NCBI GenBank assembly: GCA_009746045.1
Contig: RPFO01000059.1
Coordinates: 2,303,716 to 2,367,715, forward strand
Direction: 5' to 3'
DNA length: 64,000 nt
Source: Mesostigma viride
Taxonomy: Eukaryota > Streptophyta > Mesostigmatophyceae > Mesostigmatales > Mesostigmataceae
The notes beneath the pieces are model-generated. The model saw only the letters and a program-made list of their open reading frames with translations. It did not search any database and was not told where the DNA came from. The number at the start of each line of letters is the position of its first letter. Position 1 is the first letter of the stretch. Below, in pieces: positions 1 through 64,000 of the stretch. The position numbers and the translations under genes are program-made.

Positions 1-573
1 TCAAAGGCGGGATAGAAGCAAATCGACCTGGATATACAGCGTGCGTTGCTCGAGCGAGGTACAATGGCCTTGGGTGGGGTGTGGATGTTTAATGAAGCAA
101 CGGCGAGTGCTTATGTACGCCTATTCCCGCAGACAACTGGCTGGAGGACCGAGTTGAAACTGAAAGGCAGAAGCAAGTTCAAGCCACTTTGGTGGGTTGC
201 ATAGGAGGGCTGCACATAGCCCGTTTTTCTGCCACGTAGGTGGGGTGGCTCGCGGCTTGCTACTCACACTCCTGGTTTGGCTGTTATTGTGGGGTGTGAT
301 TGGATTGATTTGTCGATCGGGTGGCATAAAAGGCGATGAAAGCTTCAGCCAATTACTTCGCTGCTAGTCATGCCCGTCCCGTCAAGTTACTAACGTCTCC
401 TACAAAATGCTCCCCAGCACGCTTGCACAAGGAGCTGACAAGCACAAGCGCCTCCTTATGACCTTATTGGACAAATGCCACTTGCCATATTGCACTCATC
501 CTAAAACCCATGCCACCGGCTCACTTGCCTGCGCGATCCAACCACCCAATGATGGACATTTGACAGACAGACA

Positions 574-636
574 CTTGGACATTGGACATTGCACATTGGA
601 CATTGGACATTGGACATTGGACATTGGACATTGGAC
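574..636. repeat. Heptamer repeat (TTGGACA)n
   Basis: About eight tandem copies of a 7-bp unit reading TTGGACA, with one variant copy (TTGCACA). The rest of 1-903 holds no exon that I can support. It may contain upstream introns or exons of the gene that follows. Confidence 0.85.
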
Positions 637-903
637 TAACCCGCTGCCTGGCCGTGGCCCTACTTGATCAACCCACCTATTACTTCCTGTTTGTAAGCTT
701 TCTTATGATGACCGTGGTGGGAGCATTGACAGCGTGCCCCTGTCATTCTTGGCTCCCTCATTCTCGCCCCCCCTTGTTCCTGCCCCCCGTTGCTCTAGTG
801 CCCCGTTGTACTGTCCCTCTCGCTCTTACATCCTTTGTTCCTGCCCCCCCTTGTTCCTGCCTCGCCTTTTTCTGGGCCCCCCTTTGCACCTGCGGCGGTC
901 CAG

Positions 904-3900
904 CGTGGGGAGGGCAGCAGCCCCGGCGCCCCCCTGTCCCCCTCCACCGTGCGCCGCCTGCCCAAGGAGGAGCGCACGGAGCTGGCGGGTGTGCCCGCGA
1001 TGCACCGCCGGGAGCAGGAGGACACCTGGCGCACGCTGCCGCACTTCCCTGAGACTGCGGTACGTGAGCGCTGGGCACAGTGGGGGCGGTGAGGGGAAGG
1101 GAGGCGTGTTCTTGGCCCGTCGCGTGCGCATGGGAGACAGGGGAGGCGTGTTCTTGGCCCGTCGCGTGCGCATGGGAGACAGGGGAGGCGTGTTCTTGGC
1201 CCGTCGCGTGCGCATGGGAGACAGGGGAGGCGTGTTCTTGGCCTGTCGCGTGCGCATGGGAGACAGGGGAGGCAACAGCAGCGGTGGGGACCATGTGGCG
1301 ATGGAGCCCGTGGCGCTGGCCAGTGGAGCCCATGCATACAGCCACCACGCCCTGCTGCCTCCTGGTAAGGACGACCCTCCCCCATCCCCTCAGGTGCCCC
1401 CATGCGGCGCATGAAATACCTTGGGTGCAGCTCTTGTGCCGAGGGCGTCAGCCTGGGCGTGTGGCACACATACCGAACGCGTTACTTCCTAATCATGCGT
1501 TTGCGGCGGCGGCTGACCACAGTCTGCCATCACATCTGTTGCAATGCTCACGTCTGTTGTCATGTCATCCCCCTCTCCTGTCTCGAGGCTCGCCCATTGT
1601 CCGCCGATCATCAACCCTCGCGTCACCAAACCTTACATGAGCTCACATGGCTGCCAGCACGCGCCCCTTCCCTCCCGGCTGGCCTCTCGGCTGCGTCCAT
1701 GGCCCCCGCTGCCCCCGCTGCCCCCAGGCCACCCAGTACGCGACCACCAACGAGACGAACGTGGCGGTGCTGGAAGCGGAGAAGCGCCGCTTTGTGGTCA
1801 GCGAGGCCAAGACGCTGTTTGGCGTGACGTCCGCAGTGGGGCCCGGCGCACAGACCATGCGGTGAGATGTGTGGTGTGGCATACGCTGTGCGATGGGATG
1901 GGGCGTGGAGTAGCAGGGCATGGGGTGACATGGGATGGGGCATGGAGTAGCAGGGCATGCCCAACGTATCCATCGCTTGCCAGCGGGGGAGTCACAAACA
2001 AGGGTGCACCTGCTTTCCATCGCATACCCTGCATATAAATGCATCCCGGTTTGCTAGTGCGGGGCAGAGGGTGGCTGTCCTGAGGCAACACTAGCGCTGG
2101 GTTCTAACACAGGCTACCGCAGGAGTCACGCCGTGCACCCAAAGCTTCCCGCCGCCTTGGCAGTAGCTACCGCCTTCTGATGGGTGTATAAAGCCAGGGT
2201 TGCATCAGCGCTTTTCTAAACTTAAATGGAACAAACTTTGTTGTAAGGATGAGCTTCGTATCTCTCTGGATGCTGCCATCTGCACTACCGGATGACACTG
2301 AATAAAACAAAAGTGCAAGCCGCTCGCCAGGTCCCCTCGTTGGAGGCATGATTGATCACCAGATGCAATGGATCCGCATAGGACTATGGGTATGGGTGCC
2401 TGGGCAGGCTTCGGGGGCGTGGCTATGTCTTCGCTCTTGTCATTGATGGGAGTCGAGTAGTCCAGGTGTGGGAGGCAGAGATGTGTTATCTGGCTTTTTG
2501 CGACCGTTCCCGAGCGAGTCTACGTCGCCTCCCCGGCCCCCCAAGAACAACCTGGGGGTGGGAGGTCTTGACCCCCCTACCCCCCCAATATCAACCCGGG
2601 GTTTTGGGGGGGGGCTGGCCCCCCCAGCCCCCTAGTTGCCCCCCCCGCACAAGTGGGCGGAAGGGCTTTGATGGGTTGGAACCCAAAAATCCTTGGGGAG
2701 AGGGTCGGGGGGGGGGGGGGGGGGGGTGTCGTAACCGTTAACCCTCCTGCACCCCCAAAATGGACCTGGGCGGGGAGGGGGCTAAACCCACCCCACCCCC
2801 ACCCCCCCCCCCCCCCCCCCCACCCCCCCCCCCCCCCCCCAACGCCCCCCAACTCCCCCCCAACGCTCCCCACCCCCCAACCCCACCCCCCCACCCCAAC
2901 GTACACTCGCTCTGGGATCTTTGCGAGCAGCCATTTAGATCGCGTATGATACAGTGCGTATGTACGGCACCTGGTGAGCGCAGTACCCGCCTGGCTGCTG
3001 ACTCGTGTATGTGTGTGCGTGCGTGTGCTTGTGCGTGTGCGTGTGCTTGTGTGTGTGCGTGTGCTTGTGCGTGTGTTTGTGCGTGTTTGTGCGTGTGTGC
3101 TTGCGTGCGCGCTGCGGTCCTATTGGGTGTGCGCAGGACGGCCCCCCCTGAAGGCTTCTCTGCCTGCGTGCCCCGGAATGTCTCAGAAACTGGCAAAAGG
3201 TAGGCACTTTGCAACAAGAGTCGGGCATGTGCTGGGCTAGAGGTTTTAACTCGTGGCAACAAGAGGTGGGCGCCACCGACAAAAGGTGGGCACATTTGGG
3301 GGCACCATGTTGGTGTCTCTGCTGGACATTGGAGCCAGCACCAAGTCCCAATGAGGGGCGTGTGCCTATGGCGACGTAAAGGGTTGGGCTGCCATTCGGG
3401 GCCGCAGGCCACCAGCTTGGGTGCGGATTGCAAGGCCATGCGTGCTGCGTGGGTACGCCATGTCGCACGTTCCCACGGTGGCTTCCTTTCCCAGGCCTGC
3501 GGACCTCGGTTGCCCAGCGGGGTGGATGCAAGCGACGGGAGTATCAGCACACGCACGGGTACGGTAACGGTGTACGCGGCGAGTGTAGCGGTGCATGGGC
3601 AGCATGGGGCTGCCAACCGGTCGCGAGGGACGGCTAGTGGGCACACAGGGCCAGCTAGTGGGCACGGTGGGCGGGTGGAACAGATGTTTGCGTCTAAGCA
3701 TCCAGCCTGTGCCACCGTGCTCAACCAATCGACCGGCTTCATGCGCGATGCCGTGGCTGCGCTGTGCATGGCAGCAGATGTGCACTCATACCATCCCCTC
3801 TCACGTGTTTGACCCTACTGGCCAACGTTGCACGTGCATTTCAACCCCTACTGACAAGTAGACGCATGCTGACGTTGCGCGTGCAAACATGCATGGGTAT

Positions 3901-4504
3901 GCGTGGGCGGTCTTCTTCCTTGCGGTTGTGGTGGATGTGCACGCATGCACTTGTGCGTATGCATACGCATGCACTTCTGCGTATGCGTACGCGCGTACGT
4001 GGGTGGCCGGTGACGACGTTCCCCCTTGCGGTGCGGGGCGCGTGCGCCAGATCGCTGGAAACCACGACGCAGCACTTCTACAAGGACCCCTCGCAGCAGG
4101 CGAGCCCTGGCTCCCCCCACTTCCAGGACCTGCGCGCCACGGGGGGCACGCTCTCGCCCCATGGCAAGAAGTCCACATTTGACCGCGACTTTAGCAAGGT
4201 GAATGCGGCTCTGTACTCCCCCTCGTCTGCTTTGTCGCATCATGGGTCATTGCTTGGGACATGCCTTTTTATTGGTACCATGGGAGATGAGCCGCTCTTA
4301 TATCTGTGGACTAGTGTTCTAAGGGATGCTGGGTTGATTCTTACACCAAAGATGTGTATTGTTGAGTGAGCCTGCTAACGTAAACCATCCGTCTTTTGAA
4401 TCTGTGTTCGTGAATGCTTGTCTTATTTCCAGACGGACCACCCAAACCGGACCACTGCAAGGCCGTACCCTTCCAAGGTGAAATTTGACCACCAGATGCC
4501 ATGA
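904..4504 (+). CDS. Unrecognised protein, last four exons (5' part not found)
   Basis: Four exons join with consistent phases: 904-1059, 1728-1861, 4051-4198 and 4433-4504, ending at TGA, for 169 residues. Acceptors end in CAG and donors read GCG|GTACGT, GCG|GTGAGA and AAG|GTGAAT. The peptide is hydrophilic and basic. It contains RRLPKEERTELAG, then ATQYATTNETNVAVLEAEKRR, then HFYKDP and FDRDFSK, and ends in RPYPSKVKFDHQMP. I do not recognise the family. The short Pro/Tyr/Lys-rich C-terminal modules recall small cilium-associated proteins, but this is only an impression. The exon at 904 starts in phase 0, so at least one upstream exon is missing; it may lie before the window. The 2.2-kb second intron holds long C/G tracts and a GT-rich stretch. 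Confidence 0.6.
1099..1272 (+). repeat. 42-bp minisatellite, 4 copies, in intron
   Basis: Four nearly identical 42-bp copies (starts near 1101, 1143, 1185 and 1227) with core GGAGGCGTGTTCTTGGCC. It begins about 40 bp after the donor at 1060. It does not include exon sequence, unlike the arrays in UPF2 and the bilin reductase gene. The period is a multiple of three, which creates several spurious open frames on both strands. Confidence 0.95.
2577..2897. repeat. Poly-G and poly-C tracts
   Basis: Intronic low-complexity DNA: a G run of about 20 near 2706-2726 and C-rich tracts interrupted by A at 2790-2897. The reading frames here encode only poly-Gly or poly-Pro and are not genes. Confidence 0.9.
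3004..3112. repeat. Impure GT-rich repeat
   Basis: Alternating purine/pyrimidine GTGTGC/TGTGCG units inside the second intron of the upstream gene. A similar GCATGC/GCGTATGC palindromic stretch occurs at 3945-4005. Confidence 0.85.
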
Positions 4505-5219
4505 GAAGCAGAGGCAGCCGTGGGGATGCAGTTCACCCTGCAGGAAGGGTGCTGCAACCAATGATAGCTTTATGATAATGAGGCAATTGCGTAAAAAACA
4601 TGTGACATGGCATCCTATAATGTTGGATCCCAAGATGGTTTGGTGCCAGCTACCATGTATTAATTAATTAATTAATTAGGAACATAACTCCGTTGGGAGT
4701 ACATGTAGCACATATCCCTGAGAAGGGGCATATGGCTTTCAATACATTCTGGGCTACGTCCTGCAAGGGTGGGAATGTAAGCTACCCTTGCTCTAGGTGC
4801 GTCAGGGCACCTGCACCCCCATGATCTATCAAGCTATGCCCAGCTAAGGGGGAGCCTGTCATGTCCACGGGGGAAGATCATCATGGCTATACAAGAGCTA
4901 GGGCATGGCTTCTCAACAGAGAGCATCTCTCTGCATAGGCATAGCATGGCTAAATTCTTAATGCAACATCCATGGGAGGTCCCATTATAGGCAGGGCGTG
5001 GCTATTCTGAAGGCATCATCCATGGGGGCCATTATGGGCCCCAGTTCGATTCCGGTCGGATTCATTTGCAGATCGCGTTTTTCCGCGTTTTCCGCGGCCC
5101 GGCACTGAACGCAAATGGTTTTCACCTTTGCGGAGTGCCTGATCAGATTATGGGCGCACATGCGCGTGGGCCACATGCTAGGCTAAGCCTGACTAATCTA
5201 CACTACTGGTATATATTCC

Positions 5220-6956
5220 CTAGTCTGAGGTGGCAGGAGGGGGCTGCCAGGGCTTGTGGTCAACGTGGATGACCGCCCCCCTCCAGTATACCGGCTTCCC
5301 CCTTGCGCTCTGCCGGAGCTGAAGGCAGGTCGGCCATAGCTCGCGTCGCCGCTGTTGCTGGGCCAGGGTCAAGTCGTCGTCCAGCGTGAAGCGAGTCTCC
5401 GAGAGCTTCTTGCGGCATTTAAGGAACGCCAGCTTGTCCGCCATGTACTTAAAGGTGAGGAGCAGGGGTGCCGGGCCAGCCTTCCCCCGCGCGCGGGGGA
5501 GGCGGACAGCCGACATGTCCAGCTCACCAGTGAGTAGCATGGGGGCAAAAATGTCGCGCTTAAATGCCTCAAGAAGACTCGTGGAGGTCTCACCTGCCGG
5601 CTGGTCGAAGTGCTTGACGATGACATTGTGGCTGCGCGTGGCGATGTCGGCTTCCTCGCGAAGGTCGAGCTAGGGCTTGTTGCTTGAGTTGTGCCGTGAT
5701 GGTGGAGGTGGTGGAGGTGGTGTGATGCTTAAGCAAGTCCGCCCAGGTGGAGGGAGCATCGCCGGCCGGGCCAGCAGGTGCCGGCTGGGCGGCGATGTCC
5801 TTCACCGCCTGGGCGGTGAGGCCGGCGGTGTCATGCAATTGCACTCAAGGGCGGTGGCGGTGGCTTGAAGGCGTTGGTCGAGGTCGAGGAGCCGGGCTTT
5901 GATGCCGGCAGTGGAGGCGGAAATTGCAGTGGAGGTGGAGGCGGCGGCGGTGGAAATGTGAGGAAGTTCAGTAGCCAGCGTGCCACCCATTGCTGCTACG
6001 TCGGCAGCAAGGGGGGTCACGTGCTGCTGGAAGGCTTCCGTGAGGATGGAACGGAGGGTGGGGGCGGAAATGGATGGAGCCCAGATCTCGCCGTCAGAGC
6101 GCTGGAGAAGGGAGTTGAGGATGGCATGCTGGAGGGCGGGGCGGGGGGAGCCGAAAACCATGCTGACGTTGTGCCAGCGACGGCCGTCGTTGACGAGGAG
6201 GCGTCCGGTGGCGTGGAGATGGAGGCACAGGTTGTAAAGCGAGGCGTAGTCCCCGTAGATCGAAGATGCAGTGCAGAGCATCGGTCGGAGACATGTTGGT
6301 CCAGTCGTGATCATTGACGTGGAAAGGTTGGAGCCGAAAGCGCGGTTCCGAGGGGCGTGAAGACCCTCCTGTTTTGTCGGCTGAGCGGGCGCGTTTAGGG
6401 TCAGGCAATGCCGATGGTCCACGCGCTTTATTTAATCATGTACATGTGTGCCTATGATGAGCCACACTCCAGATGATGCCTAGCTTTATTTAGTTATGCT
6501 GTGCCCATGCAGGGAGTACCTCTCTGCTGAGACGCCATGCCCTAGCTTCTTTGTATAGCTATGCTGGTCTTCCCCCCCATGACAGGCTCCCCCTTCGCTG
6601 GGCATAGCTTGAAGATCATGGGGATGCACGTGCCCTGGTGCACCTAGAGCAAGGGTCCTTTACATCCCCACCCTTGCAGGAAGTAGCTAGCTTAGGATGT
6701 ATGATAGGCCATATGCCCCCTCTCAAGGGCTATGTGCTACATATACTCCCAACGGAGTTATGTTACAATTCAATTCAATTCAATTCAATGCCGATGGCGA
6801 GGCATTGAGCCCGGGAGGTTGCTGGGCGACCACCAGCGCACGGCTAGTGTCACCACTGCCTGCCGGATCTGGCGAAGCTGCAGCCTCAGCTGCCGCATTT
6901 TCATGATCGAGCGCATCCGCCAAACTGCGTTGCGTCGAGGGGCGTTTGCTCGTCAT
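5220..6956 (-). pseudogene. ORF1p-like protein of LINE-A copy 1, disrupted
   Basis: The start at 6956 reads MTSKRPSTQRSLADAL. The frame runs to 6798, is broken by the nested insert, resumes at 6417, and shifts at least twice (near 5840 and 5670) before the stop at 5220. The layout is an N-terminal unique region, a helical middle with LAADVAAMGGTLATEL and DLDQRLQATATALE, and a C-terminal domain with RLPRARGKAGPAPLLLTFK, RFTLDDDLTLAQQQRRREL and KPVYWRGAVIHV. That order and the terminal motif resemble the nucleic-acid-binding C-terminal domain of L1 ORF1p, an RNA chaperone in LINE particles. This assignment comes from pattern recognition only. Confidence 0.7.
6418..6785 (+). mobile_element. Nested 5'-truncated LINE-A 3' end with target-site duplication
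   Basis: This 368-bp plus-strand insert matches the 3' UTR of LINE-A copy 2 (reverse complement of about 12590-12950). It ends in the same hairpin plus an (ATTCA)n tail. It is flanked by the 12-bp direct repeat CAATGCCGATGG at 6406-6417 and 6786-6797. Skipping the insert and one repeat restores alignment of ORF1 with copy 2 across SPSALPDPKR. 5' truncation, a simple-repeat tail and a target duplication together are the marks of target-primed reverse transcription. Confidence 0.93.
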
Positions 6957-7379
6957 ATATTGCGTAATAGATTCGGAAAATTATATCAGCATGTGCGTCT
7001 TAGAAAGACGAAGCGATAGTGATATTCACGGCTAAATTTGTTGCTCAAACGTGAAAGTTATGAGCTCCGCCGTCAGCCATGGCTACCTCATGGCTCGTGG
7101 ATTGACGGAGATGTAACCAATGCAATACTAATAATATATAATGATGTATAATGATAGTTGTTTCCTCTCAGAGAACTACCCTAGTCCTTCCACGGCCCAA
7201 GTCCTTTTCCTGGATCGCCATATGCGTCCAGGAAATTATAGTTGTCTCACTTAACATATAATGATAGTTGTAGTTATTTTTTCGTGGTATCTCTTGTTAG
7301 CGTTGGGCTTTGGTTATTATGTTTATTAAAGGGTGCCTTCACTCTGATGTACGTATTTATATGTCTATCGAAGTTTGCC

Positions 7380-7860
7380 TCCTACGGCAATATGGGGCCC
7401 CACCGGGTCATCCCCTTTGTCCTTGACGAGTTCCGGGCCATGGGCCCCAAGAAGACAGCGGATCGAGTTTTTCCACGAGTGCTGCCAGCGCCGCGAATTA
7501 AGACCGCCTCGACCTCGAGGCCGGTCAGACCGCACCGTGGTCTGCCCGCACGTGGTCCTCGTATTGGCGGCAGCGCCAGTGTCACTCGCCCTCACTCGCA
7601 CCGTGGCTGATGTGCTATTCCGTCGCACCCGGGCCGGCTTTGTCGCGACCCATGCGGTCTAGATCCCTCCCAGGCCTGCCTGGTGGGCCGGCAGCGATGT
7701 TGCTGCGTGTCGTGGTTTTGTGATCGATGTACTTAATTGTACCTTGTGCAGCTGGCGTGATCCTTGGATGGCTGTCCGTGTCAGATTACTATTAATTTCT
7801 TTAGGGCTCTTCTTCTTTTCGGATTTTTCCTTATGTTGCATGCCAATCTCACCTCCGTAA
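7380..7860 (+). mobile_element. LINE-B 3' end fragment
   Basis: From about 7590 to 7845 the sequence matches 59925-60155 at high identity (for example CGGCAGCGATGTTGCTGCGT and CTTTAGGG...CTTTTCGG), so it is a dispersed repeat. Broken frames upstream encode pieces such as VIPFVLDEFRAMGP and ALTRTVADVLFRRTRAGF, which look like the C-terminal end of a LINE ORF2. The exact 5' limit is unclear. 7101-7380 has short direct repeats (ATAATGATAGTTGT twice) and nothing else recognised. Confidence 0.6.
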
Positions 7861-9417
7861 TTTCAAGGAGACAACCAGCGCAGGCCAGAAATCGGGAGAA
7901 TCCGGACCATGGTTACTAGCTCGAGCCTGCCGTTATCTTGTCCGCGTGTTCGAGTCGTTCAGGATGATGAATATGAATGGTGATGGAAATGTGTAGCCTT
8001 GTGCATTGAAATTATGGCTGGCTTACGTGTAGAGCGACTAGATGACCTAGACGGTGGGGCCGGAAACAGCTTGCTTGATCAGGGCGTGTGTTTCGAACCT
8101 AACTGGCCGGGAGTGTCTAGTGGTGAGCTGCACCATTGCTGCGATTGCTCTCCCACCATTTACGAGGAAATACCCGCAAATGGAAAACCACTGAAAAGGT
8201 CTATAGCTAGTCAGTCATTACGTTAGCCATGCCATGATTCCAAACGTCCGAATACTGCACACGGTGGTAGTGCAAAGGCAAGAATCCGGAGGACAGCACT
8301 TTCAAATGTGCGGCGGGAACCAAAAGCCCGCGTATGCCAGAAAACATCGTGTAATTGCTGCAGCAACGCGACGATGTGGACAACGAATCCAGTGCCAGGA
8401 TTCGGGGGTCGGGCTGTCAAATCTTCCAAGAGAGTGCAGAATGGGACTCCACAGCCAATGCTACTGCAACAGTGTTCGATATTCCCTAAAATTTCCGTTG
8501 GCCGACATTTGATCACTGCCCAAAGAGTAGTCTAGTTAGGATTACCACGGAAAAGTCTTACAACTATCAGTGCCTTATCGCAACCAATTGTGCCACGCGG
8601 TCATTGCAATTAGTTCAATGTATCGTCGTCGTAACACGGGCTTGAACCTGTAGTCGGTCGCCGCATGCGCTCAGTAGTCATGGACCACGTAGCGGGCTGA
8701 GTTTGGGCCTACGCATCATTTAGTTGTGGGTGGTGGCGTTCTCACTTCATAACTACACCAGTTTTGGTCCGATTACAGTAAAACCACAGTCATGTCCAAG
8801 GCGATATGACTCAGGTCCACTGGCTTCCCTCATGGTCACATAACTCAAAACGCGCCCTATTCAGTTCATAGCCCTTCACCTGTCACATTCACACCGGTGT
8901 GCTGCTGCCTTCATTTAGGATTTGCTGATACTCATGTCCCATTTCACCTCTCTGGTCTATAATTGGATAATAAATATACCCATTTCCCCGAAAAACCACA
9001 GCCATGTACAAAAGAAATTATGTAAACCACAGTCCGGCAGTCGGTCTGTGTGCCAGTCGGATCCCATGTCGCTGTATGTAGGACAACGCTACACGTGTCA
9101 ATCATACTGCACGTCCAAAACTTTACCTGTACGGCTGTACGTATCTCACTGCCCACTGCCCAGTGCCCCCCCCTTGGCCCACCGCGAATGATCAAGGACT
9201 TGGACTGGTCGCTGAATGGACGTGACAGGACGCAGCCCTCCATTGCATCGGGGTCGACGTTTATCAACTCGCCTCCGAATCATAAAGCAAAACAAAACCG
9301 GGCTGGAAGCAGGCATATCCACCGTGAGACCAACACGCAAACAGCCAAAGCCGAGGCAGTGAGTAGTGAAGACTACCAGACAGGATTACGTCCCGTCTGC
9401 GTCGGCATTTCGTCAGC
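7861..9417. other. Intergenic, no gene supported
   Basis: Open frames here are short and show no family motifs. One 30-bp block starting AAGGAGACAACCAGCGCAGG (7864-7893) recurs at about 12435-12464. The UPF2-side and GST-side promoters could not be delimited from sequence alone. Confidence 0.6.
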
Positions 9418-12091
9418 ATGGCCGATCACCTCAAGCACATGGCTGGCACAGGCATGAGTGACCTGGATCATACAGGGTACATGCTGCACGCTTGAGTGCT
9501 GATTGCAGAATTTCTTCTTGTACAGTGGTTAAGCATAATGGCGGTGCGCATCCCGCCTGACCCACGACCTGTTGGATGAGCATCCCGTGCACATGGCCTG
9601 GCTGTCAACCAATTCAATGGATATTTAGTCTGGCCCACTAGATTCGCATGTCACTCCACTCAGCAGCTGAGCAATTTGCAACATCGTTAAACTCCCTCTC
9701 CCCATCTCGCGCGAATGCACTCGTTTTTTGCAGGAGCTTATGCTGCATGGCGCCCTTGTCGCAATAGTCAGCGACGCATCGATCGCGTAGCTTGTGTCGT
9801 ACACTGTTTTGTCCCATCGGATGTAACAAGCATGTGTGCTGCAGGTCGCCCTAGTCTCTCGGGACTATCACTGTCCGTATCACGTGCTACTCAGGGCTTA
9901 CGTATTAATTCTATATATCTGCCCGTTTGTCTGCCCATTTTCATCTCTCTGAATCTGCCACGAATGCCTGGTCCACCCCCCGCCCCAGAGCCTTCAAGCG
10001 CAAAGACGCCGCGTTCCGAAACTGGGTCAGGGCGGACGGGTCCACCGACTTCAAGCCCGCGGCCGGCCGCTACCACCTGTACGTCTCCTACGCGTGCCCC
10101 TGGGCGAGCCGCACGCTGATGGTGCGCGCGCTCAAGGGCCTAGAGGACGTTATTTCCGTCACCGTGGTCAAGCCAGTGATGGAGAAGACGCGGCCGCAGG
10201 ACCCGGAGGACCACCACCTTGGGTGGGCGCTGCCTACCTCGGAGGGCGAGTACCCGGACGCGACGCCCGACCCGTTGAACGGTTGCCGCACGATTCGCGA
10301 GGTGTATGAGCTGGCGAACCCAGAGTAGGTGTTTCCTACATGATTGTACATGCAGGTGTCTGCGCGGTGCCCCTCTCCCCCTCTCTCTGTTGATGGATCA
10401 GCGCGGTGATTTCTTGTTTGGGATGTGCAGCCCTTTTCCCCGTAACAAGTTGCCAGGTTAACAAGTCTATGCCACGTTCAGCCTGGTGTGCATGTGGCAT
10501 GGGTGTCCTGACTGTGCAGGGACATGCAGGCACATTGTTTGGGCTGTGCTGTGCCTGTGCTTTTGGCGTTATCAGGTAGTATACTGTAATCAAGAACTAT
10601 CAGGTAGTATATATATCTCTACAACTATCAGGTAGTATTCTATGACCCTTGATGCCAGTTGCCATGTATTGTGCGGCCCAGCTATCGCGGTTCTGAGTGT
10701 CTCGCACTCGCGGGGCAGCATTCCCTGTCCGCTCTTGCCTTGGGAGGGCCAGTGCCAATGCACGACATTGGGCCCTCCATCCCGTGTGGGTCACATTTCA
10801 CAAGTGCCCTGCCATGCTCGGCCATCTAGGCTGGCCCATGCCCTCCGGATGTCACACGGAGAAAAGTCTAGCCACATGTAGTGAAACCATGTCGTGCCGC
10901 GGTGTACCTTGACCCATGTGCTGGCATTGTGCTTGCGGCTGTGTCATATGGCCAAACGCCTGCAACGCGGCTGCCGCGTCAATGTGACGGCAGCATGCAT
11001 GTGATGGAAGCATCAATGGCGGCATGTCGCTGGGTGTGTGCCACTTGTTCGTCGCATACATCTTCCGTCGCATGGCACCCCGATGATATCTGCCCACGTC
11101 ACCACCCATGCCACCACCCATGCAAGGGCCCACCACCCCGTTACCCCTCGATGACCCACCCACCCACCCACCCACCCACCCACCCACCCGCCCACCCGCC
11201 CGCCCGCCCGCCCGCCGCCCAACCAACCAACCAACCAACCAACCAACCAACCAACCAACCAACCAACCAACCAACCAACCAACCAACCAACCAACCAACC
11301 AACCAACCAACCAACCAACCAACCAACCAACCAACCAACCAACCAACCAACCAACCAACCAACCAACCAACCAACCAACCAACCAACCAACCAACCAACC
11401 AACCAACCAACCAACCAACCAACCAACCAACCAACCAACCAACCAACCAACCAACACCTGCGGCCCCCCCAGCTACAAGGAGCGCTTCACGGTGCCGGTG
11501 CTGTACGACAAGAAGACACGCCGCATCGTCAGCAACGAGAGCAGCGAGATCATCCGCATGCTCAACGCCGAGTTCAACGACGTGGCGGCGCACGCGGGCC
11601 TGGACCTGTACCCGCAGGCGCTGCGGGCGCAGATCGACGAGGTCAACGGTTGGGTGTACGACGGGATCAACAACGGGGTGTACAAGGCAGGGTTCGCGTC
11701 CAGCCAGGGGGCCTACGAGACGGCGGCAACGGGGGTTTTTGAGGCGCTGGACCGCGTGGAGGCCATCTTGGCCAAGCAACGGTACCTGTGCGGGGCGTGG
11801 TTCACCGAGGCGGACGTGCGGCTTTTTGTGACGTTGATCCGTTTCGACGAGGTGTATGTGGTCCACTTCAAGTGCAACAAGCGGTTTATTGCTGATTACC
11901 CGAACATGTTCAATTATGTCAAGGAGATATACCAGATGCCTGGGATCGCGGCCACGGTGAACATGCACCACATCAAGGTGCACTACTACTGCTCGCACAA
12001 GCAAATCAACCCGTTCGGCGTCGTGCCGATCGGTCAGGGTGTCGATTTCACCCTGCCACACGACCGCAACCGCTTCCCCAAGGAGAACTGA
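9418..12091 (+). CDS. Glutathionyl-hydroquinone reductase (Xi-class glutathione transferase)
   Basis: Three exons (9418-9476, 9989-10324, 11473-12091) give 337 residues with consistent phases. The family (bacterial YqjG/PcpF, yeast ECM4) uses glutathione to reduce glutathionyl-hydroquinones. Visible features are the catalytic motif CPWASR with Cys56, [13 protein letters not shown] before it, the thioredoxin-fold cis-Pro/Ser region [11 protein letters not shown]...[11 protein letters not shown], and the C-terminal helical domain with [19 protein letters not shown] and HFKCNKRF. The length matches the usual 320-340. The first exon was chosen because it supplies ATG and the exact phase that yields HTGAFKRKD at the junction, a conserved start of the family. 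No plastid leader is seen, so the protein is probably cytosolic (inference). The second intron ends in a (CCAA)n array. Confidence 0.93.
11157..11455 (+). repeat. (CCCA)n/(CCCG)n then (CCAA)n array just before a 3' splice site
   Basis: Ten or more CCAC/CCCG tetramers at 11157-11216 are followed by about 60 perfect CCAA tetramers at 11217-11455. The array ends 17 bp before the acceptor of exon 3 of the Xi-class GST at 11473. It has no T, so it is a C/A-rich rather than U-rich tract. Because no tetramer phase contains a stop, all three frames on each strand stay open (poly-PTNQ, poly-VGWL). Confidence 0.97.
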
Positions 12092-12097
12092 GGGCCC

Positions 12098-12205
12098 CAG
12101 TGATGACCATGGAGGTTGTGGACACCGGTGATGCCCATGCAGCTTGTGGGCACCGGTGACAACCCATGCAGCTTGTGGGCACCGGGTATGCCCATGCAGC
12201 TTTGA
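12098..12205 (+). repeat. About 30-bp tandem repeat after the GST stop
   Basis: Four imperfect copies with core CCCATGCAGCTTGTGGGCAC lie in the presumed 3' UTR of the Xi-class GST gene. Confidence 0.85.
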
Positions 12206-12569
12206 GTCGGCTGTGGGGAGCTGCCATGTTCAGGGGGTGTCAGTGCTGGGATGGCGCTGTTAGAACTAGGCGCTTTTACTTTGGATTTTTTCATAGCAAA
12301 GTGTATACTAATAATACTCCAGTGTAATGGTATATAGTTATGCAGGTCATGCACCCATGCCCGTTCGTTAGTTCCTTGATTACTTGAACACAGGCCTTGG
12401 TGGGAGGTTACACACAATATGGTGCCTATGATCAAGGAGACAACCAGCGCAGGCCAGAAATCGATCCAGTGAGAGCTTGTGTATAGGAAATAGATCCAGA
12501 TGCAATAAATGAATCCAGAATTCCAGATACGTGCAGTTCCGCTCAAAGCTTCACCATTGTCATAACTGG

Positions 12570-14559
12570 AATAATTAATTAATTAATTAATGAATTAGGA
12601 ACATAACTCCGTTGGGAGTATATGTAATGTAGCACATAGCCCAGAGAAGGGGCATATGAGCCTATAATACATTCTGAGCTACTTCCTGCAAGAGTGGGAA
12701 TGTAAACAACACTTGCTCTAGGTGCGCCAGGGCACCTGCATCCCCATGATCAATCAAACTATGCCCAGCTAAGGGGGAGCCTGTCATGCATGGGGGGGAA
12801 GATCAGCATAGCTATACAAAAGCTAGAGCGTGACATCTCAGCAGAGAGCAGCTCTCTGCATGGGCACAGCATAACTAAATAAAGCTAGGCATCATCTGGA
12901 GTGTGGCACATCATAGGCACGCATGTACATGATTAAATAAAGCGCGTGGCTTAGCTGGTATAGTGCCTGTAGGAGGCGTACATGTACATGGCCACGGTCT
13001 ATCTATTCTACACTACTACTGCTGTATTCCCCAAAGCTGGGGCGTCTGGAGTCGCTGGGGCCGCGGGGGTCGCCTGCCAGGGCTTTTGGCCGACGTAGAT
13101 GGCCGCCTCCTTCCAGTACACCGGCTGCCCCGCCGTGGTCTGCCGGAGCTGGAGGTCGGCCATAGATCCCGTCGCCGTTGTTGCTGCGCCAGGGTCAAGT
13201 CGTCGTCAATGGTGAAGAGAGTCTTCTCGAGCCGCTTGCGGCGTCGGAGAAAAGAAATCTTGTCCGCCGGGTTCTTAAAGGTGAGAAGGAGCGGGGGCGC
13301 CCCTGCCTTACCCCGCGCGCGGGGAAGGCGGTGGGCGACCAGCTCGATCTCACCAGTAAGGCCCATGCGACCAAGGATTTCTCTCTCAAACGCACGCGCA
13401 AGCTTCTCGGAATTCTCACCTTCCTCCATGTCGAAGTTCTTGACAGTGACGTTGAGGCTGCGCTTGGCGAGCTCGGCCTCCTCGCGGAGGTCAAGCGTCT
13501 GCCGCTGGAGCTGGGCTGCGACGGCGGAGGTGGTGGAGGTGGTGTGCTGCTTAAGCATGTCCGCCCAGGTCGTAATGGGGGGAGCATCGCCGGCCAGGCC
13601 AGCAGAGGCTGGCTTGGCGGCAATGTCCTTCACCGCCTGGGCGGTGAGGCCCGCGGTGTTCTGCAGGACCTCGATAGCGATGGCATTATCCTTAAGGCGC
13701 TGGTCAATGTCGCGGAGCTGGGCGGTGATGGAGTCGGTGGAGGCGGAGGGGGGGGGGTGGAGGCGAGGAGGGTGGCGGTGGTGGTGGGGATGGTGGGGAG
13801 CTCAGCAGCCAGCGTGCGACTCACAGCTGCCACATCTGCAGCTAGGGGCGTCACGTGCTGTGAGAGGGCTTCGTTGAGGTGAAGGAGAAAGGTGGATTCG
13901 GTCAAGGGGGAGGGGGTCCAGAGGTCCGTGACAGAGCGCTGAAGGATGGAAAAGAGGGCGGCGAGCTGAAGACGGGGGCGAGACCAGCGGGCCAGGTTCT
14001 CAGGTCGGTGAGTAAACCCGCCGTCAGGTCCAGTGCGGAGGCGGTAAAGGCTATGAAGGCGCTGGCACATGTCGAGAATGGAGGCGTATGACCCATAAAA
14101 CACGAGCTCCAGTATCTTGATGGGTGGCATGTCGAAAAAGCTGGGTCTGGCATCGTCGAAGGTGGAAAATAACCCGTCAACGTCAAAGTCGCGCTCAGAC
14201 CAGCTCGGTTCGGTTGGGCGGCTGCGTTTTGGCTCGGGCGAAGCTGAGGGCGAGGCAGGAAGCCCGGGAGGGTGCTGGGCGACCACCAGTGCGCGACTAG
14301 TGTCACCACTGCCTTCCGGCCCTGATGGCAAAGCTGCAGCCGGAGCTGCAGACGTATTTTCATTGCCGAGCGCAGCCGTCAGGCTGCATTGCGTCGATGG
14401 GCGTTTGCTCATCGTATATTGCGTAATAGCGTCGGAAAATTATATCAGCATGTGCGTCTTAGAAAGACGAAGCGATTGTGATATTCACGACTAAATTCGG
14501 TGCTCAAACGTGAAAGTTATGAGCTCCGCCGTCAGCCATGGCTACCTCGTGGCTCGTGG
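12570..14559 (-). mobile_element. LINE-A copy 2: ORF1-only LINE-like retroelement
   Basis: This is the same structure as copy 1. The 3' end (left) has a TAAT-type tail at 12570-12598 and the ACTCC-CAAC-GGAGT hairpin, a 3' UTR of about 440 bp, ORF1, and a leader ending at the same 5' motif as copy 1 (right edge 14559). About 1990 bp in all, with no reverse transcriptase. Both termini agree with copy 1, so this is the full unit of a non-autonomous family and not a chance truncation. 14560-15788, between this element and UPF2, holds nothing I can identify. Confidence 0.85.
13010..14412 (-). pseudogene. ORF1p-like protein of LINE-A copy 2, frameshifted
   Basis: The start at 14412 reads MSKRPSTQCSLTAALGNENT. 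The N-terminal part is open to about 13750, where a run of ten C shifts the frame. The next part, starting DIDQRLKDNAIAIEVLQ and NTAGLTAQAVKDIA, continues through TVKNFDMEEGENSEKLARAF, RLPRARGKAGAPPLLLTFK and LFTIDDDLTLAQQQRRRDL. A second shift falls near 13150. The shifts sit at different places from those of copy 1, so each copy decayed on its own. About 30-40% of residues look conserved between the two copies in the N-terminal half and more in the C-terminal domain (estimate by eye). Confidence 0.7.
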
Positions 14560-15788
14560 CTCGTCATAATAATGATGGCGTACAAAAACTTGTACAACTA
14601 TAAAATTCTGGCCTGACGAAAAGAAACAGGATTGTTTCTTGGTTACCTCATTGCCAGGTACCTGCACTCAGTGCACTGGGAGCCAATACTTCTACACTCC
14701 ATCCGGAGTTGTTGTGTCAAAGCAGCACCATCATGAACCATAATCGGATCTTGCCCAACCATGCAAACTGACATGATTAAATGAATTAGTGATACCGATT
14801 TAGTTCTGGTTGTCTCCTTGATACCGAAGATGCATTGCCAGAGGGCAAGGTCTGGCTTGCACCCATGTGGAGTAAAATGGCAACACAATTCATGCAACTC
14901 GTTACAAATCCCCTCCTCATGTTTTCAGCTCGGCAATGGAGGCTCGAGGCGACTCATGTTGTTGCTCGTGGCTCATCACAACTTGGTGGAAGAGCTACAC
15001 AGAAGTCTGGAAAGTTCCCCTTGACAATGGTGCCTGCCTCGGGGCTATCTGCACGCCATGGCTCCGCGCTCTGACCACATGCGCGGGGTCTTGACCGCAG
15101 TGATGTGCACCAGGGCCCGGGCAGGGAGCACCTGACATGATGTGACATTTGGACTGATTTCTTTAAGGGCCGAGATTAGCACACCATTGGAATGTGCTCA
15201 TCCAAGTTGGCAAGCTGGCGATGCACCCAGCCCAAGTTTCGGATGATCGCACTCGCCAAAACTGCCACGCATCCGTCAAGCAATGCCTCTGCGAGCCATG
15301 CAAGGCCTGCACCTCCGCCCTGGCTCACCCTGGCAGGTGCGCGTGACGAGAACTTGCACAAAACGTGGCCAAAGGACCACCACTCGGCATGCACAGAGAT
15401 GTGGGCATGGGCGGTTCCCGGCACACATCTGCGACATGGGCGGGTGGCGGGCCGTCTGGCGCCATAGCGCCACTTCAACTTGCCCATAGAGTCAGCAAGA
15501 GACTGGAGGTCGGATGAGAAGTCGCCACGTATGGATGTACGAATGCACGTAGGTGACCGCAGCGGGAGGCAGGGGGCTTACACCTGCCCGAATATGCCTT
15601 CATGGCCAGGCATGAGCGACACCTAGCAGGCTCCCTCATGCCCATGGCAGCTGGTTGATCAACAGCACTGCTGGACAGTTGGGAGGATTGGACGCTTGGC
15701 CGACTCCACGCGCCAACCCTGCACAACATAGCAAGCACCTGCGTGCCCACTTGCTCCCACAAACGAATAAAGCTGCCGCCGCACGTCA

Positions 15789-18700
15789 CTAGCGCCGCCG
15801 CTGGCCCCCCGACTGCTGGCGCCGGCCGTAGCTGCGGATGGGCGGGTTGTAGGGGCGGTGGAGCAGCCCCGAGGGTCCCTGGCTGGACAGCACCACCCGC
15901 TGGTTCTCCACCGCTGCGGCCGCCTGCTGGCTCTGCTCCTCCTCGCGCTCGTTGTATTCCAGCACCTGCCACGCGGTGTGTGTGTGTGGGGGGGGGGGGG
16001 GCAAGGATGAGGGTGAGGAGCAGCGTGGGACGATGGCGGGGGCAAAAGGGCAAAACGAGCACATATGAGGATGAGATTAACAACACGCAGGAGAGATGGC
16101 AGTGGCAGCTGTCATCAGAAACCAGATACGGTGCCGTTGCATATCAGAGGCACCTGGGGAGGTGGTTTTAAGCGGGGTTGGCTGCGTCTTCGAGTGTGGA
16201 TGCCTTAAAAAAAAAAAAAAAAGAGCAATCAAGTGCCCAAATGGCATGAGTGCAGCTAGAACCCAGTCAAAGGTTTCCCTGTCAAAGGACCTCGGCCCAT
16301 ACGCCACTCCCGCACTTCCCGCACTTGTGCCACTACCACCCACAACACAAGTCCCTGTCATCGGTGCGACGGTCTCACCCTCCTTGGTACCATCCATGGA
16401 TGACAGAGACAGAAGCCATCGACAGGGGCCACGCCTGTCCCACGTCATGCAGGGTTGCTGTCACCCTTGCCCATACGCCACATCAAGGTGCGGGTGGCCG
16501 ACTGGGCCAAAGGGTGGACAACACTCGTACAAACCCTCATTCCTTGGTGCTCACAACACAGTGTACATAGCACCATACGTTACTACCAGCCACTCCGCCA
16601 CCCACCAGCCTCTTAAGCGCCTGCTTTTCCATCATCTCCTCTTCCTCCTTCTTCTTGGTAACGAGCGCCAGCGAGCAGCTGCTGGGGACCTGTGGGGGCC
16701 ATGCACAAGCGGGGATGCACACGGTGGGGGCATTGGGGCACCGCATACACATGGCAGGCCAATCACAGGCCAGCCACAGACCAGAGCCGCACAACAGCTG
16801 TCAGCATAGTAGTGCAGGTTGAGCCACACTGTGTTGCTCAACAATGAGAAGATGCCAGGGGGTACCTGCCAGCCTTGCATGAATATTTTGGGAGCAGAAA
16901 AGAAAAGGATGAAGAAGGAAGGATTCAGAAACCCTGGCCATCCGTACGCCCTGACATGGCATTTGTCGGTGTTGTGGGGCATGCCTCCCACATGAAGCGC
17001 CGCGCATGGCCAGCCCTGGGTATCTATGCCACCGAGGCTTATCCCGCACCCACACAAGCAGCTGGCCGCATTGCAAAGATTGCCTCGGTTTCGCTTACGG
17101 CATGCACCAACCGGCGGGACATCGCTCCCGTGCTTGCGTCCAAGGCAAAAGTGTGCAGAGAGGAGGGGTGGATGCTGGGGGGAAGATGGACAGGCTTTCT
17201 CAGCAGGGCGGGCGGGCGGGCAGGTATTTCCTTCAACACCAGTGGGTCAAGCCTCACCTGCAGCGGCTTTGCTTGGGGCTTGTTCCCTTTCTTCAGCAGC
17301 ACTTTAAACTCCACGCCGCCGCTGTCCTCGTCCGCCACCTTGGCTGCCTGCCTGCCCGCCACGTGGCGGCCCACGGAGAGCACGCCGTCCACGCTGGTGC
17401 GGCTGCCACTGCCCGCTCCCGTCTGCGGACGCGGGCAAGAACACCACATGTAGGTAAGCAGACAGGTGCACGGTTGTTATGTACGCTGCGGCATGACACG
17501 CGCAACCTAGGAGTCGGGTGCAAGCAGGTGCGGGCGTGAACACTGTTCCAGATGCTGGCATATGACACATGGCGCACAGCTACAACACAGTCAATGGTGT
17601 GGGGCACAAGCTGCTTCCAATGTGGTGGCGGCACGTGCCCCACCGCGGGCCATACGTGCCAATGCGAGCCCGCACAGGGGAGGGGCAACAGGGCGGTGGC
17701 AAGCGCCCCGTTGCGGCTCCCCGCTCCTGTTGCGCGCCCCCCCCATCCAACCCATGGAGACAGGTGTCGGCCACAGGTTGCAACATAGCCAAGTAACAGC
17801 GTACATCACTCGTACACTGCCCCATAACAGGGGCAGTATACCTCGTGGCTGCACGCCCACTCCTATACCGGGCAACACGGCCACACGCCAGGCCATCATG
17901 CGGTGCCCCCTCACTCCCTGCTCGAGCGCGGAAGGCTCAGGAACCCCGCACGCATGTCCCAGCCATGAGCGATGCCTGCCGGGACCCACGCCCGTGCCCT
18001 GACAGCCTACAGGGAGCATCCGCCATGCACCGCACACAGAGCTGCCCGCCCTTGCCAGCATCAGCACTCGCTGCCATGGCTTGCCAGCAATGCCACACCC
18101 CATGTGGACCTCTGTTCGCTGACCCCCACCCCTTGACGTGTGTCCGCGGCAAGCAAGGGCGCGCACAAGCCAGGCAGCCAGTTGCCATTCGTTGTGAACC
18201 CACCCACATTGGACATCGTGGCCGGCCACTCGTCACCCTCACCTTGAACAGGTTGGCCGGCTCATGCACCCACCCACCTTGAACAGCGTGGCCGGCAGGC
18301 TCATGTTGCTCAGACTGCCCACCCCCTTGCGCCCGTCGCTGGACGACTCGGCCAGCATTGCGCGGTACTCGCGCTCGAACTCCTCGTCCTCCTCGCTGGC
18401 CACCGTCGCACGCACCACCACCGTGTCGTCATCGTACCCTACCGTACGGCACGCGGGCGCACGCTCCTCCCCGTCCTCCCCAAATGCCTCCTCGCCATCC
18501 TCGGCCACCAGGTCCCCGTCCTCATCAAAACCCTCCCCCTCACCGTCCCCCTCCTCCCCCTCCTCGTCCTCCCCTTCGCTGCCGCTGTGACCGCTGTCCT
18601 CTTCATCTGTGGCGCCGCCCTTACCGCCAGAGGCCTGCCAGCCAGGGGCGGGCGCCGCGCACTTGCGCCGCGCCTCCTCCTGCGCCGCCTGCGCCGCCTC

Positions 18701-21700
18701 CATCTCCAGAATGGCCTCGTGCGCCTCCTCGTAGGATCCGAAGACCACCATGCGCGGCCGCAACATCTCAAACACGTCCTGGCGGCGAGAGAGGACAGGG
18801 GGGGGGGGGGGGCAGGGACAAAGGTACGGCGTGAGTGGTGAACATGTGGGTGGCAAGCGAGGAGGATGGGAGGATGGGGGGATGAACAGAAGAGTTCTTG
18901 GTGGTGGACACATACGGTCGCAGGCGGTGGCCACATGGCGTGGGCGACGTGGGATGCGAGCAGCACCGTGAATTCGCGGTTGTGCGTGGATGCACGGTGC
19001 GCGCAGCTGGACCTAGTGCATGCACCCAGACACTCATGACGGCGACTCGGCAGGCAGTGCATGGACATGGGGTAGAGGCGGCACCGTGTCCAACCGATGG
19101 GGCAACCACTGCGGAAATAGATGAGGCAGCGACATGACATCATCAACCAGCTGACGACTCTGCAGACGCCCTGAGGGCAACACGCTGAGTGTTTTACAAG
19201 AACAAAAAACGGAACTAGAGCACAGAAAGATAAGAATGCACACCTGCAGCGCAAACTCGATGTCCATGGGGACTTGCGCCTTGGAGAAGATGTAGCGCTG
19301 GAAGTATGCAAGGAAGCGGTCCATCTTGCGGCGCGCGCTGCCGCGGTCAAAGAAACGCCCGCACGTCTCCAGCAGCGTGATGACGAGGCGCAGGCGGAAG
19401 AAGTCCTCGGGAGGGTCCAGCTCCTCCAGTTCCTGGCATGGTGGGGGGGGGGCGTGGGAGGGGGGAAGGGGGGCGCAGAGGGCGAGGGGAGGACAAAAGA
19501 GAAGCATTTGGGGAAGGAGCGTGAGGGGGGGGAGCAGGAAGGGAGGGACAAACAAGGCAAAGAGGAGCACTTCTGGGTGCCACGCCTGCACGACTGGCAT
19601 GACAGCTTCCAGAAGTCTAAAGGCGCATACAGGGGCACGGCCTAGTTGGTAGCTTGATACACGCTCAATAGGCGCGCTAGTACCAGCAACCAGAAGCAGT
19701 GCATATCACTAGGGGGGCAACGCTGGCCTGAACATGCCAGAAAGTGCAGGCACAGGACATAAAGGGTTTGCAGCCAGCACCACCGGGCGACGCACCCCCT
19801 CATTGCCAGGACTGTGCAAAAAAAGGCTCGTTCATGCAAAGTGCAAGTTAAGAAGAGTTGAGGAATAGGCTAGGCTGGGCTTTCCCACCAGGTAGGATTA
19901 CAGAAACGCAACAGTCCCTCCCAAGTATAACGCCCCCCCTGCTAATACGTGTGGTCCCAAACTCCCGTCTTCACCCCCACATTTGTCCACCATCAACCGC
20001 CCCCACATCCGTTCCCAAGCACATCCAACACCCCATCCCCAGCCCCCGCTCAAGCCCCTGCCCCTCCCCAACCCATCTCCTCCTTGCGAGGCATCACCAC
20101 CCCCATCCTGCGTCTTCTCTCATGCCCCTTGTTGCCACCAAGCCTGTCAGCTCTGCGCGTGCTAACCTCAAGGGTACCCTGCGCCCTCACGTCGGGCATT
20201 TCCTAGCCTTCACCCCAATTAGTACTCCGTGATTGCGTGCCCTAACCTCGGGCGAGTCTCGCCCGAACGAGATGAGGAGGAAGAGCGTGTCGAGGATGGT
20301 CGCACTGTCGACCAGCCGGTAGTTGTAAAGCTCGCCCAGTAGCCGCACTGTGGCCACGCGCCGTTGCTGGAAAGGGGGGGGAAGAGGTGATGGGCGCATG
20401 GCGAGGGGACAAGCAACAACAGGAGCAGAGGGGAATGGGTAAGGCCGTGCTACAGAACAGGCCAAGCCACAGGCACCGTCCCATGGCTTTACTACACGGC
20501 ACCGAGCGGATGTCAGGACAACAACAGCCGGCACCGGTTGGCCAATCGGGTACATTTCCTTAAAAAAACAGCGGCCAGCATGACGGGGGGAACTGAAGGA
20601 TCACCCTGCCACACTGTGTACAGCAACCATACAGCCAGGCCATACGCTCAGCATAGGATTTAAAAATACAGCACTGCGAAAACTTGGGCTTGCGGACTTA
20701 TTCTGTTATCTCGGGACCCACACCGCGCGGGACCTGTGAATCCGCCCAAATTCTGTGTTGGGCCCTGTGCCGGCCTCAAAACTGCTTGCACCGGGAGCAA
20801 CGCAAGACTTGCTCTCGTCCGCAGTGCCCCTTGGTCCACACTCTTCAGAGGCATGAAGCCGTAAGGGCACACCCACCTGCTGCCCGTAGCTGTTGCTCTC
20901 CAGCTCTGAACGGATCTCCTCCAGCACCGCGTCCACTGTCGCACGCCAGGTGGCAGCAGGGGGGGATCCGTTGGGTGACTTTGTCAGTAATAAAAAATTA
21001 GAATATTAGAAAGAAGCAGGGGGAGGCAACTGCCAAGTTCAAGAGCGGGAGGAAAATCCAACCTGAGAGTACCGCGAGCCTTCTTCAGTGACTAAACCAC
21101 AATGACGGCTACAGGGACTAAACCACCACCAAGGTCACAGGCGCACCCAGCGGCCGCTTCTCTGCGAAGCACTGCACGGATGCGTGTGCCGCCATGATTG
21201 TGGCACGGATGCGTGTGCCAGCATCACTGTGGCACATTCAACCCATGCATTCCACTTGGCATCTACCGCATAGCTGGCAGGGGGCCGATGCGATGCGAAG
21301 AGAGAGGGGGTGGCTACCATGCGACGAGACATTATTGCATTTGTTCTCTGAGGTATTGCTAGCCGCACCGTACAAGCACAAGACGCCGTTGATCAGGGCG
21401 GCGGTTGCTGGTGAGTCGCAACCCCATGCGCGCATATCAACCAAATGACACAAACGACACCTTAACGTTCCCTCAACCAGCTTCACTGATTTCCCTTCCC
21501 ATGTCCTCGCCCTCCCCCCGCCACAGGAATACCTGCATCGGCCAAGCCCTTTCACCATCAGGTTTGCTGCCGCGGCCCCCCCCTTGCCTCTGCCCCTCAC
21601 CCTTCCTCTATTTCCACCCGAGACACACCTGCAAGTGCACCACGCCCTCACGCCACTCCCTGCCCCCCCCCCACACACACACAGTACAGTCATTCCCGCG

Positions 21701-24700
21701 TTAAGTTACGATTCTTAAGGTAACGTTCCCGCATTAAGTTACGACGCCGAAGTGTGGGCGGCGACCGTAACTTAAGCCTGGTTGCCATCGTAACTTAACG
21801 CGGTATTGAGCCAAACTGTAGGCCATAGGCTACTATTGGCTGCGGAGGAGGGCGTTTTTGGCCAAGCCCGGACGCCCGGACTCCGGAATAGGGGACCCGC
21901 TATGCTGATAGCTAAGTGAGACGACTCTATCTAACTATGATTGTGGCGTTACAGTTTGTATAGATAGCTGAATAGGCCATGCCGAATGCTCCACTTATTA
22001 ATTAGTGGTAACTAGGCCGAGGTCGGCAGGGAACCCGGATTTCCGGAACACAGAACACTGCGTCACAGAACATAGCTGGCGCCAGGATACGGCAGGATGA
22101 ACAGCTCAGCCGGATCTGAACTGAGGTGAACTAGCAAAGTCGCAGCTGCGCATCCTCGCTATCAGCCTATCACCAGAGCATCCCGCAGCACCCAGCCTCG
22201 CCGCATCCAGAAATGGTACGAAATCCCGTACTTTGAGCGCCCTTGATGCTGCAGCTGAATCGGGCTTGACGAGAGGTGTCGAATGCGGTATAGAAGTCCG
22301 TCAGAGTAGGAGGGGGTGGGCTGCTAGCCTAATTCTACCGTTAAGTTACGTTCCCGCGTTAAGTTACGACGCCCAGAATCAGGCAGCGATCGTAACTTAA
22401 CGCGTGAATGACTGTATACTATAGTGACCACATACGCATCACACACGCACCCAGCCGTATGCCGAGCGAGTCGTGCACGCGGCTGATGCCCCCCACGACG
22501 GAGGCGACGAGGTGCATGTTGCTGTACTTGGTGCGGTGCGCCTTGAGCAGGCAGTGGATCGCATAGTCCTCGACCGCAGGGTCCTTCCAGGCCAGCTTGC
22601 GCAGCAGGTGCAGCACGCCCTCCACGCGCGCCTTGTCCAGGTCAAACAGGAGGAGCTTGCGGATGAACTGGGCAGGGGAATACAAGGGAGGAAAGGGCAT
22701 CCCGCAGGGAGGGGGGGTGGGGGCCAAAAGAAAGGCAGCGCAAACAGTGGCAGATGTCAGAAGACTGGCTGACTGGCAGAACATGGGGGCATTGGCAGCC
22801 TTGGCACATGCACACAAGCATGGCCCATGGCCGATGAGAAGCACACCGCTGATGCAACCACAGGCCTTGGGAGGCAGAGAGACACGCGACGGGGGCGGGG
22901 CTGCCACTCAGGCGCGTGGCGGAGGGAGCGTTAGTTGACCCCAGTGATGTGGTCGCTGACCCAAATGGTGCCCAGCAGCCTGGCAAGGAGGAGCGACGCC
23001 GGGCAAGGGAAGTGGTCGCTGACCCAAGTGGAGCCCAGCAGCCTGGCAAGGAGCGACGCCGTGCAAGGGAGGCGCGCCGCTGGGCAAGGAGGAGAGCCGC
23101 CGGGCAAAGAGGAGCGCAGCCATTATCACTCCTGCCACTAAGCCACGTTGTGCGTATGCAGGCATGAGCGCTGCGGGCCCACAATGTGATCATTATTTGT
23201 GCGTGGTCGAGGGGGGAAGGAAGCGCTGGCACTGGCCTTATGGGCCTGCCCAAGTCTACAGGCTTCTTACCGCAGCCAAGGGAGGTCAGAGGCCAATGCA
23301 TGAAACAGGGCGCCAGCATAAGAGGATATGAGGGGGAAGCACCGTGGAGCAGGGGGCATGGTTACCGTGCCAACTCAACCGCACCAGGGTACCTGCTGCA
23401 TCGGCTCGCGCTGCTTGGTCACGCGTGCCGACCGCAGTGGCGGCTTGCACTGGTAGTAGGCATTCTCCACCATGGTCGCCTGCCGGCTGTCCATGTTCTT
23501 GGCGTTCTTCAGGCGCATGAGGATGTCCAGCAGGTTGGCCGTGCGCTGCTGTGTGGCCGGCAACCGATACAAGAAGCGGCCCGCCACCTCCAGCAACTGG
23601 CACGCCACGTCGATGTTGTGGTGAGTGAAGTCGTCCAGGCACGTCTTGAGGCACGAGAATGCGACACCTGGCGGCGCCACGCGGAACTTGGTCAGCTCCG
23701 CGATGAAGCGGATGTTCCGGATCTTTCCCTCGAGGTTCATCGGGTCTTTGCGCGCGATGATGGCTGCGAATTCCTCCTCTAGCAATGTGACAAGTGGCGC
23801 CCCGATGTCCTTGATGACGGCAGACAGCGTGGCCGCCAGCCGCGCATAGTAAGGCAGCAGCTCCAGCGAGTTGCGGGGCACGTTGAATAGTGCGCGCACG
23901 AGCTTGCGACGCGCGCCCTTGCTGTTCACGTAGCAAAAGTCCTCCGCCACCTTATCAATCAGGTCGCGACTCACACACCCTGGCAGGCGCTGCAGCAGGG
24001 CGTCCACACTCGATGCCTCGTAGCCACCGCCCCGGTTGCTCTTCTCCTTGTCCTTGTCAGCGTCCGCGTCCTCTTTTGCCCCCGACTTGTCCACTGCCTC
24101 CTTCGCCCCCCCCCCACCAGCACTTGTCACATCCCCCGACGACCCCTGTCGTGATGTGCTGGCCTTCACGTCGCTGCTGGACCCTTGCCGGCTGTTGGGC
24201 GCCTTGGTCACGGATGAGGCCTCCCCTTTGTCTCCGCCCTGTGCGGCACCTGCAGGGGTCACCCCGTCGGCCGTGCTGCCGCTCTCCCCCTCCACGTCCT
24301 TAAGGGTAGCGTCGCCCTCGCCGCCCTGCGAAAAACAACGCCAATACGCGGTAAAAATGATACTAGTTGGCGGTATCAACTGTATATCCGCAGTACAGCC
24401 ATTTGCCGGTTTGCTACACCCGCGGGTGATGGACCAGAGCCTCCCACCGTGCGGGAGGTGTTGCTACCATCGTGTGCGTACTCGCAGACGCTGGGCAGGG
24501 TGCGGTGCCCATGCGTGCAAGACATGCACTTGCACCGGCCTCAGTTTGTGTGCGCAAAGGTGGAAATCAGGGGCAATGAACGTCTGGACAAAAACGTGTA
24601 CTACCACGCTTGCAACCTAGCCTGACGAAACACAAGGTGGCACTGCAGCCATGTGGGGACCAAATCAAAATTATGCCAGCACATTGGGGACCGGGGCAGG

Positions 24701-27700
24701 CAGACAAATGAATTGGCCCGAGGTTCTGCACGCCAACAAAGCTCGGATCCTTGCCAGTATGCATGTCCTTAGGCACACCACCCTCCACCTGTCCCTCCTC
24801 CTCTTGCCCCCCCCCCCCCCCCCCCCCGCCCCCCCCCGTGCCCCTCGCGCGCATGCTTACCCTGGCGTCCGCCCCTGTGCCCCTCGCCCATGTGCTTACC
24901 CTGGCGTCCGCCCCCTGTGCCCCTCGCGCGCGTGCTTACTCTGGCGATTGCCCCCGTCGCCCCTCGCGCATGTGCTAACCCTGGCATCCCCCCCTCGTGC
25001 ACCTCACGCATGTGCTTATTCTGGCGACCACCCCTATTGCCCCTCGCGCATGTGCTTACCCTGGCATCGCCCCCCCCGTGCCCCTCACGCATGTGCTTAC
25101 CCTGGCGACCGCCCCCCGTGCGCCTTGCGCGCGTGATTGTTCTGGCGACCGCCCCCCATGCCCCTCGCGCGCGTGCTTACCCTGGTGTCCGCCCCCCCTG
25201 CCCCTTACCGCGTGCTTACCCTGGCGACTGCCCCCCGTGCCCCTCGCGCGCGTGCTTACCCTGGTGTCCGCCCCCCCTGCCCCTTACCGCGTGCTTACCC
25301 TGGCGACTGCCCCCCGCGCCCCTCGCGCGCGTGCCTACCCTGGCGTCCGCCCCCCCTGCCCCTTACCGCGTGCTTACCCTGGCGACTGCCCCCCGTGCCC
25401 CTCGCGCGCGTGCTTACCCTGGCATCAGCTCCCCCTGCCCCTTACCGCGTGCTTACCCTGGTGACTGCCCCCCGTGCCCCTCGCGCGCGTGCCTACCCTG
25501 GCATCCCCCCCCCCGTGCAGCTCGTGCGTGTGCTTACCTTGGCGTCCGCCCCTTTGGCTCCGCGCTCGGACCCCTCCGCATCCCCCAGAAGCACCGCGGG
25601 CACCACCACCCTGCGCGTGCGGGAAACAGCCGAATGGGATGTGCCAGAGGATCATGCGCCATGGGGGCAGCAGCCACAATCACAGCCATCACAGCAACAT
25701 CTAGACACAAAACATTTCCAACCCACATGTTCCATCCACCCACCCACCCACCCACCCACCCACCCACCCACCCACCCACCCACCCACCCACCCACCCACC
25801 CACCCACCCACCCACCCACCCACCCACCCACCCACCCACCCACCCACCCACCCACCCACCCACCCACCCACCCACCCACCCACCCACCCACCCACCCACC
25901 CATCCATCCATGAGGTTCATCTGCCCGTACTATTCCGTGGGCCACAGCCAGCCTGGGTGGGGTGCCGCCCACCAGCAGCCCGCATGGCTGCCTGCGGATG
26001 TTAAGTGTGCATTTTCTTCGCAGAGAAAAGCTGGCGGGGCATGAGGCATGATGCTGCCAGGCTCCGCGGTGCATGGCACGCCACAGACCGTAACGGGGAA
26101 GGTGTGGAATATGCATACCGAGGCTCGCCTGTCATATGCGCACAATGGGGAAATGGCGCGGTCGCCATGGGGGGGAAGACTTGCCACGGGGGAGCGGCCG
26201 TGGCTTGGCCAGCACGACGCCCTGGCATTGCGGCTGCCATAGGACTACCGGTGGCTACCTTACATGTCTCTAGTGCCGCTGTATGGGCTGCGCCCATTCG
26301 CTAACTAGCAGGTAAAGACAATGCCTGGCTGGTGTGACCCCCATGAAATGTTCATATGAGGGCACCCGCAGAGCATCCACTTATGCTGACAACCAGGCAG
26401 TTCCACACTCTCCGTGCACTACTTCCGATCGCTTCCCGGGTCTCCACGCGCGTACTGCTCTGTCACGGATGCAAGCGTATCGCATCGCGCCGGCACCCAC
26501 CGTAGGTCCGGCAGGGACTCGTAGAACGCGCGCGTGTCCTCATCATCAAACAGGGGCTCGGCCGGCGCGGATTCCTGCACCCGCGCAGACACCAAACCAG
26601 ACGATCCACAATAGCTAGGTAGGCGAATCACCCCAGTTGTAACTTGCATGGAGAAGCGAGCAAGGCCTCATGCCAACGCGACCTCAACCAGGTCGTACAG
26701 GGGCGACGACATGATGCGCGACAACACGTGGGCATGCCGGCTCCGCTTCAGAGCTTCTCGGCTTCTGACATCAACAACAAGCGAACTACAACAGAGCACT
26801 ATTGTGAGCCAACGCCCGCAAACCACCTGTCATCTCCCCTGCCCGGTCTGGGAGCAGGGATGCATGACTTGGCAGGAGACGGGAGGGCATCCACTACCGG
26901 ACCCTTAGATGTGGCTACCACCTACGCGTATGCCAGCAACCAGCTTTTTCCGTTGGTTTTTGTTACAACAAACCGGCTTGGCCAGGGAGCATGGTTAGCT
27001 GACATGGCCATAACATCACGCTATTGGCTATATACCTTTGATGCAGTGTTGAGCCTCCCTGCCTACCTTGGATGGTGTGGTCCGCCCCTCCGCCCCCATG
27101 GACAGGATGCTGACCGCCTACCTTGGATGGTGTGGTCCGCCCCTCCGCCCCCATGGACAGGATGCTGACCGCCTACCTTGGATGGTGGGGTCCGCCCCTC
27201 CGCCCCCATGGACAGGATGCTGACCGCCTACCTTGGATGGTGTGGTCCGCCCCTCCGCCCCCATGGACAGGATGCTGACCGCCTACCTTGGATGTTGGAT
27301 GGCGTGGTCCCCCCCCCTCCGCCCCCATGGACAGGATGCTGACCGCCTACCTTGGATGGTGTGGTCAGCCCCCCCTCCGGCCCCATGGACAGGATGCTGA
27401 CCGCCTACCTTGGATGGTGTGGTCCGCCCCCCTCCGCCCCCATGGACAGGATGCTGACCGCCTACCTTGGATGGTGTGGTCCGCCCCCCTCCGCCCCCAT
27501 GGACAGGATGCTGACCGCCTACCTTGGATGTTGGATGGTGTGGTCCGCCCCCCCTCCGCCCCCATGGACAGGATGCTGACCGCCTACCTTGGATGTTGGA
27601 TGGTGTGGTCCGCCCCCCCTCCGCCCCCATGGACAGGATGCTGACCGCCTACCTTGGATGGTGTGGTCAGCCCCCCCTCCGGCCCCATGGACAGGATGCG

Positions 27701-30700
27701 TGTCGTCCGGTCGCTCTCCGGTATGGCGGGCGGCTGCTTGTCGAGGCTCTCCGCCAAGCTGGCACGCGACACCACACACACACGCCACGTGTCACCCCAC
27801 ATACACCGCACATGGTGCCACATTCACCGCACATGGCCCCCCCCAAACACATGGCCAGCGATGCAGCCACCCTCAGCATGTACGCCATGTCAACGAGGCT
27901 ACCAGTGGATCCTGTGCCGCCCCACCGGTGTACAAGTGTGGGTATCCGTGGACATGTGGCAATCATGAAACTGGGCGATGTGGCCGCAACAGTGTAACTA
28001 ATGGGGGGGCCCGCGGCCAAACATGCTGTCTCTAGGGATACAAAACTCATGCTTCTTGGCGGTGCTTGATGAACGAGGCGGAGGCCAGCTAACCAGCAAA
28101 ACATCGGGCCGAAAACACATGGCAGCACGCGGACATATGCTCATCATCATCAAGAACAACTCAAGTTAGACATTATGCCCTCAGGCGTTGGGCCCAAAAA
28201 GCACTTGAATGCCAGAACAAGTCTGTCATGCGGGGGCATGCACGGAGGCCGGTGCACATCCAGGCATGGTGGTATATATGTACTAATATATATGTAGGAT
28301 TGAATTGAATTGAATTGGAACATAACTCCGTTGGGAGTATATGTAGCACATATCCCTGAGAAGGGGTATATGGCTTTTAATACACGCTGGGCTACTTCCT
28401 GCAAGGGTAGGGTGTAAACTACACCTGCTCTGGGTGCACAAAGTGCACCTGCACACCACTATGTATTCAGGCACCTACCGAAAGGCGCCGACATAGGGGG
28501 GGAAGATCATCATGGCTATACTGTACAAAGGCTAGCTAGGGCATGGCTTCTCAGCAGAGAGTAACTCCCTGCATGGGCACAGCATAATTAAATAAAGCTA
28601 GGCATCATCTGGTGTGTGGCACATCATAGGCACATATGTACATGATTAAAAAATGCTAAGGCATCATCTGGTGTAGGGCCAGTAGTAGGCTTACATATAC
28701 AAGGCCACGGCTAGGCCTGACTATTCTACACTACTACTGCTGTATTCCCCTAAGCTGGGGCGTCTGGGGGTGCTGGGGCAGCGGGGGTCGCTTGCCAGGG
28801 CTTGTGGCCGACGTAGATGGTCGCCCCCTTCCAGTACACCGGCTTCCCCGCCGCTATCTGCCGGAGCTGGAGGTAGGTGGTAGGTCGGCCATATGTAGGA
28901 CACTACTAGTATTTGTAGGACACTACCAGTATATGTAGGACACTACTAGTATATGTAGGACACGACCAGTATATGTAGGACACTACTAGTATATGTAGGA
29001 CACAACCAGTATATGTAGGATACTACTAGTATATGTAGGACACTACTAGTATATGTAGGACACTACTAGTATATGTAGGACACTACCAGTATATGTAGGA
29101 TACTACTAGTATATGTAGGATACTACTAGTATATGTAGGACACTACCAGTACATGTAGGATACTACTAGTATATGTAGGACAATACTAGTATATGTAGGA
29201 CACTACCAGTATATGTAGGACACTACTAGTATATGTAGGACACTACCAGTATGTGTAGTATACTACTAGTATATGTAGGACACCACTAGTATATGTAGGA
29301 CACTACCAGTATATGTAGGACACTACTAGTATATGTAGGACACTACTAGTATATGTAGGACACTACCAGTATATGTAGGATACTACTAGTATATGTAGGA
29401 TACTACTATTATATGTAGGATACTACTAGTATATGTAGGACACTATTAGTATATGTAGGATACTACTATTATATGTAGGATACTACTATTAGATGTAGGA
29501 TACTACTAGTATATGTAGGACACTACTAGTATATGTAGGATACTACTAGTATATGTAGGACACTACTAGTATATGTAGGATACTACTAGTATATGTAGGA
29601 TACTACTAGTATATGTAGGACACTACTAGTATATGTAGGACACTACTAGTATATGTAGGATACTACTAGTATATGTAGGACACTACTAGTGTATGTAGGA
29701 TACTACTAGTATATGTAGGATACTACTAGTATATGTAGGGTACTACTAGTATATGTAGGACACTACTAGTATATGTAGGACACTACTAGTATATCTAGGA
29801 TACTACTAGTATATGTAGGACACTACTAGTATATATTTAGGATACCATCACGCGTATGGCGGCGCCGTACCTGCGCCGTCTCGCAATGGCTTATCGATGG
29901 CCATGCATCCGGGGGTGGACTAGGGACACCGGGGGGTGTTTCATAGGGAACACTTCGGGGGTCATGTCACAGGGTCACTGGGGGGGATGGACAACCGATT
30001 TGGGGAGCCTATGCATGGGCGCGCACGTACGAAGACACGTTCCGCAGCAGCTGGTCAAAGGACTTGCGCAATCGCGCGTACTGGGCGCTGCTCTCCTCGC
30101 ACAGCGCGCCGCGGGAGGCCAGCGTGCGCTCGTTCTCATCTTCCGTCGAACGCAACGCCTGGGGGGGGCAGCAAGGAAATGGCAAGGCAAGGCAGGGTGA
30201 GAGAATTCCGACGAAATGAGGACGCTGTGGGGGCGGATGCTCCAGGGACAAACGCTCCTATGAACTGCCTCATGCTGGGTGGCGGCGTTGTGTAAGTGCG
30301 CCAACAGGCACATGCTGTCACGAGCCGCTGGAAGCGAGGCAGGCAGGGTCACGGGAAAGGACAGGTACGGGGAATGGAGGCCAGCGGGTGGACTGTTCCA
30401 GGCACACGCAAGACGTCCTGGAGTTGAGGATATGCACGCGATCGCAACGATTTCTGGCAACAAGCATTACGCGGACAGTCAACGTCCAACAACAGCGGGC
30501 GGGCTATTGGACAATCGTCTGATGGCCGGCCCTCTGAACCCGTTGGGGCACTACAGGTTGGAGCTAGCGATGAGCAGGGACGTTACAGAAGGTGGCTGTG
30601 TACACAACGGCCACGCACACAACCATCCTTGACCTGCCCTGCCCTACAATTTCTCATCCGTTTTTTGTTCTAGCCTTCACTGCCATGGGCTGCATGGTCA

Positions 30701-33700
30701 TCTAAGATGGCAAATTGCATCAAATCGCATGCACCCGATACAATGGAAATGGCACAGGCATCGAGCATCCGCAGTCTCTTGCAGGACCCAACCAACTAAC
30801 TAGAGCGCATCACCCATCACCCAGGAACGTGCCAGCGGTTCCTATACTGCGTGCGCTGTTGTGACTACCCACTGCGTCTTCGGCAAGGAAGCAGGCAAGG
30901 GGTCACTACAGCACACTATACTACGGCATGGTGCCACCCACTGCGTACTCTGCGTGGAAGCAGGCAAGGGGTCAGTATAACACACTATACTACGGCATGG
31001 TGCCACCCACGGCGTACTCGGCGTGAAAGCAGGCAAGGGGTCAGTATAACACACTATACTACGGCATAGTGCCACCCACTGCGTACTCGGCGTGGAAGCA
31101 GGCAAGGGGTCACTATAGCACACTATAATACAGCATGGTGCCACCCACCGCGCACTCAACGTGGAAGCAGGCAAGGGGTCACTATAGCACACTATACTAC
31201 AGCATGGTGCCACCCACCGCGTACTCGGCGTGGAAGCATGCAAGTGCAGCGTCATAGAACGCGTCCAGCATGCGCACGATGACCGCCTTCTTGTCATCAG
31301 GGAAGGAGCGCTCCAGGGGGCCCTCCGCGCTGGCGTCTGCAACAGGGGCCGCCGCGGTTGGCGCGGGTGATGCGGTGGTCGCAGCCATGGCACTGCCTGA
31401 TGCCACATTTGCCTGCAGAGGAAGAATGGAGGGAAGGGCGACCAAGCCAAATGCAGTGAATGAGCGGCTGTTGTGAACCCACTAAATGGCGTTGATCGTC
31501 ATTGGACTGCGCCACGCCAACACTGAGGTCAGAGGAGACCAATGGAAGGTACTACTAGAGAAAAGAAGAAACGACGCAGCATTCTCATGACTACTTATGC
31601 CACCACCCCAGGCATTACCTCCAGCATGGGCAAGAGTGATCCTCCCCAGGGTGGGAATCCTGCCGGACGGCGGGCAAAGGAACAAGCTATGGCAACAAAG
31701 TTACGGCAGCAAAGTAATGGCCACGCGTGGATGGGCCAGAGGACCAGGGCCACGCGATAGACGTGCTGCAGCAGACTTGCTGCAACAATTGGCTGCCAGA
31801 TAAAAAGGAGTGCGGGCTACTTACTGGCGCCGCCTTGTCGCCCTCTGCGGGTGCCGCCGCCGGCTTGTTCGCCTGCGCCGGGTGGATTCCCAGTGCATCC
31901 TGTGCCAGCTTGGCGAAGCTGACCACCAGCGACAGGTGGGCGCCTGCCAGCTCCTTGTCCTTCATCTCTAGCAGGTCCGGATTGGTCTGTGTGGGGGGGG
32001 GGGTTGAGGGGGGCACAGGGTGACCATGCGCACGCTCACACCGCATGAGGACATGCAGCAAAGGGGTTGTTATGGGAAGAGTTGGGAATGACACGCGTTG
32101 CGGCGGCTTGCCACTGACGGTACACAAACCCCACAAATACATCAAAGAATGCTGGGCCTTTGCGCTAGCGTCCGCATGCGCGCAAGGTGACGGCCAATAA
32201 ACGGTTTGTGTATTCCCGTGATACCACGTAATCGTGGTGGTAGCAACACGCGCCGCTTCTGTCCCTTGCTCCCTACACACACAGCAAGGCACCTCACCAT
32301 GCGCTGCACCCCTCACGCGGCATGCCCCACCTCCCCTCACCATGCTCTTGACCACGGCCAGAATGGGCCCCGGCTCGCTGAACACGCCCAGCTGGTACAG
32401 CTCCAGCAGCAACCGGAGCGACACGCGCCGACGCAGCACGCGGGACGACAGGTCGCCGCCGTCACCGTCGGAGGGTGCCGGCTGGGCCAGGGCCATGCCG
32501 GACGCCGACTTGACAGGTACCGGCACGAGCAGCTGCTTGACGAGCGCGGGAATAAGGGCGGGTGCAAAGTCGGCGTACCGCTGGTGGAGCGCGGAGCAAA
32601 CCTGCACGTGCGAGTAGGCGCCCACAGGTACACATGAACGCGAGAAACACATGAACGCACATGCACGTGCAGGCATACGGCCACACACAAGCATAACCAC
32701 CCACCAACACCCACCCATGCGTCAACCGTGGCATGGGAGTGAGCAGAGGCAGCACCCGTGGGCCACGCACACGCACGATCAGACAGCCGCACATGGACGC
32801 GCTGCCACCGCAATTGCGCCACCTGGACGTTGCGGCAGTCACTTGTCCCTATCACGGCCCCTCCTTCCCTTGTCCATTCCATTGCGCGTCCAACCCCAGT
32901 ACCTCCCTGCAAACACCCACGTGTGTGTGCACGGCAACCAGCGGGAGCAGGCACCACCACTGGAGCATGCTTGTATACTGGCACGCGGCACAGCAGGCTC
33001 CCCATCCCCCAGCCATGCCTCCCACTATACACGGTGCTGACATCCCCCCACAAGCCCCCTCCCCCGCTGCGCATGCTCAATGCCAGCCCCGTGCTGTCAT
33101 GCCCACCCCACCCCACCTGCATGGTGCCAAGTCCCCCACCCCCCTTCACCTGCACGGTGGCAGCCATGTCCCCCCCCCCCCTTCACCTGCACGGCGGTGG
33201 CCGCATCCCCCCCCTCCCTCACCTGCACGGCGGCGGCCACGTCCCCCGTCCTCAGCTTTGCCTCGCAGATGGCGGTGACGGCCTCGCTGACGTACTTGCT
33301 GAGGTTGACCCCTTTCACCTCCTCCACCAGCGTCGCGCGCTGCTCCTCGCCCAGAGTGCGCAGCTTCTTGATCACGCCCGTGCAGCGCTTGATGGAAGAG
33401 TCCAGCCCCTTGAGGAAGCACTCATCTGGGAGGTGGGGGAAGAGGGGGGATAGGAGGAGGAGGGGAGGATAGGGGGCCCAAGACAAAGGGGCACAGGAAA
33501 GAGTTGGAAAGAAGGGGGGGGGGGTATAACAATGGGCATGAGGGGAGGGCGCTGCGTGGGGGAACGTTTAAATGGGGCAGACACACACATGGGGGAAGGC
33601 ATCTGGCAGCGGCGCAGGCGCATGTGACACCGCTGGCAGGCACGCAGTGGGAAAGAACCACCAGCACACACGGGGCGGTGGTCCGGTCACGGCACCAGCC

Positions 33701-34913
33701 CGGACCGTGCAGGCGGCAAGAATTGCATCGCTCCATCACAGACGGGAGTAAACCTTGCTCGTCGTAAAGGGAAGTTCCCAACATGCAAAAGCTTTGCTAG
33801 CCCAGCTCGATGCTGATGATCATCGATGGGTGTTATCGCCCCCCAGTGCTGAGAACCTTGCTTTGCGTTTCTCGATATATTGCCCGTGCCACACCATCAA
33901 AGCACACTAGGGGCGTATGGCTCGGTGCGCTACCCCCTGCGTGTGTCCTGGCCCCCGCTCCGCAAACAGCAACAGCATCGATGGACAAACCGGCGGATCA
34001 TCCGATGGATGACGCGGTGAACAACCCAAACACCACATGCGACACCGAGCGGGCGCACAGCCCACTCCGTGCCAGGCGAGAGCAGACACGCAGCTTCGGC
34101 ACAGGATGGGTGGCTGCAACGCGCTGGAATGCCAGAATTATGACGATGCACGCGATCTACTGAACAAGCATGTGCTGCCAGCCTAGGCTGCCACACGGCA
34201 CCTCGACCCGTTGACCGCCACGTGGCACGCGTCTCACCTGGTCGTGCAGGGGACAGGTTGGCCGCCCGCAGATCCCTCCTCGCCTTGATGGCCTTGCGTG
34301 CCTCCTCGGCCTTGGCAGCAATCTCCTGCACCACAGGAAGTTCCCGCGATCCGAATACAGAGGTCAATTTGTGCGAGGCTGCGCCACAGCAGAGCGCATC
34401 GAAATTACTACAGATATAAACAATAAATTTACCTCAAGTTACAGTCGCGACGGATACACACACCAGTAAATGATCATTAGAATCATTAAAAAGCAAACAC
34501 CAGATGTAACCATAATTCGGCTGTAGTGAAGGCATCCTCGATCCCGTATTGACAAACCATACCTCGTCACGTATCCGTTGCTCTTCAAGCTCTCTCGCCC
34601 TCTTTTCCTCCTCTTCTTTTCTTAAGGCCTCTTCCTTCAACTTCTGTGCCTCTTCAAGCTGGCTTCGCTCCTGTTCTTCCTTTTGTTTTTCATCTGTTTC
34701 CTTCTTAGAAGAATTGGGCTGCCTTAAGGTTGGATGCGGCGGCTTGCTTGCAGCATTGTTTTCATCTGGTTTGCCCTGTCCCCTCCGCTTCCCCCGTTCC
34801 CTACGAGAGCTGGCCTCTTTATCGCTTTTCTTCTCGCGATTATCACTGCCCTCCGCCGCGGGGATTGCGGGTGAATTCTTCGCCTCTTTCTTCGTCTCTT
34901 GTGGCGGAGCCAT
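15789..34913 (-). CDS. UPF2: UPF2, nonsense-mediated mRNA decay scaffold
   Basis: Nineteen exons (in transcription order): 34913-34563, 34325-34238, 33425-33223, 32601-32341, 31986-31825, 31412-31218, 30158-30031, 27758-27653, 26574-26501, 25610-25538, 24325-23393, 22667-22451, 20935-20877, 20366-20247, 19432-19244, 18778-18278, 17422-17258, 16689-16606, 15965-15789. They total 1361 codons in one intact frame. UPF2 bridges UPF3 at the exon junction complex to UPF1. The N-terminus is Lys/Glu-rich. MIF4G-1 begins near 147 (LDSSIKRCTGVIKKL, NLSKYVSEAVTAICEAKL). MIF4G-2 is about 655-858 (LQRLPGCVSRDLIDKVAEDF, FTHHNIDVACQLLE). MIF4G-3 is about 859-1100 (LLGELYNY, LDPPEDFF, ETCGRFFDRGS). An acidic stretch lies at about 1111-1165. 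The UPF1-binding C-terminus has VEFKVLLKKGNK and KRLVLEYNEREEE. It is longer than human (1272) or Arabidopsis (1181) UPF2. Five introns begin with junction-spanning tandem arrays. The weakest exon calls are exons 7 to 10. Confidence 0.96.
18197..18300 (-). repeat. Exon 16 end/donor duplicated in tandem (3 copies)
   Basis: The end of UPF2 exon 16, CGGCCACGCTGTTCAAG|GTGG, is repeated 35 bp on as CGGCCAACCTGTTCAAG|GTGA. A more decayed third copy reads CGGCCACGATGTCCAAT|GTGG. The first two carry usable AAG|GT donors at 18278 and 18243. Confidence 0.88.
21687..22414. mobile_element. MITE with CAGTCATTC termini and TA target duplication
   Basis: This 728-bp element lies in UPF2 intron 12. Its ends are inverted repeats: left CAGTCATTCCCGCGTTAAGT, and right (reverse complement) CAGTCATTCACGCGTTAAGT, continuing TACGAT. 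TA flanks both sides (21685-21686 and 22415-22416). The block TTCCCGC(G/A)TTAAGTTACGACG recurs subterminally at both ends. CAGT termini and a TA duplication point to the Tc1/mariner/pogo superfamily. No transposase frame is present, so it is non-autonomous. Confidence 0.9.
24842..25549 (-). repeat. 38-40 bp array spanning the exon 10 donor (about 19 copies)
   Basis: On the UPF2 sense strand, exon 10 ends GGCGGACGCCAAG|GTAAGCA. The array that follows repeats GGCGGACRCCAGG|GTAAGCA with a GC-rich spacer. Nearly every copy holds a strong GTAAGC donor-like site. The sense strand is G-rich. Confidence 0.93.
25737..25905. repeat. (CCCA)n tetramer array
   Basis: About 42 tandem CACC tetramers lie in UPF2 intron 9. 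They keep every frame open on both strands (poly-PTHP, poly-VGGW) and encode nothing. Confidence 0.97.
27061..27665 (-). repeat. 55-64 bp array spanning the exon 8 donor (about 11 copies)
   Basis: UPF2 exon 8 ends with ...CATCCTGTCCATGGGG and ACCACACCATCCAAG|GTAG. The intron then repeats the last ~45 exonic bases plus GTAGGCGGTCAG about eleven times. All copies keep AAG|GTAGGC. Copies differ in length (55, 58 and 64 bp), so different donors give different frames. Confidence 0.95.
28300..28890 (-). mobile_element. LINE-A copy 3, 5'-truncated, inside a 20-bp array
   Basis: The left end has a (TTGAA)n tail next to the ACTCC-CAAC-GGAGT hairpin, then the LINE-A 3' UTR and the last ~150 bp of ORF1 (reverse of 28741-28890). 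It is flanked by ATATGTAGGA at 28290-28299 and 28891-28900, which is also part of the 20-bp array unit. One array-like unit lies on the left and the bulk on the right, so the element inserted near the left end of the array in UPF2 intron 7. Confidence 0.87.
28891..29850. repeat. 20-bp AT-rich tandem array (about 48 copies)
   Basis: The unit is TATATGTAGGA(C/T)ACTACTAG. Variants mostly change C to T at position 12 and T to C in ACTAC(T/C)AG. The period is strict. It lies in UPF2 intron 7, in strong base-composition contrast to the GC-rich surroundings. There are no unique spacers, so it is not a CRISPR. Confidence 0.96.
30857..31235 (-). repeat. 69-bp array spanning the exon 6 donor (6 copies)
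   Basis: UPF2 exon 6 ends CTTCCACGCCGAGTACGCG|GT. The segment from about 20 bp inside the exon through GTGGGTGGCACCATGC and a TATAGTGTG-containing spacer is repeated every 69 bp down to 30857. Donor positions are near 31218, 31149, 31080, 31011, 30942 and 30873, all reading GTGGGT. Confidence 0.94.
33111..33260 (-). repeat. 33-37 bp array spanning the exon 3 donor (4 copies)
   Basis: UPF2 exon 3 ends GTGGCCGCCGCCGTGCAG|GT. The intron repeats GGCYRCCRCCGTGCAG|GTGA after G runs of varying length. Donors fall at 33223, 33187, 33150 and a weaker one at 33117. Confidence 0.9.
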
Positions 34914-35248
34914 CAGGCTTTGTCAGCGATGATCCATGCCATTAACTTTCACGTCGTGCAAACAATCGCATTCCTTTCACTACCTCCATGCCTTTCTCTG
35001 GCGTTTTACTTCCTGGAAGCTAGCACTGCACGTTTGGCTAACGAGTGTAGCGGATATCCATATTCCATGCCACAAATTTGTCAGATCATCATGCAGACCA
35101 GCCTTAGCGTTTTGCACACAATATTTACCTCGCGCCTGCCTCGCGAGCAAATTTACCAGCGCGCCTGACCGCCTGTAATGGATATTTGCTGGGTGTTCTG
35201 TAGCATTTGTTGTTGTTGTTGTGTGGGCGGTTCCGCTTGTTGTTCCGC

Positions 35249-35283
<35 letters not shown>

Positions 35284-35824
35284 GCGGCATGAAACGGTCA
35301 GCACAGCCGCATTTTCGTTTATGCAGCTTCTTGTACTTGAACCAAGATGCTAACAAGACAGTTACCGAGTACGGAGAAAGAAATTAGAATAGGCGAAACT
35401 TTTTTCTATGGATTCGGCCTGGATTCGGTGGCAAGGGCGCCAAAAGGCTTGAAGCGTCAGAATTCGCGCGCCTCCTCCAGACATATCCAAGTGGAAAAGA
35501 GCGTAGCTTGCCACGTGGATTTTATTTGGTAGCCGTGGACGCATTGCATTCAAGAGAGGACCCATTTTGCATGCAGAATTCCCGGATTTAGGCTATTGAA
35601 GCCTTGTTCACAAAAACTGACAAGGAAGGTGTTAATTCCCAAAATCGAGTCGCAAAGCGTGCTGTTGCCGGATTTTCCATATAATGGGCGCGTCCCAAGG
35701 GCGGCAATTGTAGAGCTTAATCGGTGAAGGCAATCGGTGAAGTCTAGCTAGTTGAAATATTACATCGTTTGCCTAGTCGGTACGACTCGGAAAACTGTCT
35801 GGCGTATTGGCGTTATCAAGCAAG
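34914..35824. promoter_or_regulatory. Divergent intergenic region between UPF2 and the bilin reductase
   Basis: This 911-bp gap lies between two start codons that point away from each other, so it must hold both promoters unless 5' UTR introns are involved. It contains a GTT/CAA repeat at 35204-35284. No TATA box or known element could be placed with confidence. Confidence 0.6.
35204..35284. repeat. (GTT)n / (CAA)n trinucleotide repeat
   Basis: Two GTT blocks are separated by GTTCCGCTT units. On the minus strand, upstream of UPF2, they sit in a 67-codon frame that encodes poly-Gln. That frame is not supported as a gene. Confidence 0.9.
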
Positions 35825-38800
35825 ATGTCTGTCGTGATTTGCACAACAGTTATCAAGCTGCCAGCCCCGACTCGTGGCGTGGCTACCACTAGCCCAAGGC
35901 GAGGGCGAGGTTTCCTATGGGAGCGTGGCCAGCTTAGCGCTCGCAAGGCGTACCGCATTGCCGGTGCCTCGGTGCGCTGCATGTCCTCAAGCGCTGGGGA
36001 GAAGGCTACCTACGGCGGCGCCTACCGGCAATTTCTCGACCAAGCCTGGCGCCGCGTGGGGGAGAAGGCCAACGGTCTTGTGAAGTTCCCAGACGATGTT
36101 CGTAATTCTCGTGTCCTTGTGACGCTGGAGATACTAATTCCTTCCAGTATTATCTGCGAACAGACCGATGGCCAAATATGGCTTACAGCTTGCTTACGCT
36201 CCAAGCTTCTCTAGGCAGCACATTGCGGGTTGCCGCGACATCGCTCATGCACGCTATTATTCTGCAAGTCTTTTGCCTGAGGTAGCAACTTCCATGGGGC
36301 TTCTGCATCATTTCATCCGACTAACCCTTTCTGGGGCGTTTCGTTTCCTTGACAGAAAGCAAGCGCGTTGTTATGCCCTACCACGTCCTTTGTCGGCGTT
36401 GTTGCATTAGACACTGGGTACAGCCCCATGCTTCTAGAACGGGGGACGTGCGCCAGGGCCGTGTTGGCACTCCATGTTCAGGCTAGGTGGATGCCGCGCG
36501 ATTGCACTGTGCACCCAGCAGAGACTAGCGTGGCAGAGGGCGGTGTTGTGTGGCAGAGGGCGGTGTTGCATGGCAGAGGCCCACACGGGTGTCCCTGTCG
36601 CTGAGCAATCAACCGTGGGTGTGGCTTGTCAGTGTCCACGTGGCTGCGCTGCACACGCCCACCTCATGTCCATCCTGCCTTGCAACCCAGTGATGAGAAG
36701 ACCACCCATCATGTTGCGCGGCCCCACATGTGAATGTGTGCTGTTTCCTGACTTGGCTGTGCTCGCCCATCCCACGACGGCCTGCCTGGTGGTGTTCGTG
36801 TCGCCTCCCCAGGCATTCACCCACATGCACGCTCCCGGTCGTGATGGCGGTGAGGCGCTCCACATCTACGGCCAGGCAGGGCAGGCGAACGCTCTGCGCT
36901 ACCTGCGCACCCTGGTGATTGACCAGGGACCGCAGCTGCAGGTAGGTGCTGCATCGAGTGCGTCCAGGGTCCCCCCTTTCTCCCCGTGCCCCTCACCGCG
37001 CGTGCTCTCCCCCCCCTACTGCTCCCATCGTGTGCACTCTCCCCCCCCAACTGCTCCCACCGCTGTGTGCTCTCGTCCCCCACCGTTTGTGTTCTCGTCC
37101 CCCACCGCGCGTGTTCTCGTTCCCCACCGCGTGCGTGTTCTCGTTCCCCACCGCGTGTGCTCTCATCCCCCACCGCGTGTGTTCTCGTTCCCCTCGTCCT
37201 CCCACCCCTCCTAATGCCCTGAATGTTCACGTCCTGTTCATGACGCAGCTTCTCGCCCTGTCCTTGTCACAGGTTCGCGCCCGATCTCCTGTTTGGCACG
37301 ATCATGGTGCCTGTTTCTTGACCCTGTGCATGTTCATGTCCGTATCTACGTAGATACGGATGTCTTCGCAACCCACTTCTTGCACCCGGCACCATCATGC
37401 GGCGCATGCATGCACCCTTTGCCTGTGCAGCAAGCCATGTCTGCCACTTGAAGCCCCTTGGCGGTGCGTATTGAACTGCTGGCCGCCCACACCTTGTGTT
37501 TGTGTCTGTGCATGGCGTGCGTGCGCAGGTGTTCAACTGCTGCTTCTTCCCAGACCCGGCGTATGACCTGCCCGCGTTTGGGGCCGATTTCGTGACCATG
37601 CCCCGCGGCAGCCTGGCAGCACTGTGAGTTAAGGGGTGGTTGGGTGGCACTGTGAATAAAGGGTTGTTCGGGTGGCACTGTGAGTGAGGGGTTTAGGGTG
37701 GCACTGTGAATGAAGGGGTGGCACGTGAGTAAAGGGGTGGTCGGATGGCATGTGAGTAAAGGGGTGGTCGGGTGGCACTGTGAATAAAGGGGTGGTCGGG
37801 TGGCATGTGAGTGAGGGGTAGTCCGGTGGCATGTGAGTGAGGGGTGGTCCGGTGGCATATGAGTGAGGGGTGGCCCGGTGGCATATGAGTGAGGGGTGGC
37901 CCGGTGGCATTCTGAGGGGTGGGGTCGGGTGGGCCCTGGGGTGGGCACATGCCCACACATGTATTAATGGTGGAATGATTGCTGTTGCTGCAACCACGGC
38001 AGTCTGTGCCGGATGTGTGCGGGTGGACATGGGCATCTATGCCTGCCCTGCCCCTCCCCGTCCCCCCGGTGCATCCCAGGCCTTGCGGACGCCTTGTGCT
38101 TCTAGCGTACCGTGAGAGTCTGCTGCGATGGCCCGGCAAAACATGGGCCCAACACGTCTGGACCCATAACCACCGCTGCATGAAGCTGGTGTATGGGGAA
38201 GAGGCCCATTTAACGACATTGTCGCCGACCAGGGCTAGTCACCGTTGCAGGCTCGCGTTGGCATTCTTGTGTCTGCAGGGCATACGTGCTAAATTGAGGC
38301 AACCTGTGTGCATACTTCCAGGGCGTGTGGCGGATGCCAGCATTGGTTAGCAGTGATGTGGACGTGTGCGTAATGCATTTGTGTGCATGGCCTGCGGGCC
38401 GCCTGATGATGGCTTGACATGTCATCCTCCACTCCTCTTGCCTGAGATTTCCTGCTGCCCTCCTGGCCCTCCCGCACTCCTGCACTCCTGCACTCCTGCA
38501 CTCCTGCACTCCTGCACTCCTGCACTCCTGCACTCCTGCACTCCTGCACTCCTGCACTCCTGCACTCCTGCACTCCTGCACTCCTGCACTCCTGCACTCC
38601 TGCACTCCTGCACTCCTGCACTCCTGCACTCCTGCACTCCTGCACTCCTGCACTCCTGCACTCATGCACTCCTGCACTCCTGCACTCCTGCACTCCTGCA
38701 CTCATGCACTCATGCACTCATGCACTCATGCACTCATGCACTCATGCACTCATGCACTCATGCACTCATGCACTCATGCACTCATGCACTCATGCACTCA

Positions 38801-41370
38801 TGCACTCATGCACTCATGCACTCATGCACTCATGCACTCATGCACTCATGCACTCATGCACTCATGCACTCATGCACTCATGCACTCCTGCACTGCTGCA
38901 CTCACGCCTGCGCTTCTGCACTCCTGCTCTCACACCTGCACTCTACGCGACATTCCACAGCGTTCACCCATGGGCAAGCAAGTGCATGCATGGTTGCTGG
39001 GGAAGTGGCATCCTCATAGCTGTCGGAACGCACCTGTGATGCTGCTTGGCACCACCTTGCGCTCCCGCTGTGGTGGCTGCGCGACACGGTGCCACGTGTA
39101 TGAGCAGGGACTTCCAACCGCTGGGTAACCGCCCTGCCACGGTGGAGGCCTACGTGTCGCGCCTGCAGCCGCTGCGGGCCCGCTTCCACACGGTGAGTCG
39201 CGCCGACCGCCATAGTGGGCGCTGCGGCAATTGTGGCATGCGGCTTCAGGAGTAAAGCGTGGCTGCTGCCGCAGGCGGGGGCTGCTAGCTGCACGGCTGC
39301 GAGCATGTAGGTGTGCTTGGCTGCCGCATGCATGTAAGGGCACGGTCATGGAACGAGCCAACGTGTGCACACCCGCACGCCCGGAGTGCTCGGAGCGGGA
39401 TGCGGGTTCTTGCTTGGGGCTTGCAAAGAAAGTATGGTTGGGGACTGTTCAAGCAGATGCACGCGGCATGGGGCATGTGCGCATGACAGGTGGGGGATAC
39501 TGATACCACGTGGTAGAGGCCAGAAACAGGGCAACTTGTGAGTCGCGGCTTTTTCTGCATGGGGCATGTATGCGGGAAACCCGCAGAATGCGCACGGCAG
39601 GCAGCAATGTGTCTGCAGGCGTGAGTTGCCACTGGCTGGTTGCTGGCTGTGGCCTCCTCGGCGGCTATTCTGTGTCCCAGGGGGGCACATGACGCGGGGC
39701 GACATGCATCCCATCGGCAGGACTTCCTTTCACCAGCAGGCACACGGGCATGGGTGGATGTATGGGGTTGGTTGGCCGGCAGCTTGAAGCGCAAAACTAT
39801 GGGGACTGAGTGAGGGCAGGATCTCCACGTGCAATGGCCGCGCGTGCAGCAGGTTCCTTGCCCTTGCCTAGATGTTGCTTTCCTCCTGCTGGCGCACGTT
39901 GGCTTGGCATGTTGGCTCACGTTTGCTTGTTTCACAGACACACCATATGGCCTGCCGTGTGGCATGTGAGCGGCTGCCTCAGGTGCAGCTTTATGTTTGT
40001 TGTGAAGAACTATCGTGTGTAATGCTCCCGCCCCGCCCTGCATCGACAATTCGCCGAGCTGGTCGCGTATCCTGCCATCCCTGCTGCTTGCTGCCCACAT
40101 GGTGGCGCAGGCGTTCCCTGAGGGGGGTCCCATGCCGGCGGAAGCCACCGAGTTTTTCTCCGCCGCCAAGATATGGACACGGTTCGGCAACGCTGCTGAA
40201 GTCTTGCCAACGCTGCTGCAGGCTTTTGAGGCATACCTGGAGGTGTGTGAAGGCAGCAATGGCGTTTCAGCAGGCACCCATGCACACACACGCGCACCCA
40301 ACCACCCACCCATGCACACAATGATTGGTCAGATAGGCATCCATGTGGAGGCGGACACCTGCATCAAGCAGCTGCGTTCAGTCGAACAACGGTGTAGGTC
40401 AACGCATCGTCTTTTGTTGCGTGGCAGCTTCATGCATGCGGGCACTGCCACGTGCTAGCAGGCATCTCGTCGACGAGATTCCAGACAGCAGCACGGCCAG
40501 GCGGACGGGAGGTGCACAACAAGTTCCCCATACATTCTCGGCATACAGCTGGCCTGTACAGCTGGCCAAGGATCTGCCAGCCACCCTGCCACTAGTAGTG
40601 GTGGCTTGTTATACAGCAAGGGCCGAAAGGCGGCCAAGGACCTGAAACGTTTGGGAACCTGGGACGACCAGCTGCGCACCACGGAGCCCAGCTTCAGCTT
40701 GGCGCTAACGTCGCGCGAGCCACAACGTTGTGGCTCAGTAGTGGAGGGCATATACCCATGCATGCCGGCCACATTGTTCTGATGTGATTGTGCCTGTGCT
40801 TACCCTGCGGCCAATGGTAATCGATTGGCCAACTGTTGCTGCCTGCTGGTGTTGCTGCCGGCTGCCAACCGCAGGCCTATGTCTCACTGGTTAACTCCAC
40901 CCCTCCGCTGCGCGACCCAGCTGAGGTGGACCGGCTGAGGGAGGGCCAGCACCGCTACCTCAGCTACCGCGCGGAGAAGGTGGCCACTCTCTCCCTGTTG
41001 CCTGTTAGCTGCACGTATGGTGCCCTGTCTGCCCTACTGCCTGCCTGTCTATCTGTGTATAGGATGGGATGCTTTTTTGTGGGTGACGCCACAGGCCAGG
41101 CGTGGGGTTTTCAGCCCCCTGCCACATTCTCCTGCTTGCGTCTCCTCCCTCGATTTCTTCTGTAACAGCTCGTCGTGGCCGGCCGCCTACCTTGCACAGA
41201 TGGTGGGCAACTGCTTGTGGTCTAGGTGAACCAGGCGTGTGTGTCTTTGTCGATGTTATGTCCTGAGTCACGGTCGCACATGTGCCCTTTTTTTGTACAG
41301 GGCATACTGTTTGGATGAATTTTTATCGAAATTTCTCCTTGGTGGGCTTTTCTCGGAGATGGCGCCATAA
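35825..41370 (+). CDS. Ferredoxin-dependent bilin reductase, HY2/PebA type
   Basis: Nine exons (35825-36101, 36148-36281, 36813-36941, 37529-37623, 39108-39192, 40111-40242, 40875-40979, 41063-41082, 41301-41370) give 348 residues in one frame. The enzyme reduces biliverdin with ferredoxin electrons in the plastid; the Ser/Arg/Ala-rich, acid-poor first ~50 residues fit a transit peptide. Family motifs are LRYLRTLVIDQGPQLQ, VFNCCFFPDPAYDLP, AFGADFVTMP, ALDFQPL, EFFSAAKIWTRF, and QHRYLSYRAEK near the end. The catalytic Asp of GAD is present. The residue equivalent to PcyA His88 is Asn (VFNCC), as in HY2 and PebA, so a phytochromobilin or dihydrobiliverdin/phycoerythrobilin-type product is more likely than phycocyanobilin (inference). 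Exon 8 is a 20-nt microexon. Exon 2 has correct phase but weak similarity and is the least certain. Intron 4 starts with a junction-spanning array. Confidence 0.91.
36990..37195 (+). repeat. About 25-bp imperfect tandem repeat in intron 3
   Basis: Repeated CCCCCACCGCGTGTGTTCTC-like units, about eight copies, lie 50 bp after the donor of bilin reductase exon 3. They do not include exon sequence. Confidence 0.88.
37612..37915 (+). repeat. About 28-bp array spanning the exon 4 donor (11-12 copies)
   Basis: Bilin reductase exon 4 ends CTGGCAGCACT|GTGAGTT. The intron repeats GGTGGCACT|GTGARTRAAGG, then GGTGGCATGTGAGTGAGG and GGTGGCATATGAGTGAGG, getting further from the exon sequence with distance. 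GTGAGT or GTGAAT donors recur about every 28 bp. The sense strand is G-rich. Confidence 0.92.
38468..38898 (+). repeat. Octamer array: (CACTCCTG)n then (CACTCATG)n
   Basis: About 27 copies of CACTCCTG are followed by about 24 copies of CACTCATG, with one early CATG unit and a short reversion to CCTG (38661-38705) before the switch becomes stable. It lies in intron 4 of the bilin reductase gene. Because the period is 8, all frames are open in one or both directions. Confidence 0.96.
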
Positions 41371-41477
41371 CCCAGCCAACTTGGAAGCATTTCTTGTCGG
41401 TGGGAAGCAATGCAAGGCCAGTCCTGCGTTGTTTCTGCTGCTGTTGTGCAGTTGCCTGCAGCTGCTGGGTGTGTGCT

Positions 41478-44400
41478 CAGGTGGTTGGGGTGGAGGAGCG
41501 TGAGGGGTTAGGTGTTGACAGGGGAAACAAAGGAGGTGCGGGAGCTGTGCAGGTGGTTGGGGTGGAGGAGCGTGAGGGGTTAGGTGTTGACAGGGGAACC
41601 AAAGGAGGTGCGGGAGCTGTGCAGGTGGTTGGGGTGGAGGAGCGTGAGGGGTTAGGTGTTGACAGGGGAACCAAAGGAGGTGCGGGAGCTGTGCAGGTGG
41701 TTGGGGTGGAGGAGCGTGAGGGGTTAGGTGTTGACAGGGGAACCAAAGGAGGTGCGGGAGCTGTGCAGGTGGTTGGGGTGGAGGAGCGTGAGGGGTTAGG
41801 TGTTGACAGGGGAACCAAAGGAGGTGCGGGAGCTGTGCAGGTGGTTGGGGTGGAGGAGCGTGAGGGGTTAGGTGTTGACAGGGGAACCAAAGGAGGTGCG
41901 GGAGCTGTGCAGGTGGTTGGGGTGGAGGAGCGTGAGGGGTTAGGTGTTGACAGGGGAACCAAAGGAGGTGCGGGAGCTGTGCAGGTGGTTGGGGTGGAGG
42001 AGCGTGAGGGGTTAGGTGTTGACAGGGGAACCAAAGGAGGTGCGGGAGCTGTGCAGGTGGTTGGGGTGGAGGAGCGTGAGGGGTTAGGTGTTGACAGGGG
42101 AACCAAAGGAGGTGCGGGAGCTGTGCAGGTGGTTGGGGTGGAGGAGCGTGAGGGGTTAGGTGTTGACAGGGGAACCAAAGGAGGTGCGGGAGCTGTGCAG
42201 GTGGTTGGGGTGGAGGAGCGTGAGGGGTTAGGTGTTGACAGGGGAACCAAAGGAGGTGCGGGAGCTGTGCAGGTGGTTGGGGTGGAGGAGCGTGAGGGGT
42301 TAGGTGTTGACAGGGGAACCAAAGGAGGTGCGGGAGCTGTGCAGGTGGTTGGGGTGGAGGAGCGTGAGGGGTTAGGTGTTGACAGGGGAACCAAAGGAGG
42401 TGCGGGAGCTGTGCAGGTGGTTGGGGTGGAGGAGCGTGAGGGGTTAGGTGTTGACAGGGGAACCAAAGGAGGTGCGGGAGCTGTGCAGGTGGTTGGGGTG
42501 GAGGAGCGTGAGGGGTTAGGTGTTGACAGGGGAACCAAAGGAGGTGCGGGAGCTGTGCAGGTGGTTGGGGTGGAGGAGCGTGAGGGGTTAGGTGTTGACA
42601 GGGGAACCAAAGGAGGTGCGGGAGCTGTGCAGGTGGTTGGGGTGGAGGAGCGTGAGGGGTTAGGTGTTGACAGGGGAACCAAAGGAGGTGCGGGAGCTGT
42701 GCAGGTGGTTGGGGTGGAGGAGCGTGAGGGGTTAGGTGTTGACAGGGGAACCAAAGGAGGTGCGGGAGCTGTGCAGGTGGTTGGGGTGGAGGAGCGTGAG
42801 GGGTTAGGTGTTGACAGGGGAACCAAAGGAGGTGCGGGAGCTGTGCAGGTGGTTGGGGTGGAGGAGCGTGAGGGGTTAGGTGTTGACAGGGGAACCAAAG
42901 GAGGTGCGGGAGCTGTGCAGGTGGTTGGGGTGGAGGAGCGTGAGGGGTTAGGTGTTGACAGGGGAACCAAAGGAGGTGCGGGAGCTGTGCAGGTGGTTGG
43001 GGTGGAGGAGCGTGAGGGGTTAGGTGTTGACAGGGGAACCAAAGGAGGTGCGGGAGCTGTGCAGGTGGTTGGGGTGGAGGAGCGTGAGGGGTTAGGTGTT
43101 GACAGGGGAACCAAAGGAGGTGCGGGAGCTGTGCAGGTGGTTGGGGTGGAGGAGCGTGAGGGGTTAGGTGTTGACAGGGGAACCAAAGGAGGTGCGGGAG
43201 CTGTGCAGGTGGTTGGGGTGGAGGAGCGTGAGGGGTTAGGTGTTGACAGGGGAACCAAAGGAGGTGCGGGAGCTGTGCAGGTGGTTGGGGTGGAGGAGCG
43301 TGAGGGGTTAGGTGTTGACAGGGGAACCAAAGGAGGTGCGGGAGCTGTGCAGGTGGTTGGGGTGGAGGAGCGTGAGGGGTTAGGTGTTGACAGGGGAACC
43401 AAAGGAGGTGCGGGAGCTGTGCAGGTGGTTGGGGTGGAGGAGCGTGAGGGGTTAGGTGTTGACAGGGGAACCAAAGGAGGTGCGGGAGCTGTGCAGGTGG
43501 TTGGGGTGGAGGAGCGTGAGGGGTTAGGTGTTGACAGGGGAACCAAAGGAGGTGCGGGAGCTGTGCAGGTGGTTGGGGTGGAGGAGCGTGAGGGGTTAGG
43601 TGTTGACAGGGGAACCAAAGGAGGTGCGGGAGCTGTGCAGGTGGTTGGGGTGGAGGAGCGTGAGGGGTTAGGTGTTGACAGGGGAACCAAAGGAGGTGCG
43701 GGAGCTGTGCAGGTGGTTGGGGTGGAGGAGCGTGAGGGGTTAGGTGTTGACAGGGGAACCAAAGGAGGTGCGGGAGCTGTGCAGGTGGTTGGGGTGGAGG
43801 AGCGTGAGGGGTTAGGTGTTGACAGGGGAACCAAAGGAGGTGCGGGAGCTGTGCAGGTGGTTGGGGTGGAGGAGCGTGAGGGGTTAGGTGTTGACAGGGG
43901 AACCAAAGGAGGTGCGGGAGCTGTGCAGGTGGTTGGGGTGGAGGAGCGTGAGGGGTTAGGTGTTGACAGGGGAACCAAAGGAGGTGCGGGAGCTGTGCAG
44001 GTGGTTGGGGTGGAGGAGCGTGAGGGGTTAGGTGTTGACAGGGGAACCAAAGGAGGTGCGGGAGCTGTGCAGGTGGTTGGGGTGGAGGAGCGTGAGGGGT
44101 TAGGTGTTGACAGGGGAACCAAAGGAGGTGCGGGAGCTGTGCAGGTGGTTGGGGTGGAGGAGCGTGAGGGGTTAGGTGTTGACAGGGGAACCAAAGGAGG
44201 TGCGGGAGCTGTGCAGGTGGTTGGGGTGGAGGAGCGTGAGGGGTTAGGTGTTGACAGGGGAACCAAAGGAGGTGCGGGAGCTGTGCAGGTGGTTGGGGTG
44301 GAGGAGCGTGAGGGGTTAGGTGTTGACAGGGGAACCAAAGGAGGTGCGGGAGCTGTGCAGGTGGTTGGGGTGGAGGAGCGTGAGGGGTTAGGTGTTGACA

Positions 44401-47400
44401 GGGGAACCAAAGGAGGTGCGGGAGCTGTGCAGGTGGTTGGGGTGGAGGAGCGTGAGGGGTTAGGTGTTGACAGGGGAACCAAAGGAGGTGCGGGAGCTGT
44501 GCAGGTGGTTGGGGTGGAGGAGCGTGAGGGGTTAGGTGTTGACAGGGGAACCAAAGGAGGTGCGGGAGCTGTGCAGGTGGTTGGGGTGGAGGAGCGTGAG
44601 GGGTTAGGTGTTGACAGGGGAACCAAAGGAGGTGCGGGAGCTGTGCAGGTGGTTGGGGTGGAGGAGCGTGAGGGGTTAGGTGTTGACAGGGGAACCAAAG
44701 GAGGTGCGGGAGCTGTGCAGGTGGTTGGGGTGGAGGAGCGTGAGGGGTTAGGTGTTGACAGGGGAACCAAAGGAGGTGCGGGAGCTGTGCAGGTGGTTGG
44801 GGTGGAGGAGCGTGAGGGGTTAGGTGTTGACAGGGGAACCAAAGGAGGTGCGGGAGCTGTGCAGGTGGTTGGGGTGGAGGAGCGTGAGGGGTTAGGTGTT
44901 GACAGGGGAACCAAAGGAGGTGCGGGAGCTGTGCAGGTGGTTGGGGTGGAGGAGCGTGAGGGGTTAGGTGTTGACAGGGGAACCAAAGGAGGTGCGGGAG
45001 CTGTGCAGGTGGTTGGGGTGGAGGAGCGTGAGGGGTTAGGTGTTGACAGGGGAACCAAAGGAGGTGCGGGAGCTGTGCAGGTGGTTGGGGTGGAGGAGCG
45101 TGAGGGGTTAGGTGTTGACAGGGGAACCAAAGGAGGTGCGGGAGCTGTGCAGGTGGTTGGGGTGGAGGAGCGTGAGGGGTTAGGTGTTGACAGGGGAACC
45201 AAAGGAGGTGCGGGAGCTGTGCAGGTGGTTGGGGTGGAGGAGCGTGAGGGGTTAGGTGTTGACAGGGGAACCAAAGGAGGTGCGGGAGCTGTGCAGGTGG
45301 TTGGGGTGGAGGAGCGTGAGGGGTTAGGTGTTGACAGGGGAACCAAAGGAGGTGCGGGAGCTGTGCAGGTGGTTGGGGTGGAGGAGCGTGAGGGGTTAGG
45401 TGTTGACAGGGGAACCAAAGGAGGTGCGGGAGCTGTGCAGGTGGTTGGGGTGGAGGAGCGTGAGGGGTTAGGTGTTGACAGGGGAACCAAAGGAGGTGCG
45501 GGAGCTGTGCAGGTGGTTGGGGTGGAGGAGCGTGAGGGGTTAGGTGTTGACAGGGGAACCAAAGGAGGTGCGGGAGCTGTGCAGGTGGTTGGGGTGGAGG
45601 AGCGTGAGGGGTTAGGTGTTGACAGGGGAACCAAAGGAGGTGCGGGAGCTGTGCAGGTGGTTGGGGTGGAGGAGCGTGAGGGGTTAGGTGTTGACAGGGG
45701 AACCAAAGGAGGTGCGGGAGCTGTGCAGGTGGTTGGGGTGGAGGAGCGTGAGGGGTTAGGTGTTGACAGGGGAACCAAAGGAGGTGCGGGAGCTGTGCAG
45801 GTGGTTGGGGTGGAGGAGCGTGAGGGGTTAGGTGTTGACAGGGGAACCAAAGGAGGTGCGGGAGCTGTGCAGGTGGTTGGGGTGGAGGAGCGTGAGGGGT
45901 TAGGTGTTGACAGGGGAACCAAAGGAGGTGCGGGAGCTGTGCAGGTGGTTGGGGTGGAGGAGCGTGAGGGGTTAGGTGTTGACAGGGGAACCAAAGGAGG
46001 TGCGGGAGCTGTGCAGGTGGTTGGGGTGGAGGAGCGTGAGGGGTTAGGTGTTGACAGGGGAACCAAAGGAGGTGCGGGAGCTGTGCAGGTGGTTGGGGTG
46101 GAGGAGCGTGAGGGGTTAGGTGTTGACAGGGGAACCAAAGGAGGTGCGGGAGCTGTGCAGGTGGTTGGGGTGGAGGAGCGTGAGGGGTTAGGTGTTGACA
46201 GGGGAACCAAAGGAGGTGCGGGAGCTGTGCAGGTGGTTGGGGTGGAGGAGCGTGAGGGGTTAGGTGTTGACAGGGGAACCAAAGGAGGTGCGGGAGCTGT
46301 GCAGGTGGTTGGGGTGGAGGAGCGTGAGGGGTTAGGTGTTGACAGGGGAACCAAAGGAGGTGCGGGAGCTGTGCAGGTGGTTGGGGTGGAGGAGCGTGAG
46401 GGGTTAGGTGTTGACAGGGGAACCAAAGGAGGTGCGGGAGCTGTGCAGGTGGTTGGGGTGGAGGAGCGTGAGGGGTTAGGTGTTGACAGGGGAACCAAAG
46501 GAGGTGCGGGAGCTGTGCAGGTGGTTGGGGTGGAGGAGCGTGAGGGGTTAGGTGTTGACAGGGGAACCAAAGGAGGTGCGGGAGCTGTGCAGGTGGTTGG
46601 GGTGGAGGAGCGTGAGGGGTTAGGTGTTGACAGGGGAACCAAAGGAGGTGCGGGAGCTGTGCAGGTGGTTGGGGTGGAGGAGCGTGAGGGGTTAGGTGTT
46701 GACAGGGGAACCAAAGGAGGTGCGGGAGCTGTGCAGGTGGTTGGGGTGGAGGAGCGTGAGGGGTTAGGTGTTGACAGGGGAACCAAAGGAGGTGCGGGAG
46801 CTGTGCAGGTGGTTGGGGTGGAGGAGCGTGAGGGGTTAGGTGTTGACAGGGGAACCAAAGGAGGTGCGGGAGCTGTGCAGGTGGTTGGGGTGGAGGAGCG
46901 TGAGGGGTTAGGTGTTGACAGGGGAACCAAAGGAGGTGCGGGAGCTGTGCAGGTGGTTGGGGTGGAGGAGCGTGAGGGGTTAGGTGTTGACAGGGGAACC
47001 AAAGGAGGTGCGGGAGCTGTGCAGGTGGTTGGGGTGGAGGAGCGTGAGGGGTTAGGTGTTGACAGGGGAACCAAAGGAGGTGCGGGAGCTGTGCAGGTGG
47101 TTGGGGTGGAGGAGCGTGAGGGGTTAGGTGTTGACAGGGGAACCAAAGGAGGTGCGGGAGCTGTGCAGGTGGTTGGGGTGGAGGAGCGTGAGGGGTTAGG
47201 TGTTGACAGGGGAACCAAAGGAGGTGCGGGAGCTGTGCAGGTGGTTGGGGTGGAGGAGCGTGAGGGGTTAGGTGTTGACAGGGGAACCAAAGGAGGTGCG
47301 GGAGCTGTGCAGGTGGTTGGGGTGGAGGAGCGTGAGGGGTTAGGTGTTGACAGGGGAACCAAAGGAGGTGCGGGAGCTGTGCAGGTGGTTGGGGTGGAGG

Positions 47401-50400
47401 AGCGTGAGGGGTTAGGTGTTGACAGGGGAACCAAAGGAGGTGCGGGAGCTGTGCAGGTGGTTGGGGTGGAGGAGCGTGAGGGGTTAGGTGTTGACAGGGG
47501 AACCAAAGGAGGTGCGGGAGCTGTGCAGGTGGTTGGGGTGGAGGAGCGTGAGGGGTTAGGTGTTGACAGGGGAACCAAAGGAGGTGCGGGAGCTGTGCAG
47601 GTGGTTGGGGTGGAGGAGCGTGAGGGGTTAGGTGTTGACAGGGGAACCAAAGGAGGTGCGGGAGCTGTGCAGGTGGTTGGGGTGGAGGAGCGTGAGGGGT
47701 TAGGTGTTGACAGGGGAACCAAAGGAGGTGCGGGAGCTGTGCAGGTGGTTGGGGTGGAGGAGCGTGAGGGGTTAGGTGTTGACAGGGGAACCAAAGGAGG
47801 TGCGGGAGCTGTGCAGGTGGTTGGGGTGGAGGAGCGTGAGGGGTTAGGTGTTGACAGGGGAACCAAAGGAGGTGCGGGAGCTGTGCAGGTGGTTGGGGTG
47901 GAGGAGCGTGAGGGGTTAGGTGTTGACAGGGGAACCAAAGGAGGTGCGGGAGCTGTGCAGGTGGTTGGGGTGGAGGAGCGTGAGGGGTTAGGTGTTGACA
48001 GGGGAACCAAAGGAGGTGCGGGAGCTGTGCAGGTGGTTGGGGTGGAGGAGCGTGAGGGGTTAGGTGTTGACAGGGGAACCAAAGGAGGTGCGGGAGCTGT
48101 GCAGGTGGTTGGGGTGGAGGAGCGTGAGGGGTTAGGTGTTGACAGGGGAACCAAAGGAGGTGCGGGAGCTGTGCAGGTGGTTGGGGTGGAGGAGCGTGAG
48201 GGGTTAGGTGTTGACAGGGGAACCAAAGGAGGTGCGGGAGCTGTGCAGGTGGTTGGGGTGGAGGAGCGTGAGGGGTTAGGTGTTGACAGGGGAACCAAAG
48301 GAGGTGCGGGAGCTGTGCAGGTGGTTGGGGTGGAGGAGCGTGAGGGGTTAGGTGTTGACAGGGGAACCAAAGGAGGTGCGGGAGCTGTGCAGGTGGTTGG
48401 GGTGGAGGAGCGTGAGGGGTTAGGTGTTGACAGGGGAACCAAAGGAGGTGCGGGAGCTGTGCAGGTGGTTGGGGTGGAGGAGCGTGAGGGGTTAGGTGTT
48501 GACAGGGGAACCAAAGGAGGTGCGGGAGCTGTGCAGGTGGTTGGGGTGGAGGAGCGTGAGGGGTTAGGTGTTGACAGGGGAACCAAAGGAGGTGCGGGAG
48601 CTGTGCAGGTGGTTGGGGTGGAGGAGCGTGAGGGGTTAGGTGTTGACAGGGGAACCAAAGGAGGTGCGGGAGCTGTGCAGGTGGTTGGGGTGGAGGAGCG
48701 TGAGGGGTTAGGTGTTGACAGGGGAACCAAAGGAGGTGCGGGAGCTGTGCAGGTGGTTGGGGTGGAGGAGCGTGAGGGGTTAGGTGTTGACAGGGGAACC
48801 AAAGGAGGTGCGGGAGCTGTGCAGGTGGTTGGGGTGGAGGAGCGTGAGGGGTTAGGTGTTGACAGGGGAACCAAAGGAGGTGCGGGAGCTGTGCAGGTGG
48901 TTGGGGTGGAGGAGCGTGAGGGGTTAGGTGTTGACAGGGGAACCAAAGGAGGTGCGGGAGCTGTGCAGGTGGTTGGGGTGGAGGAGCGTGAGGGGTTAGG
49001 TGTTGACAGGGGAACCAAAGGAGGTGCGGGAGCTGTGCAGGTGGTTGGGGTGGAGGAGCGTGAGGGGTTAGGTGTTGACAGGGGAACCAAAGGAGGTGCG
49101 GGAGCTGTGCAGGTGGTTGGGGTGGAGGAGCGTGAGGGGTTAGGTGTTGACAGGGGAACCAAAGGAGGTGCGGGAGCTGTGCAGGTGGTTGGGGTGGAGG
49201 AGCGTGAGGGGTTAGGTGTTGACAGGGGAACCAAAGGAGGTGCGGGAGCTGTGCAGGTGGTTGGGGTGGAGGAGCGTGAGGGGTTAGGTGTTGACAGGGG
49301 AACCAAAGGAGGTGCGGGAGCTGTGCAGGTGGTTGGGGTGGAGGAGCGTGAGGGGTTAGGTGTTGACAGGGGAACCAAAGGAGGTGCGGGAGCTGTGCAG
49401 GTGGTTGGGGTGGAGGAGCGTGAGGGGTTAGGTGTTGACAGGGGAACCAAAGGAGGTGCGGGAGCTGTGCAGGTGGTTGGGGTGGAGGAGCGTGAGGGGT
49501 TAGGTGTTGACAGGGGAACCAAAGGAGGTGCGGGAGCTGTGCAGGTGGTTGGGGTGGAGGAGCGTGAGGGGTTAGGTGTTGACAGGGGAACCAAAGGAGG
49601 TGCGGGAGCTGTGCAGGTGGTTGGGGTGGAGGAGCGTGAGGGGTTAGGTGTTGACAGGGGAACCAAAGGAGGTGCGGGAGCTGTGCAGGTGGTTGGGGTG
49701 GAGGAGCGTGAGGGGTTAGGTGTTGACAGGGGAACCAAAGGAGGTGCGGGAGCTGTGCAGGTGGTTGGGGTGGAGGAGCGTGAGGGGTTAGGTGTTGACA
49801 GGGGAACCAAAGGAGGTGCGGGAGCTGTGCAGGTGGTTGGGGTGGAGGAGCGTGAGGGGTTAGGTGTTGACAGGGGAACCAAAGGAGGTGCGGGAGCTGT
49901 GCAGGTGGTTGGGGTGGAGGAGCGTGAGGGGTTAGGTGTTGACAGGGGAACCAAAGGAGGTGCGGGAGCTGTGCAGGTGGTTGGGGTGGAGGAGCGTGAG
50001 GGGTTAGGTGTTGACAGGGGAACCAAAGGAGGTGCGGGAGCTGTGCAGGTGGTTGGGGTGGAGGAGCGTGAGGGGTTAGGTGTTGACAGGGGAACCAAAG
50101 GAGGTGCGGGAGCTGTGCAGGTGGTTGGGGTGGAGGAGCGTGAGGGGTTAGGTGTTGACAGGGGAACCAAAGGAGGTGCGGGAGCTGTGCAGGTGGTTGG
50201 GGTGGAGGAGCGTGAGGGGTTAGGTGTTGACAGGGGAACCAAAGGAGGTGCGGGAGCTGTGCAGGTGGTTGGGGTGGAGGAGCGTGAGGGGTTAGGTGTT
50301 GACAGGGGAACCAAAGGAGGTGCGGGAGCTGTGCAGGTGGTTGGGGTGGAGGAGCGTGAGGGGTTAGGTGTTGACAGGGGAACCAAAGGAGGTGCGGGAG

Positions 50401-53400
50401 CTGTGCAGGTGGTTGGGGTGGAGGAGCGTGAGGGGTTAGGTGTTGACAGGGGAACCAAAGGAGGTGCGGGAGCTGTGCAGGTGGTTGGGGTGGAGGAGCG
50501 TGAGGGGTTAGGTGTTGACAGGGGAACCAAAGGAGGTGCGGGAGCTGTGCAGGTGGTTGGGGTGGAGGAGCGTGAGGGGTTAGGTGTTGACAGGGGAACC
50601 AAAGGAGGTGCGGGAGCTGTGCAGGTGGTTGGGGTGGAGGAGCGTGAGGGGTTAGGTGTTGACAGGGGAACCAAAGGAGGTGCGGGAGCTGTGCAGGTGG
50701 TTGGGGTGGAGGAGCGTGAGGGGTTAGGTGTTGACAGGGGAACCAAAGGAGGTGCGGGAGCTGTGCAGGTGGTTGGGGTGGAGGAGCGTGAGGGGTTAGG
50801 TGTTGACAGGGGAACCAAAGGAGGTGCGGGAGCTGTGCAGGTGGTTGGGGTGGAGGAGCGTGAGGGGTTAGGTGTTGACAGGGGAACCAAAGGAGGTGCG
50901 GGAGCTGTGCAGGTGGTTGGGGTGGAGGAGCGTGAGGGGTTAGGTGTTGACAGGGGAACCAAAGGAGGTGCGGGAGCTGTGCAGGTGGTTGGGGTGGAGG
51001 AGCGTGAGGGGTTAGGTGTTGACAGGGGAACCAAAGGAGGTGCGGGAGCTGTGCAGGTGGTTGGGGTGGAGGAGCGTGAGGGGTTAGGTGTTGACAGGGG
51101 AACCAAAGGAGGTGCGGGAGCTGTGCAGGTGGTTGGGGTGGAGGAGCGTGAGGGGTTAGGTGTTGACAGGGGAACCAAAGGAGGTGCGGGAGCTGTGCAG
51201 GTGGTTGGGGTGGAGGAGCGTGAGGGGTTAGGTGTTGACAGGGGAACCAAAGGAGGTGCGGGAGCTGTGCAGGTGGTTGGGGTGGAGGAGCGTGAGGGGT
51301 TAGGTGTTGACAGGGGAACCAAAGGAGGTGCGGGAGCTGTGCAGGTGGTTGGGGTGGAGGAGCGTGAGGGGTTAGGTGTTGACAGGGGAACCAAAGGAGG
51401 TGCGGGAGCTGTGCAGGTGGTTGGGGTGGAGGAGCGTGAGGGGTTAGGTGTTGACAGGGGAACCAAAGGAGGTGCGGGAGCTGTGCAGGTGGTTGGGGTG
51501 GAGGAGCGTGAGGGGTTAGGTGTTGACAGGGGAACCAAAGGAGGTGCGGGAGCTGTGCAGGTGGTTGGGGTGGAGGAGCGTGAGGGGTTAGGTGTTGACA
51601 GGGGAACCAAAGGAGGTGCGGGAGCTGTGCAGGTGGTTGGGGTGGAGGAGCGTGAGGGGTTAGGTGTTGACAGGGGAACCAAAGGAGGTGCGGGAGCTGT
51701 GCAGGTGGTTGGGGTGGAGGAGCGTGAGGGGTTAGGTGTTGACAGGGGAACCAAAGGAGGTGCGGGAGCTGTGCAGGTGGTTGGGGTGGAGGAGCGTGAG
51801 GGGTTAGGTGTTGACAGGGGAACCAAAGGAGGTGCGGGAGCTGTGCAGGTGGTTGGGGTGGAGGAGCGTGAGGGGTTAGGTGTTGACAGGGGAACCAAAG
51901 GAGGTGCGGGAGCTGTGCAGGTGGTTGGGGTGGAGGAGCGTGAGGGGTTAGGTGTTGACAGGGGAACCAAAGGAGGTGCGGGAGCTGTGCAGGTGGTTGG
52001 GGTGGAGGAGCGTGAGGGGTTAGGTGTTGACAGGGGAACCAAAGGAGGTGCGGGAGCTGTGCAGGTGGTTGGGGTGGAGGAGCGTGAGGGGTTAGGTGTT
52101 GACAGGGGAACCAAAGGAGGTGCGGGAGCTGTGCAGGTGGTTGGGGTGGAGGAGCGTGAGGGGTTAGGTGTTGACAGGGGAACCAAAGGAGGTGCGGGAG
52201 CTGTGCAGGTGGTTGGGGTGGAGGAGCGTGAGGGGTTAGGTGTTGACAGGGGAACCAAAGGAGGTGCGGGAGCTGTGCAGGTGGTTGGGGTGGAGGAGCG
52301 TGAGGGGTTAGGTGTTGACAGGGGAACCAAAGGAGGTGCGGGAGCTGTGCAGGTGGTTGGGGTGGAGGAGCGTGAGGGGTTAGGTGTTGACAGGGGAACC
52401 AAAGGAGGTGCGGGAGCTGTGCAGGTGGTTGGGGTGGAGGAGCGTGAGGGGTTAGGTGTTGACAGGGGAACCAAAGGAGGTGCGGGAGCTGTGCAGGTGG
52501 TTGGGGTGGAGGAGCGTGAGGGGTTAGGTGTTGACAGGGGAACCAAAGGAGGTGCGGGAGCTGTGCAGGTGGTTGGGGTGGAGGAGCGTGAGGGGTTAGG
52601 TGTTGACAGGGGAACCAAAGGAGGTGCGGGAGCTGTGCAGGTGGTTGGGGTGGAGGAGCGTGAGGGGTTAGGTGTTGACAGGGGAACCAAAGGAGGTGCG
52701 GGAGCTGTGCAGGTGGTTGGGGTGGAGGAGCGTGAGGGGTTAGGTGTTGACAGGGGAACCAAAGGAGGTGCGGGAGCTGTGCAGGTGGTTGGGGTGGAGG
52801 AGCGTGAGGGGTTAGGTGTTGACAGGGGAACCAAAGGAGGTGCGGGAGCTGTGCAGGTGGTTGGGGTGGAGGAGCGTGAGGGGTTAGGTGTTGACAGGGG
52901 AACCAAAGGAGGTGCGGGAGCTGTGCAGGTGGTTGGGGTGGAGGAGCGTGAGGGGTTAGGTGTTGACAGGGGAACCAAAGGAGGTGCGGGAGCTGTGCAG
53001 GTGGTTGGGGTGGAGGAGCGTGAGGGGTTAGGTGTTGACAGGGGAACCAAAGGAGGTGCGGGAGCTGTGCAGGTGGTTGGGGTGGAGGAGCGTGAGGGGT
53101 TAGGTGTTGACAGGGGAACCAAAGGAGGTGCGGGAGCTGTGCAGGTGGTTGGGGTGGAGGAGCGTGAGGGGTTAGGTGTTGACAGGGGAACCAAAGGAGG
53201 TGCGGGAGCTGTGCAGGTGGTTGGGGTGGAGGAGCGTGAGGGGTTAGGTGTTGACAGGGGAACCAAAGGAGGTGCGGGAGCTGTGCAGGTGGTTGGGGTG
53301 GAGGAGCGTGAGGGGTTAGGTGTTGACAGGGGAACCAAAGGAGGTGCGGGAGCTGTGCAGGTGGTTGGGGTGGAGGAGCGTGAGGGGTTAGGTGTTGACA

Positions 53401-56400
53401 GGGGAACCAAAGGAGGTGCGGGAGCTGTGCAGGTGGTTGGGGTGGAGGAGCGTGAGGGGTTAGGTGTTGACAGGGGAACCAAAGGAGGTGCGGGAGCTGT
53501 GCAGGTGGTTGGGGTGGAGGAGCGTGAGGGGTTAGGTGTTGACAGGGGAACCAAAGGAGGTGCGGGAGCTGTGCAGGTGGTTGGGGTGGAGGAGCGTGAG
53601 GGGTTAGGTGTTGACAGGGGAACCAAAGGAGGTGCGGGAGCTGTGCAGGTGGTTGGGGTGGAGGAGCGTGAGGGGTTAGGTGTTGACAGGGGAACCAAAG
53701 GAGGTGCGGGAGCTGTGCAGGTGGTTGGGGTGGAGGAGCGTGAGGGGTTAGGTGTTGACAGGGGAACCAAAGGAGGTGCGGGAGCTGTGCAGGTGGTTGG
53801 GGTGGAGGAGCGTGAGGGGTTAGGTGTTGACAGGGGAACCAAAGGAGGTGCGGGAGCTGTGCAGGTGGTTGGGGTGGAGGAGCGTGAGGGGTTAGGTGTT
53901 GACAGGGGAACCAAAGGAGGTGCGGGAGCTGTGCAGGTGGTTGGGGTGGAGGAGCGTGAGGGGTTAGGTGTTGACAGGGGAACCAAAGGAGGTGCGGGAG
54001 CTGTGCAGGTGGTTGGGGTGGAGGAGCGTGAGGGGTTAGGTGTTGACAGGGGAACCAAAGGAGGTGCGGGAGCTGTGCAGGTGGTTGGGGTGGAGGAGCG
54101 TGAGGGGTTAGGTGTTGACAGGGGAACCAAAGGAGGTGCGGGAGCTGTGCAGGTGGTTGGGGTGGAGGAGCGTGAGGGGTTAGGTGTTGACAGGGGAACC
54201 AAAGGAGGTGCGGGAGCTGTGCAGGTGGTTGGGGTGGAGGAGCGTGAGGGGTTAGGTGTTGACAGGGGAACCAAAGGAGGTGCGGGAGCTGTGCAGGTGG
54301 TTGGGGTGGAGGAGCGTGAGGGGTTAGGTGTTGACAGGGGAACCAAAGGAGGTGCGGGAGCTGTGCAGGTGGTTGGGGTGGAGGAGCGTGAGGGGTTAGG
54401 TGTTGACAGGGGAACCAAAGGAGGTGCGGGAGCTGTGCAGGTGGTTGGGGTGGAGGAGCGTGAGGGGTTAGGTGTTGACAGGGGAACCAAAGGAGGTGCG
54501 GGAGCTGTGCAGGTGGTTGGGGTGGAGGAGCGTGAGGGGTTAGGTGTTGACAGGGGAACCAAAGGAGGTGCGGGAGCTGTGCAGGTGGTTGGGGTGGAGG
54601 AGCGTGAGGGGTTAGGTGTTGACAGGGGAACCAAAGGAGGTGCGGGAGCTGTGCAGGTGGTTGGGGTGGAGGAGCGTGAGGGGTTAGGTGTTGACAGGGG
54701 AACCAAAGGAGGTGCGGGAGCTGTGCAGGTGGTTGGGGTGGAGGAGCGTGAGGGGTTAGGTGTTGACAGGGGAACCAAAGGAGGTGCGGGAGCTGTGCAG
54801 GTGGTTGGGGTGGAGGAGCGTGAGGGGTTAGGTGTTGACAGGGGAACCAAAGGAGGTGCGGGAGCTGTGCAGGTGGTTGGGGTGGAGGAGCGTGAGGGGT
54901 TAGGTGTTGACAGGGGAACCAAAGGAGGTGCGGGAGCTGTGCAGGTGGTTGGGGTGGAGGAGCGTGAGGGGTTAGGTGTTGACAGGGGAACCAAAGGAGG
55001 TGCGGGAGCTGTGCAGGTGGTTGGGGTGGAGGAGCGTGAGGGGTTAGGTGTTGACAGGGGAACCAAAGGAGGTGCGGGAGCTGTGCAGGTGGTTGGGGTG
55101 GAGGAGCGTGAGGGGTTAGGTGTTGACAGGGGAACCAAAGGAGGTGCGGGAGCTGTGCAGGTGGTTGGGGTGGAGGAGCGTGAGGGGTTAGGTGTTGACA
55201 GGGGAACCAAAGGAGGTGCGGGAGCTGTGCAGGTGGTTGGGGTGGAGGAGCGTGAGGGGTTAGGTGTTGACAGGGGAACCAAAGGAGGTGCGGGAGCTGT
55301 GCAGGTGGTTGGGGTGGAGGAGCGTGAGGGGTTAGGTGTTGACAGGGGAACCAAAGGAGGTGCGGGAGCTGTGCAGGTGGTTGGGGTGGAGGAGCGTGAG
55401 GGGTTAGGTGTTGACAGGGGAACCAAAGGAGGTGCGGGAGCTGTGCAGGTGGTTGGGGTGGAGGAGCGTGAGGGGTTAGGTGTTGACAGGGGAACCAAAG
55501 GAGGTGCGGGAGCTGTGCAGGTGGTTGGGGTGGAGGAGCGTGAGGGGTTAGGTGTTGACAGGGGAACCAAAGGAGGTGCGGGAGCTGTGCAGGTGGTTGG
55601 GGTGGAGGAGCGTGAGGGGTTAGGTGTTGACAGGGGAACCAAAGGAGGTGCGGGAGCTGTGCAGGTGGTTGGGGTGGAGGAGCGTGAGGGGTTAGGTGTT
55701 GACAGGGGAACCAAAGGAGGTGCGGGAGCTGTGCAGGTGGTTGGGGTGGAGGAGCGTGAGGGGTTAGGTGTTGACAGGGGAACCAAAGGAGGTGCGGGAG
55801 CTGTGCAGGTGGTTGGGGTGGAGGAGCGTGAGGGGTTAGGTGTTGACAGGGGAACCAAAGGAGGTGCGGGAGCTGTGCAGGTGGTTGGGGTGGAGGAGCG
55901 TGAGGGGTTAGGTGTTGACAGGGGAACCAAAGGAGGTGCGGGAGCTGTGCAGGTGGTTGGGGTGGAGGAGCGTGAGGGGTTAGGTGTTGACAGGGGAACC
56001 AAAGGAGGTGCGGGAGCTGTGCAGGTGGTTGGGGTGGAGGAGCGTGAGGGGTTAGGTGTTGACAGGGGAACCAAAGGAGGTGCGGGAGCTGTGCAGGTGG
56101 TTGGGGTGGAGGAGCGTGAGGGGTTAGGTGTTGACAGGGGAACCAAAGGAGGTGCGGGAGCTGTGCAGGTGGTTGGGGTGGAGGAGCGTGAGGGGTTAGG
56201 TGTTGACAGGGGAACCAAAGGAGGTGCGGGAGCTGTGCAGGTGGTTGGGGTGGAGGAGCGTGAGGGGTTAGGTGTTGACAGGGGAACCAAAGGAGGTGCG
56301 GGAGCTGTGCAGGTGGTTGGGGTGGAGGAGCGTGAGGGGTTAGGTGTTGACAGGGGAACCAAAGGAGGTGCGGGAGCTGTGCAGGTGGTTGGGGTGGAGG

Positions 56401-59400
56401 AGCGTGAGGGGTTAGGTGTTGACAGGGGAACCAAAGGAGGTGCGGGAGCTGTGCAGGTGGTTGGGGTGGAGGAGCGTGAGGGGTTAGGTGTTGACAGGGG
56501 AACCAAAGGAGGTGCGGGAGCTGTGCAGGTGGTTGGGGTGGAGGAGCGTGAGGGGTTAGGTGTTGACAGGGGAACCAAAGGAGGTGCGGGAGCTGTGCAG
56601 GTGGTTGGGGTGGAGGAGCGTGAGGGGTTAGGTGTTGACAGGGGAACCAAAGGAGGTGCGGGAGCTGTGCAGGTGGTTGGGGTGGAGGAGCGTGAGGGGT
56701 TAGGTGTTGACAGGGGAACCAAAGGAGGTGCGGGAGCTGTGCAGGTGGTTGGGGTGGAGGAGCGTGAGGGGTTAGGTGTTGACAGGGGAACCAAAGGAGG
56801 TGCGGGAGCTGTGCAGGTGGTTGGGGTGGAGGAGCGTGAGGGGTTAGGTGTTGACAGGGGAACCAAAGGAGGTGCGGGAGCTGTGCAGGTGGTTGGGGTG
56901 GAGGAGCGTGAGGGGTTAGGTGTTGACAGGGGAACCAAAGGAGGTGCGGGAGCTGTGCAGGTGGTTGGGGTGGAGGAGCGTGAGGGGTTAGGTGTTGACA
57001 GGGGAACCAAAGGAGGTGCGGGAGCTGTGCAGGTGGTTGGGGTGGAGGAGCGTGAGGGGTTAGGTGTTGACAGGGGAACCAAAGGAGGTGCGGGAGCTGT
57101 GCAGGTGGTTGGGGTGGAGGAGCGTGAGGGGTTAGGTGTTGACAGGGGAACCAAAGGAGGTGCGGGAGCTGTGCAGGTGGTTGGGGTGGAGGAGCGTGAG
57201 GGGTTAGGTGTTGACAGGGGAACCAAAGGAGGTGCGGGAGCTGTGCAGGTGGTTGGGGTGGAGGAGCGTGAGGGGTTAGGTGTTGACAGGGGAACCAAAG
57301 GAGGTGCGGGAGCTGTGCAGGTGGTTGGGGTGGAGGAGCGTGAGGGGTTAGGTGTTGACAGGGGAACCAAAGGAGGTGCGGGAGCTGTGCAGGTGGTTGG
57401 GGTGGAGGAGCGTGAGGGGTTAGGTGTTGACAGGGGAACCAAAGGAGGTGCGGGAGCTGTGCAGGTGGTTGGGGTGGAGGAGCGTGAGGGGTTAGGTGTT
57501 GACAGGGGAACCAAAGGAGGTGCGGGAGCTGTGCAGGTGGTTGGGGTGGAGGAGCGTGAGGGGTTAGGTGTTGACAGGGGAACCAAAGGAGGTGCGGGAG
57601 CTGTGCAGGTGGTTGGGGTGGAGGAGCGTGAGGGGTTAGGTGTTGACAGGGGAACCAAAGGAGGTGCGGGAGCTGTGCAGGTGGTTGGGGTGGAGGAGCG
57701 TGAGGGGTTAGGTGTTGACAGGGGAACCAAAGGAGGTGCGGGAGCTGTGCAGGTGGTTGGGGTGGAGGAGCGTGAGGGGTTAGGTGTTGACAGGGGAACC
57801 AAAGGAGGTGCGGGAGCTGTGCAGGTGGTTGGGGTGGAGGAGCGTGAGGGGTTAGGTGTTGACAGGGGAACCAAAGGAGGTGCGGGAGCTGTGCAGGTGG
57901 TTGGGGTGGAGGAGCGTGAGGGGTTAGGTGTTGACAGGGGAACCAAAGGAGGTGCGGGAGCTGTGCAGGTGGTTGGGGTGGAGGAGCGTGAGGGGTTAGG
58001 TGTTGACAGGGGAACCAAAGGAGGTGCGGGAGCTGTGCAGGTGGTTGGGGTGGAGGAGCGTGAGGGGTTAGGTGTTGACAGGGGAACCAAAGGAGGTGCG
58101 GGAGCTGTGCAGGTGGTTGGGGTGGAGGAGCGTGAGGGGTTAGGTGTTGACAGGGGAACCAAAGGAGGTGCGGGAGCTGTGCAGGTGGTTGGGGTGGAGG
58201 AGCGTGAGGGGTTAGGTGTTGACAGGGGAACCAAAGGAGGTGCGGGAGCTGTGCAGGTGGTTGGGGTGGAGGAGCGTGAGGGGTTAGGTGTTGACAGGGG
58301 AACCAAAGGAGGTGCGGGAGCTGTGCAGGTGGTTGGGGTGGAGGAGCGTGAGGGTTAGGTGTTGACAGGGGAACCAAAGGAGGTGCGGGAGCTGTGCAGG
58401 TGGTTGGGGTGGAGGAGCGTGAGGGGTTAGGTGTTGACAGGGGAACCAAAGGAGGTGCGGGAGCTGTGCAGAGTGGTTGGGGTGGAGGAGCGTGAGGGGT
58501 TAGGTGTTGACAGGGGAACCAAAGGAGGTGCGGGAGCTGTGCAGGTGGTTGGGGTGGAGGAGGCGTGAGGGGTTAGGTGTTGACAGGGGAACAAAGGAGG
58601 TGCGGGAGCTGTGCAGGTGGTTGGGGTGGAGGAGCGTGAGGGGTTAGGTGTTGACAGGGGAACCAAAGGAGGTGCGGGAGCTGTGCAGGTGGTTGGGGTG
58701 GAGGAGCGTGAGGGGTTAGGTGTTGACAGGGGAACCAAAGGAGGTGCGGGAGCTGTGCAGGTGGTTGGGGTGGAGGAGCGTGAGGGGTTAGGTGTTGACA
58801 GGGGAACCAAAGGAGGTGCGGGAGCTGTGCAGGTGGTTGGGGTGGAGGAGCGTGAGGGGTTAGGTGTTGACAGGGGAACCAAAGGAGGTGCGGGAGCTGT
58901 GCAGGTGGTTGGGGTGGAGGAGCGTGAGGGGTTAGGTGTTGACAGGGGAACCAAAGGAGGTGCGGGAGCTGTGCAGGTGGTTGGGGTGGAGGAGCGTGAG
59001 GGGTTAGGTGTTGACAGGGGAACCAAAGGAGGTGCGGGAGCTGTGCAGGTGGTTGGGGTGGAGGAGCGTGAGGGGTTAGGTGTTGACAGGGGAACCAAAG
59101 GAGGTGCGGGAGCTGTGCAGGTGGTTGGGGTGGAGGAGCGTGAGGGGTTAGGTGTTGACAGGGGAACCAAAGGAGGTGCGGGAGCTGTGCAGGTGGTTGG
59201 GGTGGAGGAGCGTGAGGGGTTAGGTGTTGACAGGGGAACCAAAGGAGGTGCGGGAGCTGTGCAGGTGGTTGGGGTGGAGGAGCGTGAGGGGTTAGGTGTT
59301 GACAGGGGAACCAAAGGAGGTGCGGGAGCTGTGCAGGTGGTTGGGGTGGAGGAGCGTGAGGGGTTAGGTGTTGACAGGGGAACCAAAGGAGGTGCGGGAG

Positions 59401-59417
59401 CTGTGCAGGTGGTTGGG
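41478..59417 (+). repeat. 72-bp satellite, 249 units, 17.9 kb
   Basis: Head-to-tail copies of a 72-bp unit starting CAGGTGGTTGGGGTGGAGGA and ending GGAGGTGCGGGAGCTGTG. From 41478 to the last unit start at 59406 is 17,928 bp, exactly 249 units. Almost every unit read is identical. Exceptions are the first unit (GGGAAACAAAGG), four single-base indels in units between 58340 and 58600, and the last partial unit. The plus strand has 38 G and 7 C per unit. Since 72 is divisible by three, three of six frames stay open for about 5,600 codons. These are repeat artefacts, not supported genes. The array begins 107 bp after the bilin reductase stop. Confidence 0.98.
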
Positions 59418-59479
59418 CCAAACCCTGGAGGAGCGTGAGGGGTTACCCCCCCATCAACCACAGGCAATCATTCTGGCAC

Positions 59480-59640
59480 AATGCGGCGCTTGCAACTGCC
59501 CTGCCCTACTTGGCCAGCGCACCACGCTTGGCTTCGTGTCTTTCAATGCTCATGGCCTACCTGTGGAGACCCATCACGTTCATCGCATGGCTGAGCTCGT
59601 GGCATTCTGCATCGGCCACGGCATTGATATATATTTTAAT
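59480..59640 (+). pseudogene. Possible start of a LINE ORF2 endonuclease domain (fragment)
   Basis: One frame reads RTTLGFVSFNAHGLPVETHH and then HRMAELVAFCIGHGIDIYF. This resembles the opening of LINE endonuclease domains (a beta strand with an N-x-x-GL motif, then a helix, then IDI). The frame leaves the pattern just where the conserved QE would be expected. It may be the 5' part of the LINE-B element whose 3' end follows. Confidence 0.4.
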
Positions 59641-59754
59641 AATATAATTACTTACAGCAGAGTGAAATCACTCAAACCAAAGCAAACGCCCAGCTATAAA
59701 CCTCTATACAGAGCCATGTCAAATCTCTATACTACGATAAGACCAATGGAAACT

Positions 59755-60160
59755 CCTAACGGGAGGAACCTAATAGCCCTGCTGCACCGCAAAATCAGCC
59801 CGCGTACGGCGGAGCATGATGTCAGCCATGGCCCGAGTCAGCGCCACCGACAAGCGCTGACGCCAATATGACGAGGTCCGCGGACCATGGGCCCGTGGTG
59901 GGGTGGTATATAGCCTGTCCACTCGCACCGTGGCTGATGTGTTGTTCCGCCGCACCCGGGCCGACTTTGTCGCGACCCATGCGGTCTTGATCCCTCTCAG
60001 GCCTGCATGGTGGGCCGGCAGCGATGTTGCTGCGTGTCATAGTTTTGTGATTTAGTTAGTTGTACCTTGTGCAGCTGGAGTGATCCTTGGATGTCCGTGT
60101 CAGATTTCTATAATTTTCTTTAGGGTTCGTCTTCTTTTCGGGGCTTTTCGGGTTGCATGC
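59755..60160 (+). mobile_element. LINE-B 3' end with an inverted partial copy
   Basis: 59925-60155 matches the LINE-B 3' end at 7590-7845. Immediately upstream, 59760-59880 holds the same coding segment in inverted orientation; on the minus strand it reads SYWRQRLSVALTRAMADIML. The two segments are head-to-head, with about 50 bp between them. 60160-60193 is an AT-rich spacer before the LTR. Confidence 0.65.
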
Positions 60161-60193
60161 CTTGATGGACCTCATAATTTAATTATTTACTAC

Positions 60194-60729
60194 TGTTACG
60201 TCCTAAACTTATACCGCCACCTCTACCTCTACCTGGCCTAACCCAACCTAAATTAGTCAGGCCTCCTCTACTCAAACCCCTAGCGAAAGTCGAACGAGAC
60301 GGAGCTGATCTCGATGCATTCACGTATGTATTACTGTAATACGCCATACAACCATTTACCCGAACCCGTTTATTCCAGGAATAGAGGAAGGAAACACACT
60401 ACACTGCCGTGACCCAAGCCTATGTATCAATTCATTTAACACACGCCGAGTGCCAACACAAGGGGTAGAACGTGCATAAATGGTCACCAACGGTCCAACC
60501 TGCTCGGGCCGACCTGGCCCTCGCCTAGAATTGCACAGATGCACGCCATGGTCCACTACATTCTACCCGAAGGATAAGGACCACTAATAAAGTACTCGGC
60601 GCGACGCCCAAAAGCTCCAATGCACCACAGTACTGCTACGAGGACAACTACACGTTACACGTAAACCTAGGAACGACCAAGGCAAGGGACGTAATTTACA
60701 ACTACAACGAATTGTTACGCGACGTAACA
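60194..60729 (-). repeat. 3' LTR of the chromovirus
   Basis: The 536-bp segment is bounded by inverted ends TGTTACGTC...GACGTAACA, with canonical TG/CA termini. It is placed by the polypurine tract that directly abuts it at 60730. The other LTR is not in the window, so this is a structural call and not a pairwise match. The base pentamer left of it is ACTAC, the predicted target duplication. Confidence 0.8.
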
Positions 60730-60742
60730 CCTCCCCCCCACA
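60730..60742 (-). other. Polypurine tract, plus-strand DNA primer site
   Basis: The minus strand reads GTGGGGGGGAGG directly before the LTR's TGTTACG. This is where plus-strand synthesis of an LTR retrotransposon starts. Confidence 0.8.
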
Positions 60743-61194
60743 AAGGTAGGGAGCCCTCTCCCTACGCACAGGGAGGAAACCAAGGGGTAGGAAAAACCTA
60801 ATGCACCCAGCACACACCAACACAATCGACAGGCCATCCAAGATACAAAGCACCAACATGTTAACTCGGTTCCACCACCACGCCGGGTGGTGTAGGGTTA
60901 GCCAGCACCAAGCCTGGTGGGAGGTTCCCCTAACTGCCTGGAACGGAGTCCTTGCCGGGGGGGACGGCACTGGGCAGGACACACAGAGTAAACAAATCAG
61001 TACCAAGGACCAAGAACGACCAATCAACTGGCCAGAATATGTGGGCGACTCTATATACCGGAGGGACAACACCCTCAGGTCGGGCCTAAGGCCCTCTATC
61101 TAGTTGCCATCAGTCTGGTAAGTGCCACGCGAGGCCAACAGAACATCCAGATACGCCTGGTAGTGGGCCACATCATCGGCATTGTCATGCCTAT

Positions 61195-63414
61195 CTACAG
61201 TGAGGAAAACATCGGCCCACACGCCATCAGGAAAAAGGCCCAGTAATACCTATGCTGCGTAAGAACGACCTGGCCACGGGCCCAGTCCAAGAAGCCGCAG
61301 GCAAAGAGGCGCAGGAAAGGCTCTACCGCGATCAAACAGAGAGCCCGCAGCCTGAGTAGGCGATGGTACCGGATCCGAGGACGCAAACCCGTCGGGAAGA
61401 ACAGATCTATCAGGGGCTCCACGTTAGACGGCCACATCCGGATGTGCCGAACCTCACGGGAGCGCCACCGACGAGCACACTGTCGCGACCCGAACGTCTC
61501 TAGGTAGTCGCTAGCCCGAGGGGGAGGATGGCCACGGGAGTCCAGGCCCTGGCCCGGGAGGGGCGCTGGACGACGGGCATCCCACTCCAGGATGGGCTGC
61601 AGGAGAACCGCGCCGTACGTAGCACCCGGCACCGCAGGAAACTCGACCGTAAGGGCATCTGAGGCCATAATGCCCAGAGGCGGAGGGTAAGCCCACTGGA
61701 AACCACCGTAGGTGTCCAAGTCGTTGTGACGCCTAGCCCAGCGATACAGAACTCGCCGAACCAGGATCTCACCCTGGAACACAGGATCAGCTAAAATAAC
61801 CATATCGAAAGGAGGCCGATCAGTCTCAATGGGTAGGCCACGGTCCCGCGGCGCCCGACACACCTGGGAGAACCCGTAGGACATGGGCGAAATGGCAAGC
61901 TCAGCGGAGGCGCGCGGCAGGTCACACTGTCGGCAGGCGAGCGCAGACATACCGTACCCAGGGACGGGCGTGTCGCGCGACTCCGGCGTCGCGTGTACCA
62001 CAGAAGGGGCCCGGTCCCGGTCGCCTTGGGACAACTCCCGGAGGGAATCAGCAGCGCGGATGGCGCGATGATCGAGGCCGCTGGTCCGAACAACTGCAGC
62101 CAAAGACCGCGAGGCCGAAGGGGCCGGAACCGAAACAGGGGTAGGAGCCTGCACAGGCACAGGCGGCGCCGGTACCACAGGAGGCCGCGACGGACCCGCT
62201 GCCGAAGGAGGTCGTGACGGACCCGCCACCGCAGCTGGCGCTCCGGTCTCCGGTGGAGGCGCACCCTCAGGCCACATGTTGAAAATAGGGCCCGTAGGGA
62301 CAGGCAATCCAGCATAAGACTGGTTACCATCCAGGCTCCAGTCTGGCACTGGAATCCTCTGCGGAGGACCACCCTCCCAGAGCCTGGGGAGCCCGCTCGT
62401 ATCGCCAAAGAAGCCCCGCGGTGGAGGCTCGGCAGCGGCGACGGCGGGCGCGGCCGCTGGGGCAGAAGAATCGCGCGAAGGCGCGGGTACGGCGGTCGCG
62501 GACGCAGAGGCAGCCGGAGGCGTAGGAGCCGCAACAGCGACCGAGGGCTCGCCCTGGGACGCAGGCGAAGCCGTAGTCGCCGAGGCAACAGGAGGGGTAG
62601 GAGACACGGATGCAACAGACACCCCACCTGGCGTGGCTGGAGCCTGCGACTGGGACGCCATGAAGGCCCCGAATGCCGAGACCAGGGACTGGATCTGAGC
62701 CTGCATTGCGGAAACGGTAGACGCAAGAGGGTCAGGCTGGCGATCCAAGCCCGGAGGGGTAGGCTCCACCGACACGCGCTGGGTCGACCGTGGTGAAGAC
62801 GGGACAGGGGAAGGAGCCGACACGGAGGAGGAGGACGCTGCGACTGAGGCCGAATACTCTGGCGTGTACTGCGCCTCGACTGGTGCGTCCGCAGGGGAAG
62901 GGTCGCCATGTGCTACCCCCGCTGACTGATCCGCAATCTCCATAAACTCGACTGCCCGTAGGAGGTCGCAGGGGTGTTCATCTACATCTGCCTCGCCCTC
63001 GCCCGGAAGCCAAGGGAACACCTCCCGAAGGCAGGAGCGGCCCACAGGGGTAGACAGGTAAGAAAACACCCGGGGGCACTGAAGGATAGCGGCTATTTGC
63101 CCCAAGGCAGGGCAGCGGGAACCACATCCTAAAAGACAATGCCCGGCATCGTCGAACCCATGCACGACTAGCTGTTGCGGATCATTGGGGTCTGGGCCGA
63201 ACCACGAGACCCCAAAGAGGGCGGCCCTGACCAAGGCCGCATGATGAGCCTGGAGGGCAGGCTGAACGGGGCCACCCGGATAACTGGAACGGGAAACCCA
63301 TCGGCCCGGAAGGGCCTCGTAGTAGAACTCTGGGTCAAGGGGAGGCGGCACGATCTCCGTCGGAGGGGCAGGTTCCGCCATGATGGCTGCGGAGGGGAGG
63401 GGACAACCAACCAC
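61195..63414 (-). CDS. Extra ORF (739 codons) between pol and the 3' LTR, unknown function
   Basis: The frame is intact and in the same orientation as pol. It starts at 63414, or more likely at Met12 (63381), about 45-80 nt after the chromodomain stop. Residues 1-170 look globular and include GHCLLGCGSRCPALGQIAAI, a Cys cluster. Residues 200-470 are Pro/Ala/Ser/Val-rich low complexity. Residues 490-739 look globular again (ALACRQCDLPRASAELAI, PFDMVILADPVFQGEILVRR, SRQCARRWRSREVRHIRMW). There is no signal peptide and no clear membrane anchor, so an envelope role is not supported. The two-domain layout with a disordered linker would suit a structural (gag-like) or nucleic-acid-binding protein, but I recognise no family. 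Confidence 0.75.
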   Translation of the reverse strand: MVGCPLPSAAIMAEPAPPTEIVPPPLDPEFYYEALPGRWVSRSSYPGGPVQPALQAHHAALVRAALFGVSWFGPDPNDPQQLVVHGFDDAGHCLLGCGSRCPALGQIAAILQCPRVFSYLSTPVGRSCLREVFPWLPGEGEADVDEHPCDLLRAVEFMEIADQSAGVAHGDPSPADAPVEAQYTPEYSASVAASSSSVSAPSPVPSSPRSTQRVSVEPTPPGLDRQPDPLASTVSAMQAQIQSLVSAFGAFMASQSQAPATPGGVSVASVSPTPPVASATTASPASQGEPSVAVAAPTPPAASASATAVPAPSRDSSAPAAAPAVAAAEPPPRGFFGDTSGLPRLWEGGPPQRIPVPDWSLDGNQSYAGLPVPTGPIFNMWPEGAPPPETGAPAAVAGPSRPPSAAGPSRPPVVPAPPVPVQAPTPVSVPAPSASRSLAAVVRTSGLDHRAIRAADSLRELSQGDRDRAPSVVHATPESRDTPVPGYGMSALACRQCDLPRASAELAISPMSYGFSQVCRAPRDRGLPIETDRPPFDMVILADPVFQGEILVRRVLYRWARRHNDLDTYGGFQWAYPPPLGIMASDALTVEFPAVPGATYGAVLLQPILEWDARRPAPLPGQGLDSRGHPPPRASDYLETFGSRQCARRWRSREVRHIRMWPSNVEPLIDLFFPTGLRPRIRYHRLLRLRALCLIAVEPFLRLFACGFLDWARGQVVLTQHRYYWAFFLMACGPMFSSL

Positions 63415-63457
63415 CCATCGACAGCAGGCATACTATAAGGGAGGGGCAGGTCGCCAG

Positions 63458-63665
63458 CTAGAGTTGGTGTAGGGTTTTGTAATCCTGCAACAAACGGCTA
63501 CAACCATCTAACTCACTCTCCGTGTACCATACTTTATCTACCTCACTACGAGCATACATCCACTTCACCTTATACTGGCGTTGAGTACCGCGGCCCTTTT
63601 TAATATCCCTATGGGCCACGATACTCTCTACCTCGTCTTCTACCTCACCAGTATCAGGATTATGC
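63458..63665 (-). pseudogene. Chromodomain of the integrase, out of frame
   Basis: One minus-strand frame reads VEDEVESIVAHRDIKKGRGT, then QYKVKWMYARSEVDKVWY and LLQDYKTLHQL-stop. The pattern VE.I..HR, then Y.VKW, then a later W and L, is that of a chromodomain, which steers integration of chromoviruses to marked chromatin. It is one frame away from the integrase frame. The integrase stops at 63667 in a C-rich stretch (GCCCCTGCCCCTTAG), so a one-base length change there would explain the break. Confidence 0.8.
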
Positions 63666-63666
63666 T

Positions 63667-64000
63667 CTAAGGGGCAGGGGCTAATTCTCTACCAGCGAAC
63701 GTGCTTTGGTGATAAAGCTTCAGCTGGCTTCTATGGAAGGTGTTTGAATGAGTCTGCCAAGAGGTAGGGATATCTATTTTATATAAGAAATTACCTACTC
63801 TAGACAACACACGGAAGGGTCCTAAGAAGGCGGGCCTAAGCTTCACCTTAAGTTCAGCTTCGAACTTGTGAGCAAATCGGCCAACACGGGGGCCTTCTAC
63901 TAAGACTAAATCTCCTATATCTATTTCAGGAGCTCTTCTATCTAAGGAGGCACGCAACCTAGCAAGGTACTTGGCCTGAGCCTTATGGTACCCTGAAATA
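63667..64000 (-). CDS. Integrase C-terminal end (Ty3/gypsy), partial
   Basis: The frame is open to the window edge at 64000. Near the edge it reads YHKAQAKYLARLRASL. It continues with IDIGDLVLVEGP, KLRPAFLGPFRVL and HSNTFHRSQLKLY. These are the GPF/Y-type module and the conserved terminal H..FH.SQLK pattern of Ty3/gypsy integrases. The apparent internal start near 63957 is TTG and is not a true start. Confidence 0.92.
   Translation of the reverse strand, partial: ISGYHKAQAKYLARLRASLDRRAPEIDIGDLVLVEGPRVGRFAHKFEAELKVKLRPAFLGPFRVLSRVGNFLYKIDIPTSWQTHSNTFHRSQLKLYHQSTFAGRELAPAP

Follow-up and report, generated by a model that had tools for sequence, protein, structure and literature searches.

Six introns in a 64,000-nucleotide stretch of the Mesostigma viride genome (the window) open with a tandem array whose unit contains the GT donor and the exonic bases just before it. 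Why should minisatellites begin at 5' splice sites? The initial annotation, which described these arrays, considered a mutational mechanism tied to the exon/intron boundary, tolerated redundancy of donors, and a route to intron growth related to intron gain by tandem duplication.

Six donor arrays in the window

We rebuilt the UPF2 gene on the minus strand (15789..34913) with 19 exons and 18 introns. The model encodes 1361 aa, and all 18 introns are GT-AG and in phase; matches to UPF2 in the PDB and to the Pfam MIF4G and Upf2 domains identify the gene. The exons assigned to bilin reductase have matches to PF05996; the GST gene of the window matches GST domains. UPF2 is repeat-rich by Tandem Repeats Finder.

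Tandem Repeats Finder, the source of the array coordinates, confirmed that each of the six arrays extends over the donor and the final bases of the exon. Five lie in UPF2, on the minus strand. The array at exon 3/intron 3 (33102..33247; exon end 33223, donor GT 33222-33221) has a unit of 36-37 bp and 3 decoy donors. At exon 6/intron 6 (30867..31244; exon end 31218), the unit is 69 bp, including 27 exonic bases, and there are 5 decoys. The exon 8/intron 8 array (27061..27699; exon end 27653) is built from units of 55-65 bp, including ~47 exonic bases; it has 10 decoys, and 8 decoys with listed scores score the same as the first donor. We counted 15 decoys at exon 10/intron 10 (24832..25552; exon end 25538; unit ~40/79 bp) and 2 in the short array at exon 16/intron 16 (18198..18296; exon end 18278; unit ~35 bp). 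The sixth array lies on the plus strand in the bilin reductase gene (37619..37932), at the end of exon 37529-37623 (exon 4 of the initial annotation). Its unit of 26-28 bp includes 5-11 exonic bases, a looser Tandem Repeats Finder count gives 12 copies, and protein continuity across LAAL/DFQPL agrees with use of the first donor. The extra donors thus number 2 to 15 per array (intact GT, at least 14/20 identity) instead of the 3 to 19 given earlier.

For each junction of the window we took the 20-mer with the junction at its middle and scored its best match at a shifted position. The arrays stand, in 23 definable introns rather than the 31 first reported: six of the 23 donors scored 15-19, while the remaining 17 donors and all 23 acceptors scored 14 or less (Fisher p=0.02). 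Six donors and no acceptor lay inside local duplications. A stricter test, using exonic sequence alone (score 14), recovered 4 of the 6 array donors; UPF2 intron 10 and the bilin reductase were missed because their units hold too little conserved exonic sequence.

Duplication along exons and introns

Further gene models were built with an HMM seeded from checked genes, and their junctions were hand-corrected. An 18-kb satellite was masked because we think that it reads as one long frame and makes the gene model drift. Left out as doubtful were the donors of L030 i1, L032 i1, L036 i1, ValRS i1, i6 and i22-i24, and patatin i1, and the acceptors of ValRS i1 and i22-i24 and patatin i1. Five donors were moved by hand according to reading frame and conserved motifs (ValRS i8, ValRS i14, patatin i3, L029 i2 and L033 i2; two of the five were positive); the motifs were the KMSKS of class I synthetases and the chaperonin and patatin signatures. 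Block A contributed no gene to the test and block B only the ValRS and patatin-like genes, its other predictions being short or doubtful. L034 was used solely in comparison with L035, and chaperonin matches on C557, C1407, C1912, C1106 and C2011 lie outside the sample. Run, decile and pair counts exclude ValRS i4, where an exon was missed, and L036 i2; the position profile and the decile, run-start and run-placement counts were made without L037.

In 13 gene loci of the 440-Mb genome, 25 of 100 donors had a copy of the exon end in the intron that follows, and 9 of 104 acceptors had a copy of the exon start in the intron before them (p=0.002). The difference in rate was 0.16 (95% CI 0.06-0.24, gene bootstrap), in agreement with the bias of donors over acceptors proposed in the initial annotation. 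Mismatched exon/intron pairs matched at a rate of just 0.3-0.4%, which rules out pure chance. The earlier statement that no array spans an acceptor holds in the window (0/23) but not elsewhere in the genome, as the nine acceptors show. The proposed mid-intron control gave another picture: 25% of 1270 mid-intron points were duplicated, as often as donors.

In the position profile, duplication density was 0.1-0.4% in the exon 40-120 bp upstream of donors and 22% within 10 bp of the donor. It stayed near 20% over the 5' portion of introns (18-23% from +40 to +400) and was 4-6% in the last 200 bp and 3% at the acceptor. Approximately one intron in four of the sampled genes has extra copies of exon end and donor near its start, apparently because local duplications are tolerated there and mostly lost at intron ends. 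The three blocks of DNA outside predicted genes were 1.3%, 6.2% and 3.3% duplicated, versus 19% for the 5' half of introns. Given this lower density outside genes, something besides tolerance may be behind the 5' excess, although the DNA sampled there is rich in mobile elements. Intron composition shifts from G-rich to C-rich along the length, and the initial annotation had suggested G-richness as a local driver. Within intron deciles, GC skew did not predict duplication (one of 10 correlations was negative at p=0.013), and the idea gained no support.

Direct copies and their possible origin

The copies were almost all direct: of 98 introns, 50 held direct pairs (607 in all) and 4 held inverted pairs (4 in all). 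Among 30 donors, the copy shift ranged from 28 to 302 bp and exceeded 160 bp in 7; some shifts are multiples of a shorter unit. The exonic part of the duplicated run measured 14-57 bp in 25 of the 30 cases (range 5-107, gapped alignment; exons 73-501 bp). These lengths do not fit tandem exon duplication, in which the whole exon is copied with its acceptor.

Several copies are direct repeats of 30-51 bp flanking a filler. The 15 donor and 7 acceptor fillers gave no match among one another at E 0.01 and the units of the window differ, which, for the fillers and units compared, speaks against a single dispersed (introner-like) repeat family and supports the earlier view of a recurrent process with unrelated units. 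Further copies were found inside the fillers of L029 i7, L033 i4 and ValRS i19. Displaced copies could be old tandem units with a decayed intronic rest; this was not borne out in 11 of 15 cases, where the score of the expected remainder did not reach the 95% point set by other introns (L029 i7, L032 i3, L033 i3 and i4, patatin i5 and i6, ValRS i11, i12, i13, i15 and i17). It lay above that point in L029 i3, in ValRS i19, a separate tandem, and in L030 i3 and ValRS i20, both weak. Two haplotype-like contigs with a CCT8 gene have a 40-bp donor duplication in common. Among the 8 indels of at least 6 bp that distinguish them is a 43-bp tandem duplication with 0.98 identity to the adjacent copy. 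This single pair suggests that the duplication process is recent.

We think it likely, at a probability of about 0.6, that the arrays arise as a side effect of frequent direct duplications over short distances, tolerated at donors and thinned at exons and acceptors. Direct duplications resembling those of break or nick repair, with units of ~20-300 bp, would accumulate in the 5' part of introns. One that spans the donor would survive, adding ~10-55 bp of exonic sequence to the intron, and may grow into an array with time. Where exons, the branch site, the polypyrimidine tract or the acceptor are hit, the message would be disturbed more often and selection would thin the duplications out. A donor-spanning duplication would be nearly harmless because the 5'-most original donor still ends the exon and all that lies downstream is spliced out. 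The array would seem to start at the donor because, with the first donor used, one partial unit stays exonic.

The coding sequence is indeed open and continuous to and across the first donor. Decoys scored at least as high as the first donor in 17 of 26 arrays, and in such arrays the first donor is the one that keeps the protein continuous, as judged by eye; the KMSK/SLGN junction of ValRS requires it. The arrays thus offer natural experiments on donor choice, with near-identical donors in series and a protein that shows which must be used. Of the meanings first proposed, tolerance of redundant donors probably fits best. Some findings sit less easily with it. Decoy acceptors kept their AG in 6 of 7 aligned cases, which weakens the idea that they are plainly harmful, and acceptor copies have mismatches more often at third codon positions than at the others (8/6/20; 20 of 34). 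The exon after acceptors is unevenly clean (4.8% at +10 to +20, 1.6% at +40 to +80 and 6.1% at +80 to +120, the last bin lying partly past short exons). Locus L037, the last added, had 0/8 duplicated donors and 1/8 acceptors, and the 5' bias was weak once donor-spanning introns were removed (p=0.09).

Alternatively, the donor, or the sequence just upstream, may be a mutational hotspot, where for example co-transcriptional nicks or R-loops with fill-in repair would generate ~40-bp duplications of exon end and donor, with or without filler. We hold this to be unlikely, but several observations point to it. The starts of duplicated runs are most frequent 15-45 bp before the donor, and the 60 exonic bp that precede it hold 32 of them versus 11 in the 60 intronic bp that follow; run ends at acceptors were 7 exonic versus 13 intronic (p=0.005, against donor starts). 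Blind placement predicts a mean exonic part of 73 bp, and the observed mean was 43 bp (P=5e-5), although the prediction is too high for shifts made up of several shorter units. The repeats around filler and the density of the 5' intron relative to DNA outside genes also fit. At 79% identity, 28 runs spanned donors versus 16.5 under blind placement. Against a hotspot, GC skew did not predict duplication within deciles and a second rise of run starts lies at +60 to +100 (15). Among young copies, at 92% identity or more, there was no clear excess (11 donor-spanning and 0 acceptor-spanning runs, 8.9 expected of each), and run starts (14 versus 7) were indistinguishable from acceptors. The excess at 79% and the start peak could arise partly from slower decay of exon-anchored copies. 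Donors are thus not clearly a special target: the boundary-tied mechanism first suggested retains some older evidence, against blind placement at high identity and equal duplication of mid-intron points. That donors are fragile, with transcription- or splicing-linked breaks or nicks ~15-45 bp upstream adding ~40 bp of exon end plus donor, so that introns grow at the 5' end by donor accretion under a strict first-donor rule, strikes us as rather doubtful.

It is very unlikely that selection keeps the copies as redundant or regulatory donors. GT is kept in 21 of 25 donor copies and decoys score nearly as well as first donors (median 6.4 versus 6.5), yet both the GT retention and the mismatch spectrum are near those of neutral drift. 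Mismatches by exon codon position were 26/20/37 (third positions 37/83), approximately as expected if the copy drifts while the exon is held; donor copies thus appear to drift roughly neutrally, and we set aside the idea that they are coding relics. Moreover, 77 of 123 decoys would shift the frame (summed from in-frame counts), close to the two thirds to be expected in the absence of selection. It is hardly credible that minisatellites and donors simply coincide in a repeat-rich gene such as UPF2, or that the exon boundaries are wrong: the gene finder did misplace several donors, but the duplications recur in chaperonin, ValRS and patatin-like genes, and the bias persists without the five hand-moved donors (23/95 versus 9/104, p=0.004), also outside the window (19/72 versus 9/81, p=0.02).

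Comparison with known systems

Intronic minisatellites are multi-copy arrays as a general class. The arrays described here share this character, with units of 26-79 bp, and differ in that the unit holds the exon end and the donor. Gene finders are likely to misplace exon ends at such sites, as happened in at least 5 introns of our sample. Donor-spanning arrays were not seen as a recurrent class among the matches listed, in the titles and opening lines of abstracts of open-licence papers.

In Chlamydomonas and Volvox, tandem repeats gather near intron ends in a two-sided U shape (PMC3887541). Mesostigma likewise has repeats close to the intron-exon junctions of green-algal introns, but the bias is one-sided, toward the donor, and the units are longer and reach into the exon. 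Introns can be gained by tandem genomic duplication of an AGGT-bearing exon (PMC3443670, PMC2891723). There, as here, the duplicated segment includes splice-site sequence. No new intron position bounded by duplicated AGGT was found in our arrays, which lie inside introns at existing donors with coding continuous across the first donor. The intron-gain model raised in the initial annotation is therefore inapplicable as such: an existing intron and donor are duplicated, and the intron grows. Its suggestion of a route to intron growth is supported, and the route is polarised and countable.

Another likeness is to the small duplications that plants and animals acquire when nicks or breaks are repaired. 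In rice, small tandem duplications from such repair have units mostly below ~125-200 bp (PMC7971508, citing Vaughn and Bennetzen 2014), and Pol alpha-primase/CST fill-in is described as a source of small tandem duplications (PMC8355091). Like those, our copies are direct and local, tens to hundreds of bp long, tandem or partly so, near-adjacent, and recently polymorphic in the one CCT8 pair. In contrast to them, the putative repair products of Mesostigma lie over splice donors, carry exon along, and affect about a quarter of the sampled introns.

Donor-spanning arrays inside and outside the window

The window (contig C1613:2303716-2367715) belongs to an assembly of 440 Mb in 2243 contigs. Its introns mark it as eukaryotic, and both the bilin reductase and the composition are consistent with a green alga. 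The initial annotation had described six introns, behind UPF2 exons 3, 6, 8, 10 and 16 and one bilin reductase exon, that open with a tandem array containing the exon end and the GT donor. A repeat listing and a junction test confirmed that these arrays are genuine, with exon end and donor inside every one. UPF2 (minus strand, 19 exons, 1361 aa) was identified by PDB and Pfam matches. In a shifted 20-mer test of the window introns, 6/23 donors and 0/23 acceptors scored at least 15 (p=0.02). The window donor rate nevertheless equals the mid-intron rate, because 86/323 mid-intron points (26.6%) scored at least 16; exon points 60 bp inside gave 0/46. A 72-bp satellite (window 41478-59417; ~249 copies, 99% identity) begins ~500 bp beyond the final bilin reductase exon that was seen; one gene-finder run treated the bulk of it as a coding region, a single ~18 kb frame on the + strand.

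For comparison we sampled two preset 100-kb blocks of the same genome and chaperonin genes found via PF00118. Exon calls came from a small gene HMM that used checked genes as seeds, and were then inspected by eye for reading frame and for continuity with the gene family. ValRS was identified by PF00133 matches within the gene, and the patatin-like gene, CCT2 and the L037 chaperonin by Pfam (an isolated C-terminal patatin piece had no Pfam match); the remaining chaperonins were identified by PF00118 matches, with subunit names assigned by eye. On contig C2011, Cpn60 and class I synthetase matches lie in long frames without interruption, whereas genes elsewhere are intron-rich; this contig may be bacterial contamination.

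Donor-spanning copies were found again outside the window. In CCT8 intron 3 (locus L035) 40 bp are duplicated exactly; CCT3 intron 6 (L032) holds a 48-bp array that includes nine decoys (donor-like copies after the first donor), and ValRS intron 8 a 47-bp one. A 9-bp array, made up of AAG/GTGAGC donors, follows the KMSK exon at the ValRS KMSK/SLGN junction (block B, C224:3050057-3050353). We infer splice-site use in arrays solely from protein continuity. At the KMSK/SLGN array, the catalytic KMSKS motif pins splicing to the first donor.

For the main count, 40 exonic bp were locally aligned to the adjacent 300 intronic bp, a score of at least 14 being positive. Across 13 genes, 25/100 donors had exon-end copies versus 9/104 acceptors with exon-start copies (p=0.002); at score 18 the counts were 22 and 5 (p=0.0003). 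The difference was 0.16 (interval 0.06-0.24, bootstrap over the 13 genes), and 0.3-0.4% of mismatched exon/intron pairs were positive. The window alone gave 4/23 donors versus 0/23 acceptors. Excluding it left 21/77 versus 9/81 (p=0.014), and excluding hand-moved donors as well left 19/72 versus 9/81 (p=0.02). ValRS accounts for 9 of the 25 positive donors and for three of the nine acceptors. The last locus added, L037, contributed 0/8 and 1/8. The donor-copy pattern is real, recurrent and polarised; its mutational ingredients are ordinary, its location unusual.

Position of duplications along introns

In a positional profile computed without L037, duplication density was 0.1-0.4% at 40-120 bp upstream of the donor, 3.5% at -40 to -20 and 16% at -20 to -10. 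It reached 22% at the donor, 14-16% immediately after and 18-23% over +40 to +400, then 9-10% at 200-400 bp before the acceptor, 4-6% in the final 200 bp and 3% at the acceptor itself. Exon bins after the acceptor, up to +120, gave 4.8, 0.5, 1.6 and 6.1%, the final bin extending past short exons. By decile, 82 introns gave 0.20, 0.25, 0.20, 0.16, 0.14, 0.11, 0.07, 0.05, 0.065 and 0.04 from 5' to 3'. The two halves differed (p=0.0003); with the 20 donor-spanning introns removed they stood at 0.116 versus 0.064 (p=0.09). Density outside predicted genes was 1.3% in block A, 6.2% in block B and 3.3% in the window (182 points in the window). Duplications are therefore enriched towards the 5' end of introns and close to background towards the 3' end.

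The 82 checked introns start G-rich and finish C-rich: their mean GC skew is +0.30 in the opening decile and -0.34 in the closing one.

Fate of the copies and the donor as a possible target

Among the donor copies, 21/25 have GT, three have GC and one is unaligned; among acceptor copies, 6/8 have AG, one has AA and one is unaligned. Mismatches by codon position were 26/20/37 at 20 donors and 8/6/20 at nine acceptors. Decoys scored a median of 6.4 as donors versus 6.5 for first donors, and 17/26 arrays hold at least one decoy equal to or above the first donor. Median intron length was 828 bp with donor copies versus 696 bp (p=0.06).

We prefer the reading that duplications are tolerated at donors. 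Alternatively, the donor itself may be the target of duplication. The strongest evidence for such a hotspot is the short exonic part of the copies (mean 43 bp versus 73 under blind placement, 20 donors). The starts of duplicated runs are most frequent 15-45 bp upstream of donors and become more frequent again at +60 to +100. In 90 introns, runs at 79% identity gave 28 donor-spanning cases versus 16.5 expected from blind placement, and seven acceptor-spanning ones; at 92% there were 11 donor-spanning (8.9 expected) and at 100% seven (6.1 expected), with no acceptor-spanning run at either level. A constrained exon partner keeps a copy detectable longer and can inflate the count of old donor copies, and we therefore keep the hotspot as a rival to tolerance.

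Origin of the copies

Direct pairs numbered 607, in 50/98 introns, and inverted pairs four, in 4/98; in 900-bp comparison windows away from checked genes, direct pairs occurred in 37/191 and inverted pairs in 22/191. Two haplotype-like CCT8 contigs (L034/L035) differ by a 43-bp tandem duplication.

Acceptor-side copies occur in L032 intron 5, L033 intron 6, ValRS introns 12, 16 and 18, L037 intron 5 and patatin intron 5. Their distance upstream is 84-102 bp in most cases (256 bp in one; in one, 203 bp as well), which is similar to many donor shifts (91-122 bp).

Between the two CCT8 copies there is also an insertion of 3.1 kb, present in one of them (L034 3546-6669 versus L035), whose frame looks gag-like by eye. 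Several other elements were likewise noted by eye. Block A (C1801:1.0-1.1 Mb) has several reverse-transcriptase-like frames with DGDVESNPGP, a 2A-like motif. A dispersed repeat encoding a peptide like GKPVYW..A.I.V.HKPWQ lies at window 12560-13170 and 28300-28880 and in block B near 58000. L029 intron 3, UPF2 intron 6 and the window near 22430 have in common a TATAGTGACC-like motif that may be a small mobile element.

Of the 49 pairs in introns that hold no more than three (31 introns), 23 are complete tandems by our own criterion. Others are 30-51-bp repeats flanking filler of 47-255 bp at donors and 43-205 bp at acceptors. In 11/15 donor cases the remainder of the supposed tandem unit was no more alike than other introns, and filler-versus-filler comparison found no common sequence. 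The overall pattern resembles the products of nick or break repair reported in rice (PMC7971508) and also fill-in at break ends (PMC8355091).
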